Assembly: GCF_018070075.1 (NCBI RefSeq) | Contig: NZ_JAGPXE010000004.1 | Span: 558,001 to 622,000, forward strand | DNA: 64,000 nucleotides | Direction of reading: 5' to 3' | From: Saccharopolyspora endophytica | Lineage (GTDB): Bacteria; Actinomycetota; Actinomycetes; Mycobacteriales; Pseudonocardiaceae | Shown: positions 1 to 64,000 of the stretch, in pieces | Layout: every line of letters begins with the position of its first letter | How positions within the stretch are numbered: position 1 is the stretch's first letter | Notes under the pieces: generated by a model | Database searches by the model: none | Told to the model about the DNA's origin: nothing | Seen by the model: the letters and a program-made list of their open reading frames with translations, nothing else | Translations under genes and position numbers: made by a program

Positions 1-516
1 GGGGCGGTCGAATCGCCCGCGCTGGGCACCGAGATCCCCGCCGAACTCATCCCGGAGTTCCCGGACGCGACCGTCCTTCGCCTGGTCGTCGGGTTGTGCG
101 CCTACCGGTTGACCGAGCGAGCGCTGGAGTCGTTCCTCACCACGGAGTGGAAGGTCACCAAGGACGCCGACCGGGTGGGCTACCGGTTGCGCGGCGGCTC
201 GCTGGAGTTCGTCGAGCGGGAGCAGCCGTTCGGCGCGGGGAGCGACCAGGCCAACGTCGTCGACCTCGGCTACCCGGTCGGATCGGTGCAGGTTCCCGGC
301 GGTGACGAGCCGATCGTGCTGCTCAACGACGCGGTCACCGGTGGCGGGTACGCGACCATCGGCACCGTGATCTCGGTGGACCGCGATCGGATGGCCCAGG
401 CCAGGACCGGCAGCAAGGTGCAGTTCGAGCGGGTGGACATCGATGGTGCGGTGGCCGCCCGGTCGGAACGGCGTGCACGTCTTGAAAAAGCGCGGGTGGC
501 GGTAGCCGGCGCCTAG
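1..516 (+). CDS. Biotin-dependent carboxyltransferase family protein (KipA/PxpC type), 3' part
   Basis: The reading frame is open from base 1, so the start lies outside the window; 171 residues are visible and end at TAG 514-516. The C-terminal stretch with GGYATIGTVISVDRDRMAQ followed by GSKVQFERV matches the end of the KipA/PxpC (allophanate hydrolase subunit 2) family. Members work with KipI/PxpB in ATP-dependent hydrolysis of 5-oxoproline or in related amide/urea carboxylation chemistry. The next two genes encode a biotin carrier and biotin carboxylase, an arrangement often seen with KipI/KipA/LamB genes, so a role in 5-oxoproline or amide use is inferred. The substrate cannot be read from this fragment. 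Confidence 0.8.
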   Translation, partial: GAVESPALGTEIPAELIPEFPDATVLRLVVGLCAYRLTERALESFLTTEWKVTKDADRVGYRLRGGSLEFVEREQPFGAGSDQANVVDLGYPVGSVQVPGGDEPIVLLNDAVTGGGYATIGTVISVDRDRMAQARTGSKVQFERVDIDGAVAARSERRARLEKARVAVAGA

Positions 517-536
517 AGCCGGCGGAGGGGGAAACG

Positions 537-776
537 ATGTCCACAGTGGATGCTCAGATGCCCGGTGTCTTCTACCGGCGCCCATCGCCCGAAGCGGACC
601 CGTACATCGAGCCCGGAACCGTGGTGCGGTCCGGGCAGACGATCGGGCTCATCGAGGTGATGAAGACCTTCAACGAGGTCAAGGCCGACCGCGAGTGCCG
701 GGTCAGCAAGATCTTGCTCGACGACGGTGACGAGGTGGACATCGGCCAGACGATGTTCGAGGTCGATGACGTATGA
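537..776 (+). CDS. accB: Acetyl-CoA carboxylase biotin carboxyl carrier protein
   Basis: A 79-residue protein that is essentially one biotinyl domain. The motif EVMKTF places the biotinylated lysine at about residue 43, and a short beta-rich tail with VDIGQTMFEV closes the domain. It lacks the long Ala/Pro-rich N-terminal extension of housekeeping AccB, as is usual for the small carriers linked to KipI/KipA operons. A purine-rich GGAGGGGG lies just before the ATG. The gene starts 20 bp after the KipA-type gene and overlaps accC by 4 bp (ATGA), so the three are almost certainly co-transcribed. Its role is to shuttle carboxybiotin between AccC and a carboxyltransferase; which acceptor is used is not visible. 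Confidence 0.9.
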   Translation: MSTVDAQMPGVFYRRPSPEADPYIEPGTVVRSGQTIGLIEVMKTFNEVKADRECRVSKILLDDGDEVDIGQTMFEVDDV

Positions 777-2125
777 GCGGCCTGCGGCGAGTGATGGTGG
801 CCAACCGCGGTGAGATCGCGGTTCGGATCATCCGTGCGTGCCACGTTGCGGGTGTCGAAGCGGTGGCGGTCTACTCCGACGCCGACGAGCACTCGAAATG
901 GGTTCGGATGGCCGATGATGCGGTGCACATCGGCCGTTCCGCCGCGCAGAAGTCGTACCTGGATCCGGACGCGCTGCTCAAGGCGGCGCGTGCCACCGAG
1001 GTCGACGCGGTGCACCCGGGTTACGGCTTCCTCTCCGAGAGCGGCGCTTTCGCCAGGGCGATCGACGAGGCGGGGCTGGTGTTCATCGGTCCTCGACCGG
1101 CGGTCCTGGAGCAGATGGGTGACAAGGCGGCCGCGCGCAGTGCGGCCGCTTCCGCCGGTGTGCCGGTGGTGCCCGGCACCGATCCGATCGAGGATCCGGC
1201 CGACGTGCCCCGGCTGGCTGCGGAGATCGGATTCCCGTTGCTGCTCAAGGCGGCAGCAGGCGGCGGTGGGCGCGGCATCCGGCCGGTCCACGACCTCGAA
1301 GGTCTCCTGGACGCACTTCCCGCCGCGCAGGCGGAGGCGCGTTCGGCGTTCGGAGACCCGGCGGTCTACCTGGAGCGCGCCGTGGCCGACGCCAGGCACG
1401 TGGAGGTGCAGGTCCTCGCCGACGACCACGGCAACGTGGTGCACCTCTTCGAGCGGGACTGCTCGGTGCAGCGGCGCAGGCAGAAGCTCATCGAGGAAGC
1501 ACCGGCACCGTCGCTGCACGAGGAGACCCGGCAGGCCATCACCGCCGCGGCGGTGCGGCTGGCCGAGCACGTCGGGTACCGCGGTGCGGGCACGGTCGAG
1601 TTCCTGGTCGACGGTGACGGCAACTTCTACTTCATCGAGATGAACGCGCGGGTCCAGGTCGAGCACCCGATCACCGAGGCGATCACCGGCGTGGACATCG
1701 TCGCGGAGCAGTTGCGCATCGCCGCGGGCGAACCGCTGTCGATGGACCAGGGCTCGATCGAGCGTCGTGGCGCGGCCGTCGAACTGCGCATCAACGCCGA
1801 GGACCCGGAGCGCGATTTCGCCCCGACCCCAGGCGAGATCGCCGTCCTGCGACTGCCGGGAGGGCCCGGAGTCCGGGTCGACACGGGCATCTCGCAGGGC
1901 GACCGGATCAGCCCGTTCTACGACTCGCTCATCGCGAAGATCATCTGCTGGGGCGCGGACCGGGACCAGGCCTACGCCCGAGCCCGGCAGGCGCTCACCG
2001 AGTTCCACGTGGAAGGCGTGGCCAGCACAGCAGCGCTGCACCGAGAACTCACCAACGACCCGGAACTGGCAGCGGGCCCGGTCCACACCCTGTGGCTGGA
2101 GCAGCACCTCAGCACGGGCCGCTGA
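773..2125 (+). CDS. accC: Acetyl-CoA carboxylase biotin carboxylase subunit
   Basis: A 450-residue biotin carboxylase that carboxylates the biotin of the carrier with bicarbonate and ATP in the cytoplasm. The N-terminal Rossmann-like domain reads VANRGEIAVRIIRAC. The glycine-rich ATP-grasp loop AAAGGGGRGIRPV is near residue 165. The catalytic stretches HVEVQVLADDHGNVVHLFER and EMNARVQVEHPITEAITGVD are intact, and the length is normal for bacterial AccC. The start ATG overlaps the stop of accB (ATGA), implying translational coupling. It is the last rightward gene of the operon; the next gene is convergent. The high-GC antisense strand stays open for long stretches here but carries no recognisable protein. 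Confidence 0.95.
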   Translation: MSGLRRVMVANRGEIAVRIIRACHVAGVEAVAVYSDADEHSKWVRMADDAVHIGRSAAQKSYLDPDALLKAARATEVDAVHPGYGFLSESGAFARAIDEAGLVFIGPRPAVLEQMGDKAAARSAAASAGVPVVPGTDPIEDPADVPRLAAEIGFPLLLKAAAGGGGRGIRPVHDLEGLLDALPAAQAEARSAFGDPAVYLERAVADARHVEVQVLADDHGNVVHLFERDCSVQRRRQKLIEEAPAPSLHEETRQAITAAAVRLAEHVGYRGAGTVEFLVDGDGNFYFIEMNARVQVEHPITEAITGVDIVAEQLRIAAGEPLSMDQGSIERRGAAVELRINAEDPERDFAPTPGEIAVLRLPGGPGVRVDTGISQGDRISPFYDSLIAKIICWGADRDQAYARARQALTEFHVEGVASTAALHRELTNDPELAAGPVHTLWLEQHLSTGR

Positions 2126-2180
2126 TCCACCGGCTTGCGGGTGCGAACGTCCCTCGGCGGCCGAGGGGCGTTCGCACGCG

Positions 2181-2363
2181 TCAACGGGGCACGTCGGTGC
2201 CCCTGCGGGCCGTGATGACGGTGCGCAGGGGGAGCGCGGCGAGCAGCGCTAACGCGGCGAGCAGCGCTAACGCGACGAGCAGCGCTAACGCGACGAGCAG
2301 CCCGCTCACCCAGAACGGGCCGAGCTCCCCGACCCCGGTCCGTCGCGCCTTGCGGTGGAGCAC
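2181..2363 (-). CDS. Putative small membrane protein with a repeat-built hydrophobic segment
   Basis: A 60-codon frame from GTG at 2363 to a stop at 2181. A basic N-terminus is followed by GELGPFWVSG and then a long Leu/Ala/Val run of about 25 residues, enough for one transmembrane helix, and a basic tail. The hydrophobic run is encoded by an 18-bp tandem repeat, so each unit adds six residues (ALALLV or ALALLA). A weak AGG lies about 15 bases upstream and a 24-bp tandem repeat begins only 18 bases before the start. No family is recognised. It sits between two convergent genes, so it may be a chance frame, but the sharply hydrophobic helix with flanking charges argues for a real small protein. 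Confidence 0.35.
   Translation of the reverse strand: MLHRKARRTGVGELGPFWVSGLLVALALLVALALLAALALLAALPLRTVITARRGTDVPR
2239..2306. repeat. 18-bp tandem repeat, about 3.7 copies
   Basis: Three nearly identical 18-bp units (core GAGCAGCGCTAACGCG) start at 2239, 2257 and 2275, with a partial fourth from 2293. Differences are limited to one or two bases. On the minus strand the units encode the hydrophobic helix of the putative small membrane protein at 2181-2363, and the length keeps that frame open. Confidence 0.85.
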
Positions 2364-2380
2364 CCTGACCGAGTTGACCT

Positions 2381-2476
2381 GAATACCGCCGCAATCGGAT
2401 ACCGGAATACGGCCGTAATCGGGTACCGGAATACTGCGGTAATCGGGTACCCGAATACGGCAGTAATCCGGGTTGC
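2381..2476. repeat. 24-bp tandem repeat, four copies (dispersed family)
   Basis: Four consecutive 24-bp units begin at 2381, 2405, 2429 and 2453. Each starts with GAATAC, has a G/C core, then (G/C)(T/C)AATC and a G/C-rich spacer. GAATAC and GTAATC are imperfect inverted repeats, so each unit can fold back. The same unit occurs twice more at 27778-27825. Both arrays lie in the gap between two convergent genes. Confidence 0.85.
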
Positions 2477-2584
2477 GAGTGTCGCTGCGTCCGGGTCTCG
2501 GCTGGATCTGGGGTTGGGGAACGGGTCTGGCGGGACTGGGGGACGCTGCGTCAGGGGTCGTTGGAATCGGTTGTGCCTCAGGTG

Positions 2585-4063
2585 TTATCGCAGTGGTTGC
2601 TCCGCCTCGGCTCGGGTCGGTTGCTGGAAGCCTCCGAGGTGTTCTTCGAGCAGCTCGGCTAGGCGCAGCGGGGTGCGGTCCTCGTGCGTCGGACCGATGA
2701 GCTGCACTCCCACCGGGAGGCCCTCGGTGGAGCGGCCTGCGGGAATCGCGGTGGCGGGTAGGCCTGGCATCGTCGCCAGACCGGCCCAGACGAGCTGGTC
2801 GAAGTACGGGTGCTCGACGCCGTCGATGTCGAGCCGACGGTCCAGCAGATCCGGGTTGTGGTCGTGCGGGAAGGCGGGAGTCGGCGTGATCGGGCACGCC
2901 ACGGCATCGAACTCGTCGAACAGCTGCCGCCAACCGTGGCGGTGGAGTTCGCGACGGTGGTTCACCTCGATCCAGTCGCGGTGGCTCAGCACCATCCCGC
3001 GCAGTCGTGCTGCGTCGAGGCTCTGGTCGTCCGCGCTCAGGGCGGCTGCGCGGGACCGCAGCTGCTCGTAGGTGTCGATCGGAAAGCGCGCCGCGGAGCC
3101 GGAGAAGAGCAAGCGCGTGTAGAGCGTCGCGGCTTCGGCGAGATCGGGCAGCAGGGGGCTGTGCCGTTCGACGCGGGCGCCACCGGCGACGAGCGCGTCG
3201 GCCACCCGGTTCACGCCCGCTCGCACCGCGGCGCTGGTCGCGATGAAGGGGTGCTCGTCGAGGACCAGGACCCGGAAGTCGCGGAGCCGATCGTGGCGCG
3301 AGGGCGGCAGCGTCAGCTGGTGCGCCTTGCCGAGCGTCAGCGGGTCCGGTCCGGCCATGACGTCGAGCAGGAGCGTGAGGTCGCGGGCGGTGCGCGCCAT
3401 GGGACCGACGACGGCGAGATCGTGGTCGATCGGCAAGGCGGGGCCTGGCGGCGGGACCATGCCGCGGGTCGCCGCCAGCCCGAGCGTCGGCTTGTGGGCG
3501 TGGACGCCGCAGAAGTGCGCGGGGGTGCGCAGCGAGCCGGCGAGGTCGGAGCCGATGGACAGCGCACCGAACCCGGACGCCAGAGCCGCCGCCGATCCGC
3601 CGGAGGACCCGCCGGACGTGCGGCCGTGATCCCACGGGTTGTTGGTGGTGCCGTAGATCTCGTTGAAGCTCTGCAGATCCTGCAGGCCCAACGGCACGTT
3701 GGTCTTGCCGAGCACCACGGCACCGGCGGCCTTCAGCCGCGACACCTGCACCGCGTCCTCGGCCGGTGCGAAGTCCCGGTGCTGCGGCATGCCCCAGGTC
3801 GTGGGCATCCCGGCCACGTCGAAGCACTCCTTGACCGTGACCGGGACACCCAGCAGCGGCCGGTCCTCGCCCCGGCGCAGCGCCTGGTCGGCATCACGCG
3901 CAGCCGCCCGGGCGCGATCGAAGTCGGGCACGCAGATCGCGTTGATCTCCTCGTCGTGCCGCTCGATCGCGGTGATCGCCGCCTCGGTCAGTTCCGCCGA
4001 GGACACCTCGCCAGCGCGCAACGCGGTCGCCAGCTCTCCGGCCGGCCGAAAGTTCTCATCCAT
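2585..4063 (-). CDS. Amidase (amidase signature family)
   Basis: A 492-residue cytoplasmic amidase. The Ser-cisSer-Lys triad is visible: the lysine at about residue 78 in GVPVTVKE, the glycine/serine loop SGGSSGGSAAALASG at 150-164 with the cis-serine near 154, and the nucleophilic serine near 177 in SDLAGSLRTPA. These enzymes hydrolyse carboxamides to acid and ammonia, but family members differ widely in substrate (acylamides, hydrazides, Glu-tRNA). No gatB partner is present, so GatA is unlikely. The gene is 66 bp downstream of the dehydrogenase/hydrolase operon on the same strand and may be read with it. An ATG start at 4063 gives a normal family N-terminus. Confidence 0.9.
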   Translation of the reverse strand: MDENFRPAGELATALRAGEVSSAELTEAAITAIERHDEEINAICVPDFDRARAAARDADQALRRGEDRPLLGVPVTVKECFDVAGMPTTWGMPQHRDFAPAEDAVQVSRLKAAGAVVLGKTNVPLGLQDLQSFNEIYGTTNNPWDHGRTSGGSSGGSAAALASGFGALSIGSDLAGSLRTPAHFCGVHAHKPTLGLAATRGMVPPPGPALPIDHDLAVVGPMARTARDLTLLLDVMAGPDPLTLGKAHQLTLPPSRHDRLRDFRVLVLDEHPFIATSAAVRAGVNRVADALVAGGARVERHSPLLPDLAEAATLYTRLLFSGSAARFPIDTYEQLRSRAAALSADDQSLDAARLRGMVLSHRDWIEVNHRRELHRHGWRQLFDEFDAVACPITPTPAFPHDHNPDLLDRRLDIDGVEHPYFDQLVWAGLATMPGLPATAIPAGRSTEGLPVGVQLIGPTHEDRTPLRLAELLEEHLGGFQQPTRAEAEQPLR

Positions 4064-4129
4064 GGATCGGACGCTAGCGGCATGCCGGGGAGGCCATAAA
4101 ATCCCAGCTCCCGCAACGGAAAACCGGTC

Positions 4130-4774
4130 TCAGCCGTCGAAGAACTCCAAGGCCGCGGTCTTGAAGGCCCGGCTCGACACGGCGTTGAAGTGGTTGCGGC
4201 GGCCCAGCGAGACGTGCGGGGCGTTCAGCGTCGCTGCGAAAGAGCGCGCGTCCCCGGCGATGTCGTCCTCGTCTCCCGTTGCGAGCAGGACGGGTGCCGG
4301 GGGCCGGCCGGAGAGGCGTTGGCCCGCCATGCCTTCGACGCAGGGGCCGAGGTCCTCGCCGGAGAGGGCCTGCTGGACGCGGAGCATGGATTCGCGCTCG
4401 ACCGGGCCGCCGCCGATCCCGCCGAGCGCGAGCGCGCGAACCCGCTCGCGAGCCAGCCGGGCCAGCGCCCAGCCGACGACGCCGCCCATCGAATAGGTCA
4501 CCACGTCCACCACGGGAACCTCCGCCGCGTCGAGCACGGCGAGGACGTCGCGGGCGAGATCGTCGGGGGAGTAGCCCGTCTTGGCGCGGTCGCTGTGGCC
4601 GTGTCCGCGCAGGTCGGTGACCACGTGGCCGCGATCGGCCACCGCGCGGAGCCAGCCGGTGCGCTCCCACGTCTGCTCCGAATCGGAGGCGAACCCGTGC
4701 AGGAGCAGCACCGGCCGGGGACCGGGTTCGACGTCGTACCAGAGCTTCACGCCGTCACGAGCGGTCGCGGGCAT
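4130..4774 (-). CDS. Alpha/beta hydrolase, adjacent to a lipoyl-domain gene
   Basis: A 214-residue alpha/beta hydrolase. The oxyanion region is VLLLHGFASD (about residues 22-31), the strand-turn DLRGHGHSD follows at 54-62, and the nucleophile elbow is TYSMGG with Ser about 95. The elbow lacks the usual first glycine. A histidine in RRNHF near the C-terminus is the likely catalytic base. The gene lies only 3 bp after the lipoyl-domain gene. In Pseudomonas-type acetoin dehydrogenase AcoC, a lipoyl domain and an alpha/beta hydrolase are fused in one chain, so this could be the hydrolase half of a split AcoC. That reading is inferred; an unrelated esterase is possible. Confidence 0.8.
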   Translation of the reverse strand: MPATARDGVKLWYDVEPGPRPVLLLHGFASDSEQTWERTGWLRAVADRGHVVTDLRGHGHSDRAKTGYSPDDLARDVLAVLDAAEVPVVDVVTYSMGGVVGWALARLARERVRALALGGIGGGPVERESMLRVQQALSGEDLGPCVEGMAGQRLSGRPPAPVLLATGDEDDIAGDARSFAATLNAPHVSLGRRNHFNAVSSRAFKTAALEFFDG

Positions 4775-4777
4775 CGG

Positions 4778-5098
4778 TCAGTCCTCCGGCGGGGTCAGGC
4801 GGACGCGTCGTTGCGGCTTGTGGTCGACCGGAACCGTGCCGACGATGCCCGCGTGGTCCTCGACGGTGAACGTCACCAGCGGGGCGCCGACGGCGAGCTC
4901 CTCGTCCTCCCCGACGTGCAGCCGCGACACGCGGCCTGTCTGCGGCGAGGGGATCTCGACCGCGGACTTGGTGGTCTCCAGCTCCACCAGCGGGGCGTTG
5001 CGCTCCACCCAGTCGCCCTCGGCCACGAGCCATTCCAGGATCCTGGCGCTGATCAGCCCTTCGCCGAGGTCGGGCAGCGGGAAGGTCACTTCAGCCAC
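4778..5098 (-). CDS. Stand-alone lipoyl-domain protein (E2-like)
   Basis: A 106-residue protein made of one lipoyl domain. The N-terminus FPLPDLGEGLISARI and the lipoylation site ETTKSAVEI, with Lys about 44, are typical of 2-oxo acid dehydrogenase E2 chains. There is no peripheral-subunit-binding domain and no catalytic acyltransferase core; the protein ends in a basic tail. It overlaps the E1 beta gene by 8 bp and is followed after 3 bp by the alpha/beta hydrolase. It should carry the acyl group produced by the E1 alpha/beta pair. Where the transferase activity resides is unclear: perhaps the neighbouring hydrolase-fold protein, or a core encoded elsewhere. Confidence 0.88.
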   Translation of the reverse strand: MAEVTFPLPDLGEGLISARILEWLVAEGDWVERNAPLVELETTKSAVEIPSPQTGRVSRLHVGEDEELAVGAPLVTFTVEDHAGIVGTVPVDHKPQRRVRLTPPED

Positions 5099-6080
5099 GG
5101 CGGTACTCCAATGCGGTCTGCACGGCGGTCAGGACGCGGTCGATGCTGGGCAGGTACTCGTCCTCCAGCGAACCCGACGGGTAGGGCACGTCGAATCCCG
5201 CGACGCGCTGCACGGGGGCGCGCATCTCCCCGAAGCAGCGCTCGGTGATCAGCGCGGACACCTCGCCGCCCAGACCGGCGGTCAGCGGAGCCTCGTGCAC
5301 GACGACGGCGCGGCGGGTGCGGGCGACGGATTCGGCCAGCCCCTCGGCGTCGATCGGCTTGAGCCAGCGCAGGTCCAGCACCTCCAGCTCGACGCCGTCC
5401 TCCGCGGCGAGCTGGGCGACCTGCTCGCAGCGCGACACCATCGCGCCCCAGGCGACGAGCGTGGCGTGCCTGCCCCGGCGAACGACCCGGCTGCGCCCGA
5501 CCGGCAGCGCCTCGACCGGGGCGGCCGGGTCGAAGTTCTCGCGCTGCCAGTAGCGGGACTTGGGTTCCATGAAGATCACCGGGTCCGGGTCGGCGATCGC
5601 CTGGCGGAGCAGGTGGTAACCCTCCGACGGACTCGACGGCGAGACGACCTTGAGGCCGGGGACGTGCGCGAACAGCGATTCCAAGCTCTCACCGTGGTGC
5701 TCCGGTGCCCGGATCCCGCCGAAGCTGGGCAGCCGGAGCGTGATCGGCATCCCCAGCGTTCCCCGGCTGCGGTAGTGCATGCGGGCGACCTGGTTGACGA
5801 TCTGGTCGATCGCCGGGTAGCTGAACCCGTCGAACTGGATCTCCGGGACCGGGCGCCAGCCCGCCATCGCCAGACCCACCGACATGCCCATGATCGCCGA
5901 CTCCGCCAGCGGGGTGTCGAAGACCCGCTGCTCGCCGAACTTGTCCTGCAGTCCGTCGGTCACCCGGAACACGCCGCCGAGGGTGCCCACGTCCTCGCCG
6001 AAGATCAGCACCCGGTCGTCGTCCTCGCATGCGTGGCGCAGCGCGGTGTTGAGCGCCTGCTGCAGTGAGAGCTCAGGCAT
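5091..6080 (-). CDS. 2-oxo acid (acetoin/branched-chain type) dehydrogenase E1 component, beta subunit
   Basis: A 329-residue transketolase-like E1 beta chain. LIFGEDVG near residue 25, DTPLAESAIMGMSVGLAMAG near 75-95 and the region KVVSPSSPSEGYHLL are conserved in BkdA2/PdhB/AcoB proteins. With E1 alpha it forms the thiamine-diphosphate-dependent decarboxylase that loads the lipoyl domain. It overlaps E1 alpha by 8 bp and the lipoyl gene by 8 bp, so the operon is tightly coupled. Pyruvate, branched-chain 2-oxo acids or acetoin are all possible substrates; the alpha/beta hydrolase neighbour tilts the inference towards the acetoin type. Confidence 0.92.
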   Translation of the reverse strand: MPELSLQQALNTALRHACEDDDRVLIFGEDVGTLGGVFRVTDGLQDKFGEQRVFDTPLAESAIMGMSVGLAMAGWRPVPEIQFDGFSYPAIDQIVNQVARMHYRSRGTLGMPITLRLPSFGGIRAPEHHGESLESLFAHVPGLKVVSPSSPSEGYHLLRQAIADPDPVIFMEPKSRYWQRENFDPAAPVEALPVGRSRVVRRGRHATLVAWGAMVSRCEQVAQLAAEDGVELEVLDLRWLKPIDAEGLAESVARTRRAVVVHEAPLTAGLGGEVSALITERCFGEMRAPVQRVAGFDVPYPSGSLEDEYLPSIDRVLTAVQTALEYRRG

Positions 6081-7044
6081 CCTGCGACTCCTTCCAAGCG
6101 CGGTGCTGATCGAGCAGGGCGGCGGTGGGCTCCCGGTAGACGAAGCTGAACAGCTCGTCGGCGGGTGGCGGCTGCATGGCGTGCAAGCCCGCGGTCGTCT
6201 TGCGCACGACGTCCGCGGCGTGCTCCTCGACGTCGGCGATCTCCTCGGCGGACAGCGATCGCATCGCCCGGGTGATCGGGTCCTGCTCGGCGCGGAGGCG
6301 TTCCTCCTCGGCGCTGCGGTAGCGGCTCGGATCGTCCGATGTGGAGTGCGGGCCGAGCCGGTAGGTCATCGCCTCGATCACCGTGGGCCCGCCGCCCGCG
6401 CGGCCGTGTTCGAGCGCGGCCCGGGTCGCCTCGAACACCGCGGTGACGTCGTTGCCGTCCACGCGCACGCCCTCGATGCCGTACCCGGCGGCGCGCGCCG
6501 CCACCGAACCGCCCGCGACCTGGGAGCCGGTGGGCAGCGAGATCGCCCAGCCGTTGTTCTGGCAGAAGAACACCACCGGCAGCCGGTAGACGCCGGCGAA
6601 GTTCATCGCCTCGTGCACGTCGCCCTGCGAGCTGGCGCCGTCGCCGAAGTAGGTCAGCGCCGCCCCGCCGGTGTCGTCCAGCTTCGCGCCCATCGCCCAG
6701 CCCACGGCGTGCAGCACGGGCCCGCCCACGACGGCGTTCGGCGGCGCGAGGCGGGCGACGTTCGGGTCGTAGAGTCCGCCGTGCCAGATGTTGAGGTGCA
6801 TCGCCATGTAGGCGACCGGATCCACCCCCAGCGCGACCGCCGCGCCCAGCTCGCGGTAGGTGGGGAAGGCGAAGTCGCGGGCGCGGTCCAGCGCTGCCGC
6901 GCTCCCGATCTGAGCGGCCTCCTGGCCCCTGACCGGGGCGTAGGCGGGCAGCACGCCCTGCCGCTGCAACGCGACCGCCTCCTCGTCGAGGCGGCGCGTC
7001 ACCACCATCAGGCGGAAGAGCTCGCGGAGATCTGCGTCGTCCAT
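6073..7044 (-). CDS. 2-oxo acid (acetoin/branched-chain type) dehydrogenase E1 component, alpha subunit
   Basis: A 323-residue E1 alpha chain. The thiamine diphosphate motif starts at GDGASSQGDVHEAMN and ends in CQNN, with the usual spacing of about 30 residues. The phosphorylation-loop region YRLGPHSTSDDPSRYR is also present. The start at ATG 7044 (MDDADLRELFRLM) matches the family; an in-frame upstream start at 7155 would add 37 atypical residues and is not favoured. It is the first gene of a leftward operon and is divergent from the IclR gene, with a shared 158-bp promoter region. Confidence 0.92.
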   Translation of the reverse strand: MDDADLRELFRLMVVTRRLDEEAVALQRQGVLPAYAPVRGQEAAQIGSAAALDRARDFAFPTYRELGAAVALGVDPVAYMAMHLNIWHGGLYDPNVARLAPPNAVVGGPVLHAVGWAMGAKLDDTGGAALTYFGDGASSQGDVHEAMNFAGVYRLPVVFFCQNNGWAISLPTGSQVAGGSVAARAAGYGIEGVRVDGNDVTAVFEATRAALEHGRAGGGPTVIEAMTYRLGPHSTSDDPSRYRSAEEERLRAEQDPITRAMRSLSAEEIADVEEHAADVVRKTTAGLHAMQPPPADELFSFVYREPTAALLDQHRAWKESQDA

Positions 7045-7202
7045 GAACGAAAGAGTGCGCACCGGGTCCCCGACCGTGCAACAGTGCGATTCTCCACTGC
7101 TCAGGTTGTCCGCTCTGCCGAGCAGCAGCGGCATCGCGCTGTACAAGTTGCCCACCTCCGAACCCCCGGTACTCCGATCGTGGAAGCGCTATCGTCGTCC
7201 GC

Positions 7203-7865
7203 GTGGACAGCGATGAGCGGAGCCCGCGGGAGCGGACGACCACCGGTGTAGGCGTGCTGGACCGCGTGGTCGCGATCCTGGACGCGGTGGAGGAAAACCC
7301 AGCAGGGGCAAGCGACCTCGCGCGCGAGCTCGGCCTGTCCGTTCCCACCGCCCACCGCCTCGTGTCGGCCATGGTCAAGCACGGCCTGCTCAACCGCGAC
7401 GACGACGGGCGTCACCACATCGGCCCTCGCTTCGCTTCGTCGGCGCTCACCGCGGCGTCCGCGCCGGTGCTCCGCCGCCTTCGCGAGGAGACCGGTGAGA
7501 CCGCGCAGCTGTGGGTGCTGCGCGGCGAGGACCGGTTGTGCGTGGCCAGCGAGGAGTCCGCGGCCGAGCTGCGGGCGGCTGTTCCGGTCGGAACGCTGCT
7601 GCCGCTGTCGGCGAAGGGGTCGGCGGCCCAGGCCCTCGTCGCACCGCCCGCGCGGACGGGTTCGCCCTGGTTCACCAGCGTTTCCGAGCGGACCCCCGGG
7701 CTGGGCTCGGTCAGCGCGCAGGTGCGGTACCGGGGCGACGTGGTCGCCGCGATCTGCCTGGCGGCACCGCTGTCGCGCGTGCTCGACGAGGATCCGGGCG
7801 CCCAGTACGGCGATCTCGTCCTCGAGGCCGCTGATCAGCTCGCCGGCGCCCTGCGCTACCGCTGA
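7203..7865 (+). CDS. IclR-family transcriptional regulator
   Basis: A 220-residue regulator starting at GTG 7203. The N-terminal winged helix-turn-helix reads GVLDRVVAILDAVEE then GASDLARELGLSVPTAHRLV (about 17-58), followed by the effector domain with the typical GSVSAQVRYRGDVVAAICLA strand near the C-terminus. The effector domain is somewhat short for IclR. The gene is divergent from the 2-oxo acid dehydrogenase operon and lies just upstream of the CoA transferase operon, so it could control either or both. Repression relieved by a pathway acid is typical of the family. Confidence 0.9.
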   Translation: MDSDERSPRERTTTGVGVLDRVVAILDAVEENPAGASDLARELGLSVPTAHRLVSAMVKHGLLNRDDDGRHHIGPRFASSALTAASAPVLRRLREETGETAQLWVLRGEDRLCVASEESAAELRAAVPVGTLLPLSAKGSAAQALVAPPARTGSPWFTSVSERTPGLGSVSAQVRYRGDVVAAICLAAPLSRVLDEDPGAQYGDLVLEAADQLAGALRYR

Positions 7866-7920
7866 GGCGATTTCGGGGGTTGTCGGCCTGGGAAGTCGCG
7901 CCTTATGGTCCTTCTCGATA

Positions 7921-7939
7921 AATGACATGGCTTGTCATT
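7921..7939 (+). promoter_or_regulatory. Inverted repeat upstream of the CoA transferase gene
   Basis: A perfect 7-bp inverted repeat, AATGACA and TGTCATT separated by 5 bp, ends 20 bp before the CoA transferase start. It is strikingly A/T-rich for this genome and lies where a repressor would block transcription or initiation. The adjacent IclR regulator is the obvious candidate binder, but this is inferred. Confidence 0.5.
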
Positions 7940-7959
7940 ATTTGAGAAAGGGCGGCATC

Positions 7960-9171
7960 GTGACCGACTTTCCACTTCAAGGCATTCGCGTTCTCGAACT
8001 GGGCAACTTCATCGCAGCCCCTTTCGCCACGAGGATCTTCGCCGACTTCGGTGCGGAGGTGATCAAGGTCGAACGTCCGGGGGTCGGCGACGAGCTGCGC
8101 GGCTGGCGGCGCACGCGCGGCAGCACCTCGATGATGTTCCGCACGATGGCGCGCAACAAGAAGTCCATCACCCTCGACCTCTCCGGCGAGCAGGAGCGCG
8201 AACTGGCCCTGGAACTGGCTCGCACCTGCGACGTCGTGGTCGAGAACTTCCGGCCCGGCACGCTGGAGCGCTGGGGGCTCGGCCCCGAAGCCCTGGCGGA
8301 GGAGAATCCGGACCTCGTGCTCGTGCGGATCTCCGGCTACGGCCAGACCGGGCCCTACCGCGAGCGGGCCGGATTCGGCGGCGTGGCCGAGGCTTTCGCC
8401 GGACTGCGCCACGTCACCGGCCACGCCGATCGGCCGCCGGTCCGCTCGGCCGCACCCATCGCCGATGCTGCCGCAGGGCTCTACGGCACCGTCGGTGCGC
8501 TGATGCTGCTGCTGGGCAAGGCGCGCGGGCAGGCGCACGAAGGCCCTCGGGTCGTCGATGTAGCGCTCTACGAATCGGTTTTCATGATGATGGAGTCGCT
8601 GATCCCCGATTACGACGCCTACGGGACGGTGCGCGAGCGGACCGCGGGCAATCTCCCCGGCGTCGTGCCCAGCGGCGTCTACCCGACCTCCGACGGACTT
8701 TCGGTGATGATCTCCGGCAACTCCAGCGGCGCGTTCGGACGCCTCATGACCGCGATCGGGCGGCAGGACCTCGCCAACGACCCGACGTTGGCCGACGGGG
8801 ACGGCCGCGTCGAGCGCGAGCACGAGCTCGACGCCGCGATCACCGCCTGGACCTCCGCGCACTCCGCGCCGGAAGCGGTGCGGATCCTCAACGAGGCGGG
8901 CGTGCCGACCGGCCCGGTCCACGACGCCCGCGCCATCGCCGAGGACGAGCACTTCCGCGCCCGCGACATGCTCCGGCCGCTGAAGGTGGTGGTGGACGGC
9001 GAGCCAGAGGAGATCCGGTTCCCCGGTGTCGTGCCGAAGCTTCCCGGTTCCCCGGGGGCGGTGCGCAGCGCAGGACCCGAACTGGGGGAGCACACCGAGC
9101 AGGTGCTCACCGAGCTCCTCGGGGTCGATCGCGCCGACCTGGCCGCCTACCGTGAGCGGAAGGTGATCTGA
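7960..9171 (+). CDS. Family III CoA transferase (CaiB/BaiF type)
   Basis: A 403-residue CoA transferase. The start GTG 7960 is preceded by GAGAAAGG at good distance and yields the typical N-terminus FPLQGIRVLELGNFIAAPFA. Further signatures are EVIKVERPGVGDELRGW, NKKSITLDL and LVRISGYGQTGPYRERAGFG. The catalytic aspartate is expected near residue 170, in APIADAAAGLYG. These enzymes move CoA between carboxylic acids. The gene is one base upstream of an HMG-CoA-lyase-like gene and is followed by a dicarboxylate carrier, so activation of an imported branched hydroxy-dicarboxylate such as 3-hydroxy-3-methylglutarate is a reasonable inference. Confidence 0.92.
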   Translation: MTDFPLQGIRVLELGNFIAAPFATRIFADFGAEVIKVERPGVGDELRGWRRTRGSTSMMFRTMARNKKSITLDLSGEQERELALELARTCDVVVENFRPGTLERWGLGPEALAEENPDLVLVRISGYGQTGPYRERAGFGGVAEAFAGLRHVTGHADRPPVRSAAPIADAAAGLYGTVGALMLLLGKARGQAHEGPRVVDVALYESVFMMMESLIPDYDAYGTVRERTAGNLPGVVPSGVYPTSDGLSVMISGNSSGAFGRLMTAIGRQDLANDPTLADGDGRVEREHELDAAITAWTSAHSAPEAVRILNEAGVPTGPVHDARAIAEDEHFRARDMLRPLKVVVDGEPEEIRFPGVVPKLPGSPGAVRSAGPELGEHTEQVLTELLGVDRADLAAYRERKVI

Positions 9172-9172
9172 C

Positions 9173-10030
9173 ATGACCGTCACCATCACCGAAGTCGTGC
9201 TGCGCGACGGACTTCAGGACGAACCCGTCGTTGTCGGAGTCGCGGACCGGATCGCGATCGCCGAAGCCCTCGCGGATTCCGGGATCCGCCACATCGAAGC
9301 GGGTTCCTTCGTCAACCCCGAGCGAGTACCGCAGATGGCCGGAGCCGACGAACTCGCAACCGCGCTCCCGCGAGCCGGCGAGGTCCGCTACTCGTTCCTG
9401 GCGCTCAACGGGCGTGGCGTTCGCCGCGCGGTCGAGGCCGGTGCCGAGAACGTCCTCGTCGTGGCCTCGGCGAGCGGTGGCCACAGCCGCGCCAACGCCG
9501 GACGGGACGTCGACGCGGCGATCGAGGACGTGGCGCGTGCGGTCGGCGAGAACCCGGCAACGTCCTTCATCGCCGGTGTTTCGACCGCGTTCGTGTGCCC
9601 GTTCGACGGCGACGTCCCAGCGGACCGACTGCTCTCGGTCGCCGAGCGGTTCGCAGCGATGGGCGTCCGCCGCATCGGCCTCGCCGACACCCTCGGCACG
9701 GCCACCACCGACCACGTCGTGCGATCACTGGGAGCGGTGCGCGACGCGCTCCCGGACGTGGAGCTGTCGCTGCACCTCCACAACGCGCGCGGCCAGGCCC
9801 TGAGCACCGTGGACGCCGCGATCGACCTGGGCGTCGTCCACTTCGACAGCGCGACCGACGGCTACGGCGGATGCCCGTTCGCCCCCGGCGCGCACGGCAA
9901 CATCGCCACGGAAGACCTCGTGGCGCACCTGCACTCGCGCGGAATCCCCACCGGGGTCGACGAAACCGCGCTCGCCACCGCCTCGGAGCTCCTGGAGCGG
10001 GCACTGGCACGAGCGGTGCCCGCGGTCTGA
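9173..10030 (+). CDS. Hydroxymethylglutaryl-CoA lyase family protein
   Basis: A 285-residue TIM-barrel lyase of the DRE-TIM superfamily. LRDGLQDEP near residue 10 holds the metal-binding aspartate. LSLHLHNARG (about 200) gives the metal-binding histidines, and GGCPFAPGAHGNIATED near residue 240 matches the HMG-CoA lyase glycine loop with its active-site cysteine. Known members split HMG-CoA, or related 3-hydroxyacyl-CoAs, into acetyl-CoA and a keto acid. It starts one base after the CoA transferase stop, and the pair would activate and cleave the same acid. No 3-methylglutaconyl-CoA hydratase or isovaleryl-CoA genes accompany it, so leucine catabolism is less likely. Confidence 0.92.
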   Translation: MTVTITEVVLRDGLQDEPVVVGVADRIAIAEALADSGIRHIEAGSFVNPERVPQMAGADELATALPRAGEVRYSFLALNGRGVRRAVEAGAENVLVVASASGGHSRANAGRDVDAAIEDVARAVGENPATSFIAGVSTAFVCPFDGDVPADRLLSVAERFAAMGVRRIGLADTLGTATTDHVVRSLGAVRDALPDVELSLHLHNARGQALSTVDAAIDLGVVHFDSATDGYGGCPFAPGAHGNIATEDLVAHLHSRGIPTGVDETALATASELLERALARAVPAV

Positions 10031-10124
10031 CCCGGACCCGCGCACCAGCCTCCGCACACCTGATCCCTCGTCAACGGTGACGTGGTCCGCGCAAGCGGGC
10101 ATGCGTGATCAGAAATGGTCGGAC

Positions 10125-11399
10125 ATGGTTCACTCGATTTCCCTCGTCGTCCTCGCACTCGTGTTCCTGCTCGCGACGATCCTGCCCATCAACATGGGAA
10201 TCCTCGCCTTCGTCGCGACGTTCCTGGTCGGAACCATCTCCGGAGTCACCGTCGACGACATGGTCGGCGGCTTCCCCGGTGACGTGTTCATCCTGGTCGT
10301 GGGCATCACGTTGCTGTTCGGAGCGGCCAAGGTCAACGGCACCATCGACCTGGTGGTGGCCGCCTCGCTCCGTCTGGTCCGCGGTCGCCGCTGGGCGATC
10401 GTGTGGTTGATGTTCGTCCTCGCCGCGGTGCTCATGGCGCTCGGTTCGGTGCTGGCCGTGGGCATGCTCGCGCCCATCGCCATGCCCATCGCCGCGCGCT
10501 ACCGCATCAACCCGCTGCTGATGGGCATGATGCTCAGCCACGGCGCCCTGTCCGCGGCGTTCGCCCCGATCACCGTCTACGGCGTCTTCGCCTCGAGCCT
10601 GGTCGGCGAGGCGGCGCTTGACGTCAGCCCGTTCGTGCTGTTCGCGGTGCCCTTCGGGCTCAACGTGGCGATCGCGGCCGTGCTGTTCGTCGTGCTCGGA
10701 CGCGACCTGCTGCGCGGCTCCGAGGTCGTGACCGCGGGCGGGCCGGGCGCTGCCGGAGCGGACACGTTCGCCCACCGGCCGGTGGCCGCGCTTCCCCAGG
10801 TCGAGGTCACACCCCTGCGCGTGCTCACCCTGCTCGGCATGTGCGGGCTCCTGGTAGCCGGATCGCTGGGCGTGGACGTGGGTCTGGTCGCGTTCGCCAT
10901 CGCCACCGCGCTGCTGCTGGTGGCGCCGACGCTGCACGAGAAGTCCACCGACCACGTCGCCTGGTCCGCGGTCCTGCTGGTGTGCGGAATGCTGAGCTAC
11001 ATGGAGGTGCTGGAGCGCAACGGCACCCTCGACGTGCTCGGGGAAGCCGCAGCCGCGCTGGGATCACCACTGCTGGCGGCGTTGCTGCTGTGCCTGGCGG
11101 TGGGCGTGGTCTCGGCGTTCGGGTCCTCAATCGGCACGCTCGGCATCGCTCTGCCGCTGGCCCTGCCGCTGCTGGAACTCGGTGGTCTCGGGGCTGCCGG
11201 GTTTATCGTCGCGCTGTGCTTCTGCTCCACGGTCGTCGACGTGAGCCCGTTCTCCACCAACGGGATCATCGTCCTCGCCCAGGCCCAGGTCGACGACCGG
11301 CGGGCGTTCCAACGCAGGATGCTCGCCTACAGCGGACTCGTCGTGGTGGGCGCGCCGCTTCTGGCTTGGGCCGCCGTGGTCCTGCCGACGTCTCTCTAG
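10125..11399 (+). CDS. MatC-like dicarboxylate carrier / SLC13-type transporter
   Basis: A polytopic membrane protein of about 424 residues and roughly 12 hydrophobic segments. The N-terminus, with LATILPINMGILAFVATFLV and FPGDVFILVVGITLLFGAAK, matches the MatC N-terminal domain of malonate/dicarboxylate carriers. The C-terminal half has the second ion-transporter repeat, ending in DVSPFSTNGIIVLAQA. ATG 10125 is chosen because it begins just before the first helix; ATG 10101 and GTG 10077 are in frame and also possible, and none has a strong ribosome site. It is about 95 bp after the lyase gene and probably imports the acid handled by the CoA transferase and lyase. Confidence 0.87.
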   Translation: MVHSISLVVLALVFLLATILPINMGILAFVATFLVGTISGVTVDDMVGGFPGDVFILVVGITLLFGAAKVNGTIDLVVAASLRLVRGRRWAIVWLMFVLAAVLMALGSVLAVGMLAPIAMPIAARYRINPLLMGMMLSHGALSAAFAPITVYGVFASSLVGEAALDVSPFVLFAVPFGLNVAIAAVLFVVLGRDLLRGSEVVTAGGPGAAGADTFAHRPVAALPQVEVTPLRVLTLLGMCGLLVAGSLGVDVGLVAFAIATALLLVAPTLHEKSTDHVAWSAVLLVCGMLSYMEVLERNGTLDVLGEAAAALGSPLLAALLLCLAVGVVSAFGSSIGTLGIALPLALPLLELGGLGAAGFIVALCFCSTVVDVSPFSTNGIIVLAQAQVDDRRAFQRRMLAYSGLVVVGAPLLAWAAVVLPTSL

Positions 11400-11707
11400 A
11401 TCACCGCGGGTGTTCGCGCTGTTCGCCGAGGTGTCTCCGCGGCTCGCGCGGTCCCTCGATGAGCAGGTGGACCCGGGCGGGTGATTTCCTCGCGGGTGGT
11501 CACGCGCGGAGGTGGAGCTCGGCGTTGGTGGGCGAGTCCTCGTCGAGTGCGAGGCGGGTGGTCCCGAATCGCCGGAACCGCGCTTCGCGGAGGTCCGGGA
11601 CGGTGTGGCGCTTGTGCGCCGGGCGCAGGTGATGGTCGACGTCTCACCCGTTCCGGTGAGGACGACCCCGGACCTGCGCTCGGGGCTGCAAGCCTGATCA
11701 TGGGTGC
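11400..11707 (+). other. Intergenic gap with one possible small frame (11512-11697)
   Basis: No firm gene lies in this 308-bp gap. A GTG frame at 11512-11697 (61 codons) begins VELGVGGRVLVECEAG, which loosely resembles the start of the trypsin-co-occurring domain found in small actinobacterial proteins. It then departs from that pattern, so it is either a remnant or chance. The end sits 10 bp before the PucR gene. Confidence 0.25.
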
Positions 11708-13225
11708 ATGGTCAAGCTGGACCGACTGATCAACGTCCTCGGTGGTTACGGGGCGCGGCTGGTGTGCTCGCCGCGCAGCCGGTCGACCGAGTTGCGCGCG
11801 GTGGCGCTGCACGACCCGGACGAGCAGGTGCCGGGTGGTGATGAGGTGCTGCTCGCCGTCGGCGTCGACGAGGGGCGAGCCGCGGAGGTGCTGGCGGAGA
11901 CCAGCGCCGTGGTCGTGGTGTTCCGGCTCGACCGGATCGAGGACGACGCGCTCGCCATCGCCAGGCAGCGGAAGGTCGCGGTGCTGCTCGTCGACCCCGC
12001 CGTGTCCTGGGGGCAGCTCGCGGGCGTGGTCTACGGGCTCGTGCTCGAAGGGCGCGAGACCGAGGCGGGCCGGGGACCGACGGACCTGTTCGCGCTGGCG
12101 GACGCGCTGGCCGAATCGGTCGGCGGTCCGGTCACGATCGAGGACCATCGCTCGGGTGTGCTGGCCTACTCGCAGCGCCAGGAGACGGCCGACCAGGCCA
12201 GGTTGGAAACGATCCTGGGCAGGCGGGTGCCGGAGGAGGTCCGCCGCGAGCTCAGCGAGCGCGGGGTGTTCCAGCACCTCGCCGAGTCCGACGAACCGGT
12301 GTTCGTCGAGCCCTCCGGTTCCCGGCGGGGACGGGCCGTGGTCGCCGTCCGCGCGGGCAAAGCGCTGCTCGGCTCGATCTGGGTCGGGACCTCGTCGCCC
12401 CTGGACGCCGAGCGCCAGGCCGCGCTGGTGCAGGCGTCCCGCACCGCTGCCGCGCACCTGCTGCGCACCCGCGCCAGCGCGGACCTGGAGCGGCAGGTCG
12501 AATCGGACCTGGTGATCGGGCTGGTCGAGGGCCACTCCGACGTCGCCACCGTGCTGAGCCGGCTGGGTTTCCGCGGCGACCGGTTCCGCGTCGTCGCCGT
12601 CCAGGCGCACAACCAGGGCGAGCACGACTCGGCGGCGCTGCTCGTCTTCGAACTCGCGACCGTGGGTTTCGGCTGGTCGCGACCCGGGCGCAGCGCCCTG
12701 TTCGCCAACACCGTCTACACGATCCTGCCCCACGAGGACGGGGAAGCCGCGTGCGAATGGGTGCGGGCGCTCGCGCGCGAGATGCCGGAGGGCGTGGAGG
12801 TCTTCGCCGGGATCGGCGGCCCCGCGAGCCCGGACGAGCTCGTCGACAGCAGGCGGGAGGCGGACGAGAGCCTCGCCGTGCACGCCGCGAAGCCCACGGG
12901 GTCACCTGTCGTGGTCTACGACGATTCCTGGCACGAGATCCTGCTGCGCCGCCTGCAGCACGTCGCCGCGGGCGGACGCACGCCCGAGCGCGGACCGGTG
13001 GCCGAGCTGCGCCGCCACGACCAGGAGCAGGGGACCCGGCTGATCACGACGCTGCGGACCTGGCTGGAGGTGCAGGGCGACCTCGGCGCCGCGGCCGCTC
13101 GCCTGGAGATCCACCCGAACACGGTGCGCAACCGGATGCGCAAGGTGACGCAGGTGGGAGCCCTCGACCTGGAGGACCCGGACACCCGGCTCGCGTTGGT
13201 CATCGCTCTCGCCGCCGAGCAGTAG
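11708..13225 (+). CDS. PucR-family transcriptional regulator
   Basis: A 505-residue regulator. The N-terminal part (about 1-110) is a PucR-type sensing domain, with PGGDEVLLAVGVDE and HDPD. The middle is a GGDEF-like fold seen in CdaR/PucR proteins. The C-terminal helix-turn-helix reads LEVQGDLGAAAARLEIHPNT then VRNRMRKVTQ (about 450-480), the conserved PucR motif. These proteins usually activate genes for purine, amino acid or amine catabolism in response to the substrate. It lies 100 bp upstream of a D-amino-acid-dehydrogenase-like gene on the same strand with an inverted repeat between them, so it is the likely local regulator. Confidence 0.92.
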   Translation: MVKLDRLINVLGGYGARLVCSPRSRSTELRAVALHDPDEQVPGGDEVLLAVGVDEGRAAEVLAETSAVVVVFRLDRIEDDALAIARQRKVAVLLVDPAVSWGQLAGVVYGLVLEGRETEAGRGPTDLFALADALAESVGGPVTIEDHRSGVLAYSQRQETADQARLETILGRRVPEEVRRELSERGVFQHLAESDEPVFVEPSGSRRGRAVVAVRAGKALLGSIWVGTSSPLDAERQAALVQASRTAAAHLLRTRASADLERQVESDLVIGLVEGHSDVATVLSRLGFRGDRFRVVAVQAHNQGEHDSAALLVFELATVGFGWSRPGRSALFANTVYTILPHEDGEAACEWVRALAREMPEGVEVFAGIGGPASPDELVDSRREADESLAVHAAKPTGSPVVVYDDSWHEILLRRLQHVAAGGRTPERGPVAELRRHDQEQGTRLITTLRTWLEVQGDLGAAAARLEIHPNTVRNRMRKVTQVGALDLEDPDTRLALVIALAAEQ

Positions 13226-13226
13226 T

Positions 13227-13267
13227 GGAACCCGCACAACGGGTTGCTGATTGGTTGTGCGGAATCC
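13227..13267 (+). promoter_or_regulatory. Inverted repeat between pucR-type gene and FAD oxidoreductase gene
   Basis: CCGCACAAC (13232-13240) and GTTGTGCGG (13254-13262) form a perfect 9-bp inverted repeat with a 13-bp spacer. The outer bases GGA and TCC also pair. The half-site centres are about two helical turns apart, which fits a dimeric activator bound upstream of the promoter for the gene at 13326. PucR is the natural candidate; the assignment is inferred. Confidence 0.5.
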
Positions 13268-13325
13268 ACAGTGCCCTCCTCGTCGTGGTCGAGCATGCTT
13301 CGTGGCGACGAGAAGGAGTGTGGTC

Positions 13326-14570
13326 ATGGGGTCTGCAGTGGGCGGCGCGCCGAGCACGGCCGTCGTCGTGGGCGCCGGTGTGGTCGGGCTGTCGACCGCG
13401 TGGTTCCTGCAGGAGCACGGCGTCGAGGTGACGGTCGTGGATCGCAGCGGAGTCGCCGCTGGAGCGTCGTGGGGCAACGCGGGCTACGTCGCCCCCGCGT
13501 TCAGCGTTCCGCTGCCCGAACCCGCCGTGCTGCGCTACGGCCTGCGCTCGCTGTTCGACCCCAACGCCCCGCTGTACGTGCCCCGGGCCGTGGACCCGGG
13601 CCTGTGGGCGTTCCTGGCGGACTTCGCGCGCCACTGCACCCACCGGACCTGGCAGCGGTCCATGCGCTCGCTGGCGGGCCTCAACGAGGACTGCCTCGAC
13701 GCCTTCGACGAGCTCGCCAAGGGCGGGGTCGGCGCGCCCGCCAAGACCGCCCCGGTCATGGCCGCGTTCGAAAAGCCCGAGCAGGCGCGAGAACTGCGCG
13801 AGGAGTTCGAGCGGGCTCGCCTCAGCGGCCAGGAGACCTGGTTCGCCGACGCGGCCGCGTCCGAGGTTCCGCAGCTGTCGTCGCGGGTGAGCACGGTGCT
13901 GCGGATCGAGGACCAGCGCTACATCGACCCGGGCGAGTTCACCCGGGCGCTCGCCGAGGCCGTCGAGGGCCGGGGAGGGCGGATCCACACCGGCTTCACC
14001 GTGCGCGACGTCGTCCGCGACGGCGGCAGGCTGCTCGTGAAGTCCACGCAGAACGACTACGTCTCAGCGGATTCGGTCGTGCTGGCCACGGGTTCGTGGC
14101 TGCCGGAGCTCGCCGTGAAGACCGGCGTCAAGCGGCAAGTGCGCGCCGGGCGCGGGTATTCGTTCACCCTGCCCGTCGAAGAACCCGTGCCCGGCCCGAT
14201 CTACCTGCCCGCGGTGCGGGTCGCCTGCACGCCGTACCAGGGCGGTCTGCGCGTGGCGGGCACCATGGAGTTCCGCTCGCCCGACGCGGCGCTCGACGGT
14301 CGCCGCATCGAGGCGATCGTGCAGTCCGCCCGGCCGTTCTTGAGCGGCGTGGACTGGGACGGCCGCCACGACGAGTGGGTCGGCCCCCGGCCGGTCACCG
14401 CCGACGGCCTGCCGCTGATCGGCGCGTCGAAGATGCCCGGCGTCCACATCGCCGGAGGGCACGGCATGTGGGGGCTCACGCTCGGACCGATCACCGGGCG
14501 CCTGCTGTCCGATCAGATCGTGACCGGCGAACGTCCGGCCGCGCTGCGGCCTTTCGACCCGTTGCGATGA
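13326..14570 (+). CDS. FAD-dependent oxidoreductase, D-amino acid dehydrogenase-like (DadA/DAO family)
   Basis: A 414-residue flavoprotein. The dinucleotide-binding motif VVVGAGVVGLSTAWFL starts near residue 13, and the DAO-family C-terminal signature GARPVTADGLPLIG-like segment (here GPRPVTADGLPLIGASKMPG) is followed by the FAD-contacting GGHGMWGLTLGP. GAAG is preceded by GASWGNAGYVAP, typical of DadA. The start ATG 13326 has GAAGGAG 9 bases upstream. DadA-like enzymes deaminate D-amino acids to keto acids and pass electrons to the respiratory chain; proline- or glycine-type substrates are also known in the family. It overlaps the next small gene by 4 bp. Confidence 0.9.
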   Translation: MGSAVGGAPSTAVVVGAGVVGLSTAWFLQEHGVEVTVVDRSGVAAGASWGNAGYVAPAFSVPLPEPAVLRYGLRSLFDPNAPLYVPRAVDPGLWAFLADFARHCTHRTWQRSMRSLAGLNEDCLDAFDELAKGGVGAPAKTAPVMAAFEKPEQARELREEFERARLSGQETWFADAAASEVPQLSSRVSTVLRIEDQRYIDPGEFTRALAEAVEGRGGRIHTGFTVRDVVRDGGRLLVKSTQNDYVSADSVVLATGSWLPELAVKTGVKRQVRAGRGYSFTLPVEEPVPGPIYLPAVRVACTPYQGGLRVAGTMEFRSPDAALDGRRIEAIVQSARPFLSGVDWDGRHDEWVGPRPVTADGLPLIGASKMPGVHIAGGHGMWGLTLGPITGRLLSDQIVTGERPAALRPFDPLR

Positions 14571-14728
14571 CGACCGGCGAGTTGTCCGCGACCGAACGTC
14601 GCGAGCTCGAATGGCTGCGCAAGGAGAACAGGCTCCTGCGCACGGAGAAGGAGATGCTGCTCCGGATCGCCACCGAGTACGCACTGGAACACCGCAACCC
14701 CGGACCGCCGCGCGGGAACGACGGCTGA
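14567..14728 (+). CDS. Small Leu-zipper-like coiled-coil protein
   Basis: A 53-residue protein whose ATG overlaps the stop of the FAD oxidoreductase gene (ATGA). It is highly charged, and its core ELEWLRKENRLLRTEKEMLL has heptad-spaced leucines, so a short coiled coil is expected. The same pattern occurs at the C-terminal end of IS3-type OrfA transposases, which often leads to automatic naming as transposase. Here there is no helix-turn-helix, no OrfB and no terminal repeat, and translational coupling to a metabolic gene argues for a genuine small partner protein. Function unknown. Confidence 0.6.
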   Translation: MTTGELSATERRELEWLRKENRLLRTEKEMLLRIATEYALEHRNPGPPRGNDG

Positions 14729-14738
14729 CCGGACGCTC

Positions 14739-14885
14739 ATGGAGGTCACCTTGCCGGAGTGGACTCAATTCGGCCTCGCCCTGCTCGCCTTCTTCCTGCT
14801 GGCCCTGAACCACTGGTTGACCCGGCGCGCCCACGGCCTGCGCGAGCGCAGGTCGGAGAGTGAAGCTGCCCCGCCGATGCGCTGA
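14739..14885 (+). CDS. Small single-pass membrane protein
   Basis: A 48-codon frame from ATG 14739 to TGA 14885, ten bases after the coiled-coil gene. Residues 8-26 (TQFGLALLAFFLLALNHWL region) form one clear transmembrane helix, followed by an Arg-rich segment TRRAHGLRERR that should stay in the cytoplasm. It is followed by a strong terminator, so it closes the operon headed by the FAD oxidoreductase. The family is not recognised. It could tether the dehydrogenase to the membrane, which is inference from position only. Confidence 0.6.
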   Translation: MEVTLPEWTQFGLALLAFFLLALNHWLTRRAHGLRERRSESEAAPPMR

Positions 14886-14896
14886 TCCCGCATCCG

Positions 14897-14955
14897 CCGA
14901 CGGCGGCCGTCGAGCATCCCACGGGGTGCTCCGGCCGCCGCCGGTGTCTTTTCGC
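14897..14955 (+). terminator. Rho-independent terminator after the FAD oxidoreductase operon
   Basis: The arm CCGACGGCGGCCG at 14897 pairs with CGGCCGCCGCCGG around 14932, and an inner stem GAGCATCCC/GGGGTGCTC extends the hairpin. A short T run (GTCTTTTC) follows. Confidence 0.75.
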
Positions 14956-15018
14956 CGCCTGGGCCGCGGGGCCGGGTGCGTCGGCTCTGCTTCGAATCGC
15001 CGAGGCGTGACGTGCTAG

Positions 15019-15050
15019 CTTGGGAATAAGTCACCTGACTTAAACCCAAG
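15019..15050 (+). promoter_or_regulatory. 32-bp near-perfect palindrome, candidate operator
   Basis: The left arm CTTGGGAATAAGTCA and right arm TGACTTAAACCCAAG match as an inverted repeat at 13 of 15 positions around a central CC. The site ends 45 bp before the monooxygenase start, where a TetR- or MarR-type dimer would control transcription. The centre AAGTCA-CC-TGACTT is fully symmetrical. No TetR or MarR gene is adjacent. Confidence 0.65.
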
Positions 15051-15095
15051 GTCGTCGCGCCCCGTGGACGCAGGCGCGCAGCGAGAAAGGCCGCG

Positions 15096-16898
15096 ATGTC
15101 GACGCTCCCTCCCTCGATCCCCGAGTTCTCCGACGCCGAGGTCGACGCGCTGCGTCAGCGGTACCGCGCGGAGCGTGAACGCCGGGTGCGACCCGACGGC
15201 AGCGCGCAGTACGCGCGGGCCGAGGGCGGCTTCGGCTACTACGCCGAGGACCCGCACGCCGAGGAGCTCGACAGGGAGCCGCTGCACGACCGGGTCGACG
15301 CGATCGTGCTCGGCGGCGGGTTCGGCGGCCTCTGCGCGGGTGCGCGACTGCGCCAGGCCGGGCTGGAGCGCATCCGGATCATCGAGAAGGGCGGCGACTT
15401 CGGCGGGACCTGGTACTGGAACCGCTACCCGGGCATCCACTGCGACATCGAGTCCTACGTCTACCTCCCGCTGCTGGAGGAGGTGGGGTTCGTGCCGAAG
15501 TGGAAGTACTCGCCGGGGGAGGAGATCCGGCAGCACGCGATGGCCATCGGCCGCACCTTCGACCTCTACCGCGACGCGTGCTTCCAGACCGGTGTCATCG
15601 AGCTCCGCTGGGACGACGGCGAGTGGCTCGTGCGCACCGACCGGGGCGACGAGATGCGGGCCACCTACGTGGTCGTCTCCAACGGCACGCTCGACCACCC
15701 GAAGCTGCCGGGCATCCCGGGCATCGAGTCCTTCCGCGGGCACACCTTCCACACCAGCCGCTGGGACTACGGCTACACCGGAGGTGGTCCGGACGGCGGG
15801 CTGGACGGGCTGGCCGACAAGCGGGTCGCGATCATCGGCACCGGGGCGACCGCGATCCAGGTCGTGCCGCACGTCGCCCGGGACGCGGCGCAGCTCCACG
15901 TCTTCCAGTGAACCCCGTCCTCCGTGGACGTGCGCGACAACCGCCCGACCGATCCGGAGTGGGCGGCCTCGCTGGAACCCGGTTGGCACGCGCGGCGGCG
16001 GGAGAACTTCCAGGCCGTCGTGACCGGGCAGCCGGCGGAGGTGGACCTCGTCGACGACGCCTGGACGGCGAGCGCGAACGTGCTCGGCAAGATCATCTCC
16101 ACCGATGCGCGCGCGGACTGGGACGCCGACGAGTGGGAGCGGGTCGAGGAATTGCTCGACTTCGAGAAGATGAACCGGCTGCGCGCGAGGGTGGAGGAGG
16201 TCGTGGACGACCCGGCCACGGCCGAGCTGCTCAAGCCCTGGTACCGGTACGGCTGCAAGCGGCCCACCTTCAGCGACGAGTACCTCGCGGCGTTCAACCG
16301 CCCCAACGTCGCGCTGGTCGACACCGCCGACCACGGCGGGGTGGAGCGGTTCACCGAGAACTCCGTGGTCGTCGGCGGTCAGGAGTACGAAGTGGACTGC
16401 GTGATCTTCGCGACCGGCTTCGAGGTCGGCAAGTCCGACGTCATGACCGGCCGCCTCGCGGTCCACGGCAGGGACGGCACGCGGCTGCTGGACGCCTGGC
16501 GCGAGACCGGCGTCCGGACGCTGCACGGCTTCTGCAGCAACGGCTTTCCGAACCTGTTCCACCTGGGAGCGCTGCAGAACGCCCCCTCAGTGAACTTCGT
16601 CCACGTGCTCGACGAGCAGGCGATCCACGTCGCGGAGGTCATCGCCGCGGCCCGCGAGCGCGGGGTGAAGTGCGTCGAACCCGCGGTGGAGGCCGAGATC
16701 GACTGGGTCGCCACGATCGAGGCCACCTCGCCCGAGCGGGCCTGGTTCGACGCCGAGTGCACGCCGGGGTACTACAACAACGAGGGCTCGGCCCGCCCGC
16801 GCCGCACCTTCGGCCCCGGCCCGGCGGTGTTCCAGCGGTTGCTCCGGGACTGGCGCAGCGGCGACGGCATCGACGAAGTCCTCGGCGACGCGAACTGA
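15096..16898 (+). pseudogene. Flavin-containing Baeyer-Villiger-type monooxygenase, interrupted by one in-frame TGA
   Basis: One continuous reading frame of 600 codons with a single internal TGA at 15909-15911. Before the stop are the FAD motif GGGFGGLCAGARL, GGTWYWNRYPG and the monooxygenase fingerprint FRGHTFHTSRWD, then the NADPH motif IIGTGATAIQVVP. The stop falls within HVFQ-stop-TPSS, where homologues have HVFQRTPSS, so a CGA to TGA change is the simplest explanation. The C-terminal half is intact in the same frame, with FATGFEVG and GFPNLFHLGALQN. Members oxidise ketones to esters with NADPH and oxygen. The truncated 271-residue product would lack most of the fold. A sequencing error or readthrough is possible. 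Confidence 0.9.
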
Positions 16899-16914
16899 CG
16901 CGCTCGCGCGGAAA

Positions 16915-16948
16915 GACGCCACCCCGGACGGGGAACCGGGGTGGCGTC
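16915..16948. terminator. Perfect hairpin between the monooxygenase gene and a convergent remnant
   Basis: GACGCCACCCCGG (16915-16927) and CCGGGGTGGCGTC (16936-16948) pair perfectly around an 8-base loop. No T run follows, but the strength and position just after a stop codon fit a bidirectional terminator. Confidence 0.7.
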
Positions 16949-16959
16949 CAGGTGAGGTG

Positions 16960-17160
16960 CTAGCAGTTCGGCTCGGCCGGCTTGCCCTCGAGGCCAGGAA
17001 CCGCCCGGCATCGGCGTTGCCCGCGAAGATCCCCGAGAGGTGGTCGGAGACGTAGGTCTTCCAGGTCACCGGGATGTCGTGGCCGGTGACTTCCGGGTCA
17101 GTCCACGACCTCATGGGTGAACATCTGGTACAACGGATCGACCGTGCTGGATACCGGCGT
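16960..17160 (-). pseudogene. C-terminal remnant of a secretory lipase, frameshifted
   Basis: Read leftward, three frames join into one protein end: TVDPLYQMFTHEVVD (from about 17148), then GHDIPVTWKTYVSDHLSGIF with AGNADAGRFLASR, then GLEGKPAEPNC followed by TAG at 16962-16960. The sequence ADA-RFL-DR-GKPAEPNC with a final cysteine is typical of secreted LIP-family lipases. At least two frame breaks are needed and the rest of the gene is missing, so it is a dead fragment. The downstream hairpin at 16915-16948 was probably its terminator. Confidence 0.6.
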
Positions 17161-17195
17161 TCGGTGGCCGGACCACTCGCCCAGGAGGAGCCCGC

Positions 17196-17675
17196 ATGTC
17201 CCCCTTCGAGCCGCTGGACATGGCCGTGCTCCGGCTGATCGCCGACGAGCCCCGGGCCGGTGTGCGCGAGTACGCCCGCCGGCTCGGCGTGGCCAGGGCG
17301 ACGGTGCAGTCCAGAGTGGACAAGTTGCAGCGGCTCGGCGTCCTGATCAGCTGGCAACCGCAGTTCGACCCCGCCGCGATGGGCTACCAGGGACTGGCCT
17401 ACGTCCGGCTCAACCTCGCCCAGGGCAAGCTGGACCACGCGCTCGACGGCCTCAGCCGGATCCCCGAGGTCGTCGAGGCGAACGCGGTCGCCGGTGACGC
17501 CGACCTGCTGTGCCGGGTGGTCGCCAAGGACAACGCGGGGCTGGAGGAGGTCCTGCAGCAGATCATCGCCGTGGACGGCGTCGAGCGGATCTCCACCGAA
17601 GTGGTCTTGAGCCGTCGCATCAAACCGAGGATCTCGCCGCTCATCCGCAAGTTGCACGACGAGCTCGGTCGCTGA
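17196..17675 (+). CDS. Lrp/AsnC-family transcriptional regulator
   Basis: A 159-residue regulator. The helix-turn-helix DMAVLRLIADEPRAGVREYA then RRLGVARATVQSRVDKLQRL occupies about residues 8-47. The C-terminal alpha/beta RAM domain carries VEANAVAGDADLLCRVVAKD, the ligand-binding region. The length and layout are normal for Lrp/AsnC. Proteins of this family respond to amino acids. The next gene is an indolepyruvate ferredoxin oxidoreductase, whose substrates come from aromatic or branched-chain amino acids, so local control is likely but unproven. Confidence 0.92.
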   Translation: MSPFEPLDMAVLRLIADEPRAGVREYARRLGVARATVQSRVDKLQRLGVLISWQPQFDPAAMGYQGLAYVRLNLAQGKLDHALDGLSRIPEVVEANAVAGDADLLCRVVAKDNAGLEEVLQQIIAVDGVERISTEVVLSRRIKPRISPLIRKLHDELGR

Positions 17676-17994
17676 GCAGCAGCACCGCGACGACTGGCGC
17701 GAACGAGCGCCCCGTTGTCCCATGCGCACGTGCCGAAGGCCATCTCTGGACCAGTGGTCCACTCCGATCACGTTTCGGCGCGCTACGGCGTACCAGCTGA
17801 TCAGTGCATCGCGACTCGACGTCCGGTTGTGCACCAGAAGTTCATCTGGGGCGACCGTTGGCACAGGTCTGGGATGGCGCGGTACCGCAGAATCTGGCCG
17901 TTGGCCTAGAAAGTGCCGGATCAGTTGAACAACCGGGTTTACCAGGCTTAACGTGACCCGCGTCTCGTCTCGACGCGCTGGAAGAGGTGCCGGC
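17676..17994 (+). other. Intergenic region between Lrp and the oxidoreductase gene
   Basis: This 319-bp gap holds no convincing coding frame. It presumably contains the promoter of the large oxidoreductase gene. I see no strong inverted repeat or riboswitch-like element in it. Codon bias drops relative to the genes on both sides. Confidence 0.5.
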
Positions 17995-20900
17995 TTGAGC
18001 ACGACCATCGACACGCCGACCCGCGGTTCGTTCTCGCTCGACGCCCGCTACCTGGCCGAGGACGGTGCGGTGTACCTGACCGGTGTCCAGGCGCTCGTGC
18101 GAGTCCTGCTCGACCGGAGCCGGCACGACCGGCGGGAGGGGCACCGAGGTTCGTTGTACGTCACCGGCTACGAGGGGTCGCCGCTGGCCGGTTACGACCT
18201 GGAGATCCAGCGCCGCGCCCGGCTGATGGCCGACCACGGCGTGGTGCACGCGCCCGCGCTCAACGAGGAGCTCGCCGCGACCGCGCTGGTCGGCACCCAG
18301 ATCGCCGGGCAGGTCGCCGAGCTGACCACCGACGGGGTCACCGGCTTCTGGTACGGCAAGGCCCCGGGACTGGACCGGGCCACCGACGCGATCCGGCACG
18401 CCGCCCTGATCGGCACGTCCCCGAAGGGCGGCGTCGTCGCGCTCGTCGGCGACGACCCGAGCGCGAAGTCCTCCAGCGTGCCCTGCTCGTCCGAACCCGC
18501 TCTCGCGGACCTGCAGATGCCGACCTTCTACCCGGCGGATTCCCAGGAGGTCATCGACCTCGGTTTGCACGCGGTCGAGCTGTCCCGCGCCAGCGGGATG
18601 TGGACGGCGATGAAGGTCGCCACCAACATCGCCGACGGCGCCACCACCGCCCACGTCGATCCGCGGTGGACCGCGCCCGACATGGACGGGCTTCCCGGCG
18701 GCCTGCGCGCCTACTCGCACGTGCCGCACGCGCGACTGCTCGGCCCCGACCTCGCGGAGCTGGAGCGCAGCCTGCACCAGGTCAGGATGCCGATCGCGCT
18801 GGAGTACCTGCGGCGCAGCGGCGTCAACCGGATCCTGGGCGCGACCGGCCCGGCCCGGATCGGGATCGTCGCGGCCGGCAAGACCTACCTCGACGTGCGG
18901 CAGGCGCTGGACGAGCTCGGGCTCGACGAACCCGCCTGCGAGAACCTGGGAGTGCGGCTCCTGAAGCTGGGTGCGGTGGTCCCGGTCGAACCGGAGATCG
19001 TGCGCGAGTTCGCCCGCGGGCTCGACGAGGTCGTGGTGGTGGAGGACAAGCGGGCCTTCCTGGAGGTCGCGGTCAAGGAGATCCTCTACGGGACTCCGGG
19101 TGCTCCGCGCGTGACAGGGAAGCGGGACCCGCACGGCGCCCGGTTGTTCAGCGACGTCGGCGAGCTCGACCCGAGCGCAGCCGCAGCCGGGCTGCGACGA
19201 CGCCTGCGCGACAACGGGTTCCCCGTCCAGTCCACGCAGGACGCGAAGCGGCCCGAGCGGATCATGCTGCCGCTGGCCGCCCGCACCCCCTACTTCTGCT
19301 CCGGCTGCCCGCACAACTCCTCGACGAAACCGCCGGAAGGAGCGCTGGTCGGCGGTGGCATCGGCTGCCACGCGATGGTCCTGCTGATGCCGGAGGAGCA
19401 GGTCGGCACCGTCACCGGGCTCACGCAGATGGGCGGGGAAGGCGCGCACTGGATCGGCATGGCGCCGTTCGTCAGCACCACCCACTACCTGCAGAACCTC
19501 GGCGACGGGACCTTCGCCCACTCGGGCAGCCTCGCCATCCGGGCGGCGGTGGCCGCCGGGTCGCCGATGACGTTCAAGATCCTGTTCAACTCGACGGTCG
19601 CCATGACCGGCGGGCAGGACGCGGTCGGCGCTCGCGGTGGCCTGCCGCAGCTGGTGGAAACCGTGCTGGCAGAAGGGGTGTCCCGCATCGTCGTGACCGG
19701 CGACGGTCCGGAACGCGTGCGGAAGGCGTTGCGCCGAGCAGGGGTGCTCCGCGACCGGGTGAGCGTGCGTCACCGGGACGAGCTCGTCGAGGTCCAGACC
19801 GAGCTGTCCGGCGAGCCGGGCGTGACGGTCCTCGTGCACGACCAGGAGTGCGCGGCCGAGAAGCGGCGCAAGCGCAAGCGCGGGTCGCAGCCGACCCCGG
19901 TGACCAAGGTCGTGATCAACGAGCGGGTGTGCGAGGGGTGCGGCGACTGCGGGCAGAAGTCGAACTGCCTGTCGGTCCGCCCGGTCGACACCGAGTTCGG
20001 CCGCAAGACGCAGATCCACCAGTCCTCCTGCAACCTCGACTACTCGTGCCTGGACGGCGACTGCCCGTCGTTCGTCACCGTCGTCCCCGACGCCGGGAAG
20101 CGGTCCGCGACACCGGTCGTGCCGCCGGTGGGGCCCTTGCCCGAGGCGGAGCCGCAGGTCCCGGTCGACGACTTCACCCTGCGCATCACCGGAGTCGGCG
20201 GCACCGGTGTGGTGACCGTGGCCCAGGTGCTGGCCACCGCCGCGGCCATCGACGGCAGGCACGTCCGCGCCCTCGACCAGACCGGTCTGGCGCAGAAGGG
20301 CGGCGCGGTCGTCTCCGACGTCAAGATCAGCACCACCCCGATCGCACGGGCCGCCAAGATCACCGACGGCGAGTGCGACCTCTACCTGGGGTGCGACTCC
20401 CTCGTGGCCACCGACCCCGGCCAGCTCAAGGCCACCAGCCAGGACCGGACGATAGCGGTCGTGTCCACCGCGGAGGTCCCCACCGGACGCATGGTCGTGG
20501 ACCCCAGCGCGACCTTCCCCGACCAGGGCAGCATCCGCTCGGCCGTCGACGAGCACGTGGCGCGGGCGCACCACCTCGCCGCCGACCGGCTCTCGCTGGA
20601 GCTGTTCGGCGACGAGCAGTTCGCCAACATGCTGCTGGTCGGGGCGGCGTTCCAGGCCGGTGCGCTCCCGCTGCCGGCCGAGGCGGTCGAACAGGCGATC
20701 CGCCTCAACGGGGTGCGCGTCGAGGAGAACCTGCTGGCCTTCGGCCACGGCCGCCGCGCCCTCGTGGGCAACGCCGCGCCCGAGCCCGAGCCGATGACCC
20801 TCGACGAGCTGATCGCGCACCGCACCGACGAGCTCACCGACTACCAGCACGCCCGCTACGCCGCCGACTACCGGCGCTTCGTAGACCACGTCCGCGCCCG

Positions 20901-21438
20901 CGAGACCGAGGCGGTCCCGGGCAGCGCCGCGCTGACCGAGGCGGTGGCCCGCCACCTGTTCAAGCTCATGGCCTACAAGGACGAGTACGAGGTCGCCCGG
21001 CTCTCGCTCGACCCGGCGCTGGACGAGGACGTGCGCGCCCAGTGGGGACCGGGCGCCAAGGTGAGCTACCGGCTGCACCCGCCCGTGCTCCGGGCCCTGG
21101 GCATGCGGCGCAAGATCGCGCTGGGCCCGTGGTTCCGCCCCGCGTTCCGCGTGCTGCGCGGACTCCGGCGGGTGCGCGGCAGCGCCCTCGACCCGTTCGG
21201 CCACGCCCACGTCCGCAAGGTCGAACGCGCCTTGATCGCCGAATACCGCACGGCCGTCGAGGAAGCGCTGCCCGCCCTCAGCGCCACCACCCTGCCCGCG
21301 GCGGTGGAACTCGCCGAACTGCCCGACATGATCCGCGGCTACGAGCAGATCAAGCTCGATGCGGTCGCCGAGTACCGCGAGCGGATGGCCGCGATCCGCG
21401 AGACCCTGGCCGAACTCTCGACGGAGGTACTTGCCTGA
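17995..21438 (+). CDS. Indolepyruvate ferredoxin oxidoreductase, fused alpha-gamma type
   Basis: A 1147-residue fused enzyme that converts aryl or branched 2-oxo acids to acyl-CoA with reduced ferredoxin. The N-terminal half carries the pyrimidine-binding and thiamine-binding parts, with CSGCPHNSSTKPPEG and GGIGCHAMVLLM near residues 430-460. A cysteine-rich segment around residues 640-690, with VCEGCGDCGQKSNCLSV and SCNLDYSCLDGDCP, binds Fe-S clusters. The gamma-like domain starts at FTLRITGVGGTGVVTVAQVL. TTG 17995 has GGAAGAGG seven bases upstream; GTG 17953 is in frame but has a poorer site. The Lrp gene upstream is the likely regulator. Confidence 0.92.
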   Translation: MSTTIDTPTRGSFSLDARYLAEDGAVYLTGVQALVRVLLDRSRHDRREGHRGSLYVTGYEGSPLAGYDLEIQRRARLMADHGVVHAPALNEELAATALVGTQIAGQVAELTTDGVTGFWYGKAPGLDRATDAIRHAALIGTSPKGGVVALVGDDPSAKSSSVPCSSEPALADLQMPTFYPADSQEVIDLGLHAVELSRASGMWTAMKVATNIADGATTAHVDPRWTAPDMDGLPGGLRAYSHVPHARLLGPDLAELERSLHQVRMPIALEYLRRSGVNRILGATGPARIGIVAAGKTYLDVRQALDELGLDEPACENLGVRLLKLGAVVPVEPEIVREFARGLDEVVVVEDKRAFLEVAVKEILYGTPGAPRVTGKRDPHGARLFSDVGELDPSAAAAGLRRRLRDNGFPVQSTQDAKRPERIMLPLAARTPYFCSGCPHNSSTKPPEGALVGGGIGCHAMVLLMPEEQVGTVTGLTQMGGEGAHWIGMAPFVSTTHYLQNLGDGTFAHSGSLAIRAAVAAGSPMTFKILFNSTVAMTGGQDAVGARGGLPQLVETVLAEGVSRIVVTGDGPERVRKALRRAGVLRDRVSVRHRDELVEVQTELSGEPGVTVLVHDQECAAEKRRKRKRGSQPTPVTKVVINERVCEGCGDCGQKSNCLSVRPVDTEFGRKTQIHQSSCNLDYSCLDGDCPSFVTVVPDAGKRSATPVVPPVGPLPEAEPQVPVDDFTLRITGVGGTGVVTVAQVLATAAAIDGRHVRALDQTGLAQKGGAVVSDVKISTTPIARAAKITDGECDLYLGCDSLVATDPGQLKATSQDRTIAVVSTAEVPTGRMVVDPSATFPDQGSIRSAVDEHVARAHHLAADRLSLELFGDEQFANMLLVGAAFQAGALPLPAEAVEQAIRLNGVRVEENLLAFGHGRRALVGNAAPEPEPMTLDELIAHRTDELTDYQHARYAADYRRFVDHVRARETEAVPGSAALTEAVARHLFKLMAYKDEYEVARLSLDPALDEDVRAQWGPGAKVSYRLHPPVLRALGMRRKIALGPWFRPAFRVLRGLRRVRGSALDPFGHAHVRKVERALIAEYRTAVEEALPALSATTLPAAVELAELPDMIRGYEQIKLDAVAEYRERMAAIRETLAELSTEVLA

Positions 21439-21537
21439 CGGCCTCGCCGGAGCGGCCTCGGAGGTGTTGTATGGAGGCCCGGCGCACCCGAGGAGCAGGC
21501 ACGACGTGCCGGACGTTCTTCCGATGAAAGGGGAGCC

Positions 21538-22194
21538 ATGACCACCATCGCGATCATCGGTGCCGGTCCGGGATTGGGCGCCGCCGCGGCGCGCAGGTTC
21601 GGGCGGGAGGGCTTCTCCGCAGCCTTGATCTCGCGCACCCAGGACAACGTCGACCGCCTCGCCGCCGAACTCGGCGACGGCGGGGTCCGCGCTCGCGGGT
21701 ACGCCGCCGACGTGCAGGACCGGGAACGCGTGGTGGAGGCGCTGAAATCCGCCGCCGACGATCTCGGACCCATCGAGGTGCTGCAGTACAGCCCGGCACC
21801 GCGCCGGGAGTTCCTGCGACCCGTGCTCGACACCGGCGTCGACGACTTCGCCGCCGCCGTCGAGTTCTCGCTGCACGGATCGGTCACCGCCGTGCAGCAG
21901 GTGCTGCCCGGGATGACCGAGCTGGGCAAGGGCACGATCCTGCTGGTCAACGGCGGTAGCGCGGCGACGCCCAACGGCAACGTCGCGGGCACCTCCGTCG
22001 CGTTCGCCGGGGAGTCCGCCTACGGCACGATGCTGCACGACGCCCTCGCACCCCGGATCCACGTCGGGCAGCTCGTCGTTCCCGGGACCATCGGCGGGGG
22101 AGACCCGATGTTCGCCCCGGACGCGCTGGCCGAGAAGCTCTGGACGATGCACGTGCAGCGCGGCAACTTCCGCGTCACCGTCGGGCCGGCGTGA
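21538..22194 (+). CDS. SDR-like NAD(P)-binding oxidoreductase with degenerate catalytic site
   Basis: A 218-residue short-chain dehydrogenase-like protein. The cofactor motif IAIIGAGPGLGAAAARRFG is intact, and the strand LLVNGGSAATP carries the expected serine. The catalytic tyrosine appears in SAYGTMLHDAL, but the lysine four residues later is leucine, so the usual YxxxK pair is missing. It could act by a different mechanism or only bind nucleotide. AAAGGGGAG lies directly before ATG 21538. It is followed by a cupin gene and a strong terminator, suggesting a two-gene operon. Confidence 0.82.
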   Translation: MTTIAIIGAGPGLGAAAARRFGREGFSAALISRTQDNVDRLAAELGDGGVRARGYAADVQDRERVVEALKSAADDLGPIEVLQYSPAPRREFLRPVLDTGVDDFAAAVEFSLHGSVTAVQQVLPGMTELGKGTILLVNGGSAATPNGNVAGTSVAFAGESAYGTMLHDALAPRIHVGQLVVPGTIGGGDPMFAPDALAEKLWTMHVQRGNFRVTVGPA

Positions 22195-22272
22195 GGAGCG
22201 GGGCAGAAAGCCCCTGGCTCCCGGTTCGCGGCGGGCTCACGCTGGTCGGGTAGCGCTCGGAAGGAGCGGATC

Positions 22273-22647
22273 ATGACCATGCACAGCACGCAAGCGGTCG
22301 AATGCCGCGGCTTCGACCGGCCTGATGACGTGCGCGAGTTCGAGCACGGCCGCGCAGAGGTGCTCGAGATGGCGGGCGGCACGATCGGTCGTCTCGTGCT
22401 GCACCCCGGGTGGCAGTGGAGCAAGGACGTCAAACCCATCGCCGGCACCGACTGGTGCGAGGCACCCCACTTCCAGTACCACGTGTCGGGGACGCTGCAC
22501 GTGAAGATGTCCGACGGCAACGAGTTCGACGTCGGCCCGGGCTGGGTCAGCTCCCTGCCGCAGGGCCACGACGCCTGGGTGGTGGGCGACGAGGACGTCG
22601 TCCTCGTCGACTGGTACGGCGCCAGCGAGTACGCGAAGCGGAGCTGA
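22273..22647 (+). CDS. Cupin-domain protein
   Basis: A 124-residue single-domain cupin. PGWQWSKDVKPIAGTDWCEA is followed by HFQYHVSGTLHVKMSDG, giving the HxxxxxxG-type motif 1, and the second motif is PGWVSSLPQGHDAWVVGDED. The metal-binding histidines are partly replaced. Small cupins bind metals or small molecules, often as isomerases or epimerases. GGAAGGAGC precedes ATG 22273. It lies 78 bp after the SDR gene and before a hairpin terminator. The specific role is unknown. Confidence 0.85.
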   Translation: MTMHSTQAVECRGFDRPDDVREFEHGRAEVLEMAGGTIGRLVLHPGWQWSKDVKPIAGTDWCEAPHFQYHVSGTLHVKMSDGNEFDVGPGWVSSLPQGHDAWVVGDEDVVLVDWYGASEYAKRS

Positions 22648-22654
22648 GCACCGG

Positions 22655-22687
22655 CGGCCGGCGGGTTCGGGGCGAACCCGCCGGCCG
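22655..22687 (+). terminator. Perfect hairpin after the cupin gene
   Basis: CGGCCGGCGGGTTCG (22655-22669) pairs with CGAACCCGCCGGCCG (22673-22687) around a 3-base loop. It starts six bases after the cupin stop. No T run follows. Confidence 0.75.
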
Positions 22688-22818
22688 CGTCCTGCCCTGT
22701 GAGACCCGAGACGATCGAGCTGCTCCCGGGCGTCCGAAGTGGTTGCATGACGGGTCGTGACCTGGACCGAGCGCGGTCCGGGGGAAGTTGAACCCGACAG
22801 ACCGGAGGAAGACGACCG

Positions 22819-23850
22819 ATGGGCCACGGGGCTTACGAGAAGACCTACGCGGCGAGCGAGGACCGCTACGAGAAGATGGAGTACCGGCGCGCCGGGGCGT
22901 CCGGATTGGACCTGCCCGCGTTCTCCTTCGGCCTGTGGCAGAAGTTCGGCACCGACTACCCGTACGAGACGCAGCGCGAGATCGTGCTGCACGCCTTCGA
23001 CCTGGGCATCACGCACTTCGACAACGCCGACCGGTACGGCCCGCCGCACCGCGCCGCGCAGAAGTTCTTCGGGAAGGTGCTGGCCAAGGACCTCGCGCCC
23101 CACCGCGACGAGCTGATCCTGTCGACCAAGGCGGGCAACCCCATCGGGCCCGGCCCGTACCAGAAGGGCGGCTCCCGGAAGTCGCTGCTGTCCTCGCTGG
23201 AGCACAGCCTGCGCGATCTGGGCACCGACCACGTCGACATCTTCTACAGCCACAGCCCGGACGAGAGCACCCCGCTGGAGGAGACGGTGGGTGCGCTGGT
23301 CAGCGCGGTGCAGCAGGGCAAGGCGCTCTACGTCGCCCTCTCCAACTACCAGCCGGACCGCGCCCACCGCGCCGCCGAGCTGCTGCGCGAGGCGGGCGTG
23401 CCGCTGCTGGTCCACCAGCCGCGCTACTCGATCTTCGACCGCACGCCGGAGAACAACGGCCTGCTGGATCTCGCCGCCGACGACGGTTTCGGCCTCGTCG
23501 TGTACTCGCCGCTGGCGCAGGGCCTGCTCACCGACAAGTACCTCACGGGCGTCCCCTCCGGGGCGCGCGCGGAGAACAGCGCGTTCCTGTCGCCCGACGT
23601 CATCGACGAGACCTACCGCGAGCGCGCGGCGGCGCTCAACGAGCTCGCCCAGCAGCGCGGCCAGTCGCTGGCCCAGCTCGCGTTGCAGTGGGTCCTGCGG
23701 CGGCCGGAGGTGACCTCCGCGCTCATCGGTGCCAGCTCGGTCTGGCAGCTCGACCACAACGTCCAGGCCCTGGAGTTCCCGCCGCTGACGGAGGAGGAGC
23801 TCGCCGTCGTCGAGAAGCACGGAATCCACGGCACCGGACTCAAGCAGTAA
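22819..23850 (+). CDS. Aldo/keto reductase (YghZ/glyceraldehyde phosphate reductase-like)
   Basis: A 343-residue aldo/keto reductase. The catalytic tetrad is visible: Asp and Tyr in THFDNADRYGPP (about 70-81), Lys in ILSTKAG (about 105) and His in IFYSHSPDE (about 140). The C-terminal cofactor loop ALIGASSVWQLDHN contacts NADPH. The N-terminus MEYRRAGASGLDLPAFSFG matches YghZ-type proteins, which reduce glyceraldehyde-3-phosphate and other aldehydes. GACCGGAGGAAGACGACCG gives a good ribosome site. The gene stands alone between a terminator and a 430-bp gap. Confidence 0.92.
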   Translation: MGHGAYEKTYAASEDRYEKMEYRRAGASGLDLPAFSFGLWQKFGTDYPYETQREIVLHAFDLGITHFDNADRYGPPHRAAQKFFGKVLAKDLAPHRDELILSTKAGNPIGPGPYQKGGSRKSLLSSLEHSLRDLGTDHVDIFYSHSPDESTPLEETVGALVSAVQQGKALYVALSNYQPDRAHRAAELLREAGVPLLVHQPRYSIFDRTPENNGLLDLAADDGFGLVVYSPLAQGLLTDKYLTGVPSGARAENSAFLSPDVIDETYRERAAALNELAQQRGQSLAQLALQWVLRRPEVTSALIGASSVWQLDHNVQALEFPPLTEEELAVVEKHGIHGTGLKQ

Positions 23851-24148
23851 CCCCGTTCGGCACGAGCCGTTGCCAGGGGGCGGTTCTGGTCCGAACCGTC
23901 CACGGATGACGTCCGAAATGCCCGGACAATTCCGGCCAGAACTGCCCCCGTCCATTCCTCGCAGCGCGCGAGTCGCGAATCTCCATCTGACCTGGACCCG
24001 TTGTCGCTCGGTCCTTTTCAGCTTCTCCGGCGCGCTCGCCGGGTGTCGTCGAGTCGCGGTGGCGCCGACTCCGACGCGCGCCCGAAATCTCCGATCTCCG
24101 CCTCGTGAAGATCCCTCGTTCCCGGTTTCGGGCTGGGAATTTAACATG
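23851..24148 (+). other. Intergenic region before the sugar-operon operator
   Basis: About 300 bp without a supported gene between the aldo/keto reductase and the palindromic operator. Base composition is more A/T-rich towards 24130, as expected approaching a promoter. No recognised RNA or repeat is seen. Confidence 0.5.
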
Positions 24149-24178
24149 GAGTTAAGCGCTTGCCTAAGCGCTTAACTC
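24149..24178 (+). promoter_or_regulatory. Double palindromic operator (LacI-type core) upstream of the polyol operon
   Basis: GAGTTAAGCGCT (24149-24160) and AGCGCTTAACTC (24167-24178) are perfect 12-bp inverted repeats with a 6-bp spacer. Each arm also contains AAGCGCTT or AGCGCTTA, an 8-bp self-symmetrical core of the LacI-family type, so two adjacent dimers could bind. The site lies about 105 bp before the dehydrogenase start. No LacI gene is in the window. Confidence 0.65.
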
Positions 24179-24284
24179 GAAGCTAGCTTGTGCGGCACAT
24201 CGCGATGGAGCGGTCGGATTCCGCGGCCCTCCGGTCGGGTGTGCACCAGCGTGCGTGCGCCGAGGGCACGCGGAATCGGAATGA

Positions 24285-25289
24285 GTGATCTTGCAAGCCG
24301 TAGTGATCGAAGGACCAGGTCAGGCCGTCGTCAAGGACGTCGCGGACCCAACACCGGCCGGCGGGCAGGTGGTCGTGCGGGTGCACGCCTGCGGACTGTG
24401 CGGAACCGATCTGCACCTGGTCGACGGCGTTCTGCCCACCGACTACCCGCTGACTCCCGGGCACGAGTTCGCCGGCGAGGTCGTCGCACTCGGCGAGGGC
24501 GTGACCGGCCTCGCGGTCGGCGACCGCGTCGCGGTCGACCCGAACCTGCCGTGCGGCACGTGCCGCTGGTGCCGGGCGGGGCGCGGAAACCTCTGCCAGG
24601 TCTGGGACGCCATCGGCGTGAGCCGGTCGGGCGCGGCGGCGGAACTGGTCGCCGTTCCCGCCGACATCTGCTTCGCGCTGCCCTCGACGGTCTCCTACAC
24701 GGCCGCGGCGATGGTCGAGCCGCTGTCCTGCGCGGTCCACGGGGTGAGCCGGTTGCCGAGGCTGCCCGGCTCGCACTACCTGATCTACGGCGCGGGCACG
24801 ATGGGCCTGCTCATGGCGGCGTTGGTGCGCCGGTCCGGGGCCGCGTCGGTGTCGATGGTCGACCTCAACGCCTCGCGTCTCGACTTCGCGCAGTCCTTCG
24901 CCGCCCACCGCGCGGCCACCTCCGCCGACGAGTGGGAGCAGCCCGACGGCTACGACGTGGTCATCGACGCCACCGGCGCGGTGGCCGCGATCGAGGACGG
25001 TCTCGGCAGGGTCCGCAAGGGCGGCACCTTCCTGCAGTTCGGCGTCTCGGACCCGAACGCGACCGCGAGCTTCTCGCCGTTCCGCGTCTACCACGAGGAG
25101 ATCGACATCCTCGGTTCGATGGCCGTGCACAACGGTTTTCAGCCGGCGATCGAGCTGATCGCCTCCGGAGCGATCGACGTCGAGCAGCTGGTGTCCGCGA
25201 CGTTGCCGCTGGCGGACTACGCCGAGGCGATCACGAAGTTCCGCGCCGGAGAGGGCCACAAGATCCACGTTTCCCCGACCGCGCTCTAG
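24285..25289 (+). CDS. Zinc-dependent alcohol/polyol dehydrogenase (sorbitol/threonine dehydrogenase type)
   Basis: A 334-residue medium-chain dehydrogenase. The catalytic zinc site includes CGLCGTDLHLVDG (about 37-49) and GHEFAGEV. The four cysteines of the structural zinc are in CGTCRWCRAGRGNLC (about 89-103). The nucleotide-binding strand is YLIYGAGTMGLLMAALV. The start GTG 24285 gives the expected N-terminus. The downstream sugar porter and the LacI-type operator point to oxidation of a sugar or sugar alcohol. The stop codon TAG forms part of the CTAG target site of the MITE that follows. Confidence 0.9.
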   Translation: MILQAVVIEGPGQAVVKDVADPTPAGGQVVVRVHACGLCGTDLHLVDGVLPTDYPLTPGHEFAGEVVALGEGVTGLAVGDRVAVDPNLPCGTCRWCRAGRGNLCQVWDAIGVSRSGAAAELVAVPADICFALPSTVSYTAAAMVEPLSCAVHGVSRLPRLPGSHYLIYGAGTMGLLMAALVRRSGAASVSMVDLNASRLDFAQSFAAHRAATSADEWEQPDGYDVVIDATGAVAAIEDGLGRVRKGGTFLQFGVSDPNATASFSPFRVYHEEIDILGSMAVHNGFQPAIELIASGAIDVEQLVSATLPLADYAEAITKFRAGEGHKIHVSPTAL

Positions 25290-25485
25290 AAGCTGTTGAG
25301 GAATTGCTTTGCGTGGCGGTGCGGGTAGCGGAACCTGAGCGCCTCCGTGGTCTCCGTGCGCCACTCCTGATGTATGCCAAACACGGCGTCGCGGCGTACT
25401 CGCCACGAAGGCACTCAGAACCCGCGGCGGTGCGGGCTGAGTCCCACACCTGGAACACCGGCTCCGCCGCATTCCTCAACAGCTC
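25290..25485. mobile_element. MITE-like insertion, 196 bp, CTAG target duplication
   Basis: Terminal inverted repeats AAGCTGTTGAGGAAT (25290-25304) and ATTCCTCAACAGCTC (25471-25485) match at 14 of 15 positions. A CTAG direct repeat flanks the element at 25286-25289 and 25486-25489, as expected for a target duplication. The 196-bp interior has no credible coding frame. Size, repeats and target fit a non-autonomous relative of IS5-group elements that use CTAG; the parental element is not in the window. It lies between the dehydrogenase and sugar porter genes and forms the dehydrogenase stop codon. Confidence 0.8.
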
Positions 25486-25551
25486 CTAGACGCCTCCGCC
25501 GCGGCGCGCGGCGAGACGTCCTCCTGTGAATTCGACGAAGGGTTTCGTGCA

Positions 25552-26961
25552 ATGACGCCAACCACCCCCGCACCGGCGCGTTCGCGCACGCGCAACGCGC
25601 TGATCTGGATATTCGGGGCGCTGGGCGGGATCTTGTGGGGTTATGACACGGGAGTGATCTCCGGTGCCATGCTGTTCATCAAGCAGGACATCCCGTTGAC
25701 CCCGTTCCAGCAGGGACTCGTGGTCAGCGGGTTGCTGGTCGGTGCGATGGCTGGTGCCGGTGCGTCCGGGCGCCTCGCCGACGTGTGGGGCCGGCGCCGG
25801 CTGATCCTGTGGGCCGCAGTGGTGTTCACCGCCGGAACGGTGGGCGCGATGCTCGCCACCACGGCGTGGATGCTGGTCGCCTTCCGGTTCGTCATCGGCA
25901 TCGGTGTCGGCATCGCCTCGGTGGTGGTGCCGCTGTACCTGACCGAGCTCGCGCCGAAGCAGTCGCGCGGCGGGCTCACGTCGCTGATGCAGCTGCTGGT
26001 CACCGTCGGCATCCTCGTGGCCTACGTGACCGACTACGCGCTGGCCGACACCGGTTCGTGGCGCTGGATGCTCGGTCTCGGCGCGGTCCCGGCGGTCCTG
26101 CTGGGAATCGGCATCTACTTCCAGCCGGAGAGCCCGCGCTGGCTGGTCAAGCACGGTCGAGCCGACCAGGCCCGCGCGGTGCTGACGAGCCTGCGCGGCT
26201 CCAACGCCGAGGAGGTCGAGCAGGAGCTCGACGAGATCCAGGCCGCTGATCGCGAGAAGGAAGCCGAGAACGCCGTCGGCGTCCGGGAACTGCTCACCCC
26301 GAGGCTGCGCCGGGTCGTGCTCCTGGGCCTGGGACTGGTGTTCTTCCAGAACTTCATCGGGATCAACACCATCATCTACTACGCCCCGACGCTGCTGACG
26401 ACACTGGGCTTCGGCACGTCCGGGGCGATCCTGGCCAACGTCGGCATCGGCGTGGTCAACGTGCTGATGACGCTGCCCGCACTGCGGATGATCGACCGAG
26501 TCGGCCGCAAGTCGCTGCTGGCGGTGGGCAGCATCGGCATGCTCGTGTCGATGCTGGTCCTCGGCGTGGCCAACGTCGTCGGCGTCTCCTACGGTCCGCT
26601 GCTGGTGGCGATCACGCTGGGCAGCATCCTGGTCTACATCGCCTCGTTCGCGGTGTCGTGGGGGCCGGTGCAGTGGGTGATGCTCCCCGAGCTGTTCCCG
26701 CTGCGCATGCGCGGTTCCGCCGTGGGCATCTGCCTGGTGTTCAACTGGTTGTTCAACATGGCCGTCGCCCTGGTCTTCCCGGTCCTGCTGGACATCACCG
26801 GCCCGGGCGCGATGTTCCTGTTCTTCGCGCTGATGGCGGTGCTGTCCTTCTGGTTCGTCCAACGTGGACTGATCGAGACCAAGGGCAAGAGCCTGGAGGC
26901 CATCGAGCACGAGGTCCTGGGAACCCCGGATCCGGAACCGGCGGTCAAGCAACCGGCCTGA
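25552..26961 (+). CDS. Sugar porter family MFS transporter
   Basis: A 469-residue, 12-helix transporter. Sugar porter signatures are present: GYDTGVISGAMLFI in helix 1, GRLADVWGRRRL between helices 2 and 3, the central PESPRWLVKHGRADQA, FFQNFIGINTIIYYAPTLL in helix 7 and the final IETKGKSLEAIE (a variant of PETKG). Such proteins are usually H+ symporters for pentoses, hexoses or polyols. It is 262 bp downstream of the polyol dehydrogenase with a MITE in between, so they probably formed one operon before insertion. Its ribosome site (GAAGGG) is weak. Confidence 0.93.
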   Translation: MTPTTPAPARSRTRNALIWIFGALGGILWGYDTGVISGAMLFIKQDIPLTPFQQGLVVSGLLVGAMAGAGASGRLADVWGRRRLILWAAVVFTAGTVGAMLATTAWMLVAFRFVIGIGVGIASVVVPLYLTELAPKQSRGGLTSLMQLLVTVGILVAYVTDYALADTGSWRWMLGLGAVPAVLLGIGIYFQPESPRWLVKHGRADQARAVLTSLRGSNAEEVEQELDEIQAADREKEAENAVGVRELLTPRLRRVVLLGLGLVFFQNFIGINTIIYYAPTLLTTLGFGTSGAILANVGIGVVNVLMTLPALRMIDRVGRKSLLAVGSIGMLVSMLVLGVANVVGVSYGPLLVAITLGSILVYIASFAVSWGPVQWVMLPELFPLRMRGSAVGICLVFNWLFNMAVALVFPVLLDITGPGAMFLFFALMAVLSFWFVQRGLIETKGKSLEAIEHEVLGTPDPEPAVKQPA

Positions 26962-26970
26962 CCGGCCCCG

Positions 26971-27009
26971 CGAGTGCGGCCCCGCCTGCCCGAGGCGAGG
27001 CCGCACTCG
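26971..27009 (+). terminator. Hairpin between sugar porter and LysE genes
   Basis: CGAGTGCGGCC (26971-26981) pairs with GGCCGCACTCG (26999-27009) around a 17-base loop, ten bases after the porter stop. A weak T-rich stretch follows. Confidence 0.6.
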
Positions 27010-27029
27010 TCGTTGCTAGGCTGCCGTCC

Positions 27030-27695
27030 GTGACCGGGGGAGTGATTCCTGATCAGCTGCTTCCGTTCCTCGTCCTGGTGGTCGTGCTGACCGTGGTCCC
27101 CGGGCCGGACACGGCACTGGGACTGCGCAACAGCCTGCGCGGCGGCAGCAGCGCCATGTGGTGGACGGGCTTGGGCGTGTGCAGCGGGATGTTCGTGCAC
27201 GCCGCGGCCTCGGTGGTGGGCCTGTCCGCGGTGCTGGCGGCATCGGCGGAGGCGTACGCGGTGGTCAAGCTCGCCGGAGCGGCCTACCTGCTGTGGCTCG
27301 GCGCCAGCACGCTGTGGAAGACCTGGCGCGACCGCCACCAGCCCGCGAGCGCCCTCGGCGCAGGCTCGGGCGATGAAGTCGGCATCGACCGCAGGACGGC
27401 GTTCCGGCAGGGCTTCGTCAGCGACCTGCTCAACCCCAAGATCGCGCTGCTGTTCCTGACCCTTCTGCCGCAGTTCATCGGCCCGGCCGAACCGAGAGCG
27501 CTCACCTCGGCGGTGCTGACCCTGGTCTTCGTCGCAGTGGCCCTGCTCTGGTGGCGCGTCACGTCCTGGCTGGTCGGCGCGATCCGCACCGCCCTGGCCC
27601 GGGACACCGTCCGCCGCACCCTCGAAACCACCACCGGCGCAGCGATGCTCCTCCTCGGAACCCGAACAGCCCTGGAAACCACCCCCAATCCCTGA
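27030..27695 (+). CDS. LysE/RhtB-family amino acid exporter
   Basis: A 221-residue inner-membrane protein with about six helices. The N-terminus LLPFLVLVVVLTVVPGPDTAL contains the conserved PGPD motif, and the second half carries RQGFVSDLLNPKIALLFLTL, both typical of the LysE/RhtB family that exports amino acids. GTG 27030 is chosen as the first in-frame start near the helix; GTG 27042 with a purine run before it is an alternative. The gene stands alone after a terminator. Confidence 0.9.
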   Translation: MTGGVIPDQLLPFLVLVVVLTVVPGPDTALGLRNSLRGGSSAMWWTGLGVCSGMFVHAAASVVGLSAVLAASAEAYAVVKLAGAAYLLWLGASTLWKTWRDRHQPASALGAGSGDEVGIDRRTAFRQGFVSDLLNPKIALLFLTLLPQFIGPAEPRALTSAVLTLVFVAVALLWWRVTSWLVGAIRTALARDTVRRTLETTTGAAMLLLGTRTALETTPNP

Positions 27696-27777
27696 CCCCA
27701 ACACCCTCCGAAACCCCCAGCCACTCACCGAACACCCACCCCCAACCCGGCCCGACCACCGCCAGAGTCCGCACACG

Positions 27778-27825
27778 GAATACCGCAGTAATCAGGACAC
27801 GGATTACGGCCGCAATCAGGACGCG
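27778..27825. repeat. 24-bp repeat, two full copies plus a degenerate third
   Basis: Units at 27778 and 27802 match the 24-bp family found at 2381-2476, with GAATAC or GATTAC at the start and (G/C)(T/C)AATC in the second half; a decayed third unit follows from 27826. As at the first locus, the array lies between convergent genes. Confidence 0.8.
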
Positions 27826-27969
27826 GACCACGGCCAGACCCGTCGACGCCGAAGAGCCGCTGGTCCTGTCCAGAGCGCCGGATCACGGCGGCGATCACGT
27901 CCCCGATCACAGGGGCAGTCGGCGGGTCCGACGGGACCGTCCAGACGCGTGGTGGTCACCCCGCTTCCC

Positions 27970-28009
27970 GATCTCAGTGGAAATCCGGTTTCCGATTTCC
28001 ACTGAGATC
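27970..28009. terminator. Long perfect hairpin in a convergent intergenic region
   Basis: GATCTCAGTGGAAATC (27970-27985) and GATTTCCACTGAGATC (27994-28009) are perfect 16-bp inverted repeats with an 8-base loop. It may act as a terminator for the flanking genes, but it is unusually A/T-rich for this genome and borders a gene remnant, so it may also be part of a small repetitive element. Confidence 0.5.
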
Positions 28010-28013
28010 CGAC

Positions 28014-28244
28014 AGATACGCCAACGCGGGCGCGCCGGCGTTGGCGGCCGCGTGGGATTCGCTGACCGCATTGGAGCAGTGGGTCGAGGCCGGCCGACCG
28101 CCGGTGAACCCGACGGTGGCCGACCTCAACCACGCCCGCACCAGACCGCTCTGCGAGCACCCCTCCCGGCCCAGGTACGTCGCCGGAAACCCCGATGACG
28201 CGGCCAGTGTCACCTGCGCGTCGGCTCAGCAGCCCGCCGCGTAG
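28014..28244 (+). pseudogene. C-terminal remnant of a tannase/feruloyl esterase
   Basis: The frame ending at TAG 28242-28244 reads LAAAWDSLTALEQWVEAGRP, then RTRPLCEHPSRPRYVAGNPDDAASVTCA. The pattern of a LEQWVE-G helix, RTRPLC-P, RY-G and DDAASF-C is the conserved end of the tannase/feruloyl esterase family. Everything upstream is missing; the frame is cut off at the 27970-28009 hairpin. The fragment overlaps the end of the convergent lipase gene by 19 bp. Confidence 0.65.
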
Positions 28245-29251
28245 ACGTAGCAGCGGAGCTGCGGTTCCCGGTCGACCGAGGGCGCGCCCACCAGGTTCAC
28301 CCCCGGCAGAGCGGTGCTGAGCAGACCCGGGATCGCCGACAGCGGGCGCAGGTAGGTGTCCACCGACGCGGGGTCGATGTGCGGCATCAGCGGCTGGCCG
28401 CAGACCGAGGCGTCGACCCGAGCCGGATCGGCCGGGCCCGGGTGGTCCAGCGCGTCGACGACCAGCGCGTACGTCACCGGATCGATCGTGCCGACCAGCA
28501 GGTGGGTGGAGGTGTTCGCCGCGCACAGGTCCTGCGTAGTGACGTTCGTGATCACGCCCTCGCCGGTGTTGAGCTCGGAGGACTCCGGCGGGGTCACGAC
28601 CTCGTCGTGGCGGGTGTAGACGACGGTGTAGCTGATGCCCTCGAAGGTCTCGGCGCGGCTGTTGAGCGCCCGCATGAACTCCGAACCGGCCAGCTGCTGC
28701 CACACCGCCGGCTCGCACGAGGTCGCACCAGGTCCGCAGCCCTTGAGCGCCTCGGTGCCGTGGTTGGACGGCGCCATGCCGATGATGTCGTCGACCACGG
28801 GACGCACATCAGGCCAGAACCGCAGCGCCCAGCGCATGCTCATGCCGCCCTGGGAGTGACCGAGGACCGCGATGCGCTTGCCGGTCAGCCGGTGCATCTC
28901 GCGGATCGAGTGCACCAGGTGCTCCCCGGCGACCTGGATGTCGCCCATCGTGTGGTCGGGCATCGTCACCGCGCACCAGAAGCGGTCCTGCTCGGTGAAG
29001 GCCTTGGCGTAGGTCCAGGAGTAGTTCTCCTCCGGAGTGACGCTCGTGGCCGGGCTGAGCAGGACCGGCTGCTGCTCGCTGCCCGGATCGCCATGACATG
29101 ACAAGGCCGCCTTCAGCTGGTCCTGCGGAACGCTCAGCGCAGGTCCCGGCCGGTCGACGGGAGCGAATCCCGAGTCGGCCTGCGCGGGAACCGGCGCGAT
29201 GACGAGCACCAGAGCGGCGAGCACGGCGCTGTGCACCCAACGACTGATCAT
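28226..29251 (-). CDS. Secreted lipase (alpha/beta hydrolase, CalB-like)
   Basis: A 341-residue exported hydrolase. The N-terminus is a signal peptide: a basic start, then AALVLVIAPVPA and cleavage likely after AQA (about residue 25). The nucleophile elbow GHSQGGMSMRW has the catalytic serine about residue 131. Similar layouts are seen in lipases related to Candida antarctica lipase B found in actinobacteria. Six cysteines, including the C-terminal CYVYAAGC, suggest disulfides in an extracellular enzyme. The gene is monocistronic and its 3' end overlaps a tannase remnant on the other strand. Confidence 0.88.
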   Translation of the reverse strand: MISRWVHSAVLAALVLVIAPVPAQADSGFAPVDRPGPALSVPQDQLKAALSCHGDPGSEQQPVLLSPATSVTPEENYSWTYAKAFTEQDRFWCAVTMPDHTMGDIQVAGEHLVHSIREMHRLTGKRIAVLGHSQGGMSMRWALRFWPDVRPVVDDIIGMAPSNHGTEALKGCGPGATSCEPAVWQQLAGSEFMRALNSRAETFEGISYTVVYTRHDEVVTPPESSELNTGEGVITNVTTQDLCAANTSTHLLVGTIDPVTYALVVDALDHPGPADPARVDASVCGQPLMPHIDPASVDTYLRPLSAIPGLLSTALPGVNLVGAPSVDREPQLRCYVYAAGC

Positions 29252-29329
29252 GTCGCTCTCAACGACGTACGACGCCGAAGGATGCGCCGATCAGCGGATC
29301 ACGTGTTCACGCCACGACGAGGGAGGCGG

Positions 29330-30208
29330 TCAGGCCTTCTCGCTGATGCCGAACCACGCGTAGGGGCGCATCGCCTCGGCTTCCGCGGCGGCCTTCGGGT
29401 CGGTGATCAGGTCCGGACGCCAGTCCGGCAGCTGAGCGACGCCCGGGGGCAGCACGCTCCACCGGTCGCCGAGCCCTTCGAGCCACTCGGTGATGGTGAC
29501 CCGGTCGCGCAGCCACAGCGGGTTGGGCGTGACGTCGCACTCGGTCCGGAACCGCTCCATCGAGGCGCGCGCGTCGTGATCGGGGACGTCGGAGGCGAAG
29601 TGCGTGACGGCCACCCGGGAACCGGCCGCGAGCTTCCCGGCGTAGCGCCGCAGCACCTCCGGGATGTCGCCGTCCGGGCCGATGAACTGCAGAACGGACA
29701 CCGCCAGCAGGCACACCGGCTGGTTCAGGTCGAGCAGGCGCTTGGTGACGTCGTCGGCGAAGATCTCGCGCCAGTTCAGCAGGTCCGCCTGGACGACCCC
29801 GGCCCAGTCCGTTTCCTGCAGGTTGACCCGGGTGTGAGCGGTCGCGACCGGCTCGCAGTCGACGTAGACCACGCGAACCGGCTCGTCGGTGTGCTCCTGC
29901 AGGATCTCGTGCACGTTGCCCATGGTCGGGATGCCTGATCCCAGGTCGAGGAACTGGCGGATCCCGGAGTCGAAGGCGTCCACGACGGCGCGCTGCATGA
30001 ACGAGCGGTTCTGCCGCGCCACGCCCGCGATCTGCGGCCACATGCCGAGCAGCCGCTCGCCGAAGACGCGATCGATCGCCCAGTTGGCGTTCCCACCGAG
30101 GAACCAGTCGTAGATCCGTCCCGGGTTGGGGCGCGAGACGTCCAGGTCCGCAGCATCGCGGGACTGCTCGACCACAGGCGTCCTCCTCAGTTCGAAAGCG
30201 TTGGGCAC
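29330..30208 (-). CDS. SAM-dependent methyltransferase (DUF574 family)
   Basis: A 292-residue protein of the actinobacterial S-adenosyl methyltransferase family formerly called DUF574. Family landmarks are PNPGRIYDWFLGGNANWAID near residue 27, ARQNRSFMQRAV, the SAM-binding QFLDLGSGIPTMGNVHE (about 85-101) and VYVDCEPVA. Structures in the family bind SAM, but substrates are mostly unknown; many copies exist per genome in Streptomyces and Pseudonocardiales. It is about 80 bp upstream of the lipase gene on the same strand with no clear operon link. Confidence 0.92.
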   Translation of the reverse strand: MPNAFELRRTPVVEQSRDAADLDVSRPNPGRIYDWFLGGNANWAIDRVFGERLLGMWPQIAGVARQNRSFMQRAVVDAFDSGIRQFLDLGSGIPTMGNVHEILQEHTDEPVRVVYVDCEPVATAHTRVNLQETDWAGVVQADLLNWREIFADDVTKRLLDLNQPVCLLAVSVLQFIGPDGDIPEVLRRYAGKLAAGSRVAVTHFASDVPDHDARASMERFRTECDVTPNPLWLRDRVTITEWLEGLGDRWSVLPPGVAQLPDWRPDLITDPKAAAEAEAMRPYAWFGISEKA

Positions 30209-30446
30209 ATGATCGCATCTCGATCGCAGAAGTCAGAGGTGGGACAGGCCATGAGAAAGAATTGACCACAATTGGACGGACATCTGGACGGGCGCGATCC
30301 AGTTCAGGCCCATTGGTGCGCCGGGTCACACTCGACCGGGTGATTGGTCTGTTCGCGGGTATCGATTCCGCTCTCGACCGGCACGCGTTCGCGCCTCGCT
30401 CATCTTCACCGCGGCGGTACCGCGGGCGAACCCGGAGGTGGCATCG

Positions 30447-31321
30447 GTGGCGAGGCGTCGCGTGGTTGCGGGCAGGCGCAGTGCGGGACGATCCGCCACG
30501 CCCGGGGGTGTGCGCGGCCGGAAGGGGCCGCTGCCGAAGCTGTGGCTCGGCCTCGGTGGAACGGCGGGGCTCCTGGCGATCATCGTCGTGGTCGTCGCCG
30601 TCTTCGCTCGCCCCATCGAAAGCTCCTGGGACGACGCGAAGCTGAGCGGACCAGCGCTGCTGGTCGAGACGTCAGGCGCGTCGCCGCCAACGGACCCGAC
30701 GGCTGGGTCTGGTAGTTCCCGCAGCGGCTGTCCGACGAGCAGGTGAAGGCCCTGGCCGCCGAGGTCCGCGCGCGGCAGCGTGCTGAACTCCAACGGGCTC
30801 AACCGAACCGATCCGGTCCGCATCAACGACATGCGGGTGAAGGTGGTCGAGCGCAAACCACCGCCGACCGACGGCACCCTGATCTCGATCCTGAGCCAGG
30901 TCGCGGAGGGGTCACCGTCGAGGTCGTCGCCGGCCTCGACGGCCAGGACAACCGGGTGTGCACGCACACGCCCACCACCGGCGAACCGGAGAAGGACTCG
31001 CCGTTCCTCGACGAGCACAGCCGCTACGCCGTGACCGGCGAACCCCTGCCGTTCGAGGTCGCGGCGACCACGACCAGCTGCTGGTGCACCTGGGAGATCG
31101 AAGTCGACGTCACCTCCGGCGACCAGAAGGAGACGATGCGGATCAGCGAGGACGCCTCCGGAGCCCCGCTGCAGACGATCTACTCAGGAGCGGACCTGCA
31201 CTACGACTCGGAGTACCAGATCAGTCTCGTCAACGGCGAGTTCATCAACTGCGCGCTGGTGGCAGCGGGCGACCCCGCCGAGATCGCCCGCGCCGCCGGC
31301 GGCGTCTACTGCAAGTCCTGA
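30447..31321 (+). pseudogene. Decayed single-pass membrane protein of unknown function
   Basis: One ancestral protein is spread over alternating frames. From GTG 30447 (GGAGG eight bases upstream) a basic N-terminus leads to a transmembrane helix GGTAGLLAIIVVVVAVFARP. Near 30670 the homologous sequence moves to another frame (RRVAANGPDGWVW) and meets TAG at 30713, continuing FPQRLSDEQVKALA. Near 30778 it shifts back (VLNSNGLNRTDPVRINDMRV), and near 30905 it shifts again to a long open end with CSWTWEIEVDV-like CTWEIEVDVTSGDQK and final GVYCKS. Three shifts and one stop make it a pseudogene unless the sequence is poor here. Confidence 0.65.
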
Positions 31322-31424
31322 TCAGACTCGCATGCGCCGTGACCTGCGACAACGCCCTCAAGGAGGGGGTCATGATCGCCGCGAGAACCGTGGGGTAAGC
31401 TATGTGCACACCCCACGGGGTGGC

Positions 31425-31498
<74 letters not shown>

Positions 31499-31505
31499 CG
31501 GCCGA

Positions 31506-31552
31506 AACAGCCCGCTGGCTATGCGCGTAAGCGCAGGTCAGCGGGCTGTTTT
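31506..31552 (+). terminator. Rho-independent terminator of the tRNA gene
   Basis: AACAGCCCGCTG (31506-31517) pairs with CAGCGGGCTGTT and runs into TTTT. A small GCGC hairpin sits in the loop. Eight bases separate it from the tRNA end. Confidence 0.9.
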
Positions 31553-32004
31553 GCATTCGGGTGTGGATCTTGCGGTGATCAGCTTCGCAAGATCGTTTCG
31601 GCCGATCTGGAGCGAAACTGGAGCGAGCTGGCTCCTACTTTGACTGATCATGCAAATGGAGTCGCGTTGCCTGGTCGCCCTATGTAGTGATCTTTCAATG
31701 TTCGTCAACGGTCGCCAACTGTGTCGGAGTCCTGCCAACGGCCTTGCTTCCGTTCGGTGACGGTTGCTGGGTATTCGACACGTCTGATGCGTGTTGCGGG
31801 CGGTTTGTGGTCACGAGGTGATCTTGGTGTCTGCACGACACGGTTAGTTACCGGTCGCGGCGCGAGGAATTCAACGGGACACGGTGCGGGTCGGTTGTGT
31901 GACGAGGGACGAAGTACTGAGTACTGCTGTGTTGACTGACGGTTCCCGCAATTCGTCTTGTCGCCTGTGATGCGAATGCGTCGGCAGAGTCAGGTGGTTG
32001 TTTC
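31553..32004. other. A/T-richer gene-free region between tRNA and stress block
   Basis: About 450 bp with visibly lower GC than the surroundings and no supported gene. It contains small inverted repeats, such as GATCTTGCG/CGCAAGATC at 31566-31594 and GGAGC/GCTCC at 31620-31635. Its position just after a tRNA gene is where integrative elements often leave scars, but there is no integrase and no copy of the tRNA 3' end was noticed. Confidence 0.4.
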
Positions 32005-32985
32005 CTACTCGAGGATCAGATCGTCGATGGCTCGGCGCGGAGCGGGAACGGTGGGGCCTCCGTAGCCGATCCGCAACAATGCCTGGGGTTGCAGCGTCCC
32101 GCCCAGCAGGTGGCATAGTTCGTCGCGGGTGTCCGGTACCTCGATGACCTCCGAGATCATCGAGGCGGCCAGGCCGTGGGCGGTCGCCGTCAACCAGACG
32201 TTCTGAACAGCCTGCCCGGCTTGTAGTTCGGCATATGGGCTCTCCTGGTGCGTGCACAGCACGACCAGCAACGGGTGGGTCTCGTATTCGACTCCTTCTG
32301 GGCGTGGTGATACCCCTGCCGAGAAGTCCCGGTGCACCCACTGGTCTTGCGGCCCTGGTCGGGGGCCTGCGGCAGAGGTGGGCACTCCTTCCAACGCGTC
32401 ACCGGGCCGGCCCGTCCACGCTGCTAGCTCGGTGCGGAACCGCGAATCGGCCTCCTGCATCCGGTGCGCCCGGTGGACCAAGCCCTCCAGCGTCCCGAGC
32501 TCTCCCGGTGTGACGAGGTGCAGCCAGCACTGCTCGGCTTGCGCGGCGTGGAGCATGTCGTTTCGCTCCGTGGTCGGCACCGGTACGTTGCGGAACGGGG
32601 CGCGGTGGCTGTGCCGCTGAGGAATCGCGGCGTGCAGGCGTAGCGTATCCGGTCGAGGGTCGGTGTGGCCGCCGCTGCGGATCTCCGCGAGCGCGGTGGG
32701 CCCGGCCAAGTGCGGGAGCAAGGTGACGTTCGGTCGGATTCCGGCGCTTTCCAGCGCGAGCCGCAGGTTGAACAACGCGGCGCCGCAGGCCAGGCGGAGC
32801 TCGCGTCCTGCCGGGTCTGCGACCGGCAGGCGGCGTGCCGGGTCGTAGTGCAGTTCGATCTTCTGCGGCAGGATTCGGAACCGCCACGGCTGCGTGTTGT
32901 GCAGCGACGGAGCCAGTCCCGCTCGCCTGATGACCTGCTCGATCTCGGCAGGCGTCAGATCGAGTGCGTTGGAGATCCTGTGCAC
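32005..32985 (-). CDS. Acg-family nitroreductase-like flavoprotein (1 of 3)
   Basis: A 326-residue protein of the Acg-type nitroreductase-like family. Hallmarks are RAGLAPSLHNTQPWRF near residue 25, LRLACGAALFNLRLAL, HRAPFRN and, at the C-terminus, QALLRIGYGGP. In Mycobacterium tuberculosis the relatives Rv2032 (Acg), Rv3131 and Rv3127 belong to the DosR hypoxia regulon; Acg sequesters FMN and lacks classic nitroreductase activity, so enzyme function here is uncertain. GTG 32985 has GGAGG five bases upstream. A GGGAC half-site at 33092-33096 lies about 107 bp before the start. Confidence 0.88.
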   Translation of the reverse strand: MHRISNALDLTPAEIEQVIRRAGLAPSLHNTQPWRFRILPQKIELHYDPARRLPVADPAGRELRLACGAALFNLRLALESAGIRPNVTLLPHLAGPTALAEIRSGGHTDPRPDTLRLHAAIPQRHSHRAPFRNVPVPTTERNDMLHAAQAEQCWLHLVTPGELGTLEGLVHRAHRMQEADSRFRTELAAWTGRPGDALEGVPTSAAGPRPGPQDQWVHRDFSAGVSPRPEGVEYETHPLLVVLCTHQESPYAELQAGQAVQNVWLTATAHGLAASMISEVIEVPDTRDELCHLLGGTLQPQALLRIGYGGPTVPAPRRAIDDLILE

Positions 32986-33341
32986 GGCCACCTCCTGGTC
33001 GGGCGTGCAGTTCGATGGGATGTTGTGACCGTGGCGGAGCTCGATCTGCACCGCCAGGGTCCAACGTCCGTAACGTCGGTGGCTCGCCGTGGGGACTTGG
33101 CACGAGTCGTGACGGCGTTCGGAGCCGACTCGGTCCACCGTCCGGCACAGCGGTTGTCGAGCAACTGGTCTCAGGTCAAGACGGCCTCGGTCGGTGAAGC
33201 CTTCGAGGTTCCCCGCAGGCGGAGACCGGTGCGGGGAGAGGCCCTCGGAGATTCGGGGCGTCGCAGCTGGTTGTTCGCGTCGGCCGGCCGACCGCGGACG
33301 AGAAGCCTCGGAAGAGTGCACGCCGGGAGGTCGACGAGGTG
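32986..33341 (-). other. Gap between nitroreductase and USP genes
   Basis: This 356-bp stretch has no convincing gene. It carries the promoter side of the nitroreductase gene. The sequence GGGGACTTGGCACG at 33091-33104 resembles the GGGAC-N4-GGCAC motif discussed below, with a shorter spacer. Confidence 0.4.
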
Positions 33342-33803
33342 CTATCCCGGGAGAGTTGAGTGCGTCGAACCTGTTTGGGGATCGCGCACGACGACGACGG
33401 GGCAGGTGGCGTGGTCGACGCAGTATCGGGCGGTGGAGCCGAGAAGTGCTTGGGTGAACGTGCCTGTGCCGCGGTGGCCGACGACGAGCAGCTCGGCTGC
33501 CCGGGCGTGGTCGAGGAGCACCTCGGCAGGATGGCCGCCGGCGGCGCGCAGGTGGATGCGCGGGAGTTCGTCTTCGGGCACCGCGGCTCGGACGATGTCG
33601 TGAAGCCAGTTCCTGGTCGCGAGGTCGAGTTGTGCGGCCGTGGGCATCGGCCAGTCGTAGAGCTCGGGCACCGTCCAGGCCATCACGGCGGTGACGGTGG
33701 CTTCGGTTCTTCTCGCTTGGTCGAGGGCCCAGCGCAGCGCCTGCAGAGAAGCGGGTGAGCCGTCGACTCCCACGACGATCGGGCGTTGAGGCGGGGTGTT
33801 CAT
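33342..33803 (-). CDS. Universal stress protein, single domain
   Basis: A 153-residue single UspA domain. IVVGVDGSPASLQALRWAL begins the ATP-binding fold and GHRGTGTFTQALLGSTARY fits the G-2x-G-9x-G(S/T) nucleotide motif, so ATP binding is likely. The C-terminal strand is CPVVVVRDP. USPs of this type are induced by hypoxia or stress in actinobacteria and can modulate growth arrest. It starts 63 bp downstream of the GH65 gene on the same strand and may be read with it. Confidence 0.92.
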   Translation of the reverse strand: MNTPPQRPIVVGVDGSPASLQALRWALDQARRTEATVTAVMAWTVPELYDWPMPTAAQLDLATRNWLHDIVRAAVPEDELPRIHLRAAGGHPAEVLLDHARAAELLVVGHRGTGTFTQALLGSTARYCVDHATCPVVVVRDPQTGSTHSTLPG

Positions 33804-33866
33804 GTCCTCTCCGCGAGGTCTCAGGGCGCGGGACGCGCGCCGTTGGGTGTGGGCAGGCTGGCCGGA

Positions 33867-36290
33867 TCACAGCGGTTCACCGGCGGAGTCCGTCGCGGGG
33901 GTGGCGTCCATCGAGAAGCGGGCGGTTTCGCCTGGCCTGAGGTGGGTGCGCTGCGGTCCGCAGACGCAGGTGATGGTCGGTGCTGGTGGTCCTGGGGCTG
34001 TGCGCACGGCGACCGCGCGTCCGGTGACGCGGATGGTCAGTGGTAGGCCGTGGTAGCGCACTGTCAGTTCCAGGGGACCGAGGTCGGTCGGCCACTGGGG
34101 GTTGAGGTGCAGGCCGTCGGGGCGGATCTCGATTCCGGTGAAGCAGCGTTGCACCAGATCGAGCGTTCCGGTCATAGCTGCCAGGTGGATGCCTTCGGCC
34201 ATGGTGCCGTGCTGGGTGTCGTGCAGGTCGCTGAACAGTGCCTTGTCGAAGAACTCCAGCGCGCGGGGCCGGTCGCCGCGCGCGAGCACCCACGCGTGGA
34301 CGACGGCGCTGAGCGTTGAGCCGTGGCTGGTGCGCGCGAGGTAGTGCTCGACGTTGCCCGGGATGTCGACCATGGGATAGCCGAGGCGGCCGAGGAGCTC
34401 CTCGAGTTCTTCGGCGGAGAGCAGGTAGAACAGCATGAGCACGTCGGCCTGCTTGCTGACCTGATATCGGTTGGGGTCGTCGCCTTCGGCTTCGAGGATG
34501 CGATCCAGGCGTTGGATGTCGCCGTAGCGTCGGCGGTAGGCATCCCAGTCGAGCTCGGCGAGCCGGTGGTATCCCTCGAACTGGCTGAGCAAGCCCTGGT
34601 CGTGGAAGGGGACGAACATGCGGTGCGCGAGCCGGTCCCACCGGTCCATCTCATGGCGCCGCAGGTCGATCTGGTCGATGAGTTCACGTCGTCGCTGGTC
34701 GGGAAGTTCCCGCAGGACTTGGGTCGCCGTCGCGCACAGCCAGGCGGCCATGATGTTGGTGTAGGCGTTGTTGTTGATCCCGGGCTCGTCGTTGCCCGGG
34801 TAGGCCGTGTGGTACTCGTCGGGACCGACGACGCCGCGGATCACGTACCGGTCCCTGCTGCGGTCGTAGGTGGCCAGCGCGGAGAAGAAGCGCGCGATCT
34901 CGCATATGAGTTCGGCGCCCTCGCTGCTGAGGTAGTCGTCGTCTCCGGTGGCGAGGTGGTGGTGGCGTGCGCTGTGGGCGATGGCGAGACCGACGTGGCG
35001 CTGCAGGTGGGTGTGGTCGGGCAGCCAGTGGCCCGAGCGCGGGTTGAGGTGCCAGGAGGGGCTCTCCTCGCGGCCGTTGCTGCCGCTCTGCCACGGGAAC
35101 ATGGCTCCGGTCAGCCCGGCTTGTCGGGCGGCTCGGCGTGCGCGGGGAAGTCGCCGGTATCGGTAGCGCAGCAGCGCGCGCGACAGGCGTGGTAGCCGCA
35201 GGTCGAGCACGGGCAGTACGAACAGCTCGTCCCAGAAGACGTGTCCCCGGTATGCCTCGCCGTGTAACCCGCGTGCGGGTAGGCCGACGTCGAGGTCGGT
35301 GATGGTGGGTGAGGCGGTTTGCAAAAGGTGGAACCTGTGCAGTAGCAGCGTTCTTCGAGCTGGTTCGCTCAGCGAGGTGGTGGTGGAGAACTGGTGGTGG
35401 AGCCGGGACCACGCGATGGCCTGGGTGCGGCACAGCTCGTCGAATCCGGGTGCGTCACGAGCGCTGTCGATGGCTTCGGACACGGGTTCGGTGCTCGCCG
35501 GGTCGCGTGAGGTGTGCAGGGAGACGACCTTCTCCAGCTGGATCTGCATGTCAGGGGTGGCCTCGGCGGCGAATTCGTGGTCTACCCGCCCCTCACCGAG
35601 GTCCGTGACTCGCGTCGGCTGAAGGGAATCATCGGCGAGGAGCCGATTGCGTTGGGCCAGGGCGAGGCGCACGTGAGATTGGGAGGTCAGCGCGTCCAGC
35701 ACCGCCAGCTCCGGGCTTGCCTCGGTGATGTGGTGGTCGATGAGGTGGTGCGCGGCGAGGTCGCGGTAGCGGGCCACGCCGGAGTTGGCGACGGTGCCAT
35801 CGAGGCCGCTGCGGACCGTGACGGTTCCCGACCAATCCTCGGGCTGCAGGGTGGTGTGCAGTCCGGCGAGGTGCGGGTGAGCGAGGTGCACCAGGCGGTG
35901 CTGCACCAGGCGGGTGGTGCGCCGCCGGTGATCGCGGAATCGGAGTCTTCGGATCAGAATCCCGCGCTGGAGATCCAGTTCCTGCTCGGCTTCGACGATC
36001 TCGGCGCGTTCCAGTGTGAACCAGGGGTCGTGGTCGATGCGGAAGGTCACAGGGAGCCAGTTGGGTGCGTTGACGATCGATTCATCTTCGAGCCGGTGGC
36101 CAGCGAGGTCGGTGGTGAGCCGGTTGAAGCATCCGGCGACGTAGGTGCCGGGGTAGTGCACTCCGTCGGCGACGGACTCGGGCGCAGCACCCCGGGTCGC
36201 GAAGTACCCGTTTCCCAGGGTGCACAACGCTTCCCGGCGCCCCTCGTCGTCGGGATCGAAGCCCTGGAACACCATTCGCCACACGGTCAT
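33867..36290 (-). CDS. Glycoside hydrolase family 65 protein (disaccharide phosphorylase type)
   Basis: An 807-residue GH65 protein. The order is typical: an N-terminal beta-sandwich starting WRMVFQGFDPDDEGRREAL with LGNGYFATRG, then the alpha6/alpha6 barrel with AYRGHVFWDELFVLPVL. The general acid is the glutamate in GVVGPDEYHTAYPGND, and KQADVLMLFYLL binds phosphate. Family members phosphorolyse trehalose, maltose or kojibiose. The start ATG 36290 overlaps the stop of the upstream USP gene by 4 bp. In M. tuberculosis Rv2006 a GH65 domain is fused to HAD and OtsB domains; here those lie in a separate gene at 42492-44072. Confidence 0.92.
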   Translation of the reverse strand: MTVWRMVFQGFDPDDEGRREALCTLGNGYFATRGAAPESVADGVHYPGTYVAGCFNRLTTDLAGHRLEDESIVNAPNWLPVTFRIDHDPWFTLERAEIVEAEQELDLQRGILIRRLRFRDHRRRTTRLVQHRLVHLAHPHLAGLHTTLQPEDWSGTVTVRSGLDGTVANSGVARYRDLAAHHLIDHHITEASPELAVLDALTSQSHVRLALAQRNRLLADDSLQPTRVTDLGEGRVDHEFAAEATPDMQIQLEKVVSLHTSRDPASTEPVSEAIDSARDAPGFDELCRTQAIAWSRLHHQFSTTTSLSEPARRTLLLHRFHLLQTASPTITDLDVGLPARGLHGEAYRGHVFWDELFVLPVLDLRLPRLSRALLRYRYRRLPRARRAARQAGLTGAMFPWQSGSNGREESPSWHLNPRSGHWLPDHTHLQRHVGLAIAHSARHHHLATGDDDYLSSEGAELICEIARFFSALATYDRSRDRYVIRGVVGPDEYHTAYPGNDEPGINNNAYTNIMAAWLCATATQVLRELPDQRRRELIDQIDLRRHEMDRWDRLAHRMFVPFHDQGLLSQFEGYHRLAELDWDAYRRRYGDIQRLDRILEAEGDDPNRYQVSKQADVLMLFYLLSAEELEELLGRLGYPMVDIPGNVEHYLARTSHGSTLSAVVHAWVLARGDRPRALEFFDKALFSDLHDTQHGTMAEGIHLAAMTGTLDLVQRCFTGIEIRPDGLHLNPQWPTDLGPLELTVRYHGLPLTIRVTGRAVAVRTAPGPPAPTITCVCGPQRTHLRPGETARFSMDATPATDSAGEPL

Positions 36291-36727
36291 CGGGAGTCGT
36301 CGCGCACCACGACCACCGGGCAGCGCGCATGGTGCACGACGTGCTGACTCACCGAACCCAGGAGGGCTTCGGTGAACCCGCCGTGCCCTCGGTTGCCGAC
36401 CGCGATCAGGTCGGCGTCCAGCTCCTCGGCCAGGTCCAGCAGAGCACGTGCCGGGTGACCGTTGGCGACGTTCTTGCCGACCGCGAGGTCGGAGTCCGGG
36501 TCGAGGACTTCGGCGATGGTCTCGTCCAGGCTGGCAGCGGTGCGCCGGGCGATGTCGTCGCTGTCGGGGACCTCCCAGTTGTAGATCAGCGGGACGTCCC
36601 AGGTCATGAGAGTGGCGAGAGTGCCGCCGAGCTGTTCGGCATGCCAAGCCGCCCAGCGCAGCGCCGACTTCGACGCGGGCGAGCCGTCCACGCCGACCAC
36701 GATCGTGTACTGGTGACGTTGCTCCAT
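36287..36727 (-). CDS. Universal stress protein, single domain
   Basis: A 146-residue UspA domain. YTIVVGVDGSPASKSALRWA opens it and GNRGHGGFTEALLGSVSQHV gives the ATP motif; the end is CPVVVVRDDSR. ATG 36727 is chosen because GGGAGG lies seven bases before it; an upstream in-frame GTG or ATG region would add 36 unlike residues. The stop overlaps the GH65 start, so the USP and the sugar phosphorylase are translationally coupled, a pairing worth noting. Confidence 0.92.
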   Translation of the reverse strand: MEQRHQYTIVVGVDGSPASKSALRWAAWHAEQLGGTLATLMTWDVPLIYNWEVPDSDDIARRTAASLDETIAEVLDPDSDLAVGKNVANGHPARALLDLAEELDADLIAVGNRGHGGFTEALLGSVSQHVVHHARCPVVVVRDDSR

Positions 36728-37007
36728 CGCAGCCTCCCAGGTGTGTCGGATACCCGGCCCGTGTGTCGACGAACCGCAGTTCGACCCGACGTGCCGGTCT
36801 GGGGCCGATACAGGCGCGCCTGGGTTTGCTCGCACGGCGGCCCCACTGTGATGGTGGGGCTTCGCGGACTACGTGGCATGGTCGAAAGTAATCAATTTCC
36901 AGTATGTTTCGTGATCACGGTAGCGAAAGGGCAGAAATGCCCTGTTGGTGATCGACGCGAGTGCGCACGGTGAGTCCGGGTCGGAGTTCGTCGTGGGGAG
37001 CGGGTGA

Positions 37008-37616
37008 ATGAAGCAGCGTTGCCGATCTGCGGGTATCAGCTGGCTCGTCCGGGCCTTGGGGATGAGGCCCAACCCGGTGCGACGTCCGGTCGACCGCGGG
37101 GTGGCCGTGGCGGTGCTCGGACTGCTCGTCGTCGCTCTGACCGTCGTGCCAGCGCTGGCCTTGTCGACCGGGAAGGCCGAGTACCTTGCCCAACGACGCG
37201 AAGCCGCCGCCGCGCTGAGCAGTCACCACGTGGTCGACGCCGTCGTGCTCACCACCCCTGAGATGGTCGGCTCCGAACCGGGCGGAGGCGCGAGCGTACG
37301 CGCTGATGTCGGGTGGACGGGTCATGACGGTCACCCGCGCGCTGAACGCGCGGAGGTGCCCTCCAGCAGCCGCGCCGGTAATCGCGTGCCGGTGTGGGTC
37401 GACGCTGCCGACCGCGTGACACCGCCCCCACCGACTGAGGTCGTCAGCCGTGCGTCGGCGACGGGCACCGCGGTCGGTGTGCTCGCATTGGGTCTCCTCG
37501 GCTGTGGCGCGCTCACGAAGACCGTTCGCGCGGTGGCCGACGGTTGGGCCCGACGCCGCTGGGAGTGGGAGTGGGCGCGCGTCGAGCCGGAGTGGTCCCG
37601 GCAGGGGCCCGGATGA
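37008..37616 (+). CDS. Rv1733c-like transmembrane protein
   Basis: A 202-residue protein with two membrane helices, one near residues 30-52 (AVAVLGLLVVALTVVPALAL) and one near 155-172 (GVLALGLLGCGALTK), and an external loop between them. The phrase NPVRRPVDRGVAVAVLGLLV and the VPVWVDAADRV region resemble M. tuberculosis Rv1733c, a DosR-regulon membrane antigen with conserved NPL-R--DR and VW-D motifs. Function is unknown in both. GGGGAGCGGG precedes ATG 37008. It is divergent from the USP/GH65 operon. Confidence 0.75.
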   Translation: MKQRCRSAGISWLVRALGMRPNPVRRPVDRGVAVAVLGLLVVALTVVPALALSTGKAEYLAQRREAAAALSSHHVVDAVVLTTPEMVGSEPGGGASVRADVGWTGHDGHPRAERAEVPSSSRAGNRVPVWVDAADRVTPPPPTEVVSRASATGTAVGVLALGLLGCGALTKTVRAVADGWARRRWEWEWARVEPEWSRQGPG

Positions 37617-37727
37617 CATCTCCAGGGGCAGCACCGAAACCGGGGCTGTGGTGCGGGCCCCTCGACCGGGTACTCCAAGGCCTCGGGTCATGGGAGACGT
37701 CGAGCGGGAAGGATGTGAGCGAGCGAC

Positions 37728-38720
37728 ATGGACGAAAATGAGGGCACCGACGACCGACCGTGGTCGCCGGAAGAAGCCGCGACCATCGCCCGCGCTGTGA
37801 ACCGCGCACCGTCGGTGCACAACACGCAACCGTGGTCGCTGTCGATGCGCGATCGGGTGGTTGAGTTGCACGAGCAGCACGACGCCGCACCGTCCCGGCA
37901 CGACCCGCAGGGCAGGGACCGAGTGATCTCATGCGGAGCTGCGCTGACCAACCTCGTCCTCGCGGTGCGCAACCTGGGGTGGCGAGCGGAACTCGCGTTC
38001 GGCGGCGACGTCGGACCGCTGGTCTCGGTCACGGGCAGCAGCCGGCTGCCGCCCACCGATGCCGAGCTCCGCCGGTACGAGGCGATCGCACACCGCGCCA
38101 GTCATCGTCGGCCTTTCGACCCGCACCCGATATCCGAAGCTGACGAGCGAGCACTGCTGAACGCTGCGAACAGCGTTCCCTCGGTGCGAGCCCAGTGGAT
38201 CAGCGGAAGCGAGGAAGCGCTGCACGTCGCGCGGTTGCTGACCTACGCAGCCCGCGTCCAGCACGCTGACGCGTCCTATCAACGGGAATTGGCGAGCTGG
38301 ATCGTTCAACACAATGAATCGGAGCGCAGGGGAGTTCCCTCCGAGGCGCTGGGCGCGCAGGGACTCGGTGCGGTCGGATTGGTCAGCGGAGCGACCCACC
38401 TGCCGGACGAAACCTGGCTGGCAGCGCGTGTCGAGGCGGAATCGGTGCTGGTACTGAGCACGCCCGATGACGGAGTCCGTGCCCAGCTCAACGCAGGTGC
38501 CGGCTTGGAGAGCGCATGGCTGGAGGGCACCCATCGCGCGCTGGGGGCCTCAGTGATGACGCAATGCCTGCAGCTCAGCGAGATCCGAGAAGGGCTCGCG
38601 CAGCGTGGACACGGGGCCGACGCGGTTCAGGCGCTGATGCGCTTCGGGCATCCGGTCGCGAGCGTGCCGCGCAGCGCGCGGCGTCCATTGGAGGGAATCT
38701 TCCACGACGACCCGCGGTGA
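37728..38720 (+). CDS. Acg-family nitroreductase-like flavoprotein (2 of 3)
   Basis: A 330-residue member of the same family as the protein at 32005-32985. RAVNRAPSVHNTQPWSLSM near residue 25, VISCGAALTNLVLAVRNLG and HRRPFDPHPIS match, and the C-terminal LMRFGHPVASVPRSARRPLE is the expected end. It probably binds FMN as a dimer; redox activity is not assured, because Acg relatives lack part of the active site. It is 112 bp after the Rv1733c-like gene on the same strand. Confidence 0.88.
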   Translation: MDENEGTDDRPWSPEEAATIARAVNRAPSVHNTQPWSLSMRDRVVELHEQHDAAPSRHDPQGRDRVISCGAALTNLVLAVRNLGWRAELAFGGDVGPLVSVTGSSRLPPTDAELRRYEAIAHRASHRRPFDPHPISEADERALLNAANSVPSVRAQWISGSEEALHVARLLTYAARVQHADASYQRELASWIVQHNESERRGVPSEALGAQGLGAVGLVSGATHLPDETWLAARVEAESVLVLSTPDDGVRAQLNAGAGLESAWLEGTHRALGASVMTQCLQLSEIREGLAQRGHGADAVQALMRFGHPVASVPRSARRPLEGIFHDDPR

Positions 38721-38732
38721 GGTCCGCGTCAC

Positions 38733-39545
38733 CTAGTGGACCACGACCACTGGGCACGGGGCATGGTGCAGGATCCCGGATGCAACGGAACCCAGGAAGA
38801 GGCCATCGAACCCGCCGCCACCTCGATGCCCTACGACGACCAGACGGGCTTCGCGCGCGGCATCGACCAGTCCAGCCACCGGGTGACCTCGGTGGACGAC
38901 CTCCTGGATGCGGACTTCCGGGTGTTCCTCCCGCAGCGGCTTCGTCTGCGTCGTGAGCGAGCGTTCGACTTCGTGCTGCACCCGCTCACGGTCGGGTGGG
39001 GTGAGCGGCAGGGCCAGCAGCCCCTCTTCGTGCCACGCGCGCAGCACCACCAGATCCGCACCCGCGCGGGACGCTGTCGCGAGGGCGAAGCGAACGGCGT
39101 CCTGCCCGCACTGGGAGTCATCGGAACCGACCACCACCGGGCCGGAGTCAGGAATGCTGTTGCGCACGACGGCGACCGGGCACCGGGCGTGGACGGCCAC
39201 ACTCGAACTCACGCCACCCAGCAAGGCGTCGGTGAAGACACCGTGCCCGCGCGCTCCCAGGACCAGGAGCTGAGCCGTCTCGCTCCGGCGCAGCAGCTCC
39301 TGGACGGGATGGCCGGCCGCGGTCTCCGAGGTCACCGCTATCCCCGGGGTGCGTGCACGGCACTGCTCGGCGATCTCGTGCACGGCTCGCTCGCCCTGTG
39401 CTGCGCGTGCCGGATCGTCGTTGACGAAGACCAGGTGAAGCGCGGCGCCTCGGCGACCAGCCTCCGCGGACGCCCAATGAGCGGCCCTGACGGACCCCTC
39501 CGAACCGTCCACTCCGACCGTCACCGGCTGGTTCGGTACCGTCAT
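38733..39545 (-). CDS. Universal stress protein, tandem domains
   Basis: A 270-residue protein of two UspA domains, about 1-130 and 140-270. The first has VTVGVDGSEGSVRAAHWAS and GARGHGVFTDALLGG; the second has PVVVGSDDSQCGQDAVRFAL and GHRGGGGFDGLFLGSVASGI, so both nucleotide motifs are largely kept. Tandem USPs are characteristic of the mycobacterial DosR regulon (Rv2005c, Rv2623). The stop is 12 bp from the convergent nitroreductase gene. Confidence 0.92.
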   Translation of the reverse strand: MTVPNQPVTVGVDGSEGSVRAAHWASAEAGRRGAALHLVFVNDDPARAAQGERAVHEIAEQCRARTPGIAVTSETAAGHPVQELLRRSETAQLLVLGARGHGVFTDALLGGVSSSVAVHARCPVAVVRNSIPDSGPVVVGSDDSQCGQDAVRFALATASRAGADLVVLRAWHEEGLLALPLTPPDRERVQHEVERSLTTQTKPLREEHPEVRIQEVVHRGHPVAGLVDAAREARLVVVGHRGGGGFDGLFLGSVASGILHHAPCPVVVVH

Positions 39546-39682
39546 GTCGATCTCCTCGACCCTTGCAAGGACACGCCTGTGCTGAGGATTTCTTCGCTCG
39601 GGTCTTCCCGAGACGAACGATCACCAAACACACCCGCAACCAACTGGGTTCAACTTCACGCCGGCGTGCGGAAGACAGTCGT

Positions 39683-40558
39683 TTACGCGGTGCGGTGGCG
39701 GGTACGCACGACGAGGACCGGGCTCCTGGCGTGGTGCAGGAGCGCCTGGCTCGTCGAGCCGAGCAGCATGCCGCGGAATCCGCCTCTCCCGCGGGTTCCC
39801 ACCACGACGAGCTGAGCGCGGTCGCTCCAGTCGAGTAGGACGCTCGGTGGACGGCCCTCGACCGCGACGCGCTCGACGTCGACATCGGGGTGGTTCTCCG
39901 CACGGCCCGCGAGGCTTTCGGCCAAGACTCGCTCCCCATCGCCGCGTTGCTCGTGCGCTTTGCCGATACCGACCTCCCGGATCGAAGGGGCCTCGCTTAC
40001 GTGCACGGTCACCAGGCGTGCCTTCCGCCACGATGCCTCGTCGAAGGCAGCGTCGAGCGCGGCCGTGCTGGTCTCGCTGCCATCGACGCCAACGACCACC
40101 GGGCCGTCAGCGATGTTGGGAGTGCGCACGACGGCCACCGGGCTGGAGGCGTGCGCGGCGACGGAGTGGGCCGTCGAGCCCAGCAGCATCCCGCTGAAAC
40201 CACCGCGTCCGGAGGCGCCGAGGGCGATCATGCGAGCGGTCTTCGACATCTCCAGCATGTACGAGATCGGTGGTTCGCGTACGAATTCGGTGTGCACGGA
40301 GACCTGGGGGTCGATGGTGCCGACGCGGTGCAGTCCATCGCGCAGTTGCGCTTGGGCGAGCTGGTCGATCTCCTCGAACACTTCGGGCAGGTACGGCAGC
40401 CCAGGTCCGTAGAAGCCCTGGATGTAGGGCGCGGTGGACGAGACCAGCCGCAGTGCGAGATTGCGTGACGACGCTTCCTGCGCCGACCAGACGACTGCGT
40501 GGAGCGCCTGCTCGGAGCCGTCGACACCGACGACGATCGTGTTGCCCAGATCGGTCAT
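39683..40558 (-). CDS. Universal stress protein, tandem domains
   Basis: A 291-residue tandem USP. Domain 1 has NTIVVGVDGSEQALHAVVWS and GASGRGGFSGMLLGSTAHSV; domain 2 has GPVVVGVDGSETSTAALDAA and GTRGRGGFRGMLLGSTSQAL. Both fit ATP-binding USP motifs. ATG 40558 is preferred over ATG 40564 because GGAGGGG lies seven bases before the former. A GTCCC at 40619-40623, GGGAC on the coding strand, is about 60 bp upstream. It probably forms a unit with the downstream USP at 38733-39545. Confidence 0.92.
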   Translation of the reverse strand: MTDLGNTIVVGVDGSEQALHAVVWSAQEASSRNLALRLVSSTAPYIQGFYGPGLPYLPEVFEEIDQLAQAQLRDGLHRVGTIDPQVSVHTEFVREPPISYMLEMSKTARMIALGASGRGGFSGMLLGSTAHSVAAHASSPVAVVRTPNIADGPVVVGVDGSETSTAALDAAFDEASWRKARLVTVHVSEAPSIREVGIGKAHEQRGDGERVLAESLAGRAENHPDVDVERVAVEGRPPSVLLDWSDRAQLVVVGTRGRGGFRGMLLGSTSQALLHHARSPVLVVRTRHRTA

Positions 40559-40882
40559 CCGCATTCCCCTCCGGGTCGTGCTGCGTAGCGCCTCACGGTC
40601 CGCGTTGCCTGCTCCGCTGTCCCAAGACGTGATGAGTCTTCTCGAACACGGGATCGGCGGTTGGAAGGAGTTGAGCCACCTGTGTCTTCCCCGCGCGCGG
40701 AGCGCCGCAAACTCGAACGCGCCCGATAGTTGTTCTCAGCAAGAGAAGACCACCAGCGCTCGCCGTGGCGTACCGCACTCGTCGGACGGGACGAAATACC
40801 TGGTCGTGGAACGGCCCGGAGCCCCCATGATGAGGGGGTCGGTGGGGGAGTCACAGCACCTCGCGGTGCGGAGGAGATCGGA
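40559..40882. other. Divergent promoter region between a USP and the FHA gene
   Basis: This 324-bp gap holds the promoters of two divergent genes. GGGAC half-sites occur facing each gene (complement at 40619-40623; forward at 40788-40792, 91 bp before the FHA start). A CCCCC/GGGGG stem lies near 40827-40845. No coding frame is supported. Confidence 0.4.
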
Positions 40883-41332
40883 GTGGCCATGGCTGTCGTG
40901 CGGAAGACCACACAGAGCGGGACAGATGCGATTCGTTGGGGAACGGCTTTGTCCGCCATGATCCCGGAGCCGCGCCAAGAGGTGGAACCGGCGCGACTGG
41001 TGGTCGACCGCGGTACTGACGTGGGTGCCGAATTCGCCCTCACCGCAGAGCGAACGCGCCTCGGGCGGCGCCGCGACTGCGACATCGTGATCGACGACCC
41101 GACGGTATCCCGTCATCACGCCGAGCTGGTCGTGCGCGACGACCAGTGGTTCGTCGTGGACGGTGGATCGCTCAACGGAACGTACGTCAACCGTGCTCCG
41201 GTGGAAACCGCACCGCTGCGCGACGGGGACGAGATCTGGATCGGGAAGATGCGGTTCACGTTCCGCACCGGCGATCGTGAGATTCGACCGGACCGAGTCG
41301 AGGACCGAACCGCCGTGGTGCGCTTGTCCTAG
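40883..41332 (+). CDS. FHA-domain protein
   Basis: A 149-residue protein with one forkhead-associated domain at about 50-130. The phosphothreonine-binding signatures are RTRLGRRRDCDIVIDDPTVS, then SRHHAEL and DGGSLNGTYVN. The N-terminal tail contains few threonines. FHA proteins bind Ser/Thr-phosphorylated partners; small ones such as GarA act as phospho-switches. GTG 40883 is chosen because GGAGGA lies seven bases upstream; ATG 40889 would also work. No Ser/Thr kinase gene is in the window. Confidence 0.88.
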   Translation: MAMAVVRKTTQSGTDAIRWGTALSAMIPEPRQEVEPARLVVDRGTDVGAEFALTAERTRLGRRRDCDIVIDDPTVSRHHAELVVRDDQWFVVDGGSLNGTYVNRAPVETAPLRDGDEIWIGKMRFTFRTGDREIRPDRVEDRTAVVRLS

Positions 41333-41406
41333 TTGTGCGGCGGCCCGCTCCTCGGCAGTGCGGCTCGCCGCGTGGCGGTCGAGGCAGAGGGTGATCAGTG
41401 AGACAC

Positions 41407-41420
41407 GGGACTTTCGGCAC
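41407..41420 (+). promoter_or_regulatory. Candidate DosR-type box GGGACTTTCGGCAC
   Basis: GGGAC, four bases, then GGCAC, located 98 bp before the start of the small membrane protein at 41518. The left half and TTT centre agree with the mycobacterial DosR consensus (GGGACTWWAGTCCC); the right half agrees at G and two C positions. Similar sites occur at 49225, 51199 and elsewhere. Confidence 0.45.
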
Positions 41421-41517
41421 GTGTGGACGTCGTGTCCGGTGGATTCACTACTGATAGCTCTCCGGCAATTCCGGCTGGGGGCCTCAGCGACGACTCAGGG
41501 GTGAGGGGGACGCGGCG

Positions 41518-41643
41518 ATGACCGCTTCGCGGTACAGCGCAGAAGCCAGGGCCACGATCGACTGGACTGTGCTCAGCATCGGGCTCGTCATGCTGCTGGT
41601 CCTCGGAACGGTCGTGCTGTCCCTGTTCGTCGTCGGTGCCTAG
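41518..41643 (+). CDS. Small single-pass membrane protein
   Basis: A 41-residue frame from ATG 41518 to TAG 41643, with GAGGGGG eight bases before the start. After a polar N-terminus (MTASRYSAEARATID) a single strong helix runs WTVLSIGLVMLLVLGTVVLS to near the C-terminus. Tiny membrane proteins of this kind are common among hypoxia-regulon genes, and a candidate DosR-type box lies 98 bp upstream. It has no recognised domain. Confidence 0.65.
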   Translation: MTASRYSAEARATIDWTVLSIGLVMLLVLGTVVLSLFVVGA

Positions 41644-41837
41644 TGCGGATGCGTCCGACGCGGTGGATGCGGCCGGTGGCGTTCTGCCCCGACGCGACTC
41701 TGTCCACCTGAGGCGGGCTGTGGCGCAGCTGGATGAGGTGGAGGCGCGGTCCCGAGGTCCAGGCGGTTGAGCACGAAGTGCTCGACCCTGATCCCGGGTG
41801 TGTCGCGAGATCCGTTCTCGAGTTGCGGGAGGGCGGC

Positions 41838-42380
41838 ATGTCGGTGGGACGGGAGTTTGGAGGCGAGGAGATCGCTGTGACCGCGAGCAAGTTGTTCGTC
41901 GTGGGCGTCGATGGCTCGGAGGCGAGTCGTCGTGCGCTGAAGTGGGCTTTGGCGGAGGCACGCGTGCGTGGAGGCTCGGTCTCGGCTGTCATGGTGTGGC
42001 AATCGCGCTCGGTTCTGGCCGGACCGGCTCCGTTGATGATGAATCCGAGGCTGGCTCCGCACGAGGTTCGCGATCAGCACTGGAAGGAGCTGAAGCGCAT
42101 CGTCGCGGAGTGCCTGGCGGGAGCCTCCACGCCCGAGTTGCAGGAATCGCTCGTGGAAGGGCACCCAGAAGAGGTGTTGGCCGAGAAGGCGGCAGGCGCT
42201 GCCATGCTGGTCCTGGGCGACCGAGGTCACGGTGGTCATGCGCGGTTGGGGAGCACGACGTTGCGCTGCATCCACAACGCGCGGTGCCCGGTCCTGATCA
42301 TCCCCGCCGGCTTTGAGATCGGGAAATTCGGTCCGGATACGGCACGGGCTTCTGAGGTCGTGGATCCGGTTCTGGGATGA
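41838..42380 (+). CDS. Universal stress protein, single domain with short tail
   Basis: A 180-residue USP. KLFVVGVDGSEASRRALKWA opens the domain and GDRGHGGHARLGSTTLRCI is a shortened version of the nucleotide motif: the usual nine-residue spacing is reduced to five, so ATP binding is doubtful. The C-terminus extends past CPVLIIPAG by about 25 residues. ATG 41838 has GGGAGGG five bases upstream; GTG 41877, with GAGGAG six bases upstream, is an equally credible start giving 167 residues. A GAGCAC/GTGCTC hairpin sits at 41769-41783. Confidence 0.85.
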   Translation: MSVGREFGGEEIAVTASKLFVVGVDGSEASRRALKWALAEARVRGGSVSAVMVWQSRSVLAGPAPLMMNPRLAPHEVRDQHWKELKRIVAECLAGASTPELQESLVEGHPEEVLAEKAAGAAMLVLGDRGHGGHARLGSTTLRCIHNARCPVLIIPAGFEIGKFGPDTARASEVVDPVLG

Positions 42381-42491
42381 CCCGAACCGAATGAGGGCTG
42401 CTGTCCGCGATCTAGCTCGTTGGGCGGGTTCGCGCGAAATCACGTGATCGGGACTTCTGCTCTGACGTGGATCGTCGCGTCAAAGCTCACC

Positions 42492-44072
42492 TCAGGGGTA
42501 GCCGGGGCGCGCCTGCCCCGCGAGCGACGAGAGGCGGGACAGCAAGGCGGTGAGCGAGCTCGAGCCGTCGACCCCGTAGTGAGCCCAGGTCAGGCGGTCG
42601 CCGTGCTCGCGGCTGCGCACGACGATGCCGATGCCATCGTCGTGGATCTCGTGCAGGGCGTCCTCGTCGGCGTAGTCGTCCCCGGCGTACACGGGCACCG
42701 CACCGGGGGCGGCCGATTCCATGCGTTGCAGCAGCCAGCGCAAGGCCCGCCCCTTGTTCCAGCCGACGTCCGGGAGCAGTTCGATCACCTGACGTCCGTG
42801 CGCGAGGCGGAGCATCGGGAGCGTACGACTGATGCGCTCGACCACGGACCGCACCTCGCCGGTAGAACCAGGGTGGACGTTGCGGAAGTGCACCGCGAGA
42901 GCGAACCGCTTGCGGTCGATGCGGGCGCCTGGGACGGTTTTCAGTTCCTCGCGGAGGAACTGCTCGGCTTCATTGAGGCCGCGCAGTGCTGGTTCACCGA
43001 TGTCTTGGGCGAACACGGCACCATCGGGTCCGACCAGTTCGAACCCGTGGCTACCCGCGTACCAGAGGCCGTCGAGGTGGACTCGGTGGCGCACGTCCTG
43101 GAGATCCCGGCCGCTGAGAATGGATACTGGGCCGTGCCTGGAGAGCTGCTGCAGGACGTCTCGGGCCTGCGAGGACAGGACGACCTCGGTGGGGTCGGTA
43201 CCTATCGGCGCCAGTGTTCCGTCGAAATCCAGCACCAGCACCAGGCGGCGATCGCGCAACCGCAGTGCGATCTCCTCCCACCTGCTGTGGGCATCGGGCA
43301 CCTCGGACAGACGCCGATCGGACGAGTTCGTCACTGAGATCTCGTGGAGCGTGGACACGACCGCATCGGCACCCGCGTCCAGCAACCGGGTCGGCGAGCC
43401 GGTGCGTGCGACACCGATGACGCGGCCGAAGGACCCCGCTCTGCCCGCTTGGATCCCTGCCTTGGCATCTTCGACTACCACGCACGCCGACACTGGCGTG
43501 TCGAGGCGGCGCGCTGCTTCGAAGAAGACCGCGGGTTTCGGCTTGCCCGGCAGGCCGAGCCGGTCTGCGAGCACGCCGTCGACACGGACGTCGAACAGCT
43601 GAACCGCACCTGCCCGTCTGAGGACCTGACGGCAGTTCCGGCTGGCGGAGGTGATGGCGGTTCGAACACCGCGGTCGCGCAGGGTTTCGATCAGCGAGAG
43701 AGCGTCGTCGAACAAGAGCGCGTCAGCTGCTGTGAGAGTTTCGAGGAAGTAGCGATCTTTGAGCTTTCCGAGTCCGTGGGCCGTCTCGAACCCGGCGGGG
43801 TCATCAGCATCGCCGCGCGGCACCGAGATACCCCGTGATCCGAGGAAGTCCAGTACTCCGTCGATCCTCCGCTTGCCGTCGACGTAGTCGGAGTAATCGG
43901 CTTCGCCGAACGGCTGGTGGTCTTCGTTCGCGGTGGGCGGGCGCTCGGCCAGGTACTGGTCGAACAAGCGCCTCCACGCCTCGGAGTGCACGGCAGCCGT
44001 ATCGGTGATCACCCCGTCCATGTCGAAGACCACGCCCCGGTAACGTCGAGGATCGATGTTCGTGACGACCAT
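42492..44072 (-). CDS. otsB: HAD phosphatase/beta-phosphoglucomutase-like domain fused to trehalose-6-phosphate phosphatase
   Basis: A 526-residue two-domain protein. Residues 1-250 are a beta-phosphoglucomutase-type HAD domain: GVVFDMDGVITDTAAVHSEA (nucleophile Asp about 17), GKPKPAVFFEAARRL and VVEDAKAGIQAG. Residues 280-520 are a trehalose phosphatase: LVLVLDFDGTLAPIGTDPTE, GSHGFELVGPDG and PVYAGDDYADEDAL. The same HAD-OtsB order forms the N-terminal part of M. tuberculosis Rv2006 (OtsB1), which also carries a GH65 domain; here GH65 is encoded separately at 33867-36290. Together they could make and phosphorolyse trehalose. ATG 44072 has GGAGGAG five bases upstream. Confidence 0.9.
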   Translation of the reverse strand: MVVTNIDPRRYRGVVFDMDGVITDTAAVHSEAWRRLFDQYLAERPPTANEDHQPFGEADYSDYVDGKRRIDGVLDFLGSRGISVPRGDADDPAGFETAHGLGKLKDRYFLETLTAADALLFDDALSLIETLRDRGVRTAITSASRNCRQVLRRAGAVQLFDVRVDGVLADRLGLPGKPKPAVFFEAARRLDTPVSACVVVEDAKAGIQAGRAGSFGRVIGVARTGSPTRLLDAGADAVVSTLHEISVTNSSDRRLSEVPDAHSRWEEIALRLRDRRLVLVLDFDGTLAPIGTDPTEVVLSSQARDVLQQLSRHGPVSILSGRDLQDVRHRVHLDGLWYAGSHGFELVGPDGAVFAQDIGEPALRGLNEAEQFLREELKTVPGARIDRKRFALAVHFRNVHPGSTGEVRSVVERISRTLPMLRLAHGRQVIELLPDVGWNKGRALRWLLQRMESAAPGAVPVYAGDDYADEDALHEIHDDGIGIVVRSREHGDRLTWAHYGVDGSSSLTALLSRLSSLAGQARPGYP

Positions 44073-44453
44073 GTCGGCTCCTCCACGCCTTCGGAGTGAG
44101 GCCTGGTTCAGGCCTACCCGGCGTGGCACAGGGGCATTCACGTGCCGGGACTGTTCGGCTGGTCGGGAGCAAAGAGGCCTGTCTCGCTAGGTCCAGCCTG
44201 CGTCGAGTCGGTCGGTGTCGTTGGTGTTGAACTCGACGCGGTCTCCGACCAGTCAGGTCTCCGTCCGTCTGCGTGTATAGACCACTCGTGGTGGTGGTAC
44301 CCGAGGCTCGGAGCGCGCGGTGACGTCTCCGGAACGCCGAACGCTTTGGCGAGGAGGAGACCTGATGGCGTCGGGCTTCGGCCGGTGGTGGCAGGTGGGC
44401 TCGTGGTCAGGCGGTAGACCGTAATCCGAGCAGTTCGAGCAATGGGCGGGATC
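44073..44453. other. Divergent promoter region with a 19-codon leader-like frame
   Basis: This 381-bp region separates the OtsB gene and a USP gene. GGGACTGTTCGGCT at 44147-44160 is a DosR-like half-site 75 bp from the OtsB start. A tiny frame at 44365-44424 (ATG to TAA, 19 codons, Trp-rich end RWWQVGSWSGGRP) follows a very strong GAGGAGGAG site and ends 29 bp before the USP. It may be a leader peptide or the start of a lost small protein. Confidence 0.35.
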
Positions 44454-44894
44454 ATGAGTGAATCGCGAATCGTCGTCGGTGTGGACGGCTCGCCGGGTTC
44501 GCGAGCCGCACTGCGGTGGGCACTGCGCTACGCCGAACAGTTCGGCGGGGAGGTCATCGGTGTGCTGGCGTGGGCACCGCCGAACTTCACCGAGCCCGCG
44601 CCCATGCCACCGCTGATCTCCGATGATGAGTTGAGAACCCGTGCGGAGAAATCTCTTCGGGAGATCGTCGACGAGGTCACGGCGGTGTTGACACCGTCGG
44701 TGCGCATCCGCCGAGAGGTCGTCCGCGGGCACGCGGCGCGCGCCCTGCTGGACCAGGCGGAGAACGCGGAGCTGCTGGTCGTCGGCAGTCGTGGGCACGG
44801 TGGATTCGTGGGAGCGCTGCTGGGATCGGTGAGTCGGCACTGCGTCACCCACGCATCTTGCACCGTCGTCGTCGTTCGTCCGCCATCTGAATGA
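44454..44894 (+). CDS. Universal stress protein, single domain
   Basis: A 146-residue UspA domain closely resembling the one at 57644-58081. ESRIVVGVDGSPGSRAALRW starts it, GSRGHGGFVGALLGSVSRHC carries the complete nucleotide motif, and it ends CTVVVVRPPSE. ATG 44454 is favoured; ATG 44442 in the same frame would add four residues. It lies alone between a possible leader frame and a convergent USP. Confidence 0.92.
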   Translation: MSESRIVVGVDGSPGSRAALRWALRYAEQFGGEVIGVLAWAPPNFTEPAPMPPLISDDELRTRAEKSLREIVDEVTAVLTPSVRIRREVVRGHAARALLDQAENAELLVVGSRGHGGFVGALLGSVSRHCVTHASCTVVVVRPPSE

Positions 44895-45009
44895 CGGTGG
44901 CCGCTCGTTCCCCGACTCCGCGACGGGTGTTGACGGAGTCAAAGCGCGTCGACGCGGACCTGTTGTGCTCGGCGCTGCTTGTGGTCCGGGTGACGTGCCG
45001 CTGCGTGGT

Positions 45010-45909
45010 TCACCGGATGACTGCTACGGGGCAGGCGGCGTAGTGCGCCACGGCGTGGCTGACCGAACCGAGCAAGGTCGAGCGGAGGGTGCCGCGTCCG
45101 CGGGTGCCGACCACGAGGAGGTCGGCATCGACCGCAGCGGTGAGCAGCGCATCGGTCGGGCCTTCGGTGGTGATCAGCTCTGGGTGTGCGACGACGTCCG
45201 GGTACCGCTCGGAGCATCCCGCCAGCGACTCGGCCAGGACGCGGCGCTGAGCGTCGATGGCATCGGAGTCGAGCCTCCATCCGCGGTTCGGTGGCATCGG
45301 GTCCGGTTGTTGCTCGGCGATGGCCAGTAGTGCGGTGAGCTCCGCGTCGTGGCGGAACGCGACGTCGTAGGCGAACTCCGCTGCCCGGGCACTGGAGGAG
45401 GAGCCATCGACGCCCACGACCACGCGTTCGATTCCTGAGCCGGGTTCGGTGGAGCCGGTCCAGCGCTGGCCGCGCACGATGATGACCGGAGCGTGTGCCG
45501 AGCGCACCAGTTCGCCGGCGGTCGAGCCGAGCAGGAGGTGATGCGCCCGGCTGGTTCTGGGTGGGCCGAGCACGAGGACGCACGCGTGCGCAGCGGCGTC
45601 GCGCAGGATGTTCGCCGGGTCGCCTATGCGTGCTCGCGTCCGCACCTTCAGTCCGGGGTGTTCGTGACGGCATTCGGCGGCGATGTCGGCCAGCACGCGC
45701 TGAGCTGCGCTGCGCAGCGGTTCGAACGAGACCGCCTCGCTGGGCAGGTGAATGCGCGTCAGCTCCTCGAGCGGGATCGGGATGACGTGGACGATCTCTA
45801 GCGGCTGTCCACGTGTGGTGGCTTCGCGAGCAGCCCACCGCACAGCCTTCCGCGACTGCGCGGAAGCATCGAATCCGGCGACAACTCGATCGTCGTGGAG
45901 CGTCGTCAT
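45010..45909 (-). CDS. Universal stress protein, tandem domains
   Basis: A 299-residue tandem USP. Domain 1 starts RVVAGFDASAQSRKAVRWAA, where the usual G-D-G is altered, and its nucleotide motif GPPRTSRAHHLLLGSTAG is degenerate, so it may not bind ATP. Domain 2 has RVVVGVDGSSSSARAAEFA and GTRGRGTLRSTLLGSVSHAV, which looks functional. ATG 45909 has GGAGG nine bases upstream. The pairing of one degenerate and one intact domain is seen in other tandem USPs. Confidence 0.9.
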   Translation of the reverse strand: MTTLHDDRVVAGFDASAQSRKAVRWAAREATTRGQPLEIVHVIPIPLEELTRIHLPSEAVSFEPLRSAAQRVLADIAAECRHEHPGLKVRTRARIGDPANILRDAAAHACVLVLGPPRTSRAHHLLLGSTAGELVRSAHAPVIIVRGQRWTGSTEPGSGIERVVVGVDGSSSSARAAEFAYDVAFRHDAELTALLAIAEQQPDPMPPNRGWRLDSDAIDAQRRVLAESLAGCSERYPDVVAHPELITTEGPTDALLTAAVDADLLVVGTRGRGTLRSTLLGSVSHAVAHYAACPVAVIR

Positions 45910-46187
45910 CGCGATCAACCTCCGGCATGCGGACTCCCGCAAGCGTCGCTCAGGCGTTGCTGCTCCGCAGCTCGCGAGCCGCGTGGGTGAGGTTTCGGGC
46001 GAACTCGGCAAGCGGTTCGCCAGGGCGGGTCTGCCCACGGCGGTGCGGTCTCACGCTGGAAAGGCATCGGGGGATGAGCGGTGTGCGCTTGTCTCGCGTG
46101 TGCAGGGGTACCCACGGGCGTGGACGGTCGATGTGCCAAACGCGCCTGAGCGAGTTTGACGGGAAGCACGTGGTTGAGGAGCCCGTC

Positions 46188-46451
46188 ATGATGTTCAGAA
46201 AGGGGGGTATCGGTTTGTGGGGGTTCGCGTTCATGACCGCGAGCACGGTCCTGCTCTGAGTGGTGATCGTTCTCTGCATCATCGCCCTGGTCCGCTATCT
46301 GGTCCGGACCTGAGGCCACGTTGAGGGACCGCAGGCGTCGGGCGAAAGTGCGGAGCGCTTGCCGGCCGATCGGTTCGCGCGTGGCGAGATTGACGAGGAA
46401 AAGTACCAACGTCGACTTCGGGTGCTGCGCGAAGGCGCGCGCGGCGGGTAG
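46188..46451 (+). pseudogene. Small SHOCT-domain membrane protein with two in-frame TGA codons
   Basis: A single frame of 87 codons starts at ATG 46188 with GAGGAG eight bases upstream. It encodes MMFRKGGIGLWGFAFMTAST, then a helix broken by TGA at 46257-46259, continuing VVIVLCIIALVRYLVRT, a second TGA at 46311-46313, and a SHOCT-type end ADRFARGEIDEEKYQRRLRV followed by TAG. The first TGA falls where homologues of this type usually have tryptophan. Everything else is in frame, so the damage looks recent. The residual product would be 23 residues. Small SHOCT membrane proteins are common in stress clusters, with unknown function. Confidence 0.7.
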
Positions 46452-46675
46452 CGCTCGGGTCGCATCCGCAGCCACCTCATTGCTTCAACAAGATTCAGAC
46501 GACGATGGTCGGTAGGCGCGTTCCAGATCCTGGTTCGGGACACTGGGGGAACACTTGTTTGGTTCGCGAGGGAGCCGCAATTGGGCAGCGTGCACTCGTC
46601 GCTAATGGCACCAATCCCGGTGCTACCGGGGAGGTCGAAGCAGCGCATTTACCGTCGCCACCCGGAGGTGTGGGC

Positions 46676-47554
46676 ATGAGCAATCCGAGTCTCAAGCCGG
46701 TGATCGTGGGCGTGGATGGCTCGTCGTCGGCCGTCCACGCCGTCCGGTGGGCTGCGACCGAGGCCCATCGCAGGAATACGCGGCTGCGAATCATGTACGC
46801 CGATGTGCTCTCGTTGGTCTATCTTCCCGATCTGCCGGGCTACCCGCTTCCTGTGCCCTACATCCAGGCCGCGCAGCGCCAGGGCAAGGAGTGGCTCCGC
46901 CGTGCAGCCGACGTCGCCAAGTCGGAGGTGGCCGAGCTCGAGGTGGAAACCGAGATATGTGTGGGACAGGCGGGTGCCGTGCTGGTCAACCAGTCGCACG
47001 GGGCGCAATTGGTCGTGGTGGGCAGTCGGGGTTTGGGTGGGTTCACCGGGCTGGTGGTCGGGTCGGTGGCGGTGGCGCTCAGCGTTCATGGCCACTGCCC
47101 GGTCGGGGTGGTGCGCGGCCCTGGGACAGCGTTGCCCGAGGCTCCGGTCGTCGTCGGGGTGGACGGTTCGGCCACCGGCGAAGCGGCGTTGACCACGGCG
47201 TTCGAATGCGCGGCGCGGCGCGGTGTGGGGTTGCGAGCAGTGCACACCTGGAACTCCATCGATGCGGACGCTGCGCGGTGGACCGAGGGGCAGGGCTGGG
47301 ACGTCGCGCAGACCGACCAGGAGCGGTGGCTGGCCGAGCACCTGGCGGGCTGGAACGAGAAGTTCCCCGATGTCGAGGTGCATCGTTACGTGTCCCACGA
47401 CAAACCCGCACGAGCACTTCTCCAGCACGCCCAGCAAGCGCAACTCGTGGTGGTGGGTGCACGCGGTCGTGGCGGGTTCACCGGCTTGCTGCTTGGTTCG
47501 ACGAGCCAGCAGCTGCTGCAGCATGCGACCTGTCCGGTGATCGTCGCGCGCTGA
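46676..47554 (+). CDS. Universal stress protein, tandem domains
   Basis: A 292-residue tandem USP. Domain 1: KPVIVGVDGSSSAVHAVRWA and GSRGLGGFTGLVVGSVAVAL. Domain 2: APVVVGVDGSATGEAALTTA and GARGRGGFTGLLLGSTSQQL. Both nucleotide motifs are intact. It is similar in layout to M. tuberculosis Rv2623, which binds ATP and restrains growth. GGAGG lies seven bases before ATG 46676. A half-site TTCGGGAC at 46534-46541 lies about 135 bp before the start. The kinase gene follows 56 bp downstream. Confidence 0.92.
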   Translation: MSNPSLKPVIVGVDGSSSAVHAVRWAATEAHRRNTRLRIMYADVLSLVYLPDLPGYPLPVPYIQAAQRQGKEWLRRAADVAKSEVAELEVETEICVGQAGAVLVNQSHGAQLVVVGSRGLGGFTGLVVGSVAVALSVHGHCPVGVVRGPGTALPEAPVVVGVDGSATGEAALTTAFECAARRGVGLRAVHTWNSIDADAARWTEGQGWDVAQTDQERWLAEHLAGWNEKFPDVEVHRYVSHDKPARALLQHAQQAQLVVVGARGRGGFTGLLLGSTSQQLLQHATCPVIVAR

Positions 47555-47662
47555 AAGCCGTCGGGGCGAGCGAGTGCGTGGCCAACTGCTGGGTCGAAGG
47601 AGGGGGCGTCATGGACGTGACCAGTGCGTCGCGGGTGGTGGAGGGCGTTTCGGTAGCCAGAC

Positions 47663-49114
47663 GTGAACCGCCTGAGGCTGCGGCCGTGGCGGAAAGCCAT
47701 ACGGGCCGTGGTCGTGTTCATCGGTGACCAGGCGTACAAGGTCAAGAAGCCGGTGGACTTCGGGTTCCTGAACTTCACCAGCGTTGAGTCGCGCAAACTG
47801 GCGTGCGCGCGGGAGGTGGAGCTCAACCGGCGCCTGGCACCCGATGTGTACCTCGACCTGTCCGAGGTGCTCGATGGTGAGGGCCGGAGTTGTGACTGGA
47901 TCGTGGTCATGCGACGAATGCCTCCGGACCGCCGGCTGGCGACGTTGGTGGAACGCGGGGTCGACGTGCGCTCGGACCTCCAGCAGCTCGCCCGGAAGTT
48001 GGTGTCGTTTCACAGCACCGCGAAGCGGGGCCCGGATGTCGAATCAGCCGGCGAGCCAGCGGCGTTGCGCAGGCGATGGGTCGACAACTTCACCGGGGCA
48101 GAGCCGTTCGTAGGGAGCATCTTCGACCGCGAAACGTTCGAGGACATCGTCTGGCGAGCGCTGGACTACGTCGATGGCCGTGCGCGGCTGCTGGGCGACC
48201 GCGTGCGCCGCGGGTACGTGGTGGACGGCCACGGCGATCTTCAAGCGGAGGACGTGTTCTGCTTGCCCGACGGACCACGTGCGCTGGACTGCCTGGAGTT
48301 CGACGACGCGTTGCGCTACGTGGATGGTCTCGACGACGCGGCGTTTCTGGCGATGGACCTGGAACGTCTCGGTGCGGCGGAGCTGGGACGGGAGTTTCTC
48401 GGCTGGTATGCGGACCTGTCGGGTGCTCAGGTCGCCCACTCGCTCGCCGACCACTACATCGCCTACCGCGCCTTCGTGCGGTGCAAGGTCGCGTGCCTGC
48501 GTCACGAGCAGGGTGTGGAATCTGCGGCCGACCAGGCTCGGAAGCTCGCGGGTATGGCACTGGACCATCTGCGCTCAGGTCAGGTTCGGCTGGTCGTCGT
48601 AGGCGGCCTGCCGGGCGTGGGCAAGTCCACGGTGGCGGGCGCGCTCGCGGACCGGATGGGCGGGGTGCTGCTGAGGACGGACCAGATCCGCAGGGAGATG
48701 CCGCACGCGGCCGACCTCGACCCAGGAGCGGGCTACGGCAGTGGCTTGTACGACAGAGCGCAGGTCCACGACACCTACGGTGAGATGTTCTCGCGGTGCC
48801 GCCGGCTGATGGAGTACGGCGAGAGCGTCGTCCTGGACGCGAGCTGGAGCAACGCCGACGAACGAGAGACGGCTCGAGCACTCGCGCGCGAAGGACGCGC
48901 GATGATCACAGAGCTCAGGTGCGACGCGCCGCGGGACGTGGCAGTGGCTCGCCTGGCCGCCCGCGTGGATGACGTCTCCGACGCCACCGGCGCTGTTGCC
49001 GAGGAGATGGCGGGCCGATTCGCCGCGTGGCCGGAAGCGGTCGAGGTGGACACCGCAGGAGAAGCGGAGTCGGCCGTGGCCACGGCCTGGAGGATCCTGC
49101 AAGCCCGCCGGTGA
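47663..49114 (+). CDS. Rv2004c-like bifunctional APH-like/AAA kinase, N-terminus frameshifted
   Basis: A 483-residue protein. Residues 15-280 resemble an aminoglycoside-phosphotransferase-like fold, with FIGDQAYKVKKPVDFGFLNF at the front and the HGDLQAEDVF catalytic loop. Residues 310-483 form a P-loop kinase: VVVGGLPGVGKSTVAGALAD. The layout matches M. tuberculosis Rv2004c, a DosR-regulon gene. The true start seems to be ATG 47611 (GGAGGGGG upstream), encoding a family-like N-terminus ending in VAESHTG; one extra base near 47707 then shifts the frame into the kinase. Initiation at ATG 47663 bypasses the shift but replaces the first residues. Sequence error is possible. Confidence 0.8.
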   Translation: MNRLRLRPWRKAIRAVVVFIGDQAYKVKKPVDFGFLNFTSVESRKLACAREVELNRRLAPDVYLDLSEVLDGEGRSCDWIVVMRRMPPDRRLATLVERGVDVRSDLQQLARKLVSFHSTAKRGPDVESAGEPAALRRRWVDNFTGAEPFVGSIFDRETFEDIVWRALDYVDGRARLLGDRVRRGYVVDGHGDLQAEDVFCLPDGPRALDCLEFDDALRYVDGLDDAAFLAMDLERLGAAELGREFLGWYADLSGAQVAHSLADHYIAYRAFVRCKVACLRHEQGVESAADQARKLAGMALDHLRSGQVRLVVVGGLPGVGKSTVAGALADRMGGVLLRTDQIRREMPHAADLDPGAGYGSGLYDRAQVHDTYGEMFSRCRRLMEYGESVVLDASWSNADERETARALAREGRAMITELRCDAPRDVAVARLAARVDDVSDATGAVAEEMAGRFAAWPEAVEVDTAGEAESAVATAWRILQARR

Positions 49115-49224
49115 ACTGCGGGCACGGGCGGGCCGAGCAGGAGCGCAGTCAGGCCAGGTTCGCCGGAGTCCGCGGGTAGGGCGTTCGGGAAGCTGGTCGC
49201 GGGGCCGGGGTGGCCTTCTGGCTG

Positions 49225-49238
49225 GGGACTTCTGGCAC
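49225..49238 (+). promoter_or_regulatory. Candidate DosR-type box GGGACTTCTGGCAC
   Basis: GGGAC, four bases, GGCAC, placed 85 bp before the membrane protein start at 49323. It differs from the site at 41407 only within the central four bases. Confidence 0.45.
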
Positions 49239-49322
49239 TGGCCGCTCTCATCGTCCGAGCGCACATTAACCGGGTGCGGTTCCGCGATGGAGACGGACCG
49301 TCGGGGACAACTGGAGGTATCG

Positions 49323-49790
49323 ATGACCGAGCAGCAGACACGGACTGCGGAGGGCCGCAGGTCCGTGCCCAAGCCGCGCTCGCAGTACGGTGGGGCGATT
49401 CAGGGCTCGGGCGCAGGAATGGACTGGGTGCGCTTCGGCGGCGTGATGATGGCGGTGCTCGGCGGGTTCGGTGTGATCGAAGGTCTGGCCGCGTTGTTCT
49501 CCCCGACCTACTTCGTCACCGTCGGAGGTGCGGTCCTGGCCCTCGACCTCACCGCGTGGGGATTCCTGCACATCATCATCGGCGCCCTCGTGCTGGCGAC
49601 GGGGTTGTCCTTGCTGGTCAATGCCCCGGGTTGGGCGCGCGCTGTCGGGGTCGGCCTGGTGGCGATCAACATGATCGTGCAGCTGGCCTGGCTTCCAGCT
49701 TTCCCGATCTGGTCGATCCTTTTGCTCGTGATCGACGTCCTCATCATCTACGCGCTGATCGCCACCTGGAACGCCCAGACCGAGCGGTGA
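49323..49790 (+). CDS. Four-helix membrane protein (DUF7144-like)
   Basis: A 155-residue membrane protein with a polar N-terminal 30 residues and four helices. VRFGGVMMAVLGGFGVIEGL starts the domain, followed by ALFSPTYFVTV, DLTAWGFLHIIIGALVLATG and LAWLPAFPIWSILLLVIDVL. This pattern is that of a widespread actinobacterial domain family (DUF7144-type) often found near stress genes. Its function is not known. GGAGGTATCG precedes ATG 49323. A candidate DosR-type box lies 85 bp upstream. Confidence 0.82.
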   Translation: MTEQQTRTAEGRRSVPKPRSQYGGAIQGSGAGMDWVRFGGVMMAVLGGFGVIEGLAALFSPTYFVTVGGAVLALDLTAWGFLHIIIGALVLATGLSLLVNAPGWARAVGVGLVAINMIVQLAWLPAFPIWSILLLVIDVLIIYALIATWNAQTER

Positions 49791-49949
49791 CGCCCCTAGT
49801 AGCGGCAGGTGGCAGCTCACGAGATCCCGAACCGGACCGTTCCGCTGCCGCCCCGCTGCCCTGTGGTCGCGATTGGCCGCCCAGACCCGAGTTCGGTGTG
49901 TCGCCTGAGTCGCGTGGCCCCGAGGCTCGAGGAGTGGAGGAGCGAGCAG

Positions 49950-50816
49950 ATGATGGGCAGCGGCGGCCGACCCGGCGTCGGCGGGCAGGGCTCGGCGGGG
50001 CACACCGCGAGTCCCGGCGAGGCTCCGGGAGGTGCCGCTTTGTCGCGGGGTGTGGTGATCCTGCTGGGGGCGGCCGCGGCGGTGATCACCGTGGCCGGGA
50101 TGTACCGGGTGTCGTGGCTGGCGGGTCCACTTCTTCTAGCGCTGGTGATCGTGATCGCGGTGTACCCGATCAAGACCTGGCTGGAGGGCAAGGGGTGGCC
50201 GATGTGGGCGGCCGTCTTGTCACTGCTCGTGGTCATCTTCGGGTCGTTGCTGGCGCTCACGGCCTTTCTGGCCGCCTCGGTGAGCCAGCTCGGCGCGCTG
50301 CTGGCGGAGAACTCCGGGAAGGCCCATCAGCTGGTGGACTCGCTGTCGGCCCAGCTGACCAAGCTGGGTATCGATCCCGCCCAATCCCGGGCCACGGCCG
50401 GCTCAGCGGATCTGAGCAAGTTCGCCGACCAGATCGGCACCGTGTTCTCCAGCGTTGGCTCGATCCTGAGCGGCCTGGTGTTCATCCTGGCCCTGCTGCT
50501 GTTCATGACCGCGGAGTCCGGCGGCACCGCCCGCCGAATAGGCATCCTCGCGAAGGATCGCCCGCACATGGTCACCGCACTGGCCGGGTTCGTCCACGGC
50601 ACCCGCAGCTACCTGGGGGTCACAGCGGTGTTCGGGCTGATCGTCGCGGTGCTCGACACCACCGCGCTGGCGATCATGGGAATTCCGCTGGCCGTGCTGT
50701 GGGGCGTGCTCGCCTTCATCACCAACTTCATCCGGGCTGGCGGCGATCACCGGGCTGATCGTGTGGCAGATCCGCGCGATCGTGCGCTCCCGCAATCCCG
50801 GGCTGCGGGCTCTTGA
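49950..50816 (+). pseudogene. AI-2E-family transporter, 3' third lost at a deletion junction
   Basis: The frame from ATG 49950 (GGAGGAG seven bases upstream) encodes the first two thirds of an AI-2E/PerM-family permease: LSRGVVILLGAAAAVITVAG, PLLLALVIVIAVYPIKTWLE, a periplasmic coil region, and ILSGLVFILALLLFMTAES. It ends normally in LWGVLAFITNFI at about 50733, where the family continues with PNIGF and three more helices. Instead the DNA continues as a K+ channel gene in another frame, and this protein ends in 28 unrelated residues. A deletion is the simplest cause. Family members export small molecules or couple ions; the truncated form is unlikely to work. Confidence 0.75.
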
Positions 50817-51141
50817 GACGCTGAGCCTGGTGATCCCGGCCTTCCTGCTGATCTTCTCCGCCGGCTACTTCCTGACCTCGCAGACGAACCCGATGGCGTT
50901 CTCCGAACCGCTGACCCGCAGCGACGCCCTCTACTTCACCATCACCGTGTTCGCCACCGTGGGTTTCGGCGACATCCACCCCGTCGCTGAGCCTCTACGC
51001 CTCGTCGTCGCCATCCAGATGCTCGCCGACCTGCTCCTCCTCGGACTCGTCCTGCAAGCCGTCCTCAACGCCATGCGCAGAGGACAAGAAAGAACCGCAG
51101 CAGCCGGTCCCGGCGCGAACAGCCGCGCGGACAAGACGTAA
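50734..51141 (+). pseudogene. Two-helix K+ channel protein, 5' end lost at the same junction
   Basis: From about 50734 the sequence encodes GLAAITGLIVWQIRAIVRSR, a linker, the first pore helix SLVIPAFLLIFSAGYFLTSQ, the selectivity filter ATVGFGDIHP and the last helix MLADLLLLGLVLQAVLNAM. The filter TVGFGD is intact, so it belongs to the two-transmembrane potassium channel group. Homologues begin with an additional N-terminal helix pair that is missing here. GTG 50761 could restart translation and produce a channel-like core, so residual activity cannot be excluded. Confidence 0.75.
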
Positions 51142-51198
51142 GAGCGGATGAGCGTCAGTCCGTCGAAGCGGGTCCGCCAAGAGTTGGGCGCCGAGTAC

Positions 51199-51212
51199 GG
51201 GACCAATGGCAC
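51199..51212 (+). promoter_or_regulatory. Candidate DosR-type box GGGACCAATGGCAC
   Basis: GGGAC, four bases, GGCAC, 126 bp before the tandem USP start at 51338. Both half-sites are identical to those at 41407 and 49225. Confidence 0.45.
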
Positions 51213-51337
51213 ACGGCGCTCGACACATTGGACTGCCACCCGGCAGCGCGGCGTGAGGCATGTCGCCCGCACCCGGTTGCGGAGTCTGCGTGCCGCCGTA
51301 CGGTCGGCGTGTACGCGCGCGGGGACGAGGTGTCGGC

Positions 51338-52186
51338 ATGCGGGAAGTCGTGGGAGTGGATGGCTCCGAGCCTGCGCTGGAAGCCGTGCGCTGGGCGGCT
51401 GTGGATGCCCGGCTGCACCGGCGTTCGCTGCGGCTGGTCTGCGCTGTTCCCCAGGCTCCGGAAGCTGGACCGGGCCTGGACGAGATCAAGGCCGAGCGAC
51501 CCCGTTGGCTCTCGGAGGCGGTGACCGCTGCGCGCGCCGCTGCCGAAGGTGTGGAGTTCGAGCAGATGCTTCGGCATGGAATGCCGGGAGAGGTGCTACT
51601 CGACGAGTCTCAAGAGGCTGAGCGGCTCGTCGTCGGTACGCGAGGGCTCAACGAGGTCACCGGGGTGCGGTTGGCGCTGGGGTCGACGGCGGAGCTGGTC
51701 GCGATGCGGTCTCGCTGTCCGGTGGTGGTCGTCCCCGACTCGCCCGGTCGAGAGGACGCGCGCACCGGGCCGGTCATCGTGGGTGTTGACGGGTCGAGGG
51801 TGGGGGAACCCGCGCTCGGAGCGGCCTGCGAGGAGGCGTCGTTGCGTGGAGCGCCGCTCGTCGCCGTGCACGTGTGGAGCGATGTGGCCACCGATGAGTG
51901 GTTCGGCCCTGGTTCTGCTGACTGGGAAGCAATCAGGGTTGACCAGGAGCGCGTGCTGGCGGAGCGGTTGGCGGGATGGGAAGCGAAGTACCCGGACGTC
52001 TCGGTGGAACGTGTCGTTGCGCGCGATCGACCGGTTCGCTTCCTAGTTGAGCACGGTGCGCGGGCGCAGTTGATCGTGGTGGGCAGCCGCGGGCGCGGCG
52101 GGATCACCGGGATGCTGATCGGGTCCACCAGCCGTGCCCTCCTGCACTGCGCCCCGTGTCCCGTGCTCGTGGTGCGTGCCCCCTGA
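51338..52186 (+). CDS. Universal stress protein, tandem domains
   Basis: A 282-residue tandem USP. Domain 1 starts REVVGVDGSEPALEAVRWAA and has GTRGLNEVTGVRLALGSTAE, a modified nucleotide motif. Domain 2 has GPVIVGVDGSRVGEPALGAA and GSRGRGGITGMLIGSTSRAL, which fits the ATP-binding consensus. ATG 51338 has GAGG eight bases upstream. The candidate DosR-type box at 51199-51212 lies upstream. Confidence 0.92.
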   Translation: MREVVGVDGSEPALEAVRWAAVDARLHRRSLRLVCAVPQAPEAGPGLDEIKAERPRWLSEAVTAARAAAEGVEFEQMLRHGMPGEVLLDESQEAERLVVGTRGLNEVTGVRLALGSTAELVAMRSRCPVVVVPDSPGREDARTGPVIVGVDGSRVGEPALGAACEEASLRGAPLVAVHVWSDVATDEWFGPGSADWEAIRVDQERVLAERLAGWEAKYPDVSVERVVARDRPVRFLVEHGARAQLIVVGSRGRGGITGMLIGSTSRALLHCAPCPVLVVRAP

Positions 52187-52230
52187 CTACGCGAAGACTC
52201 TTTCCCGGCCTCACGGACTGTGGCTCGCGG

Positions 52231-52509
52231 TTAGGGTCTCAGCTGCCGGTTGCGTTCGTGCCACGACGCGTAGATCAGCAGCAAGGCAGCGGTGAGGCCC
52301 GCGACGAAGAATTCCGTCGCCTGGCCAAGTATCAGGCACAGAACGGCGAACAGCACCGCCAGGACGCCCAGTGCCCGCCACAAGGTCATCCACCGCATCA
52401 GCTTCGTGATCGTGCGAGGTGTTGTCATCCTGTGGGCGAATTCTGGATCATCGGAAGTGAGCTGGCGTTCGATCTTCTTGAGGCGACGGCGTTCACGGCC
52501 GCGGGACAT
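52231..52509 (-). CDS. DUF3040-domain membrane protein
   Basis: A 92-residue protein. The N-terminal ERRRLKKIERQLTSDDPEFA matches the DUF3040 signature (E--L--IE--L--DDP-FA). Two membrane helices follow at about 45-60 and 65-82. The family is restricted largely to actinobacteria and has no assigned function. It is convergent with the tandem USP gene, 44 bp away. ATG 52509 has GGGGGAAATC upstream. Confidence 0.85.
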   Translation of the reverse strand: MSRGRERRRLKKIERQLTSDDPEFAHRMTTPRTITKLMRWMTLWRALGVLAVLFAVLCLILGQATEFFVAGLTAALLLIYASWHERNRQLRP

Positions 52510-52897
52510 GATTTCCCCCTGTCGGAAAGCGAAACCATCGACCGTTCTTTCGGCTCGTGGATCGGACGTTCCGTTTGTGCCTTACCGGTTCTTCTGCTGA
52601 CCAGGGCGGAGGCTCGCGAGAGACGCGGCAAGCGGCGGACGGCCTGATGTGTGGGTTGGCCGCCGGCAGCTCTTCCAGTCTACCGTGGCGGGAGCTCTCG
52701 GGTGCCGTGACGAGCGGCGTTCATGAGTTCACGAACACTGTGGAGTCGGTGGTGCTGTCGTCGTGCTGCTTTCAGTGGCGCGAGCGGCGGAGAGCCGGAA
52801 GACGGTCGTGCGTTGCGGGCGGGGAGCCGCCGCGGGGCACCCGGCGAGCGCAGCGGCGGTCGGGTTGAGCCCGGGCTGGTCATGCAGGGGGTGAACG
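52510..52897. other. Divergent intergenic region
   Basis: 388 bp between the divergent DUF3040 and MgtE genes. I see no supported coding frame, no strong hairpin and no clear GGGAC-N4 box in it. It presumably contains both promoters. Confidence 0.4.
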
Positions 52898-53890
52898 ATG
52901 GCCGATGTGGAACCGGAGCCGCTGACCGCGAGCCGCGATTCCCTGGGGATCGCGGTGCAGCACGCCTCGATCAACATTCCGATCGCGGCTCCTGGCGACT
53001 CCGTTGACGAGCTGTTCGCCAGCCTGCGCCTCCGAAGGTTCGACAGCGCGGCCGTCGTAGCGGTGTGCGAGAACGACCGGCTGCTGGGGTTGTTGACCGT
53101 GGAGAGGTTGCTGGCGGCACGGATGGGTGCGCGCGTCACCGAGGTGATGGACGGGCATCCGCCGGTCGTTGCTCCGGGGACCGACCAAGAGCGAGCGGCA
53201 TGGGAAGCGGTGCGACACGGGGAGCCGGGTTTGGCGGTCGTCGGACCGTTGGGCCGGTTCGTCGGGGTGATTCCACCGCAGCGCCTGCTGTCCGTGCTGT
53301 TGGAGGAACATGATCAGGACATGGCGCGGCTGGGCGGGTTCCTGGACTCGTCGGCCTCGGCCCGCAGCGCCTCCACCGAAGGCGTCGGACGCCGGCTGTG
53401 GCACCGCTTGCCCTGGCTGCTGCTCGGCCTGGCCGGTGCCTTGTTCGCGGCGCTGATCGTGGGTGCTTTCGAACGCCAGATGGAGCGCCAGGTGCTGATC
53501 GCGTTCTTCGTCCCGGGGGTGGTCTACCTCGCCGATGCCATCGGGACTCAGACCGAGGCCCTGATCGTCCGCGGCTTGTCCGTCGGTGTCAGCATTTCCC
53601 GGGTCGCGCTTCGCGAAATCGTTACCGGTGGCATGCTCGGGCTGCTGCTGGCCGTCTTGGCGCTGCCACTCGTGGCACTGATATGGAACAACGTCGAGGT
53701 GGCGCTGGCGGTCTCGGTGGCCTTGTTTGCCGCGGCGTCGGTGTCCACGTTCGTCGCGATGGCCTTGCCGTGGCTGTTCCACCGCCTGGACAAGGACCCG
53801 GCCTTCGGTTCTGGCCCGCTTGCCACCGTGGTGCAGGACCTTCTCTCGGTGAGCATCTACTTCGTAGTGGCGACCGCGGTCGTCACCTGA
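52898..53890 (+). CDS. mgtE: MgtE-like magnesium transporter with CBS domains
   Basis: A 330-residue transporter. Residues 20-145 form a CBS pair (LFASLRLRRFDSAAVVAVCE and PGLAVVGPLGRFVGVIPPQR). The membrane part has five helices, starting RLPWLLLGLAGALFAALIVG and including FFVPGVVYLADAIGTQTEAL, an ion-pathway motif, and DPAFGSGPLATVVQDLLSVS. The N-domain of classical MgtE is absent, giving a short version of the family. It should import Mg2+ (or related divalent ions) across the membrane, gated by the CBS region. Confidence 0.9.
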   Translation: MADVEPEPLTASRDSLGIAVQHASINIPIAAPGDSVDELFASLRLRRFDSAAVVAVCENDRLLGLLTVERLLAARMGARVTEVMDGHPPVVAPGTDQERAAWEAVRHGEPGLAVVGPLGRFVGVIPPQRLLSVLLEEHDQDMARLGGFLDSSASARSASTEGVGRRLWHRLPWLLLGLAGALFAALIVGAFERQMERQVLIAFFVPGVVYLADAIGTQTEALIVRGLSVGVSISRVALREIVTGGMLGLLLAVLALPLVALIWNNVEVALAVSVALFAAASVSTFVAMALPWLFHRLDKDPAFGSGPLATVVQDLLSVSIYFVVATAVVT

Positions 53891-53999
53891 ACCCGCTTCC
53901 CGGACAGCCGGCGGTGGCGCGTGAATGGCGTCGGGCAGGCCCGCAGACCCTGGCAGCGACCCGAGGACGAGATGACGGTAGTAGTAGGGGAGGAGGGCC

Positions 54000-54977
54000 A
54001 TGTCGTACTCGCCGCTCAGCGCGCAGGATGCGCGCGAAGTGCGTGGGCTGGCAGGTCGCGCACCTTCGCTGTTCAACCTCCAACCGTGGCGGTTCCGCGA
54101 AGCCGCAGGCGCGCTGGAGTTGTTGCTGGACGGGACGGTGGCGCTGCCGGCGACGGACCCGGACCGCCGCGAGTTGGTGATCAGCTGCGGAGCTGCGCTG
54201 CACCTCGCGCTGTTGTCCCTGCGCGCGCGGGGATGGCGGCCTCGGGTGCAGCGACTGCCGAGCGAGCATGATGCCGATCTGCTGGCGCGGATAGACGTGT
54301 TGGATGGCAAGGAGGACCCCGCGCCGTCCGATCGCGCGCTCGTCCGTGCCGCGCAGCGACGCCACGTCGATCGCCGCCAGTACGCCCCGACCGCGGTGCC
54401 GCAGGAAGTGCTCCTCGACCTCGTCTCGGAGGACGCGGTCGCGAGCGTGTCGGTGCTTACGGGTGATCAGCGGTATGCGGTCGCACAAGCGTTCACCAAG
54501 GCAGCGATGATCCATGCCGGGTCCGATGCCTACCGCGCCGAGTTGGCGGCCTGGTCAGGGCTGACGCCGCCCGCCGCGAGAGGCGTCCTGGATGAGAGCG
54601 CACCGTGGCACGGCCAGCGTTACGGAGACGTTGTCGTGCGGGACTTCGGCTACGCGGAGACGGTGGTGCGCGAGGCCGGTTCGGCGCTGACGGCGGGAAG
54701 TCTGCTGCTGATCAGCACCGGCACCGACGATCGCGACGCCCATCTGCGTGCGGGGGAAGCGCTGGGCGCGGTGTTGTGCCAGGCGGAGCTCGGCGGATTG
54801 TCGAGCTGCCCGCTCAGCGAGGCGTTCGAGGTTCCGCGCACGCGGGCGGATGTCCGGCACCAGGTGCTGGGGGACGAGGGGCATCCGCAGATGGTTGTCC
54901 GCGTCGGCTGGCCGCAGTCGGCCGACCTGCCCGCGGGGACAGCGCCGATAGCGCCTGAGCTCGGCCGCGAGGCGTGA
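54000..54977 (+). CDS. Acg-family nitroreductase-like flavoprotein (3 of 3)
   Basis: A 325-residue Acg-type protein. LAGRAPSLFNLQPWRFREAA replaces the common HNTQPW with FNLQPW. VISCGAALHLALLSLRARG, RRHVDRRQYAPTAV and the terminal VVRVGWPQ agree with the family. It is more divergent than the two other copies. GGAGGAGGG precedes ATG 54000. CGGACAGCCGGCGG at 53901-53914 is a weak match to the box motif 86 bp before the start. Confidence 0.86.
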   Translation: MSYSPLSAQDAREVRGLAGRAPSLFNLQPWRFREAAGALELLLDGTVALPATDPDRRELVISCGAALHLALLSLRARGWRPRVQRLPSEHDADLLARIDVLDGKEDPAPSDRALVRAAQRRHVDRRQYAPTAVPQEVLLDLVSEDAVASVSVLTGDQRYAVAQAFTKAAMIHAGSDAYRAELAAWSGLTPPAARGVLDESAPWHGQRYGDVVVRDFGYAETVVREAGSALTAGSLLLISTGTDDRDAHLRAGEALGAVLCQAELGGLSSCPLSEAFEVPRTRADVRHQVLGDEGHPQMVVRVGWPQSADLPAGTAPIAPELGREA

Positions 54978-55073
54978 CTTCGGTGAAGCACCGGGAGGGC
55001 GCGGCCGAAGGCGAAACTTCTTGCCAGCCGTGCGGCGATCGCGGATGGGCGCGGTGCTACTACCGGTGGACCG

Positions 55074-56345
55074 TCACATCACCAGCACGATCCCGCCCGC
55101 GACCGCGGCGGCCGGCAGGACGAGCAGCACCGCAAGTCGTGTCGCGAAGCGCAGGCCACCTGCGACGGCAGCCAGCACGATCTTGATCAGGGTATTGCTC
55201 AGCAGCGCCATCCCCACGCCCAGCAACGCCACGCTGATCGGAACGACGGTGCCGCCCAGCGAGGACGCGGCCACTGATGCGGAGTGCGCGTCGGCGAGCC
55301 CTCCCACGAACGCGGCCGCGAGGACACCCCGCGCGCCGAGCAGCGCCGCAGCGGCGCGGGTAGCGGTCAGCAGCAGGATCAGCACCACCAACGTCAGCGA
55401 GATCGTGACGCGCAAGGACAGCGGGCGCTGAAACGCCGAAGGCGCATCGGGGGTGTCCGTCCTCTCCGAGCCGGAGTCACCTCCGGTGCGCCGGGTGTGC
55501 CAGGCGAGCCACCCGGCTTCGCCCAGCAGGACGGCCGCACCGGCGGCCGATGCCGGAAGCAGCCGGACCGCGATGGCCGGATTTACGACGGCGGTCAGCG
55601 CGATGAGCTGCACCAAGGTCGCGACGCTGGCTGTGAGCACTGCGGGCAGGACCGCGTGCCGCACGTTCCCGCCCGTTCGGCGGGCGAGCACGACGGTGGT
55701 CGCCGAGGCGGATACGAATCCTCCGAGGAAGCCGACGAGCACCAGTCCCTGACGTTCGCCGAGCGCGCGCACGGCCACGTAGCCGGCCCAGCCGATGAGC
55801 GTGATCGCGATGACCAGCAACCAGATCCGGGACGGGTTGAGCACCCCGTAGGGGCCCAGGGGCCGGTCCGGCAGCAGTGGGAAGATCACGAACGCGACGA
55901 CGAACAGTCTGATGGCGTCCGCGATGTCGTCGTCGGTGACCAAGCGCGTCGCGAAGCGGTGCAGTGGTCGCTTCGCGGCCAGCAGTGCCACCACGGCTAC
56001 GGCGATGGGCACCGCCCACGTCGGGTGCGACCACGCCAGCGCCCCCAACAGCACGGCGACGATCGCCGCGACCTCGGTCGTCGCACCCAGGTCCGGTTCC
56101 GAGGAGATTTGCGCGCTGAGCACGTACCAGGCGATCACGAGAAGGCCGGCCGCTCCGACGACGATGAGCACCATTGCCGGGGCCAGGGCAGCGGCCACCG
56201 CGCCCACGAGGCTCAACAGCGAAAAGGTCCGAGAGCCTGCCGGGCGCACCGGTTGTCCGGCCGTGCTGTGCTCCCGTTCCAAGCCCAGTAGCAGCCCGAT
56301 CGCCAGCGCGGTGGCGAAGTGAACGAGGGCCGTCGTGGTCTCCAC
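55074..56345 (-). CDS. MgtC/SapB-family membrane protein with DUF4010
   Basis: A 423-residue integral membrane protein of about 12 helices. The N-terminal MgtC-like part reads VHFATALAIGLLLGLEREHS then GSRTFSLLSLVGAVAAAL. The C-terminal DUF4010 part includes GLVLVGFLGGFVSASATTVV, LLGEAGWLAWHTRR and the repeat AAFVGGLADAHSASVAASSL. MgtC-type proteins contribute to growth at low Mg2+ and inside macrophages; the DUF4010 fusion is a common but uncharacterised form. A candidate DosR-type box is at 56510-56523, upstream. Confidence 0.9.
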   Translation of the reverse strand: METTTALVHFATALAIGLLLGLEREHSTAGQPVRPAGSRTFSLLSLVGAVAAALAPAMVLIVVGAAGLLVIAWYVLSAQISSEPDLGATTEVAAIVAVLLGALAWSHPTWAVPIAVAVVALLAAKRPLHRFATRLVTDDDIADAIRLFVVAFVIFPLLPDRPLGPYGVLNPSRIWLLVIAITLIGWAGYVAVRALGERQGLVLVGFLGGFVSASATTVVLARRTGGNVRHAVLPAVLTASVATLVQLIALTAVVNPAIAVRLLPASAAGAAVLLGEAGWLAWHTRRTGGDSGSERTDTPDAPSAFQRPLSLRVTISLTLVVLILLLTATRAAAALLGARGVLAAAFVGGLADAHSASVAASSLGGTVVPISVALLGVGMALLSNTLIKIVLAAVAGGLRFATRLAVLLVLPAAAVAGGIVLVM

Positions 56346-56509
56346 TCGGATTCCTCAGCCTAGGACCTCGCACTCGGTGCGAACCGCATGGGATCCGCGC
56401 GTGCGCTTGCTGAGAGTCTTGGTCGGGAGGGCACCTACCGCATCTTCGGCCACCGAGATGACCTGTACCGCGCTAGCGTCCACGTGACTAGGGGCAGGGG
56501 TACTGAGGC

Positions 56510-56523
56510 GGGACAGCCGTGCC
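56510..56523. promoter_or_regulatory. Candidate DosR-type box GGGACAGCCGTGCC
   Basis: GGGAC, four bases, then GTGCC, which differs from the ideal palindromic partner GTCCC at only one position. This is the most symmetrical GGGAC-type site seen in the window. It is about 165 bp upstream of the MgtC/DUF4010 start and just past the end of the DUF1918 gene. Confidence 0.45.
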
Positions 56524-56548
56524 AGCTCACGGATAATGGGTGGTTACT

Positions 56549-56800
56549 TCACGACGGCCGCACCTCGGGATCGGTGTCGCGCTGGATCCGAGCGCCGATC
56601 TTGAGGTGGTGCGGGAGGCTGTGCTCGCGGTGCGCGTCCGGCCCCGGGTACAACAGGCTCACGTGGTCATCGTCGAGCCACCGCACGAGGTACGGCGGTT
56701 CGCCGTTCGGGCCGCGAACCTCGATGATCTGTCCCTTGTAGCGGTGGTCGCCGAGGTGGGCACCCTCGACGATCAGCCATTCGCCGACTTCCGCGCGCAT
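56549..56800 (-). CDS. DUF1918-domain protein
   Basis: An 83-residue cytoplasmic protein consisting of one DUF1918 domain. AEVGEWLIVEG starts it, with GQIIEVRGPNGEPPYLVRWL and the conserved DDDHVSLLYPGPDA. It has an SH3-like small beta fold expected from the family and no catalytic residues are evident. DUF1918 proteins are recurrent in actinobacterial hypoxia/stress clusters. ATG 56800 has GGGAG seven bases before it; an in-frame TTG two codons earlier is less likely. Confidence 0.9.
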   Translation of the reverse strand: MRAEVGEWLIVEGAHLGDHRYKGQIIEVRGPNGEPPYLVRWLDDDHVSLLYPGPDAHREHSLPHHLKIGARIQRDTDPEVRPS

Positions 56801-56921
56801 GATCAAGCTCCCGTATCCGGCGCTGCTGTCTACCAGCTTCGCCGAGGCGCTGGGTACTCAGCAGAGTCGAAGGGCTCTCACCACGACTCCTCGACTGCCG
56901 CGCGGGTGTGGGATCGTGGCG

Positions 56922-57326
56922 CTACTTGCCTTTGCGTGCGACTGGTATTTCCTTGGTCTCCGGTGTTTCTCTGCGAGGCATGTGGATGGTCACGATGCCG
57001 TTGTCGTAGTCGGCCTTGATGCTCTCGACGTCGCAGCCCGAGGGCAGCAGCATCGTGCGGCTGTAGGAGCCGTAGTAGAACTCGCTGTGCGCTTCCGCTC
57101 GTTCTTCTTGCCTGCGCTCGGCTTCGACCCTGAGCTGGTCGCCCTCAACGTTGATGTGGATGTCGTCAGGATCGACGCCGGGAAGCTCGCAGCGAACCAC
57201 GAAACTGCCTTCCTCGGTGAACGCTTCTATGCGCATCGCGTGCCGTTCGCCGAACGGCCATTCGCTCTCCAGCATGCGCAAGAGATCCGGCAGGCCCCGA
57301 GCGGGGCGAGGAATCAAGTTACTCAT
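56922..57326 (-). CDS. Hsp20/alpha-crystallin small heat shock protein
   Basis: A 134-residue small heat shock protein. The alpha-crystallin domain spans about 30-125, with MRIEAFTEEGSFVVRCELPG, VDPDDIHINVEGDQLRVEAE, FYYGSYSRTMLLPSGCD and YDNGIVTIHMPRR. It ends in a basic tail EIPVARKGK with the I-P-V motif used for assembly. It holds unfolded proteins without ATP. M. tuberculosis HspX (Rv2031c), the best-known DosR target, is the functional analogue. GGAGGGACACC precedes ATG 57326. Confidence 0.93.
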   Translation of the reverse strand: MSNLIPRPARGLPDLLRMLESEWPFGERHAMRIEAFTEEGSFVVRCELPGVDPDDIHINVEGDQLRVEAERRQEERAEAHSEFYYGSYSRTMLLPSGCDVESIKADYDNGIVTIHMPRRETPETKEIPVARKGK

Positions 57327-57643
57327 GGTGTCCCTCCTGGGTGACGACCGCTTTCTCGTCCAGCATGGGACAAGCCCTCGGCACCCGCAGAGGCTGAATC
57401 CGGCGGAGGAGTGACGAGATGGGGAGCGGCCAATGCCGCTTCACATCTTGGGCAACGCTCCGCACACGCGTGGGCAGCCTCGAGCAGTGTGGAAGCGACC
57501 GGTGCGGTGAGATCGGCTGGTCTGGGAACGTCTCACGGACCCCAAGGGACTCTCCGGTGGCGGACGGGAGGTGCCATGCTGCGATCAAGTCCCTCGACAG
57601 GTAGAGGGATAGCGGGACCCTGCTCTGAGGACTCGGGGGAGCT
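57327..57643. other. Divergent promoter region between Hsp20 and a USP
   Basis: A 317-bp region with no coding frame I can support. It contains GGGAC three times: near 57368, at 57546-57550 (85-98 bp before the USP start, in GGGACTCTCCGGTG) and near 57614. The density of GGGAC fits a regulatory region, though no copy has a complete right half. Confidence 0.4.
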
Positions 57644-58081
57644 ATGGAAGGCAGCAAGCAACGGATCGTCGTCGGCGTGGACGGATCGGCGGGTTCTCGG
57701 GCGGCGCTGCGGTGGGCGTTGGGCTATGCCGAGGGGTGCGGAGGACGTGTCGTGGCGGTGTTCGCGTGCGGGGTCCCTGCGCTGATCGACGTCGCGTTGA
57801 TGATGCCGGAGGAGGAGCGCGTCCTCACAGTCGGGGAGCGGGAGTTGCGGAAAGCGGTCGATGAGACGTATGCGGAATCGGACACCGGAATTCCGGTGGA
57901 GCGGCGGGTCGTGCGGCAGGATGCCGTTCGGGCGCTGCTGGATGAGGCGAGGGATTCGGACCTGCTGGTGGTGGGGCGCCGTGGGCACGGGAGGTTCGCG
58001 CAGGTGCTGCTCGGATCGGTGAGCTGGCACTGCGTCAATCATGCGCCGTGCCCGGTGGTCGTCGTCAGCGGTCCGGGTTGA
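57644..58081 (+). CDS. Universal stress protein, single domain
   Basis: A 145-residue UspA domain. KQRIVVGVDGSAGSRAALRW and GRRGHGRFAQVLLGSVSWHC give both halves of the nucleotide site; the end is CPVVVVSGPG. It is closest in the window to the USP at 44454-44894. It lies 42 bp upstream of the polyphosphate kinase gene on the same strand, so the two are probably co-transcribed. Confidence 0.93.
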   Translation: MEGSKQRIVVGVDGSAGSRAALRWALGYAEGCGGRVVAVFACGVPALIDVALMMPEEERVLTVGERELRKAVDETYAESDTGIPVERRVVRQDAVRALLDEARDSDLLVVGRRGHGRFAQVLLGSVSWHCVNHAPCPVVVVSGPG

Positions 58082-58123
58082 GTTCGTCTGGCGCCATTCT
58101 GGGGGGCACCGGGGGAGGAGGCG

Positions 58124-58960
58124 GTGACCGTGGTCGGCGGTGAGCAGGGCGGGGACGATGCGGGCGTCGGCCCGGAGCGGTTGGCACGTGGGGTCTATGA
58201 GAAGGAGCTGTTCCGCCTCCAGGCTGAGCTCGTCAAACTGCAGGAATGGGTTCGGCAGGAGGGGGCCCGGCTGGTCGTCGTGTTCGAAGGGCGCGACGCG
58301 GCCGGTAAGGGCAGCGCGATCAAGCGGTTCGCCGAGTACCTCAACCCGCGCGTGACGCGCATCGTGGCTCTGCCGGCTCCAACGGAGCGGGAGCGCGGGG
58401 AATGGTACTTCCAGCGCTACGTTGCGCAGCTGCCCGCTGCTGGTGAGATCGCGCTGTTCGACCGCAGTTGGTACAACCGCGCGGGGGTGGAGCGCGTCAT
58501 GGGGTTCTGCACGGAAGAAGAGCATCGACGGTTCTTGCGGCAGTGCCCGGTGTTCGAGCGGTTGCTGATCGAGGACGGGTTTTTGCTCCGCAAGTACTGG
58601 TTCTCGGTGAGCAGGGTCGAACAGCGACGACGTCTGCGCAAGCGCAGCGAGGACCCGATGCGGCGATGGAAGTTGTCTCCGCTGGACTTGGAGTCGATGA
58701 CGCGGTGGGAGCAGTACTCGGCTGCGCGCGATGAGATGTTGGACGCGACCGACACCCCGTTGTCCCCCTGGTACCTGGTGGAAAGCGATGACAAGCGTCG
58801 TGCGCGGATCAACCTGATCGCGCACCTGTTGTCGACGGTGCCGTACTACGAAACGCCCCGTCCCCGATTCGAGCTGCCCGCTACGCCGCCGTCGACCGAA
58901 CACCGCCGACCACCTCGCGAGCGCTACAACTACGTGCCGGATCATTCCGCATCGCTCTGA
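58124..58960 (+). CDS. ppk2: Polyphosphate kinase 2 (PPK2) family protein
   Basis: A 278-residue PPK2. The Walker A motif is FEGRDAAGKGSAIKRFAEYL (about 60-79), Walker B and lid are ALFDRSWYNRAGVERVMGFC, and RKYWFSVSRVEQRRRLRKR gives the basic polyphosphate channel. PPK2 enzymes transfer phosphate between polyphosphate and nucleotides, usually making GTP or ATP. This one-domain length fits the class that phosphorylates NDPs. Pairing with a USP suggests energy supply during stress. The start GTG 58124 follows GGGGGAGGAGG. Confidence 0.93.
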   Translation: MTVVGGEQGGDDAGVGPERLARGVYEKELFRLQAELVKLQEWVRQEGARLVVVFEGRDAAGKGSAIKRFAEYLNPRVTRIVALPAPTERERGEWYFQRYVAQLPAAGEIALFDRSWYNRAGVERVMGFCTEEEHRRFLRQCPVFERLLIEDGFLLRKYWFSVSRVEQRRRLRKRSEDPMRRWKLSPLDLESMTRWEQYSAARDEMLDATDTPLSPWYLVESDDKRRARINLIAHLLSTVPYYETPRPRFELPATPPSTEHRRPPRERYNYVPDHSASL

Positions 58961-59195
58961 CGTTACGGAAGGGCCATTCGCGGGCGGACCATCACGAGCT
59001 CAGATGTCTACACCAACCCGCGAACGCACTTCGCGCCAAGAAAGTTCGACATGCTGTTCGTATCGGAGTTGTGCGGGCGAGGCCGTCCGTGCGTCTCCCA
59101 GCTTGGGTGCTGCTCGGTTTGAACGGGGCAGCGCCAGGTTCTGATGGTGGTTGTCGTGAGGGTCCGCTTTCAGAGAACGAACGGGCACCCGGGGG

Positions 59196-59987
59196 TCATC
59201 CCAGAGCCGAGGGGTTGATGAGGGCGGCCGCGGCGACGAAGACCGCGACGGCCAGGACGACGAAGGCGAACCAGCGGCGCACGGTGGACGAGTTCAGCTT
59301 CGCGGACCACCGCGCGGCCACGACCGAGACCACCAGCGCGGCGCCGGCGAAGAGCAGCAATACCCGGTAGTCGATGCTGTCGGCCGCCCCGGCATGGGCG
59401 GTCAACCCGGACACCGAGTTGACCAGAACCACCACCAGGGAGGTGGCGACGGCTTGCTGCGCCCCCAGACCGAGAAGCAGGCTCAGCGCGGGGACGATGA
59501 TGAAACCGCCGCCGACGCCGAACAATCCGGTGAGCACGCCGACGGTCGCACCGGCGAGCACAGATTTGGGCAAGCAGGTGCGCCAGTTGATCCCGCCCTG
59601 CTGGGTGCGGCAGGCGCCGGTGTGGTTCTCGCCGCCGCGCAGCATGCGCACCGCGACGATGACCATGAGCGCGGCGAAGGCCAGCAGCAGCCAGCGCTGC
59701 GGGAAGAGCTTGCCGAGCGCGGCGCCGCCGAAGGCGGCGGGGATGCCGGCCGCGCCGAAGACCAGAGCGACCGGCCACCGCACCGTGCTGCGCCGCTCGC
59801 GGGGAAACAGGGCGCCCAGAGAGGACAGCGCGACCACGGCAAGCGAGGTGGGAATGGCGGTCTGCAACGGTTGCCCGACGCCGTAGACCAGCGCCGGCAC
59901 GGCGAGGATGGAACCACCGGCGCCGAGCAGCCCCAGTGCCAACCCGATCACGGCGCCGAACACCACTGCCAACAACAACGAAACCAC
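59196..59987 (-). CDS. TauE/SafE (TSUP) family sulfur-compound exporter
   Basis: A 263-residue, roughly eight-helix membrane protein in two repeats. FGAVIGLALGLLGAGGSILA and VGVLTGLFGVGGGFIIVPAL are the paired TSUP signature motifs. The family moves sulfite, thiosulfate or other anionic sulfur compounds. It is the last gene of the operon with rhodanese and persulfide dioxygenase genes, so it probably exports sulfite or thiosulfate formed from sulfide; this is inference. GTG 59987 is the start. Confidence 0.92.
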   Translation of the reverse strand: MVSLLLAVVFGAVIGLALGLLGAGGSILAVPALVYGVGQPLQTAIPTSLAVVALSSLGALFPRERRSTVRWPVALVFGAAGIPAAFGGAALGKLFPQRWLLLAFAALMVIVAVRMLRGGENHTGACRTQQGGINWRTCLPKSVLAGATVGVLTGLFGVGGGFIIVPALSLLLGLGAQQAVATSLVVVLVNSVSGLTAHAGAADSIDYRVLLLFAGAALVVSVVAARWSAKLNSSTVRRWFAFVVLAVAVFVAAAALINPSALG

Positions 59988-60063
59988 CTATCCCGGGAGC
60001 GGTGGACCCATCCACCGCCCCGCTGCCGTCGACGCCGTGCACGTGCTGGCCAGAGGTCAGACA

Positions 60064-60660
60064 TCAAGCCCGGCACGCGGCGCCTGTTCCGCCGGTGAGG
60101 GCGTCGAGGAGTGCTCGGCCGTCGGTGCGGGAGGTGCGGTTGTGGGGCAGCAGTCCGAGGACGCGGGACATCGCGCAGGTGTTGCTCACCGCAGCGAAGG
60201 TCAGACCCGCGCCGACGAAGCCGGCGACCCACTTCAGCGGGTCGTAGGCGGTGCTGGCCACCACGCCGGTGAACACGAGCAGTCCGGCGACAAGCCGCAC
60301 CTGCCGCTCCATGGCCCACGTCCCGCGTCCCTGATTGAGCTCGCCTCCTTGCTGCTGCCAGCCGGTAATGCCGCCGCGCAGCACGCTGAGCCGGTCCAAA
60401 CCGGCGTTTTCCAACAGGGTGCGGGCCTGCTCGGCACGACCACCCGAGGCGCACACCAGCACCACCGGGTCGCCGTGCTGGGCGGTGAGCTCGTCGCGGT
60501 GTTCCCGCAGCAGGTCGAGGGGCACGTTGTAGGAGCCCGGGATGTGCGACGAAGCGAACTCCCCGGGCGCGCGCACGTCGATCAGCCGGATCTGGGGGTT
60601 GGCCTCGCGCAATGCGCGGACCTGGGCGGTGTCGACGGTCTTGGGAAGGGCCTGGGTCAT
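60064..60660 (-). CDS. Rhodanese-domain protein with DUF2892 membrane tail
   Basis: A 198-residue protein. Residues 1-105 form a rhodanese domain, with LIDVRAPGEFASSHIPGSYN and the active loop VLVCASGGRAEQA, where the cysteine carries persulfide. Residues 115-165 hold two membrane helices of the DUF2892 type (GLLVFTGVVAS and VAGFVGAGLTFAAVS, ending NTCAMS). The fused layout is common in bacterial sulfide operons, placing sulfur transfer at the membrane. GGAGG lies 11 bases before ATG 60660. Confidence 0.92.
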   Translation of the reverse strand: MTQALPKTVDTAQVRALREANPQIRLIDVRAPGEFASSHIPGSYNVPLDLLREHRDELTAQHGDPVVLVCASGGRAEQARTLLENAGLDRLSVLRGGITGWQQQGGELNQGRGTWAMERQVRLVAGLLVFTGVVASTAYDPLKWVAGFVGAGLTFAAVSNTCAMSRVLGLLPHNRTSRTDGRALLDALTGGTGAACRA

Positions 60661-60700
60661 TGTTCGGAATACCTCCGCGATCGTTTTTCGGGTTGTGGTC

Positions 60701-62128
60701 TCAGGTGGCGTCGGTCATCGGCACACCGGCGTCCGCGGTGGCGTCGAAAATGTCGTCGATGAGCACGACCGTGCGGCCGGCCGCTTCCAGCAGCGATGCC
60801 GCCGCCGTGGCGCGGTAACCGCTGCCGCAGTGCACCCACACCGCACCCGGGGGAACCTCGTTCACCCGGTCCTTGAGCTCGTAGAGCGGGATGTGGACCG
60901 CATGTTCCACGTGACGCGCGGCGAACTCGTTGTTGGTCCGCACGTCCAGCACCACCTCCGGCGCAGGACGACCACCGGAGTCGCCGCTCAGCGCCGAGGC
61001 CAGGTCGGCGAACGTGGCGGTCGGCGTGCTGCGCAGCTGATCCGAGTCGGCGGCCAGCTCGTCCGGGGTGCCCACGGCCGCCGCGGCGAACTTGTCGATG
61101 CCGATGCGGGCCAACTCGCGCTGGGCCTGGCCGACCTGCTCGCGGGACTCGCCCAGCAGCGTGATCGGGGCGCCCCAGTCGATCATCCACCCCAGCCAGG
61201 TCACCATCGGGCCGTCCAGCCCGAGGCTGACCGTTCCTGCCAGGTGGGAGACGACGTAGGCCTTGCGGGAGCGCAGATCCACCACCCACTCCCCGTGCTC
61301 CAAGCGGCGGCGCAACTCCGCCGGCTCCGCGCGGACCGGTTCGCGCAGGTCCAGCGGCTCGGGCCCCGCGGTGTTCTGCACACCCATGTGTGCGTAGTAC
61401 GCCGGGTAGGCATCCAGCCCCGCCAAGGTCTGCTCGACGAAATCACCCTCGGCCAACGTCAGCGCCGGGTTGACACGCTTCTGCTCTCCCAACGTTGCTG
61501 AGTCGCCAGAAGCCTGTGTCGCCGAGCAGAAGCTGCCGAACCCGTGGGTCGGCCAGATCTGCGCACCGTCGGGCAGGATCGACGCCAGCTTCTGCGCGGA
61601 CGCGTGCTGGTGACGGGCGAGGTCCTCACTGTGCTGCTCGCCCAGCAGATCGGTGCGCCCGGTCGTGCCGAACAGCAGCGAACCACCCGTGAACACGCCC
61701 ACCGAGCCCTCGGTGCCCTCCAGCACGTAGGACAGGTGGCGGAAGGTGTGCCCCGGCGTGGCCACCGCCCGCACCTGCATCCGCCGCGAGAGCTCCACCG
61801 CCTCGCCGTCGACCAGCGCCCGCCGGTCGAACGGCACCTCGTCGGCAGCCGCCAGCCCGTACTCGGCGCCGGTCAACCGGGCCAGCTCCAAGCCACCGGA
61901 GACGTAGTCGTTGTGCACGTGCGTGTCCAGCACCAGAGCGATCCGAACGCCCAACCGCCCGGCGGCGGCGATCACCCGGTCCACGTCCCGCTGCGGGTCG
62001 ACCACCACGGCGACCTCGCCGTCGGTGGCCAGGTAGCTGCGGTCCCCCAGCGAGGACGTCTCGATCACGTCGACCACCAGGTCACCCGCCAAGCGGTCCT
62101 CCTGCTTCACCACATCCATCGCTGTCAC
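60701..62128 (-). CDS. MBL-fold persulfide dioxygenase with two rhodanese domains
   Basis: A 475-residue fusion. Residues 15-250 are a persulfide dioxygenase-type metallo-beta-lactamase domain; THVHNDYVSGG has the iron ligands and ATPGHTFRHLSY the next. Two rhodanese domains follow. The first (about 280-360) has no active cysteine (ITLLGESREQ), while the second has WVHCGSGYRATAAAS with one. The enzyme oxidises glutathione or mycothiol persulfide to sulfite, with the rhodanese recycling sulfur. GTG 62128 overlaps the upstream rhodanese stop by 4 bp, with GAAAGGGG about nine bases before. Confidence 0.92.
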   Translation of the reverse strand: MTAMDVVKQEDRLAGDLVVDVIETSSLGDRSYLATDGEVAVVVDPQRDVDRVIAAAGRLGVRIALVLDTHVHNDYVSGGLELARLTGAEYGLAAADEVPFDRRALVDGEAVELSRRMQVRAVATPGHTFRHLSYVLEGTEGSVGVFTGGSLLFGTTGRTDLLGEQHSEDLARHQHASAQKLASILPDGAQIWPTHGFGSFCSATQASGDSATLGEQKRVNPALTLAEGDFVEQTLAGLDAYPAYYAHMGVQNTAGPEPLDLREPVRAEPAELRRRLEHGEWVVDLRSRKAYVVSHLAGTVSLGLDGPMVTWLGWMIDWGAPITLLGESREQVGQAQRELARIGIDKFAAAAVGTPDELAADSDQLRSTPTATFADLASALSGDSGGRPAPEVVLDVRTNNEFAARHVEHAVHIPLYELKDRVNEVPPGAVWVHCGSGYRATAAASLLEAAGRTVVLIDDIFDATADAGVPMTDAT

Positions 62129-62448
62129 TGCTGCACACCCCTTTCAACCTCGTTGCCCGCTTCGATCCACCCCGAAGTGCCACCGGCAACCGAAACCGCT
62201 TGGCCACCGGCCGCGTTCATCGCTTCCGCAGCCTTCAGGCTGCGCCCTCCTGAACGGCAGATGACGTAGCACTCCTGCCCCGCAAAGCGCTGCGGCGAAG
62301 CCAGCACCTCCTCCAGTGGCACGTTCACCGCACCCGGCACGTGACCAGAGGCAAACTCCTCCGGCTCACGCACATCGACCAACCGAGTACCCCGCCGCCA
62401 CGTCCCGGCGAAGACCTCCACACCGACTTCCGGCGTTTGCTCAGACAA
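62125..62448 (-). CDS. Single-domain rhodanese
   Basis: A 107-residue rhodanese. LVDVREPEEFASGHVPGAVN and the active loop YVICRSGGRSLKAAEA are typical, with the catalytic cysteine in CRSGGRS. TTG 62448 is chosen because AGGAGG lies four bases before it and the operator at 62459-62475 lies just upstream; an in-frame GTG or ATG further up would cover the operator. It is the first gene of the sulfur operon after the regulator gene and couples to the dioxygenase by a 4-bp overlap. Confidence 0.9.
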   Translation of the reverse strand: MSEQTPEVGVEVFAGTWRRGTRLVDVREPEEFASGHVPGAVNVPLEEVLASPQRFAGQECYVICRSGGRSLKAAEAMNAAGGQAVSVAGGTSGWIEAGNEVERGVQQ

Positions 62449-62458
62449 CGATCCTCCT

Positions 62459-62475
62459 AAACCCCTGGGGGTATC
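62459..62475. promoter_or_regulatory. CsoR/CstR-type operator upstream of rhodanese
   Basis: ACCCC-TG-GGGGT followed by AT is the C/G-tract palindrome bound by CsoR-family repressors. It abuts the ribosome site of the rhodanese gene, so binding would block transcription of the sulfur operon. The second copy lies upstream of the regulator gene. Confidence 0.7.
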
Positions 62476-62525
62476 AACAGTCACATGTCCACGGGCGACC
62501 AAAGAGGGGCGCCTCGGAGTCGTGC

Positions 62526-62813
<288 letters not shown>

Positions 62814-62830
62814 CTAATCCCAACGTAACA

Positions 62831-62846
62831 AACCCCCGGGGGTATT
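62831..62846. promoter_or_regulatory. CsoR/CstR-type operator upstream of the repressor gene
   Basis: AACCCCCGGGGGTATT contains the perfect palindrome ACCCCCGGGGGT (62832-62843), 33 bp before the repressor start. Together with the site at 62459-62475 it implies autoregulation plus control of the sulfur genes. Confidence 0.7.
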
Positions 62847-62991
62847 CCAATGAGGGAAGGTCGGACGACCGGGTGCTCCGTGGTTCAGGTGATGATGTGG
62901 TTGCCGAAGTCGCGGCGGACCGGAGCGGCGCCGCGGATGGCGAGGGGTGCTGGCCTCGGAGCCGCTGCCGTGGCTCAGTCCCTGGGAATGG

Positions 62992-64000
62992 TCATGACGT
63001 GTCCCCGATGTGGTCGATGGGGCGGCGGTCGGTGCGGGGGTGGGTTTCGTACATGCGGAGGGCGACGCTGATGCCGGAGGCGAGGCTGAGGGCGGCTGCG
63101 GCCCAGACGGCGGCGCGTAGGTCCCAGATGTCGGCGACGATGCCTCCGAGTACGGCGCCGGCGGCGTAGCCGCTGTCGCGCCAGAGTCGGTAGACGCCGA
63201 CCGATCGGGCGCGCCAGCCGGGGTGGGCGACGTCGCCGATGGCGGCCAGCAGGGTGGGGTAGACCATCGCGGTGCCCGCGCCCAGCAGTGCGGTCGCGAT
63301 CGCCCAGGCTGGGAAGGTGCCGACGATGGCTATGAGGGTGAGGGCGGTTGCTTGGACGAGCATTCCGGTGGTGATGAGGTGCTTGCGTCCCCATCGGTCG
63401 GAGAGGGCTCCGGTGGCGAGTTGTCCGATGCCCCAGACGGCGGGGTAGAGGGCGACGAGGATGCCGACCTGGTCCACCGCGAGCCCGGCGCTGGCGAACA
63501 GCAGTGGGAACAGGCCCCAGGACAGGCCGAAGTTGAGGTTGTTGATCAGACCGGCTTGGCTGGCCGAGGACAGCGCGGGGTCGGTGAAGGTCGTGCGGAC
63601 AAGGACTTGCCGGTTGGTCAGATCGGTGTGCTGGCCGGTGAAGCTTCCGGACTGCGGCTGGCTCGCTTCGAGTCGAGCGTGTTCGCGTGTTTCGCGGACG
63701 GCCAGGGTGGACAGGACGAGGGCGAGCACGACGTAGGCCGCGCCGAGCAGGAACGGTGTGGGGCGCAGCCCGTACTGCTCGGCGAGGTAGCCGGCCAAGG
63801 CCGAGGTGATCGCGACGGCGCCGTACCCGGCGGCTTCGTTGAAGCCCATCGCGAGCCCGCGCTGCCGGGGGCCGACGAGATCGACCTTCATGATCACGGT
63901 CGTGGACCAGGTCAGGCCCTGGTTGATGCCGAGCAGGAGGTTGGCGGCCACGATCCAGCCCCAGTGATCAGCCCAGATCAGCATCACGGGCACGGGGATC
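62992..64000 (-). CDS. MFS transporter, 5' end outside the window
   Basis: At least 335 codons of a major facilitator, open to the right edge. The visible part covers about eight or nine helices. GLLLGINQ-like LLLGINQGLTWSTTVIMKVD, RQRGLAMGFNEAAGYGAVAI in the central region and GALSDRWGRKHLI (the loop motif between helices) identify the family. The C-terminus carries VALRMYETHPRTDRRPIDH. The drug, sugar or anion specificity cannot be judged. It lies upstream of, and on the same strand as, the cstR operon, but an operator separates them. Confidence 0.85.
   Translation of the reverse strand, partial: IPVPVMLIWADHWGWIVAANLLLGINQGLTWSTTVIMKVDLVGPRQRGLAMGFNEAAGYGAVAITSALAGYLAEQYGLRPTPFLLGAAYVVLALVLSTLAVRETREHARLEASQPQSGSFTGQHTDLTNRQVLVRTTFTDPALSSASQAGLINNLNFGLSWGLFPLLFASAGLAVDQVGILVALYPAVWGIGQLATGALSDRWGRKHLITTGMLVQATALTLIAIVGTFPAWAIATALLGAGTAMVYPTLLAAIGDVAHPGWRARSVGVYRLWRDSGYAAGAVLGGIVADIWDLRAAVWAAAALSLASGISVALRMYETHPRTDRRPIDHIGDTS

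Follow-up and report, generated by a model that had tools for sequence, protein, structure and literature searches.

The DosR/DevR regulon of Mycobacterium tuberculosis includes universal stress proteins (USPs), Acg flavoproteins, Rv1733c, HAD-OtsB, GH65, a protein of the Rv2004c type, Hsp20 and DUF1918, with HAD-OtsB and GH65 forming one protein. The usual setting for the study of these effectors is DosRS in hypoxia, and because of this the roles of the USPs, Acg flavoproteins, and Rv1733c and Rv2004c proteins are, to our knowledge, still largely open. According to PMC5069765, the Streptomyces coelicolor OsdR region (SCO0204/SCO0203) contains the osdR-osdK pair within its cluster, in which 20 of 22 genes, those for nitrate reductase among them, come under eight predicted OsdR sites; nitrate respiration genes occupy SCO0213-SCO0219. 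Our literature search, which reached few subscription journals, returned no paper on a dormancy block lacking DosRS or on a DosR system in Saccharopolyspora.

The block studied here occupies positions 32005..58960 of the window, the whole 64,000-nt stretch of Saccharopolyspora endophytica DNA that was analysed (Table 1). It resembles the M. tuberculosis regulon in family content, but is compact and located on a tRNA island, and DosR, DosS and DosT were not found. Like the S. coelicolor region described in PMC5069765, it brings USPs, nitroreductases and stress genes together, but it has no osdR-osdK-type pair, no OsdR sites and, among its called genes, no nitrate respiration genes. The original prediction had assigned the block to families of the DosR/OsdR regulon type, and profile matches bear this out: USP, Acg, Hsp20, Rv1733c, HAD-OtsB, GH65, MgtE, DUF1918, DUF3040 and PPK2 were recovered near where it had placed them (Pfam, NF047509, NF050032). 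Ten USP proteins carry 15 of the 27 PF00582 domains in the 7.17-Mb genome (binomial chance of such a share within 27 kb, ~7e-30), and three of the five Acg family members (NF047509) sit in the block; the families are clustered. The window also contains no DosR or DosS gene, as predicted, with zero matches to PF00196 (LuxR-type) and PF07730 (HisKA_3). Genes that the prediction had not listed encode FHA, DUF7144, a shortened AI-2E protein with a K+ channel-type protein, and MgtC/DUF4010. The kinase, which we take to be Rv2004c-like, is matched by mycobacterial loci at 42-46%.

Table 1 Features of the block and its surroundings (window positions; block gene starts are predictions from a codon-position score).
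Feature	Position	Strand	Evidence and remarks
tRNA-Pro(GGG), left end of island	31425..31499	+	ARAGORN
Acg family FMN-binding oxidoreductase 1	32005..33000	-	NF047509 315.6 bits; start uncertain
USP 1	33342..33803	-	PF00582
GH65 family glycoside hydrolase/phosphorylase	33867..36275	-	PF03632/PF03636/PF03633
USP 2	36287..36730	-	PF00582
Rv1733c family membrane protein	37008..37616	+	NF050032 113 bits, cut-off 80
Acg family 2	37728..38720	+	NF047509 216 bits
Tandem USP 3	38733..39545	-	PF00582 x2
Tandem USP 4	39683..40564	-	PF00582 x2
FHA protein	40895..41332	+	PF00498
USP 5	41835..42380	+	PF00582
HAD (beta-PGM type)-OtsB fusion	42492..44072	-	TIGR00685 over cut-off; TIGR02009 just under; Pfam
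USP 6	44442..44894	+	PF00582
Tandem USP 7	45010..45912	-	PF00582 x2
Tandem USP 8	46670..47554	+	PF00582 x2
Presumed Rv2004c-like kinase with C-terminal AAA domain	47663..49114	+	PF13671
DUF7144 membrane protein	49320..49790	+	PF23636
Shortened AI-2E transporter overlapping K+ channel-type gene	about 50052..51141	+	PF01594 model positions 4-236 of 327; PF07885
Tandem USP 9	51338..52186	+	PF00582
DUF3040	52231..52509	-	PF11239
CBS-MgtE transporter	52898..53890	+	PF01769, PF00571
Acg family 3	54000..54977	+	NF047509 247 bits
MgtC/DUF4010 membrane protein	55074..56345	-	PF02308, PF13194
DUF1918	56549..56806	-	PF08940
Hsp20	56922..57326	-	PF00011
USP 10	57644..58081	+	PF00582
PPK2	58124..58960	+	TIGR03707 369 bits
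Sulfur genes (TauE, YgaP-like rhodanese, MBL-rhodanese, CsoR type, MFS), also within island	59196..63993	-	Pfam

The sequence shows that the block is carried as cargo on a 37.2-kb genomic island whose insertion site is the 3′ end of tRNA-Pro(GGG). The left direct repeat consists of the tRNA's final 44 nt (31456-31499), and a partner identical at 42/44 positions lies 37.2 kb away, outside the window (C29:626671-626714). The corresponding site is empty in G088 (L109), where the tRNA is followed directly by the sequence found right of the second repeat in this genome, and likewise in G001 (L107), but there with a tRNA segment of ~400 bp inverted. Median GC3 is 0.812 in the block (27 genes) versus 0.928 in the left flank (25 genes; p 1.5e-9), and the right flank past the second repeat is low in GC3 as well, unlike the left flank. 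Known tRNA-borne genomic islands share its position at a tRNA 3′ end, its direct repeat, the empty site seen in relatives and the distinct codon use; the difference is that no recombinase or integrase was recognised inside, among the island proteins scanned against Pfam, which included part of the small ORFs. Directly right of the second repeat, at 69103-69522 in window numbering, is a recombinase-like fragment with no Pfam match, which resembles a fragment of the same kind adjoining the tRNA in G001.

A profile search of 22 Saccharopolyspora genomes found full-length DosS (at least 865 bits) in 14, and none in this assembly (G000) or its five clade-mates. The sole DosS match of G000 reaches 207 bits over profile positions 215-576 and is missing the first GAF domain; the DosS of G092 (L071) matches solved DevS and DosT domains. 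Among the matches listed, the genome has no canonical DosR and only two paralogues, of classes b (dosRb, 323 bits, the best) and c (312 bits), with the next match at 181 bits. The assemblies of its clade likewise yielded no canonical DosR. Presence of the block across the clade was scored by the kinase, of which G001 carries a copy at 47% (L111).

The OsdR/DosR operator also appears to be absent from the block, although congeners with DosRS have it in their corresponding blocks. Our OsdR matrix was built from 17 of the 25 distinct S. coelicolor sites in Table 1 of PMC5069765, after exclusion of eight less regular ones; these sites are predicted and, in that paper, partly tested. At a score of at least 9, a threshold fixed beforehand, intergenic DNA holds 21 matches in 32.5 kb from seven DosRS-bearing species versus 2 in 22.3 kb from three DosRS-less species, a contrast that may reflect a single event since the three DosRS-less blocks share one clade; the window block has none, coding or intergenic. 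At a score of at least 14, chosen after the results at 9, there are 15 boxes in 180.6 kb versus 0 in 144.0 kb from the same seven and three species, one of the 15 (L056:17241) being coding by predicted gene calls, and zero across the island. L020 (S. sp. HNM0986), with no box of at least 14, was kept out of this seven-versus-three comparison, and two of eight loci from other genera (L024, L039) also had no such box. Compared with scrambled matrices, enrichment is clear in three of the seven species (scrambles as high: 4/200 in G094, 0/200 in G091, 1/200 in G087), with 12 to 38 of 200 scrambles equally high in the remaining four; canonical dosR-dosS loci are weakly enriched (11 matches, 17/200 scrambles equally high).

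Palindromes counted without guidance gave a similar picture with 6-bp arms: AGGGCC-N4-GGCCCT ranks first, with 10 intergenic and 1 coding occurrences in eight stretches from six DosR-bearing species, and no palindrome like it occurs in DosR-less stretches. With 5-bp arms, the OsdR box ranks only sixth and seventh. L017 (= G095:C120) was counted as DosS-bearing and left out of this palindrome count. The DosR palindrome GGGACNNNNGTCCC, allowing at most one mismatch, is not enriched in the window (2 versus 7.5 expected). Exact AGGGCCGNNCGGCCCT proved uninformative as a genome-wide operator test, being absent from 21/22 genomes including 13/14 with DosRS, and EM palindrome discovery was dropped because it captured codon periodicity even in the DosR-bearing blocks that served as positive control. 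TCCCG-N4-CGGGA, the leading 5-bp-arm palindrome of DosR-less blocks (9 intergenic, 1 coding), was rejected, as every site is one mismatch off and three sites represent one place, the DUF3040 start. The contrast within the genus is illustrated by G094, whose block (L053) has the same sulfur operon, PPK2, USPs, Hsp20, kinase and Acg genes. There, however, dosR lies between USP9 and the kinase, preceded by the best match to window USP 9; three OsdR boxes of at least 14 are found in the block, and a full DosS is encoded elsewhere in the genome.

In the window the block genes are open, and dN/dS points to purifying selection on most of them: the ratio is below 0.28 in 17 of the 23 genes tested, with a maximum of 0.62. 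These 23 of the 28 called block genes each have a match in G026; USP3, FHA, a 41-aa ORF, AI-2E and the channel gene were omitted. Because DosRS and its operator are missing and the genes are maintained, the island on tRNA-Pro(GGG) probably carries a preserved dormancy effector set that has been uncoupled from DosRS, with the operator lost. It would supply ready-made dormancy and stress effectors, namely USPs, Acg flavoproteins, a small heat-shock protein, trehalose/polyphosphate enzymes and persulfide handling, and control would have moved from the oxygen/NO sensor DosRS to another regulator.

The original prediction took the locus for this organism's hypoxia/NO dormancy block, controlled from outside the window. 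Its families are indeed DosR regulon content, and in a draft assembly (34 contigs, 99.5% complete), where absence of DosRS is not proof, a pair could have been missed or be too divergent to recognise. Related assemblies agree, however: six related genomes have no full-length DosS, a search of the whole draft assembly for a DosR/DosS pair found none, the two DosR paralogues among the matches listed are of other classes, the operator is missing and a tRNA-Pro island carries the block. An ordinary DosR regulon is therefore unsupported, and we consider it very improbable. The accessory location, the shortened AI-2E gene and the lack of a recognised recombinase could instead mark a silent, decaying passenger, and in G026 the USP5 match contains one stop and the MgtE match spans only 267/330 residues. 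With the window genes open and dN/dS well under 1 in 23/23 tested, decay is nearly as hard to credit.

For an uncoupled effector set, the likeliest controllers, which we name only tentatively, would be promoters of a general-stress sigma factor (GTT-N-GGGTA type), DosR paralogue b, which occurs throughout the genus, or both. The product of dosRb (C23:447099-447743, between a CBS gene and a HAMP/GAF hybrid kinase) is not only the best DosR match listed but has DevR as its best PDB match and retains the AEKTIKNYVS helix, presumably a DosR-like recognition helix kept in paralogues b and c. It might hold the block under hypoxia/redox control by reading altered half-sites such as GGGACNNNNGGCAC, whose three exact copies in the window all lie in block intergenic DNA (41407, 49225, 51199); GGGAC is also 1.7x denser in block intergenic (23 in 5.5 kb) than in block coding DNA (53 in 22.0 kb). 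Yet with one mismatch GGGACNNNNGGCAC shows no excess (14 versus 14.8 in shuffles), 19 of the 23 intergenic GGGAC lie on one strand regardless of gene direction, and among 20 anagrams GGGAC comes only tenth, which leaves GGGACNNNNGGCAC a weak replacement operator. Moreover, dosRb is present in 22 Saccharopolyspora loci, including where DosRS exists, and therefore has its own job, so takeover by this paralogue is doubtful. In the DosR tree, which has long outgroup branches, dosRb forms one clade (100/100) with six DosRS-less species grouped inside (99/99). Given their DosR-like helix, paralogues b and c might bind degenerate sites. Control of the island by a general-stress sigma factor (SigB/SigF type) also seems rather unlikely. 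G..T-N14-16-GGGTA occurs upstream of genes nine times in the G026/G088 loci, more often than any of the other anagrams among 20 (which average 2.1), although the block does not include one of these matches (L110) and some are orthologous to matches in the window; the window block has three, tying with three anagrams, and the left flank none. The dosRb operon has a GTTT-N-GGGTA element in 21/22 dosRb loci, but the sigma pattern was picked after the dosRb promoter had been seen, and with the stricter GTT-N14-18-GGGTA, DosR-bearing blocks are equal or higher (7 versus 4). Sigma-B-type promoters may be weakly enriched in the block at best, and we treat them as a weak lead. Block intergenic DNA has no SigR or CRP pattern and one of SigH/E type.

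More speculatively, the DosR-regulon effector half and a persulfide-defence operon may move between actinomycetes on tRNA islands as a mobile "dormancy cassette", its operators erased and its genes placed under a general-stress sigma factor or under another sensor system of the DosR family. If so, dormancy genes would have been made independent of oxygen/NO sensing. In one soil genus, some species have switch and operators and sister species the effectors alone, a natural test of whether the effectors depend on expression gated by oxygen/NO, and of the way in which a regulon is rewired. An FHA gene adjoins dosR in 11 of the 16 class-a dosR loci examined, and many species with DosRS encode a relative of the window's FHA protein immediately 5′ of dosR. 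Three dosR genes were classed as in-block because no kinase adjoins them in the stretches read.

The dormancy-type block of the source strain (G000), a Saccharopolyspora with a 7.17-Mb assembly, is best read from its sequence as a set of DosR-type effectors that sits on an accessory island and is disconnected from DosRS. The window spans C29:558001-622000 of that assembly. All families named in the original prediction were recovered there, and their clustering lies far beyond chance: ten USP proteins hold 15 of the genome's 27 PF00582 domains, and three of its five Acg-family oxidoreductases are in the block. HAD-OtsB has a patchy distribution across the family, with 9 of 80 genomes encoding it. 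Of the block proteins scanned, none could be recognised as a transcription regulator, and the stated lack of DosR and DosS in the window holds, with no match to LuxR-type PF00196 or HisKA_3 anywhere in it.

Features of the block, its island and related loci (bare coordinates in window numbering)
Feature	Location	Remark
tRNA-Pro(GGG), 3′ end	31499	
Block	32005-58960	10 USPs; 3 Acg-family oxidoreductases
Rv1733c-family protein (one)	within 32005-58960	
HAD-OtsB, GH65, Rv2004c-like kinase	within 32005-58960	
Hsp20, PPK2, DUF1918, DUF3040, MgtE	within 32005-58960	
MgtC/DUF4010, DUF7144	within 32005-58960	
FHA protein	40895-41332	top NCBIfam match OdhI/GarA type, below cut-off
Shortened AI-2E transporter with K+ channel-type gene	50052-51141	~250 aa, stops early (model positions 4-236 of 327); overlaps K+ channel-type gene
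K+ channel-type protein (gene of the row above)	within 32005-58960	
CsoR/MBL-rhodanese/YgaP/TauE genes	59196-62848	further occurrences on G000 contigs C15 and C3
Repeat of tRNA end	68671-68714 (C29:626671-626714)	42/44 identical
Leader-like peptide	L116:11151-11321 (G000:C29:633151-633321)	small, Cys/Thr-containing
dosRb (class b)	G000:C23:447099-447743	
GTTT-N-GGGTA element of dosRb	L051:11216-11240 (G000:C23)	
Class c dosR copy	G000:C18:10704-11351	
Other cargo at tRNA-Pro, G064	L108:3080-16501 (G064:C18)	sugar transport and metabolism genes
Second, diverged block, G026	L065 (G026:C31:60000-79900)	kinase match with one reported stop

The block is cargo of a genomic island at tRNA-Pro(GGG), the final 44 nt of which are repeated at the far end. 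In G088, taken as S. ipomoeae, nothing separates this tRNA from the sequence that in G000 lies to the right of the second repeat; this junction is the empty site of the island, and G088 has its own block ~110 kb from it. G001 has the same join, with a tRNA segment of ~400 bp inverted between the flanks. The site looks like an insertion hotspot, because G064 carries other cargo between the tRNA and a copy of the island's right-end sequence ~13 kb away. In G026, taken as S. rhizosphaerae, the block occupies the same site, spread over two contigs with extra segments, and its divergence from G000 is mosaic, with dS of 0.3-0.6 from GH65 to USP7 and of 0.02-0.19 at the two ends. GC3 of the block genes is below that of the left flank; the right flank is low too.

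The block had been interpreted as the hypoxia/NO dormancy block of this organism, with DosRS outside the window. This reading is unsupported, as neither full-length DosS nor canonical dosR was found in the 34-contig assembly. Strong matches to a DosR alignment (A1; its five rows are genes found close to the kinase in other genera, one of them matching DevR (3c3w) at 9e-112) occur in 22 of 22 Saccharopolyspora genomes and fall into three classes by context and tree. Canonical dosR (class a) comprises 16 loci near dosS (L064, L067-L081), has in-block copies in G094, G091 and G087, and clusters with Mycobacterium and Pseudonocardia DosR (92/82); relatives of the FHA protein lie immediately upstream of dosR in 11 of the 16 (L068-L073, L075-L077, L080, L081). 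Class b, arranged as CBS-dosRb-HAMP/GAF hybrid kinase, is a single clade (100/100), and class c adjoins sigR in loci whose stretch included that gene. Among the matches listed, G000 has only b and c at this level, the next scoring 181 bits. Full-length DosS (865 bits or more with the three-row A3 profile) was found in 14 of the 22 genomes; the remaining eight, G000, G001, G026, G064, G082, G088, G090 and G093, gave none. In the dosRb tree the first six of these eight group as a single clade (99/99), and three of the six carry the block, judged by its kinase. The island retains one FHA gene, without dosR, and its product may be part of the Dos system.

The operator is also missing: a matrix built on 17 OsdR sites, out of 25 distinct ones in Table 1 of PMC5069765, gave no match of 9 or more in the window block, coding or intergenic. 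With this matrix, block stretches of seven DosRS-bearing species held 21 intergenic matches of 9 or more in 32.5 kb, against 2 in 22.3 kb for three DosRS-less species; at 14 or more there were 15 in 180.6 kb, in every one of the seven, and none in 144.0 kb of the three. A matrix-free count of palindromes with 6-bp arms over eight stretches from six DosR-bearing species placed AGGGCC-N4-GGCCCT top, with 10 intergenic copies against 1 in 134.9 kb of coding DNA, and gave nothing comparable for DosR-less stretches; with 5-bp arms this box ranks sixth to seventh. A scrambled-matrix control was clearly beaten in only three of the seven DosRS-bearing species taken singly, canonical dosR loci are weakly enriched for matrix matches, and an exact genome-wide box search was uninformative. 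Because all three DosRS-less species belong to one clade, the operator contrast may go back to a single event.

Control of the block could instead come from a sigma-B-type promoter, but its signal is weak and we consider it unlikely; the paralogue dosRb, which G000 does encode, is a similarly doubtful candidate, again with a weak signal at the block. Of 22 dosRb loci, all but L089 have a GTTT-N-GGGTA (SigB/SigF-like) element upstream of the CBS-dosRb operon (21 loci), with GTT-to-GGGTA spacing mostly 17-18 bp, and dosRb is possibly itself under general-stress sigma control.

The effector genes are maintained: all 23 tested (of 28 called block genes) were matched in G026 and 17 of the 23 have dN/dS < 0.28. 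The highest value, 0.62, belongs to an 85-aa gene with few changes; among the G026 counterparts, the USP5 match contains one stop and the MgtE match is partial.

Further cargo of the island comprises TauE, a rhodanese and two MBL-rhodanese genes, one CsoR-type and one ArsR-rhodanese regulator, MFS genes and a methyltransferase. In G094 (L053) and Streptomonospora (L021), DosR-bearing blocks likewise have TauE-rhodanese-MBL genes next to them. That the CsoR/MBL-rhodanese/YgaP/TauE genes occur three times in G000 and recur beside dormancy blocks of other taxa suggests a link between persulfide handling and dormancy genes. Right of the island, the leader-like peptide adjoins large genes and an ABC transporter, by eye a possible lanthipeptide-type cluster.
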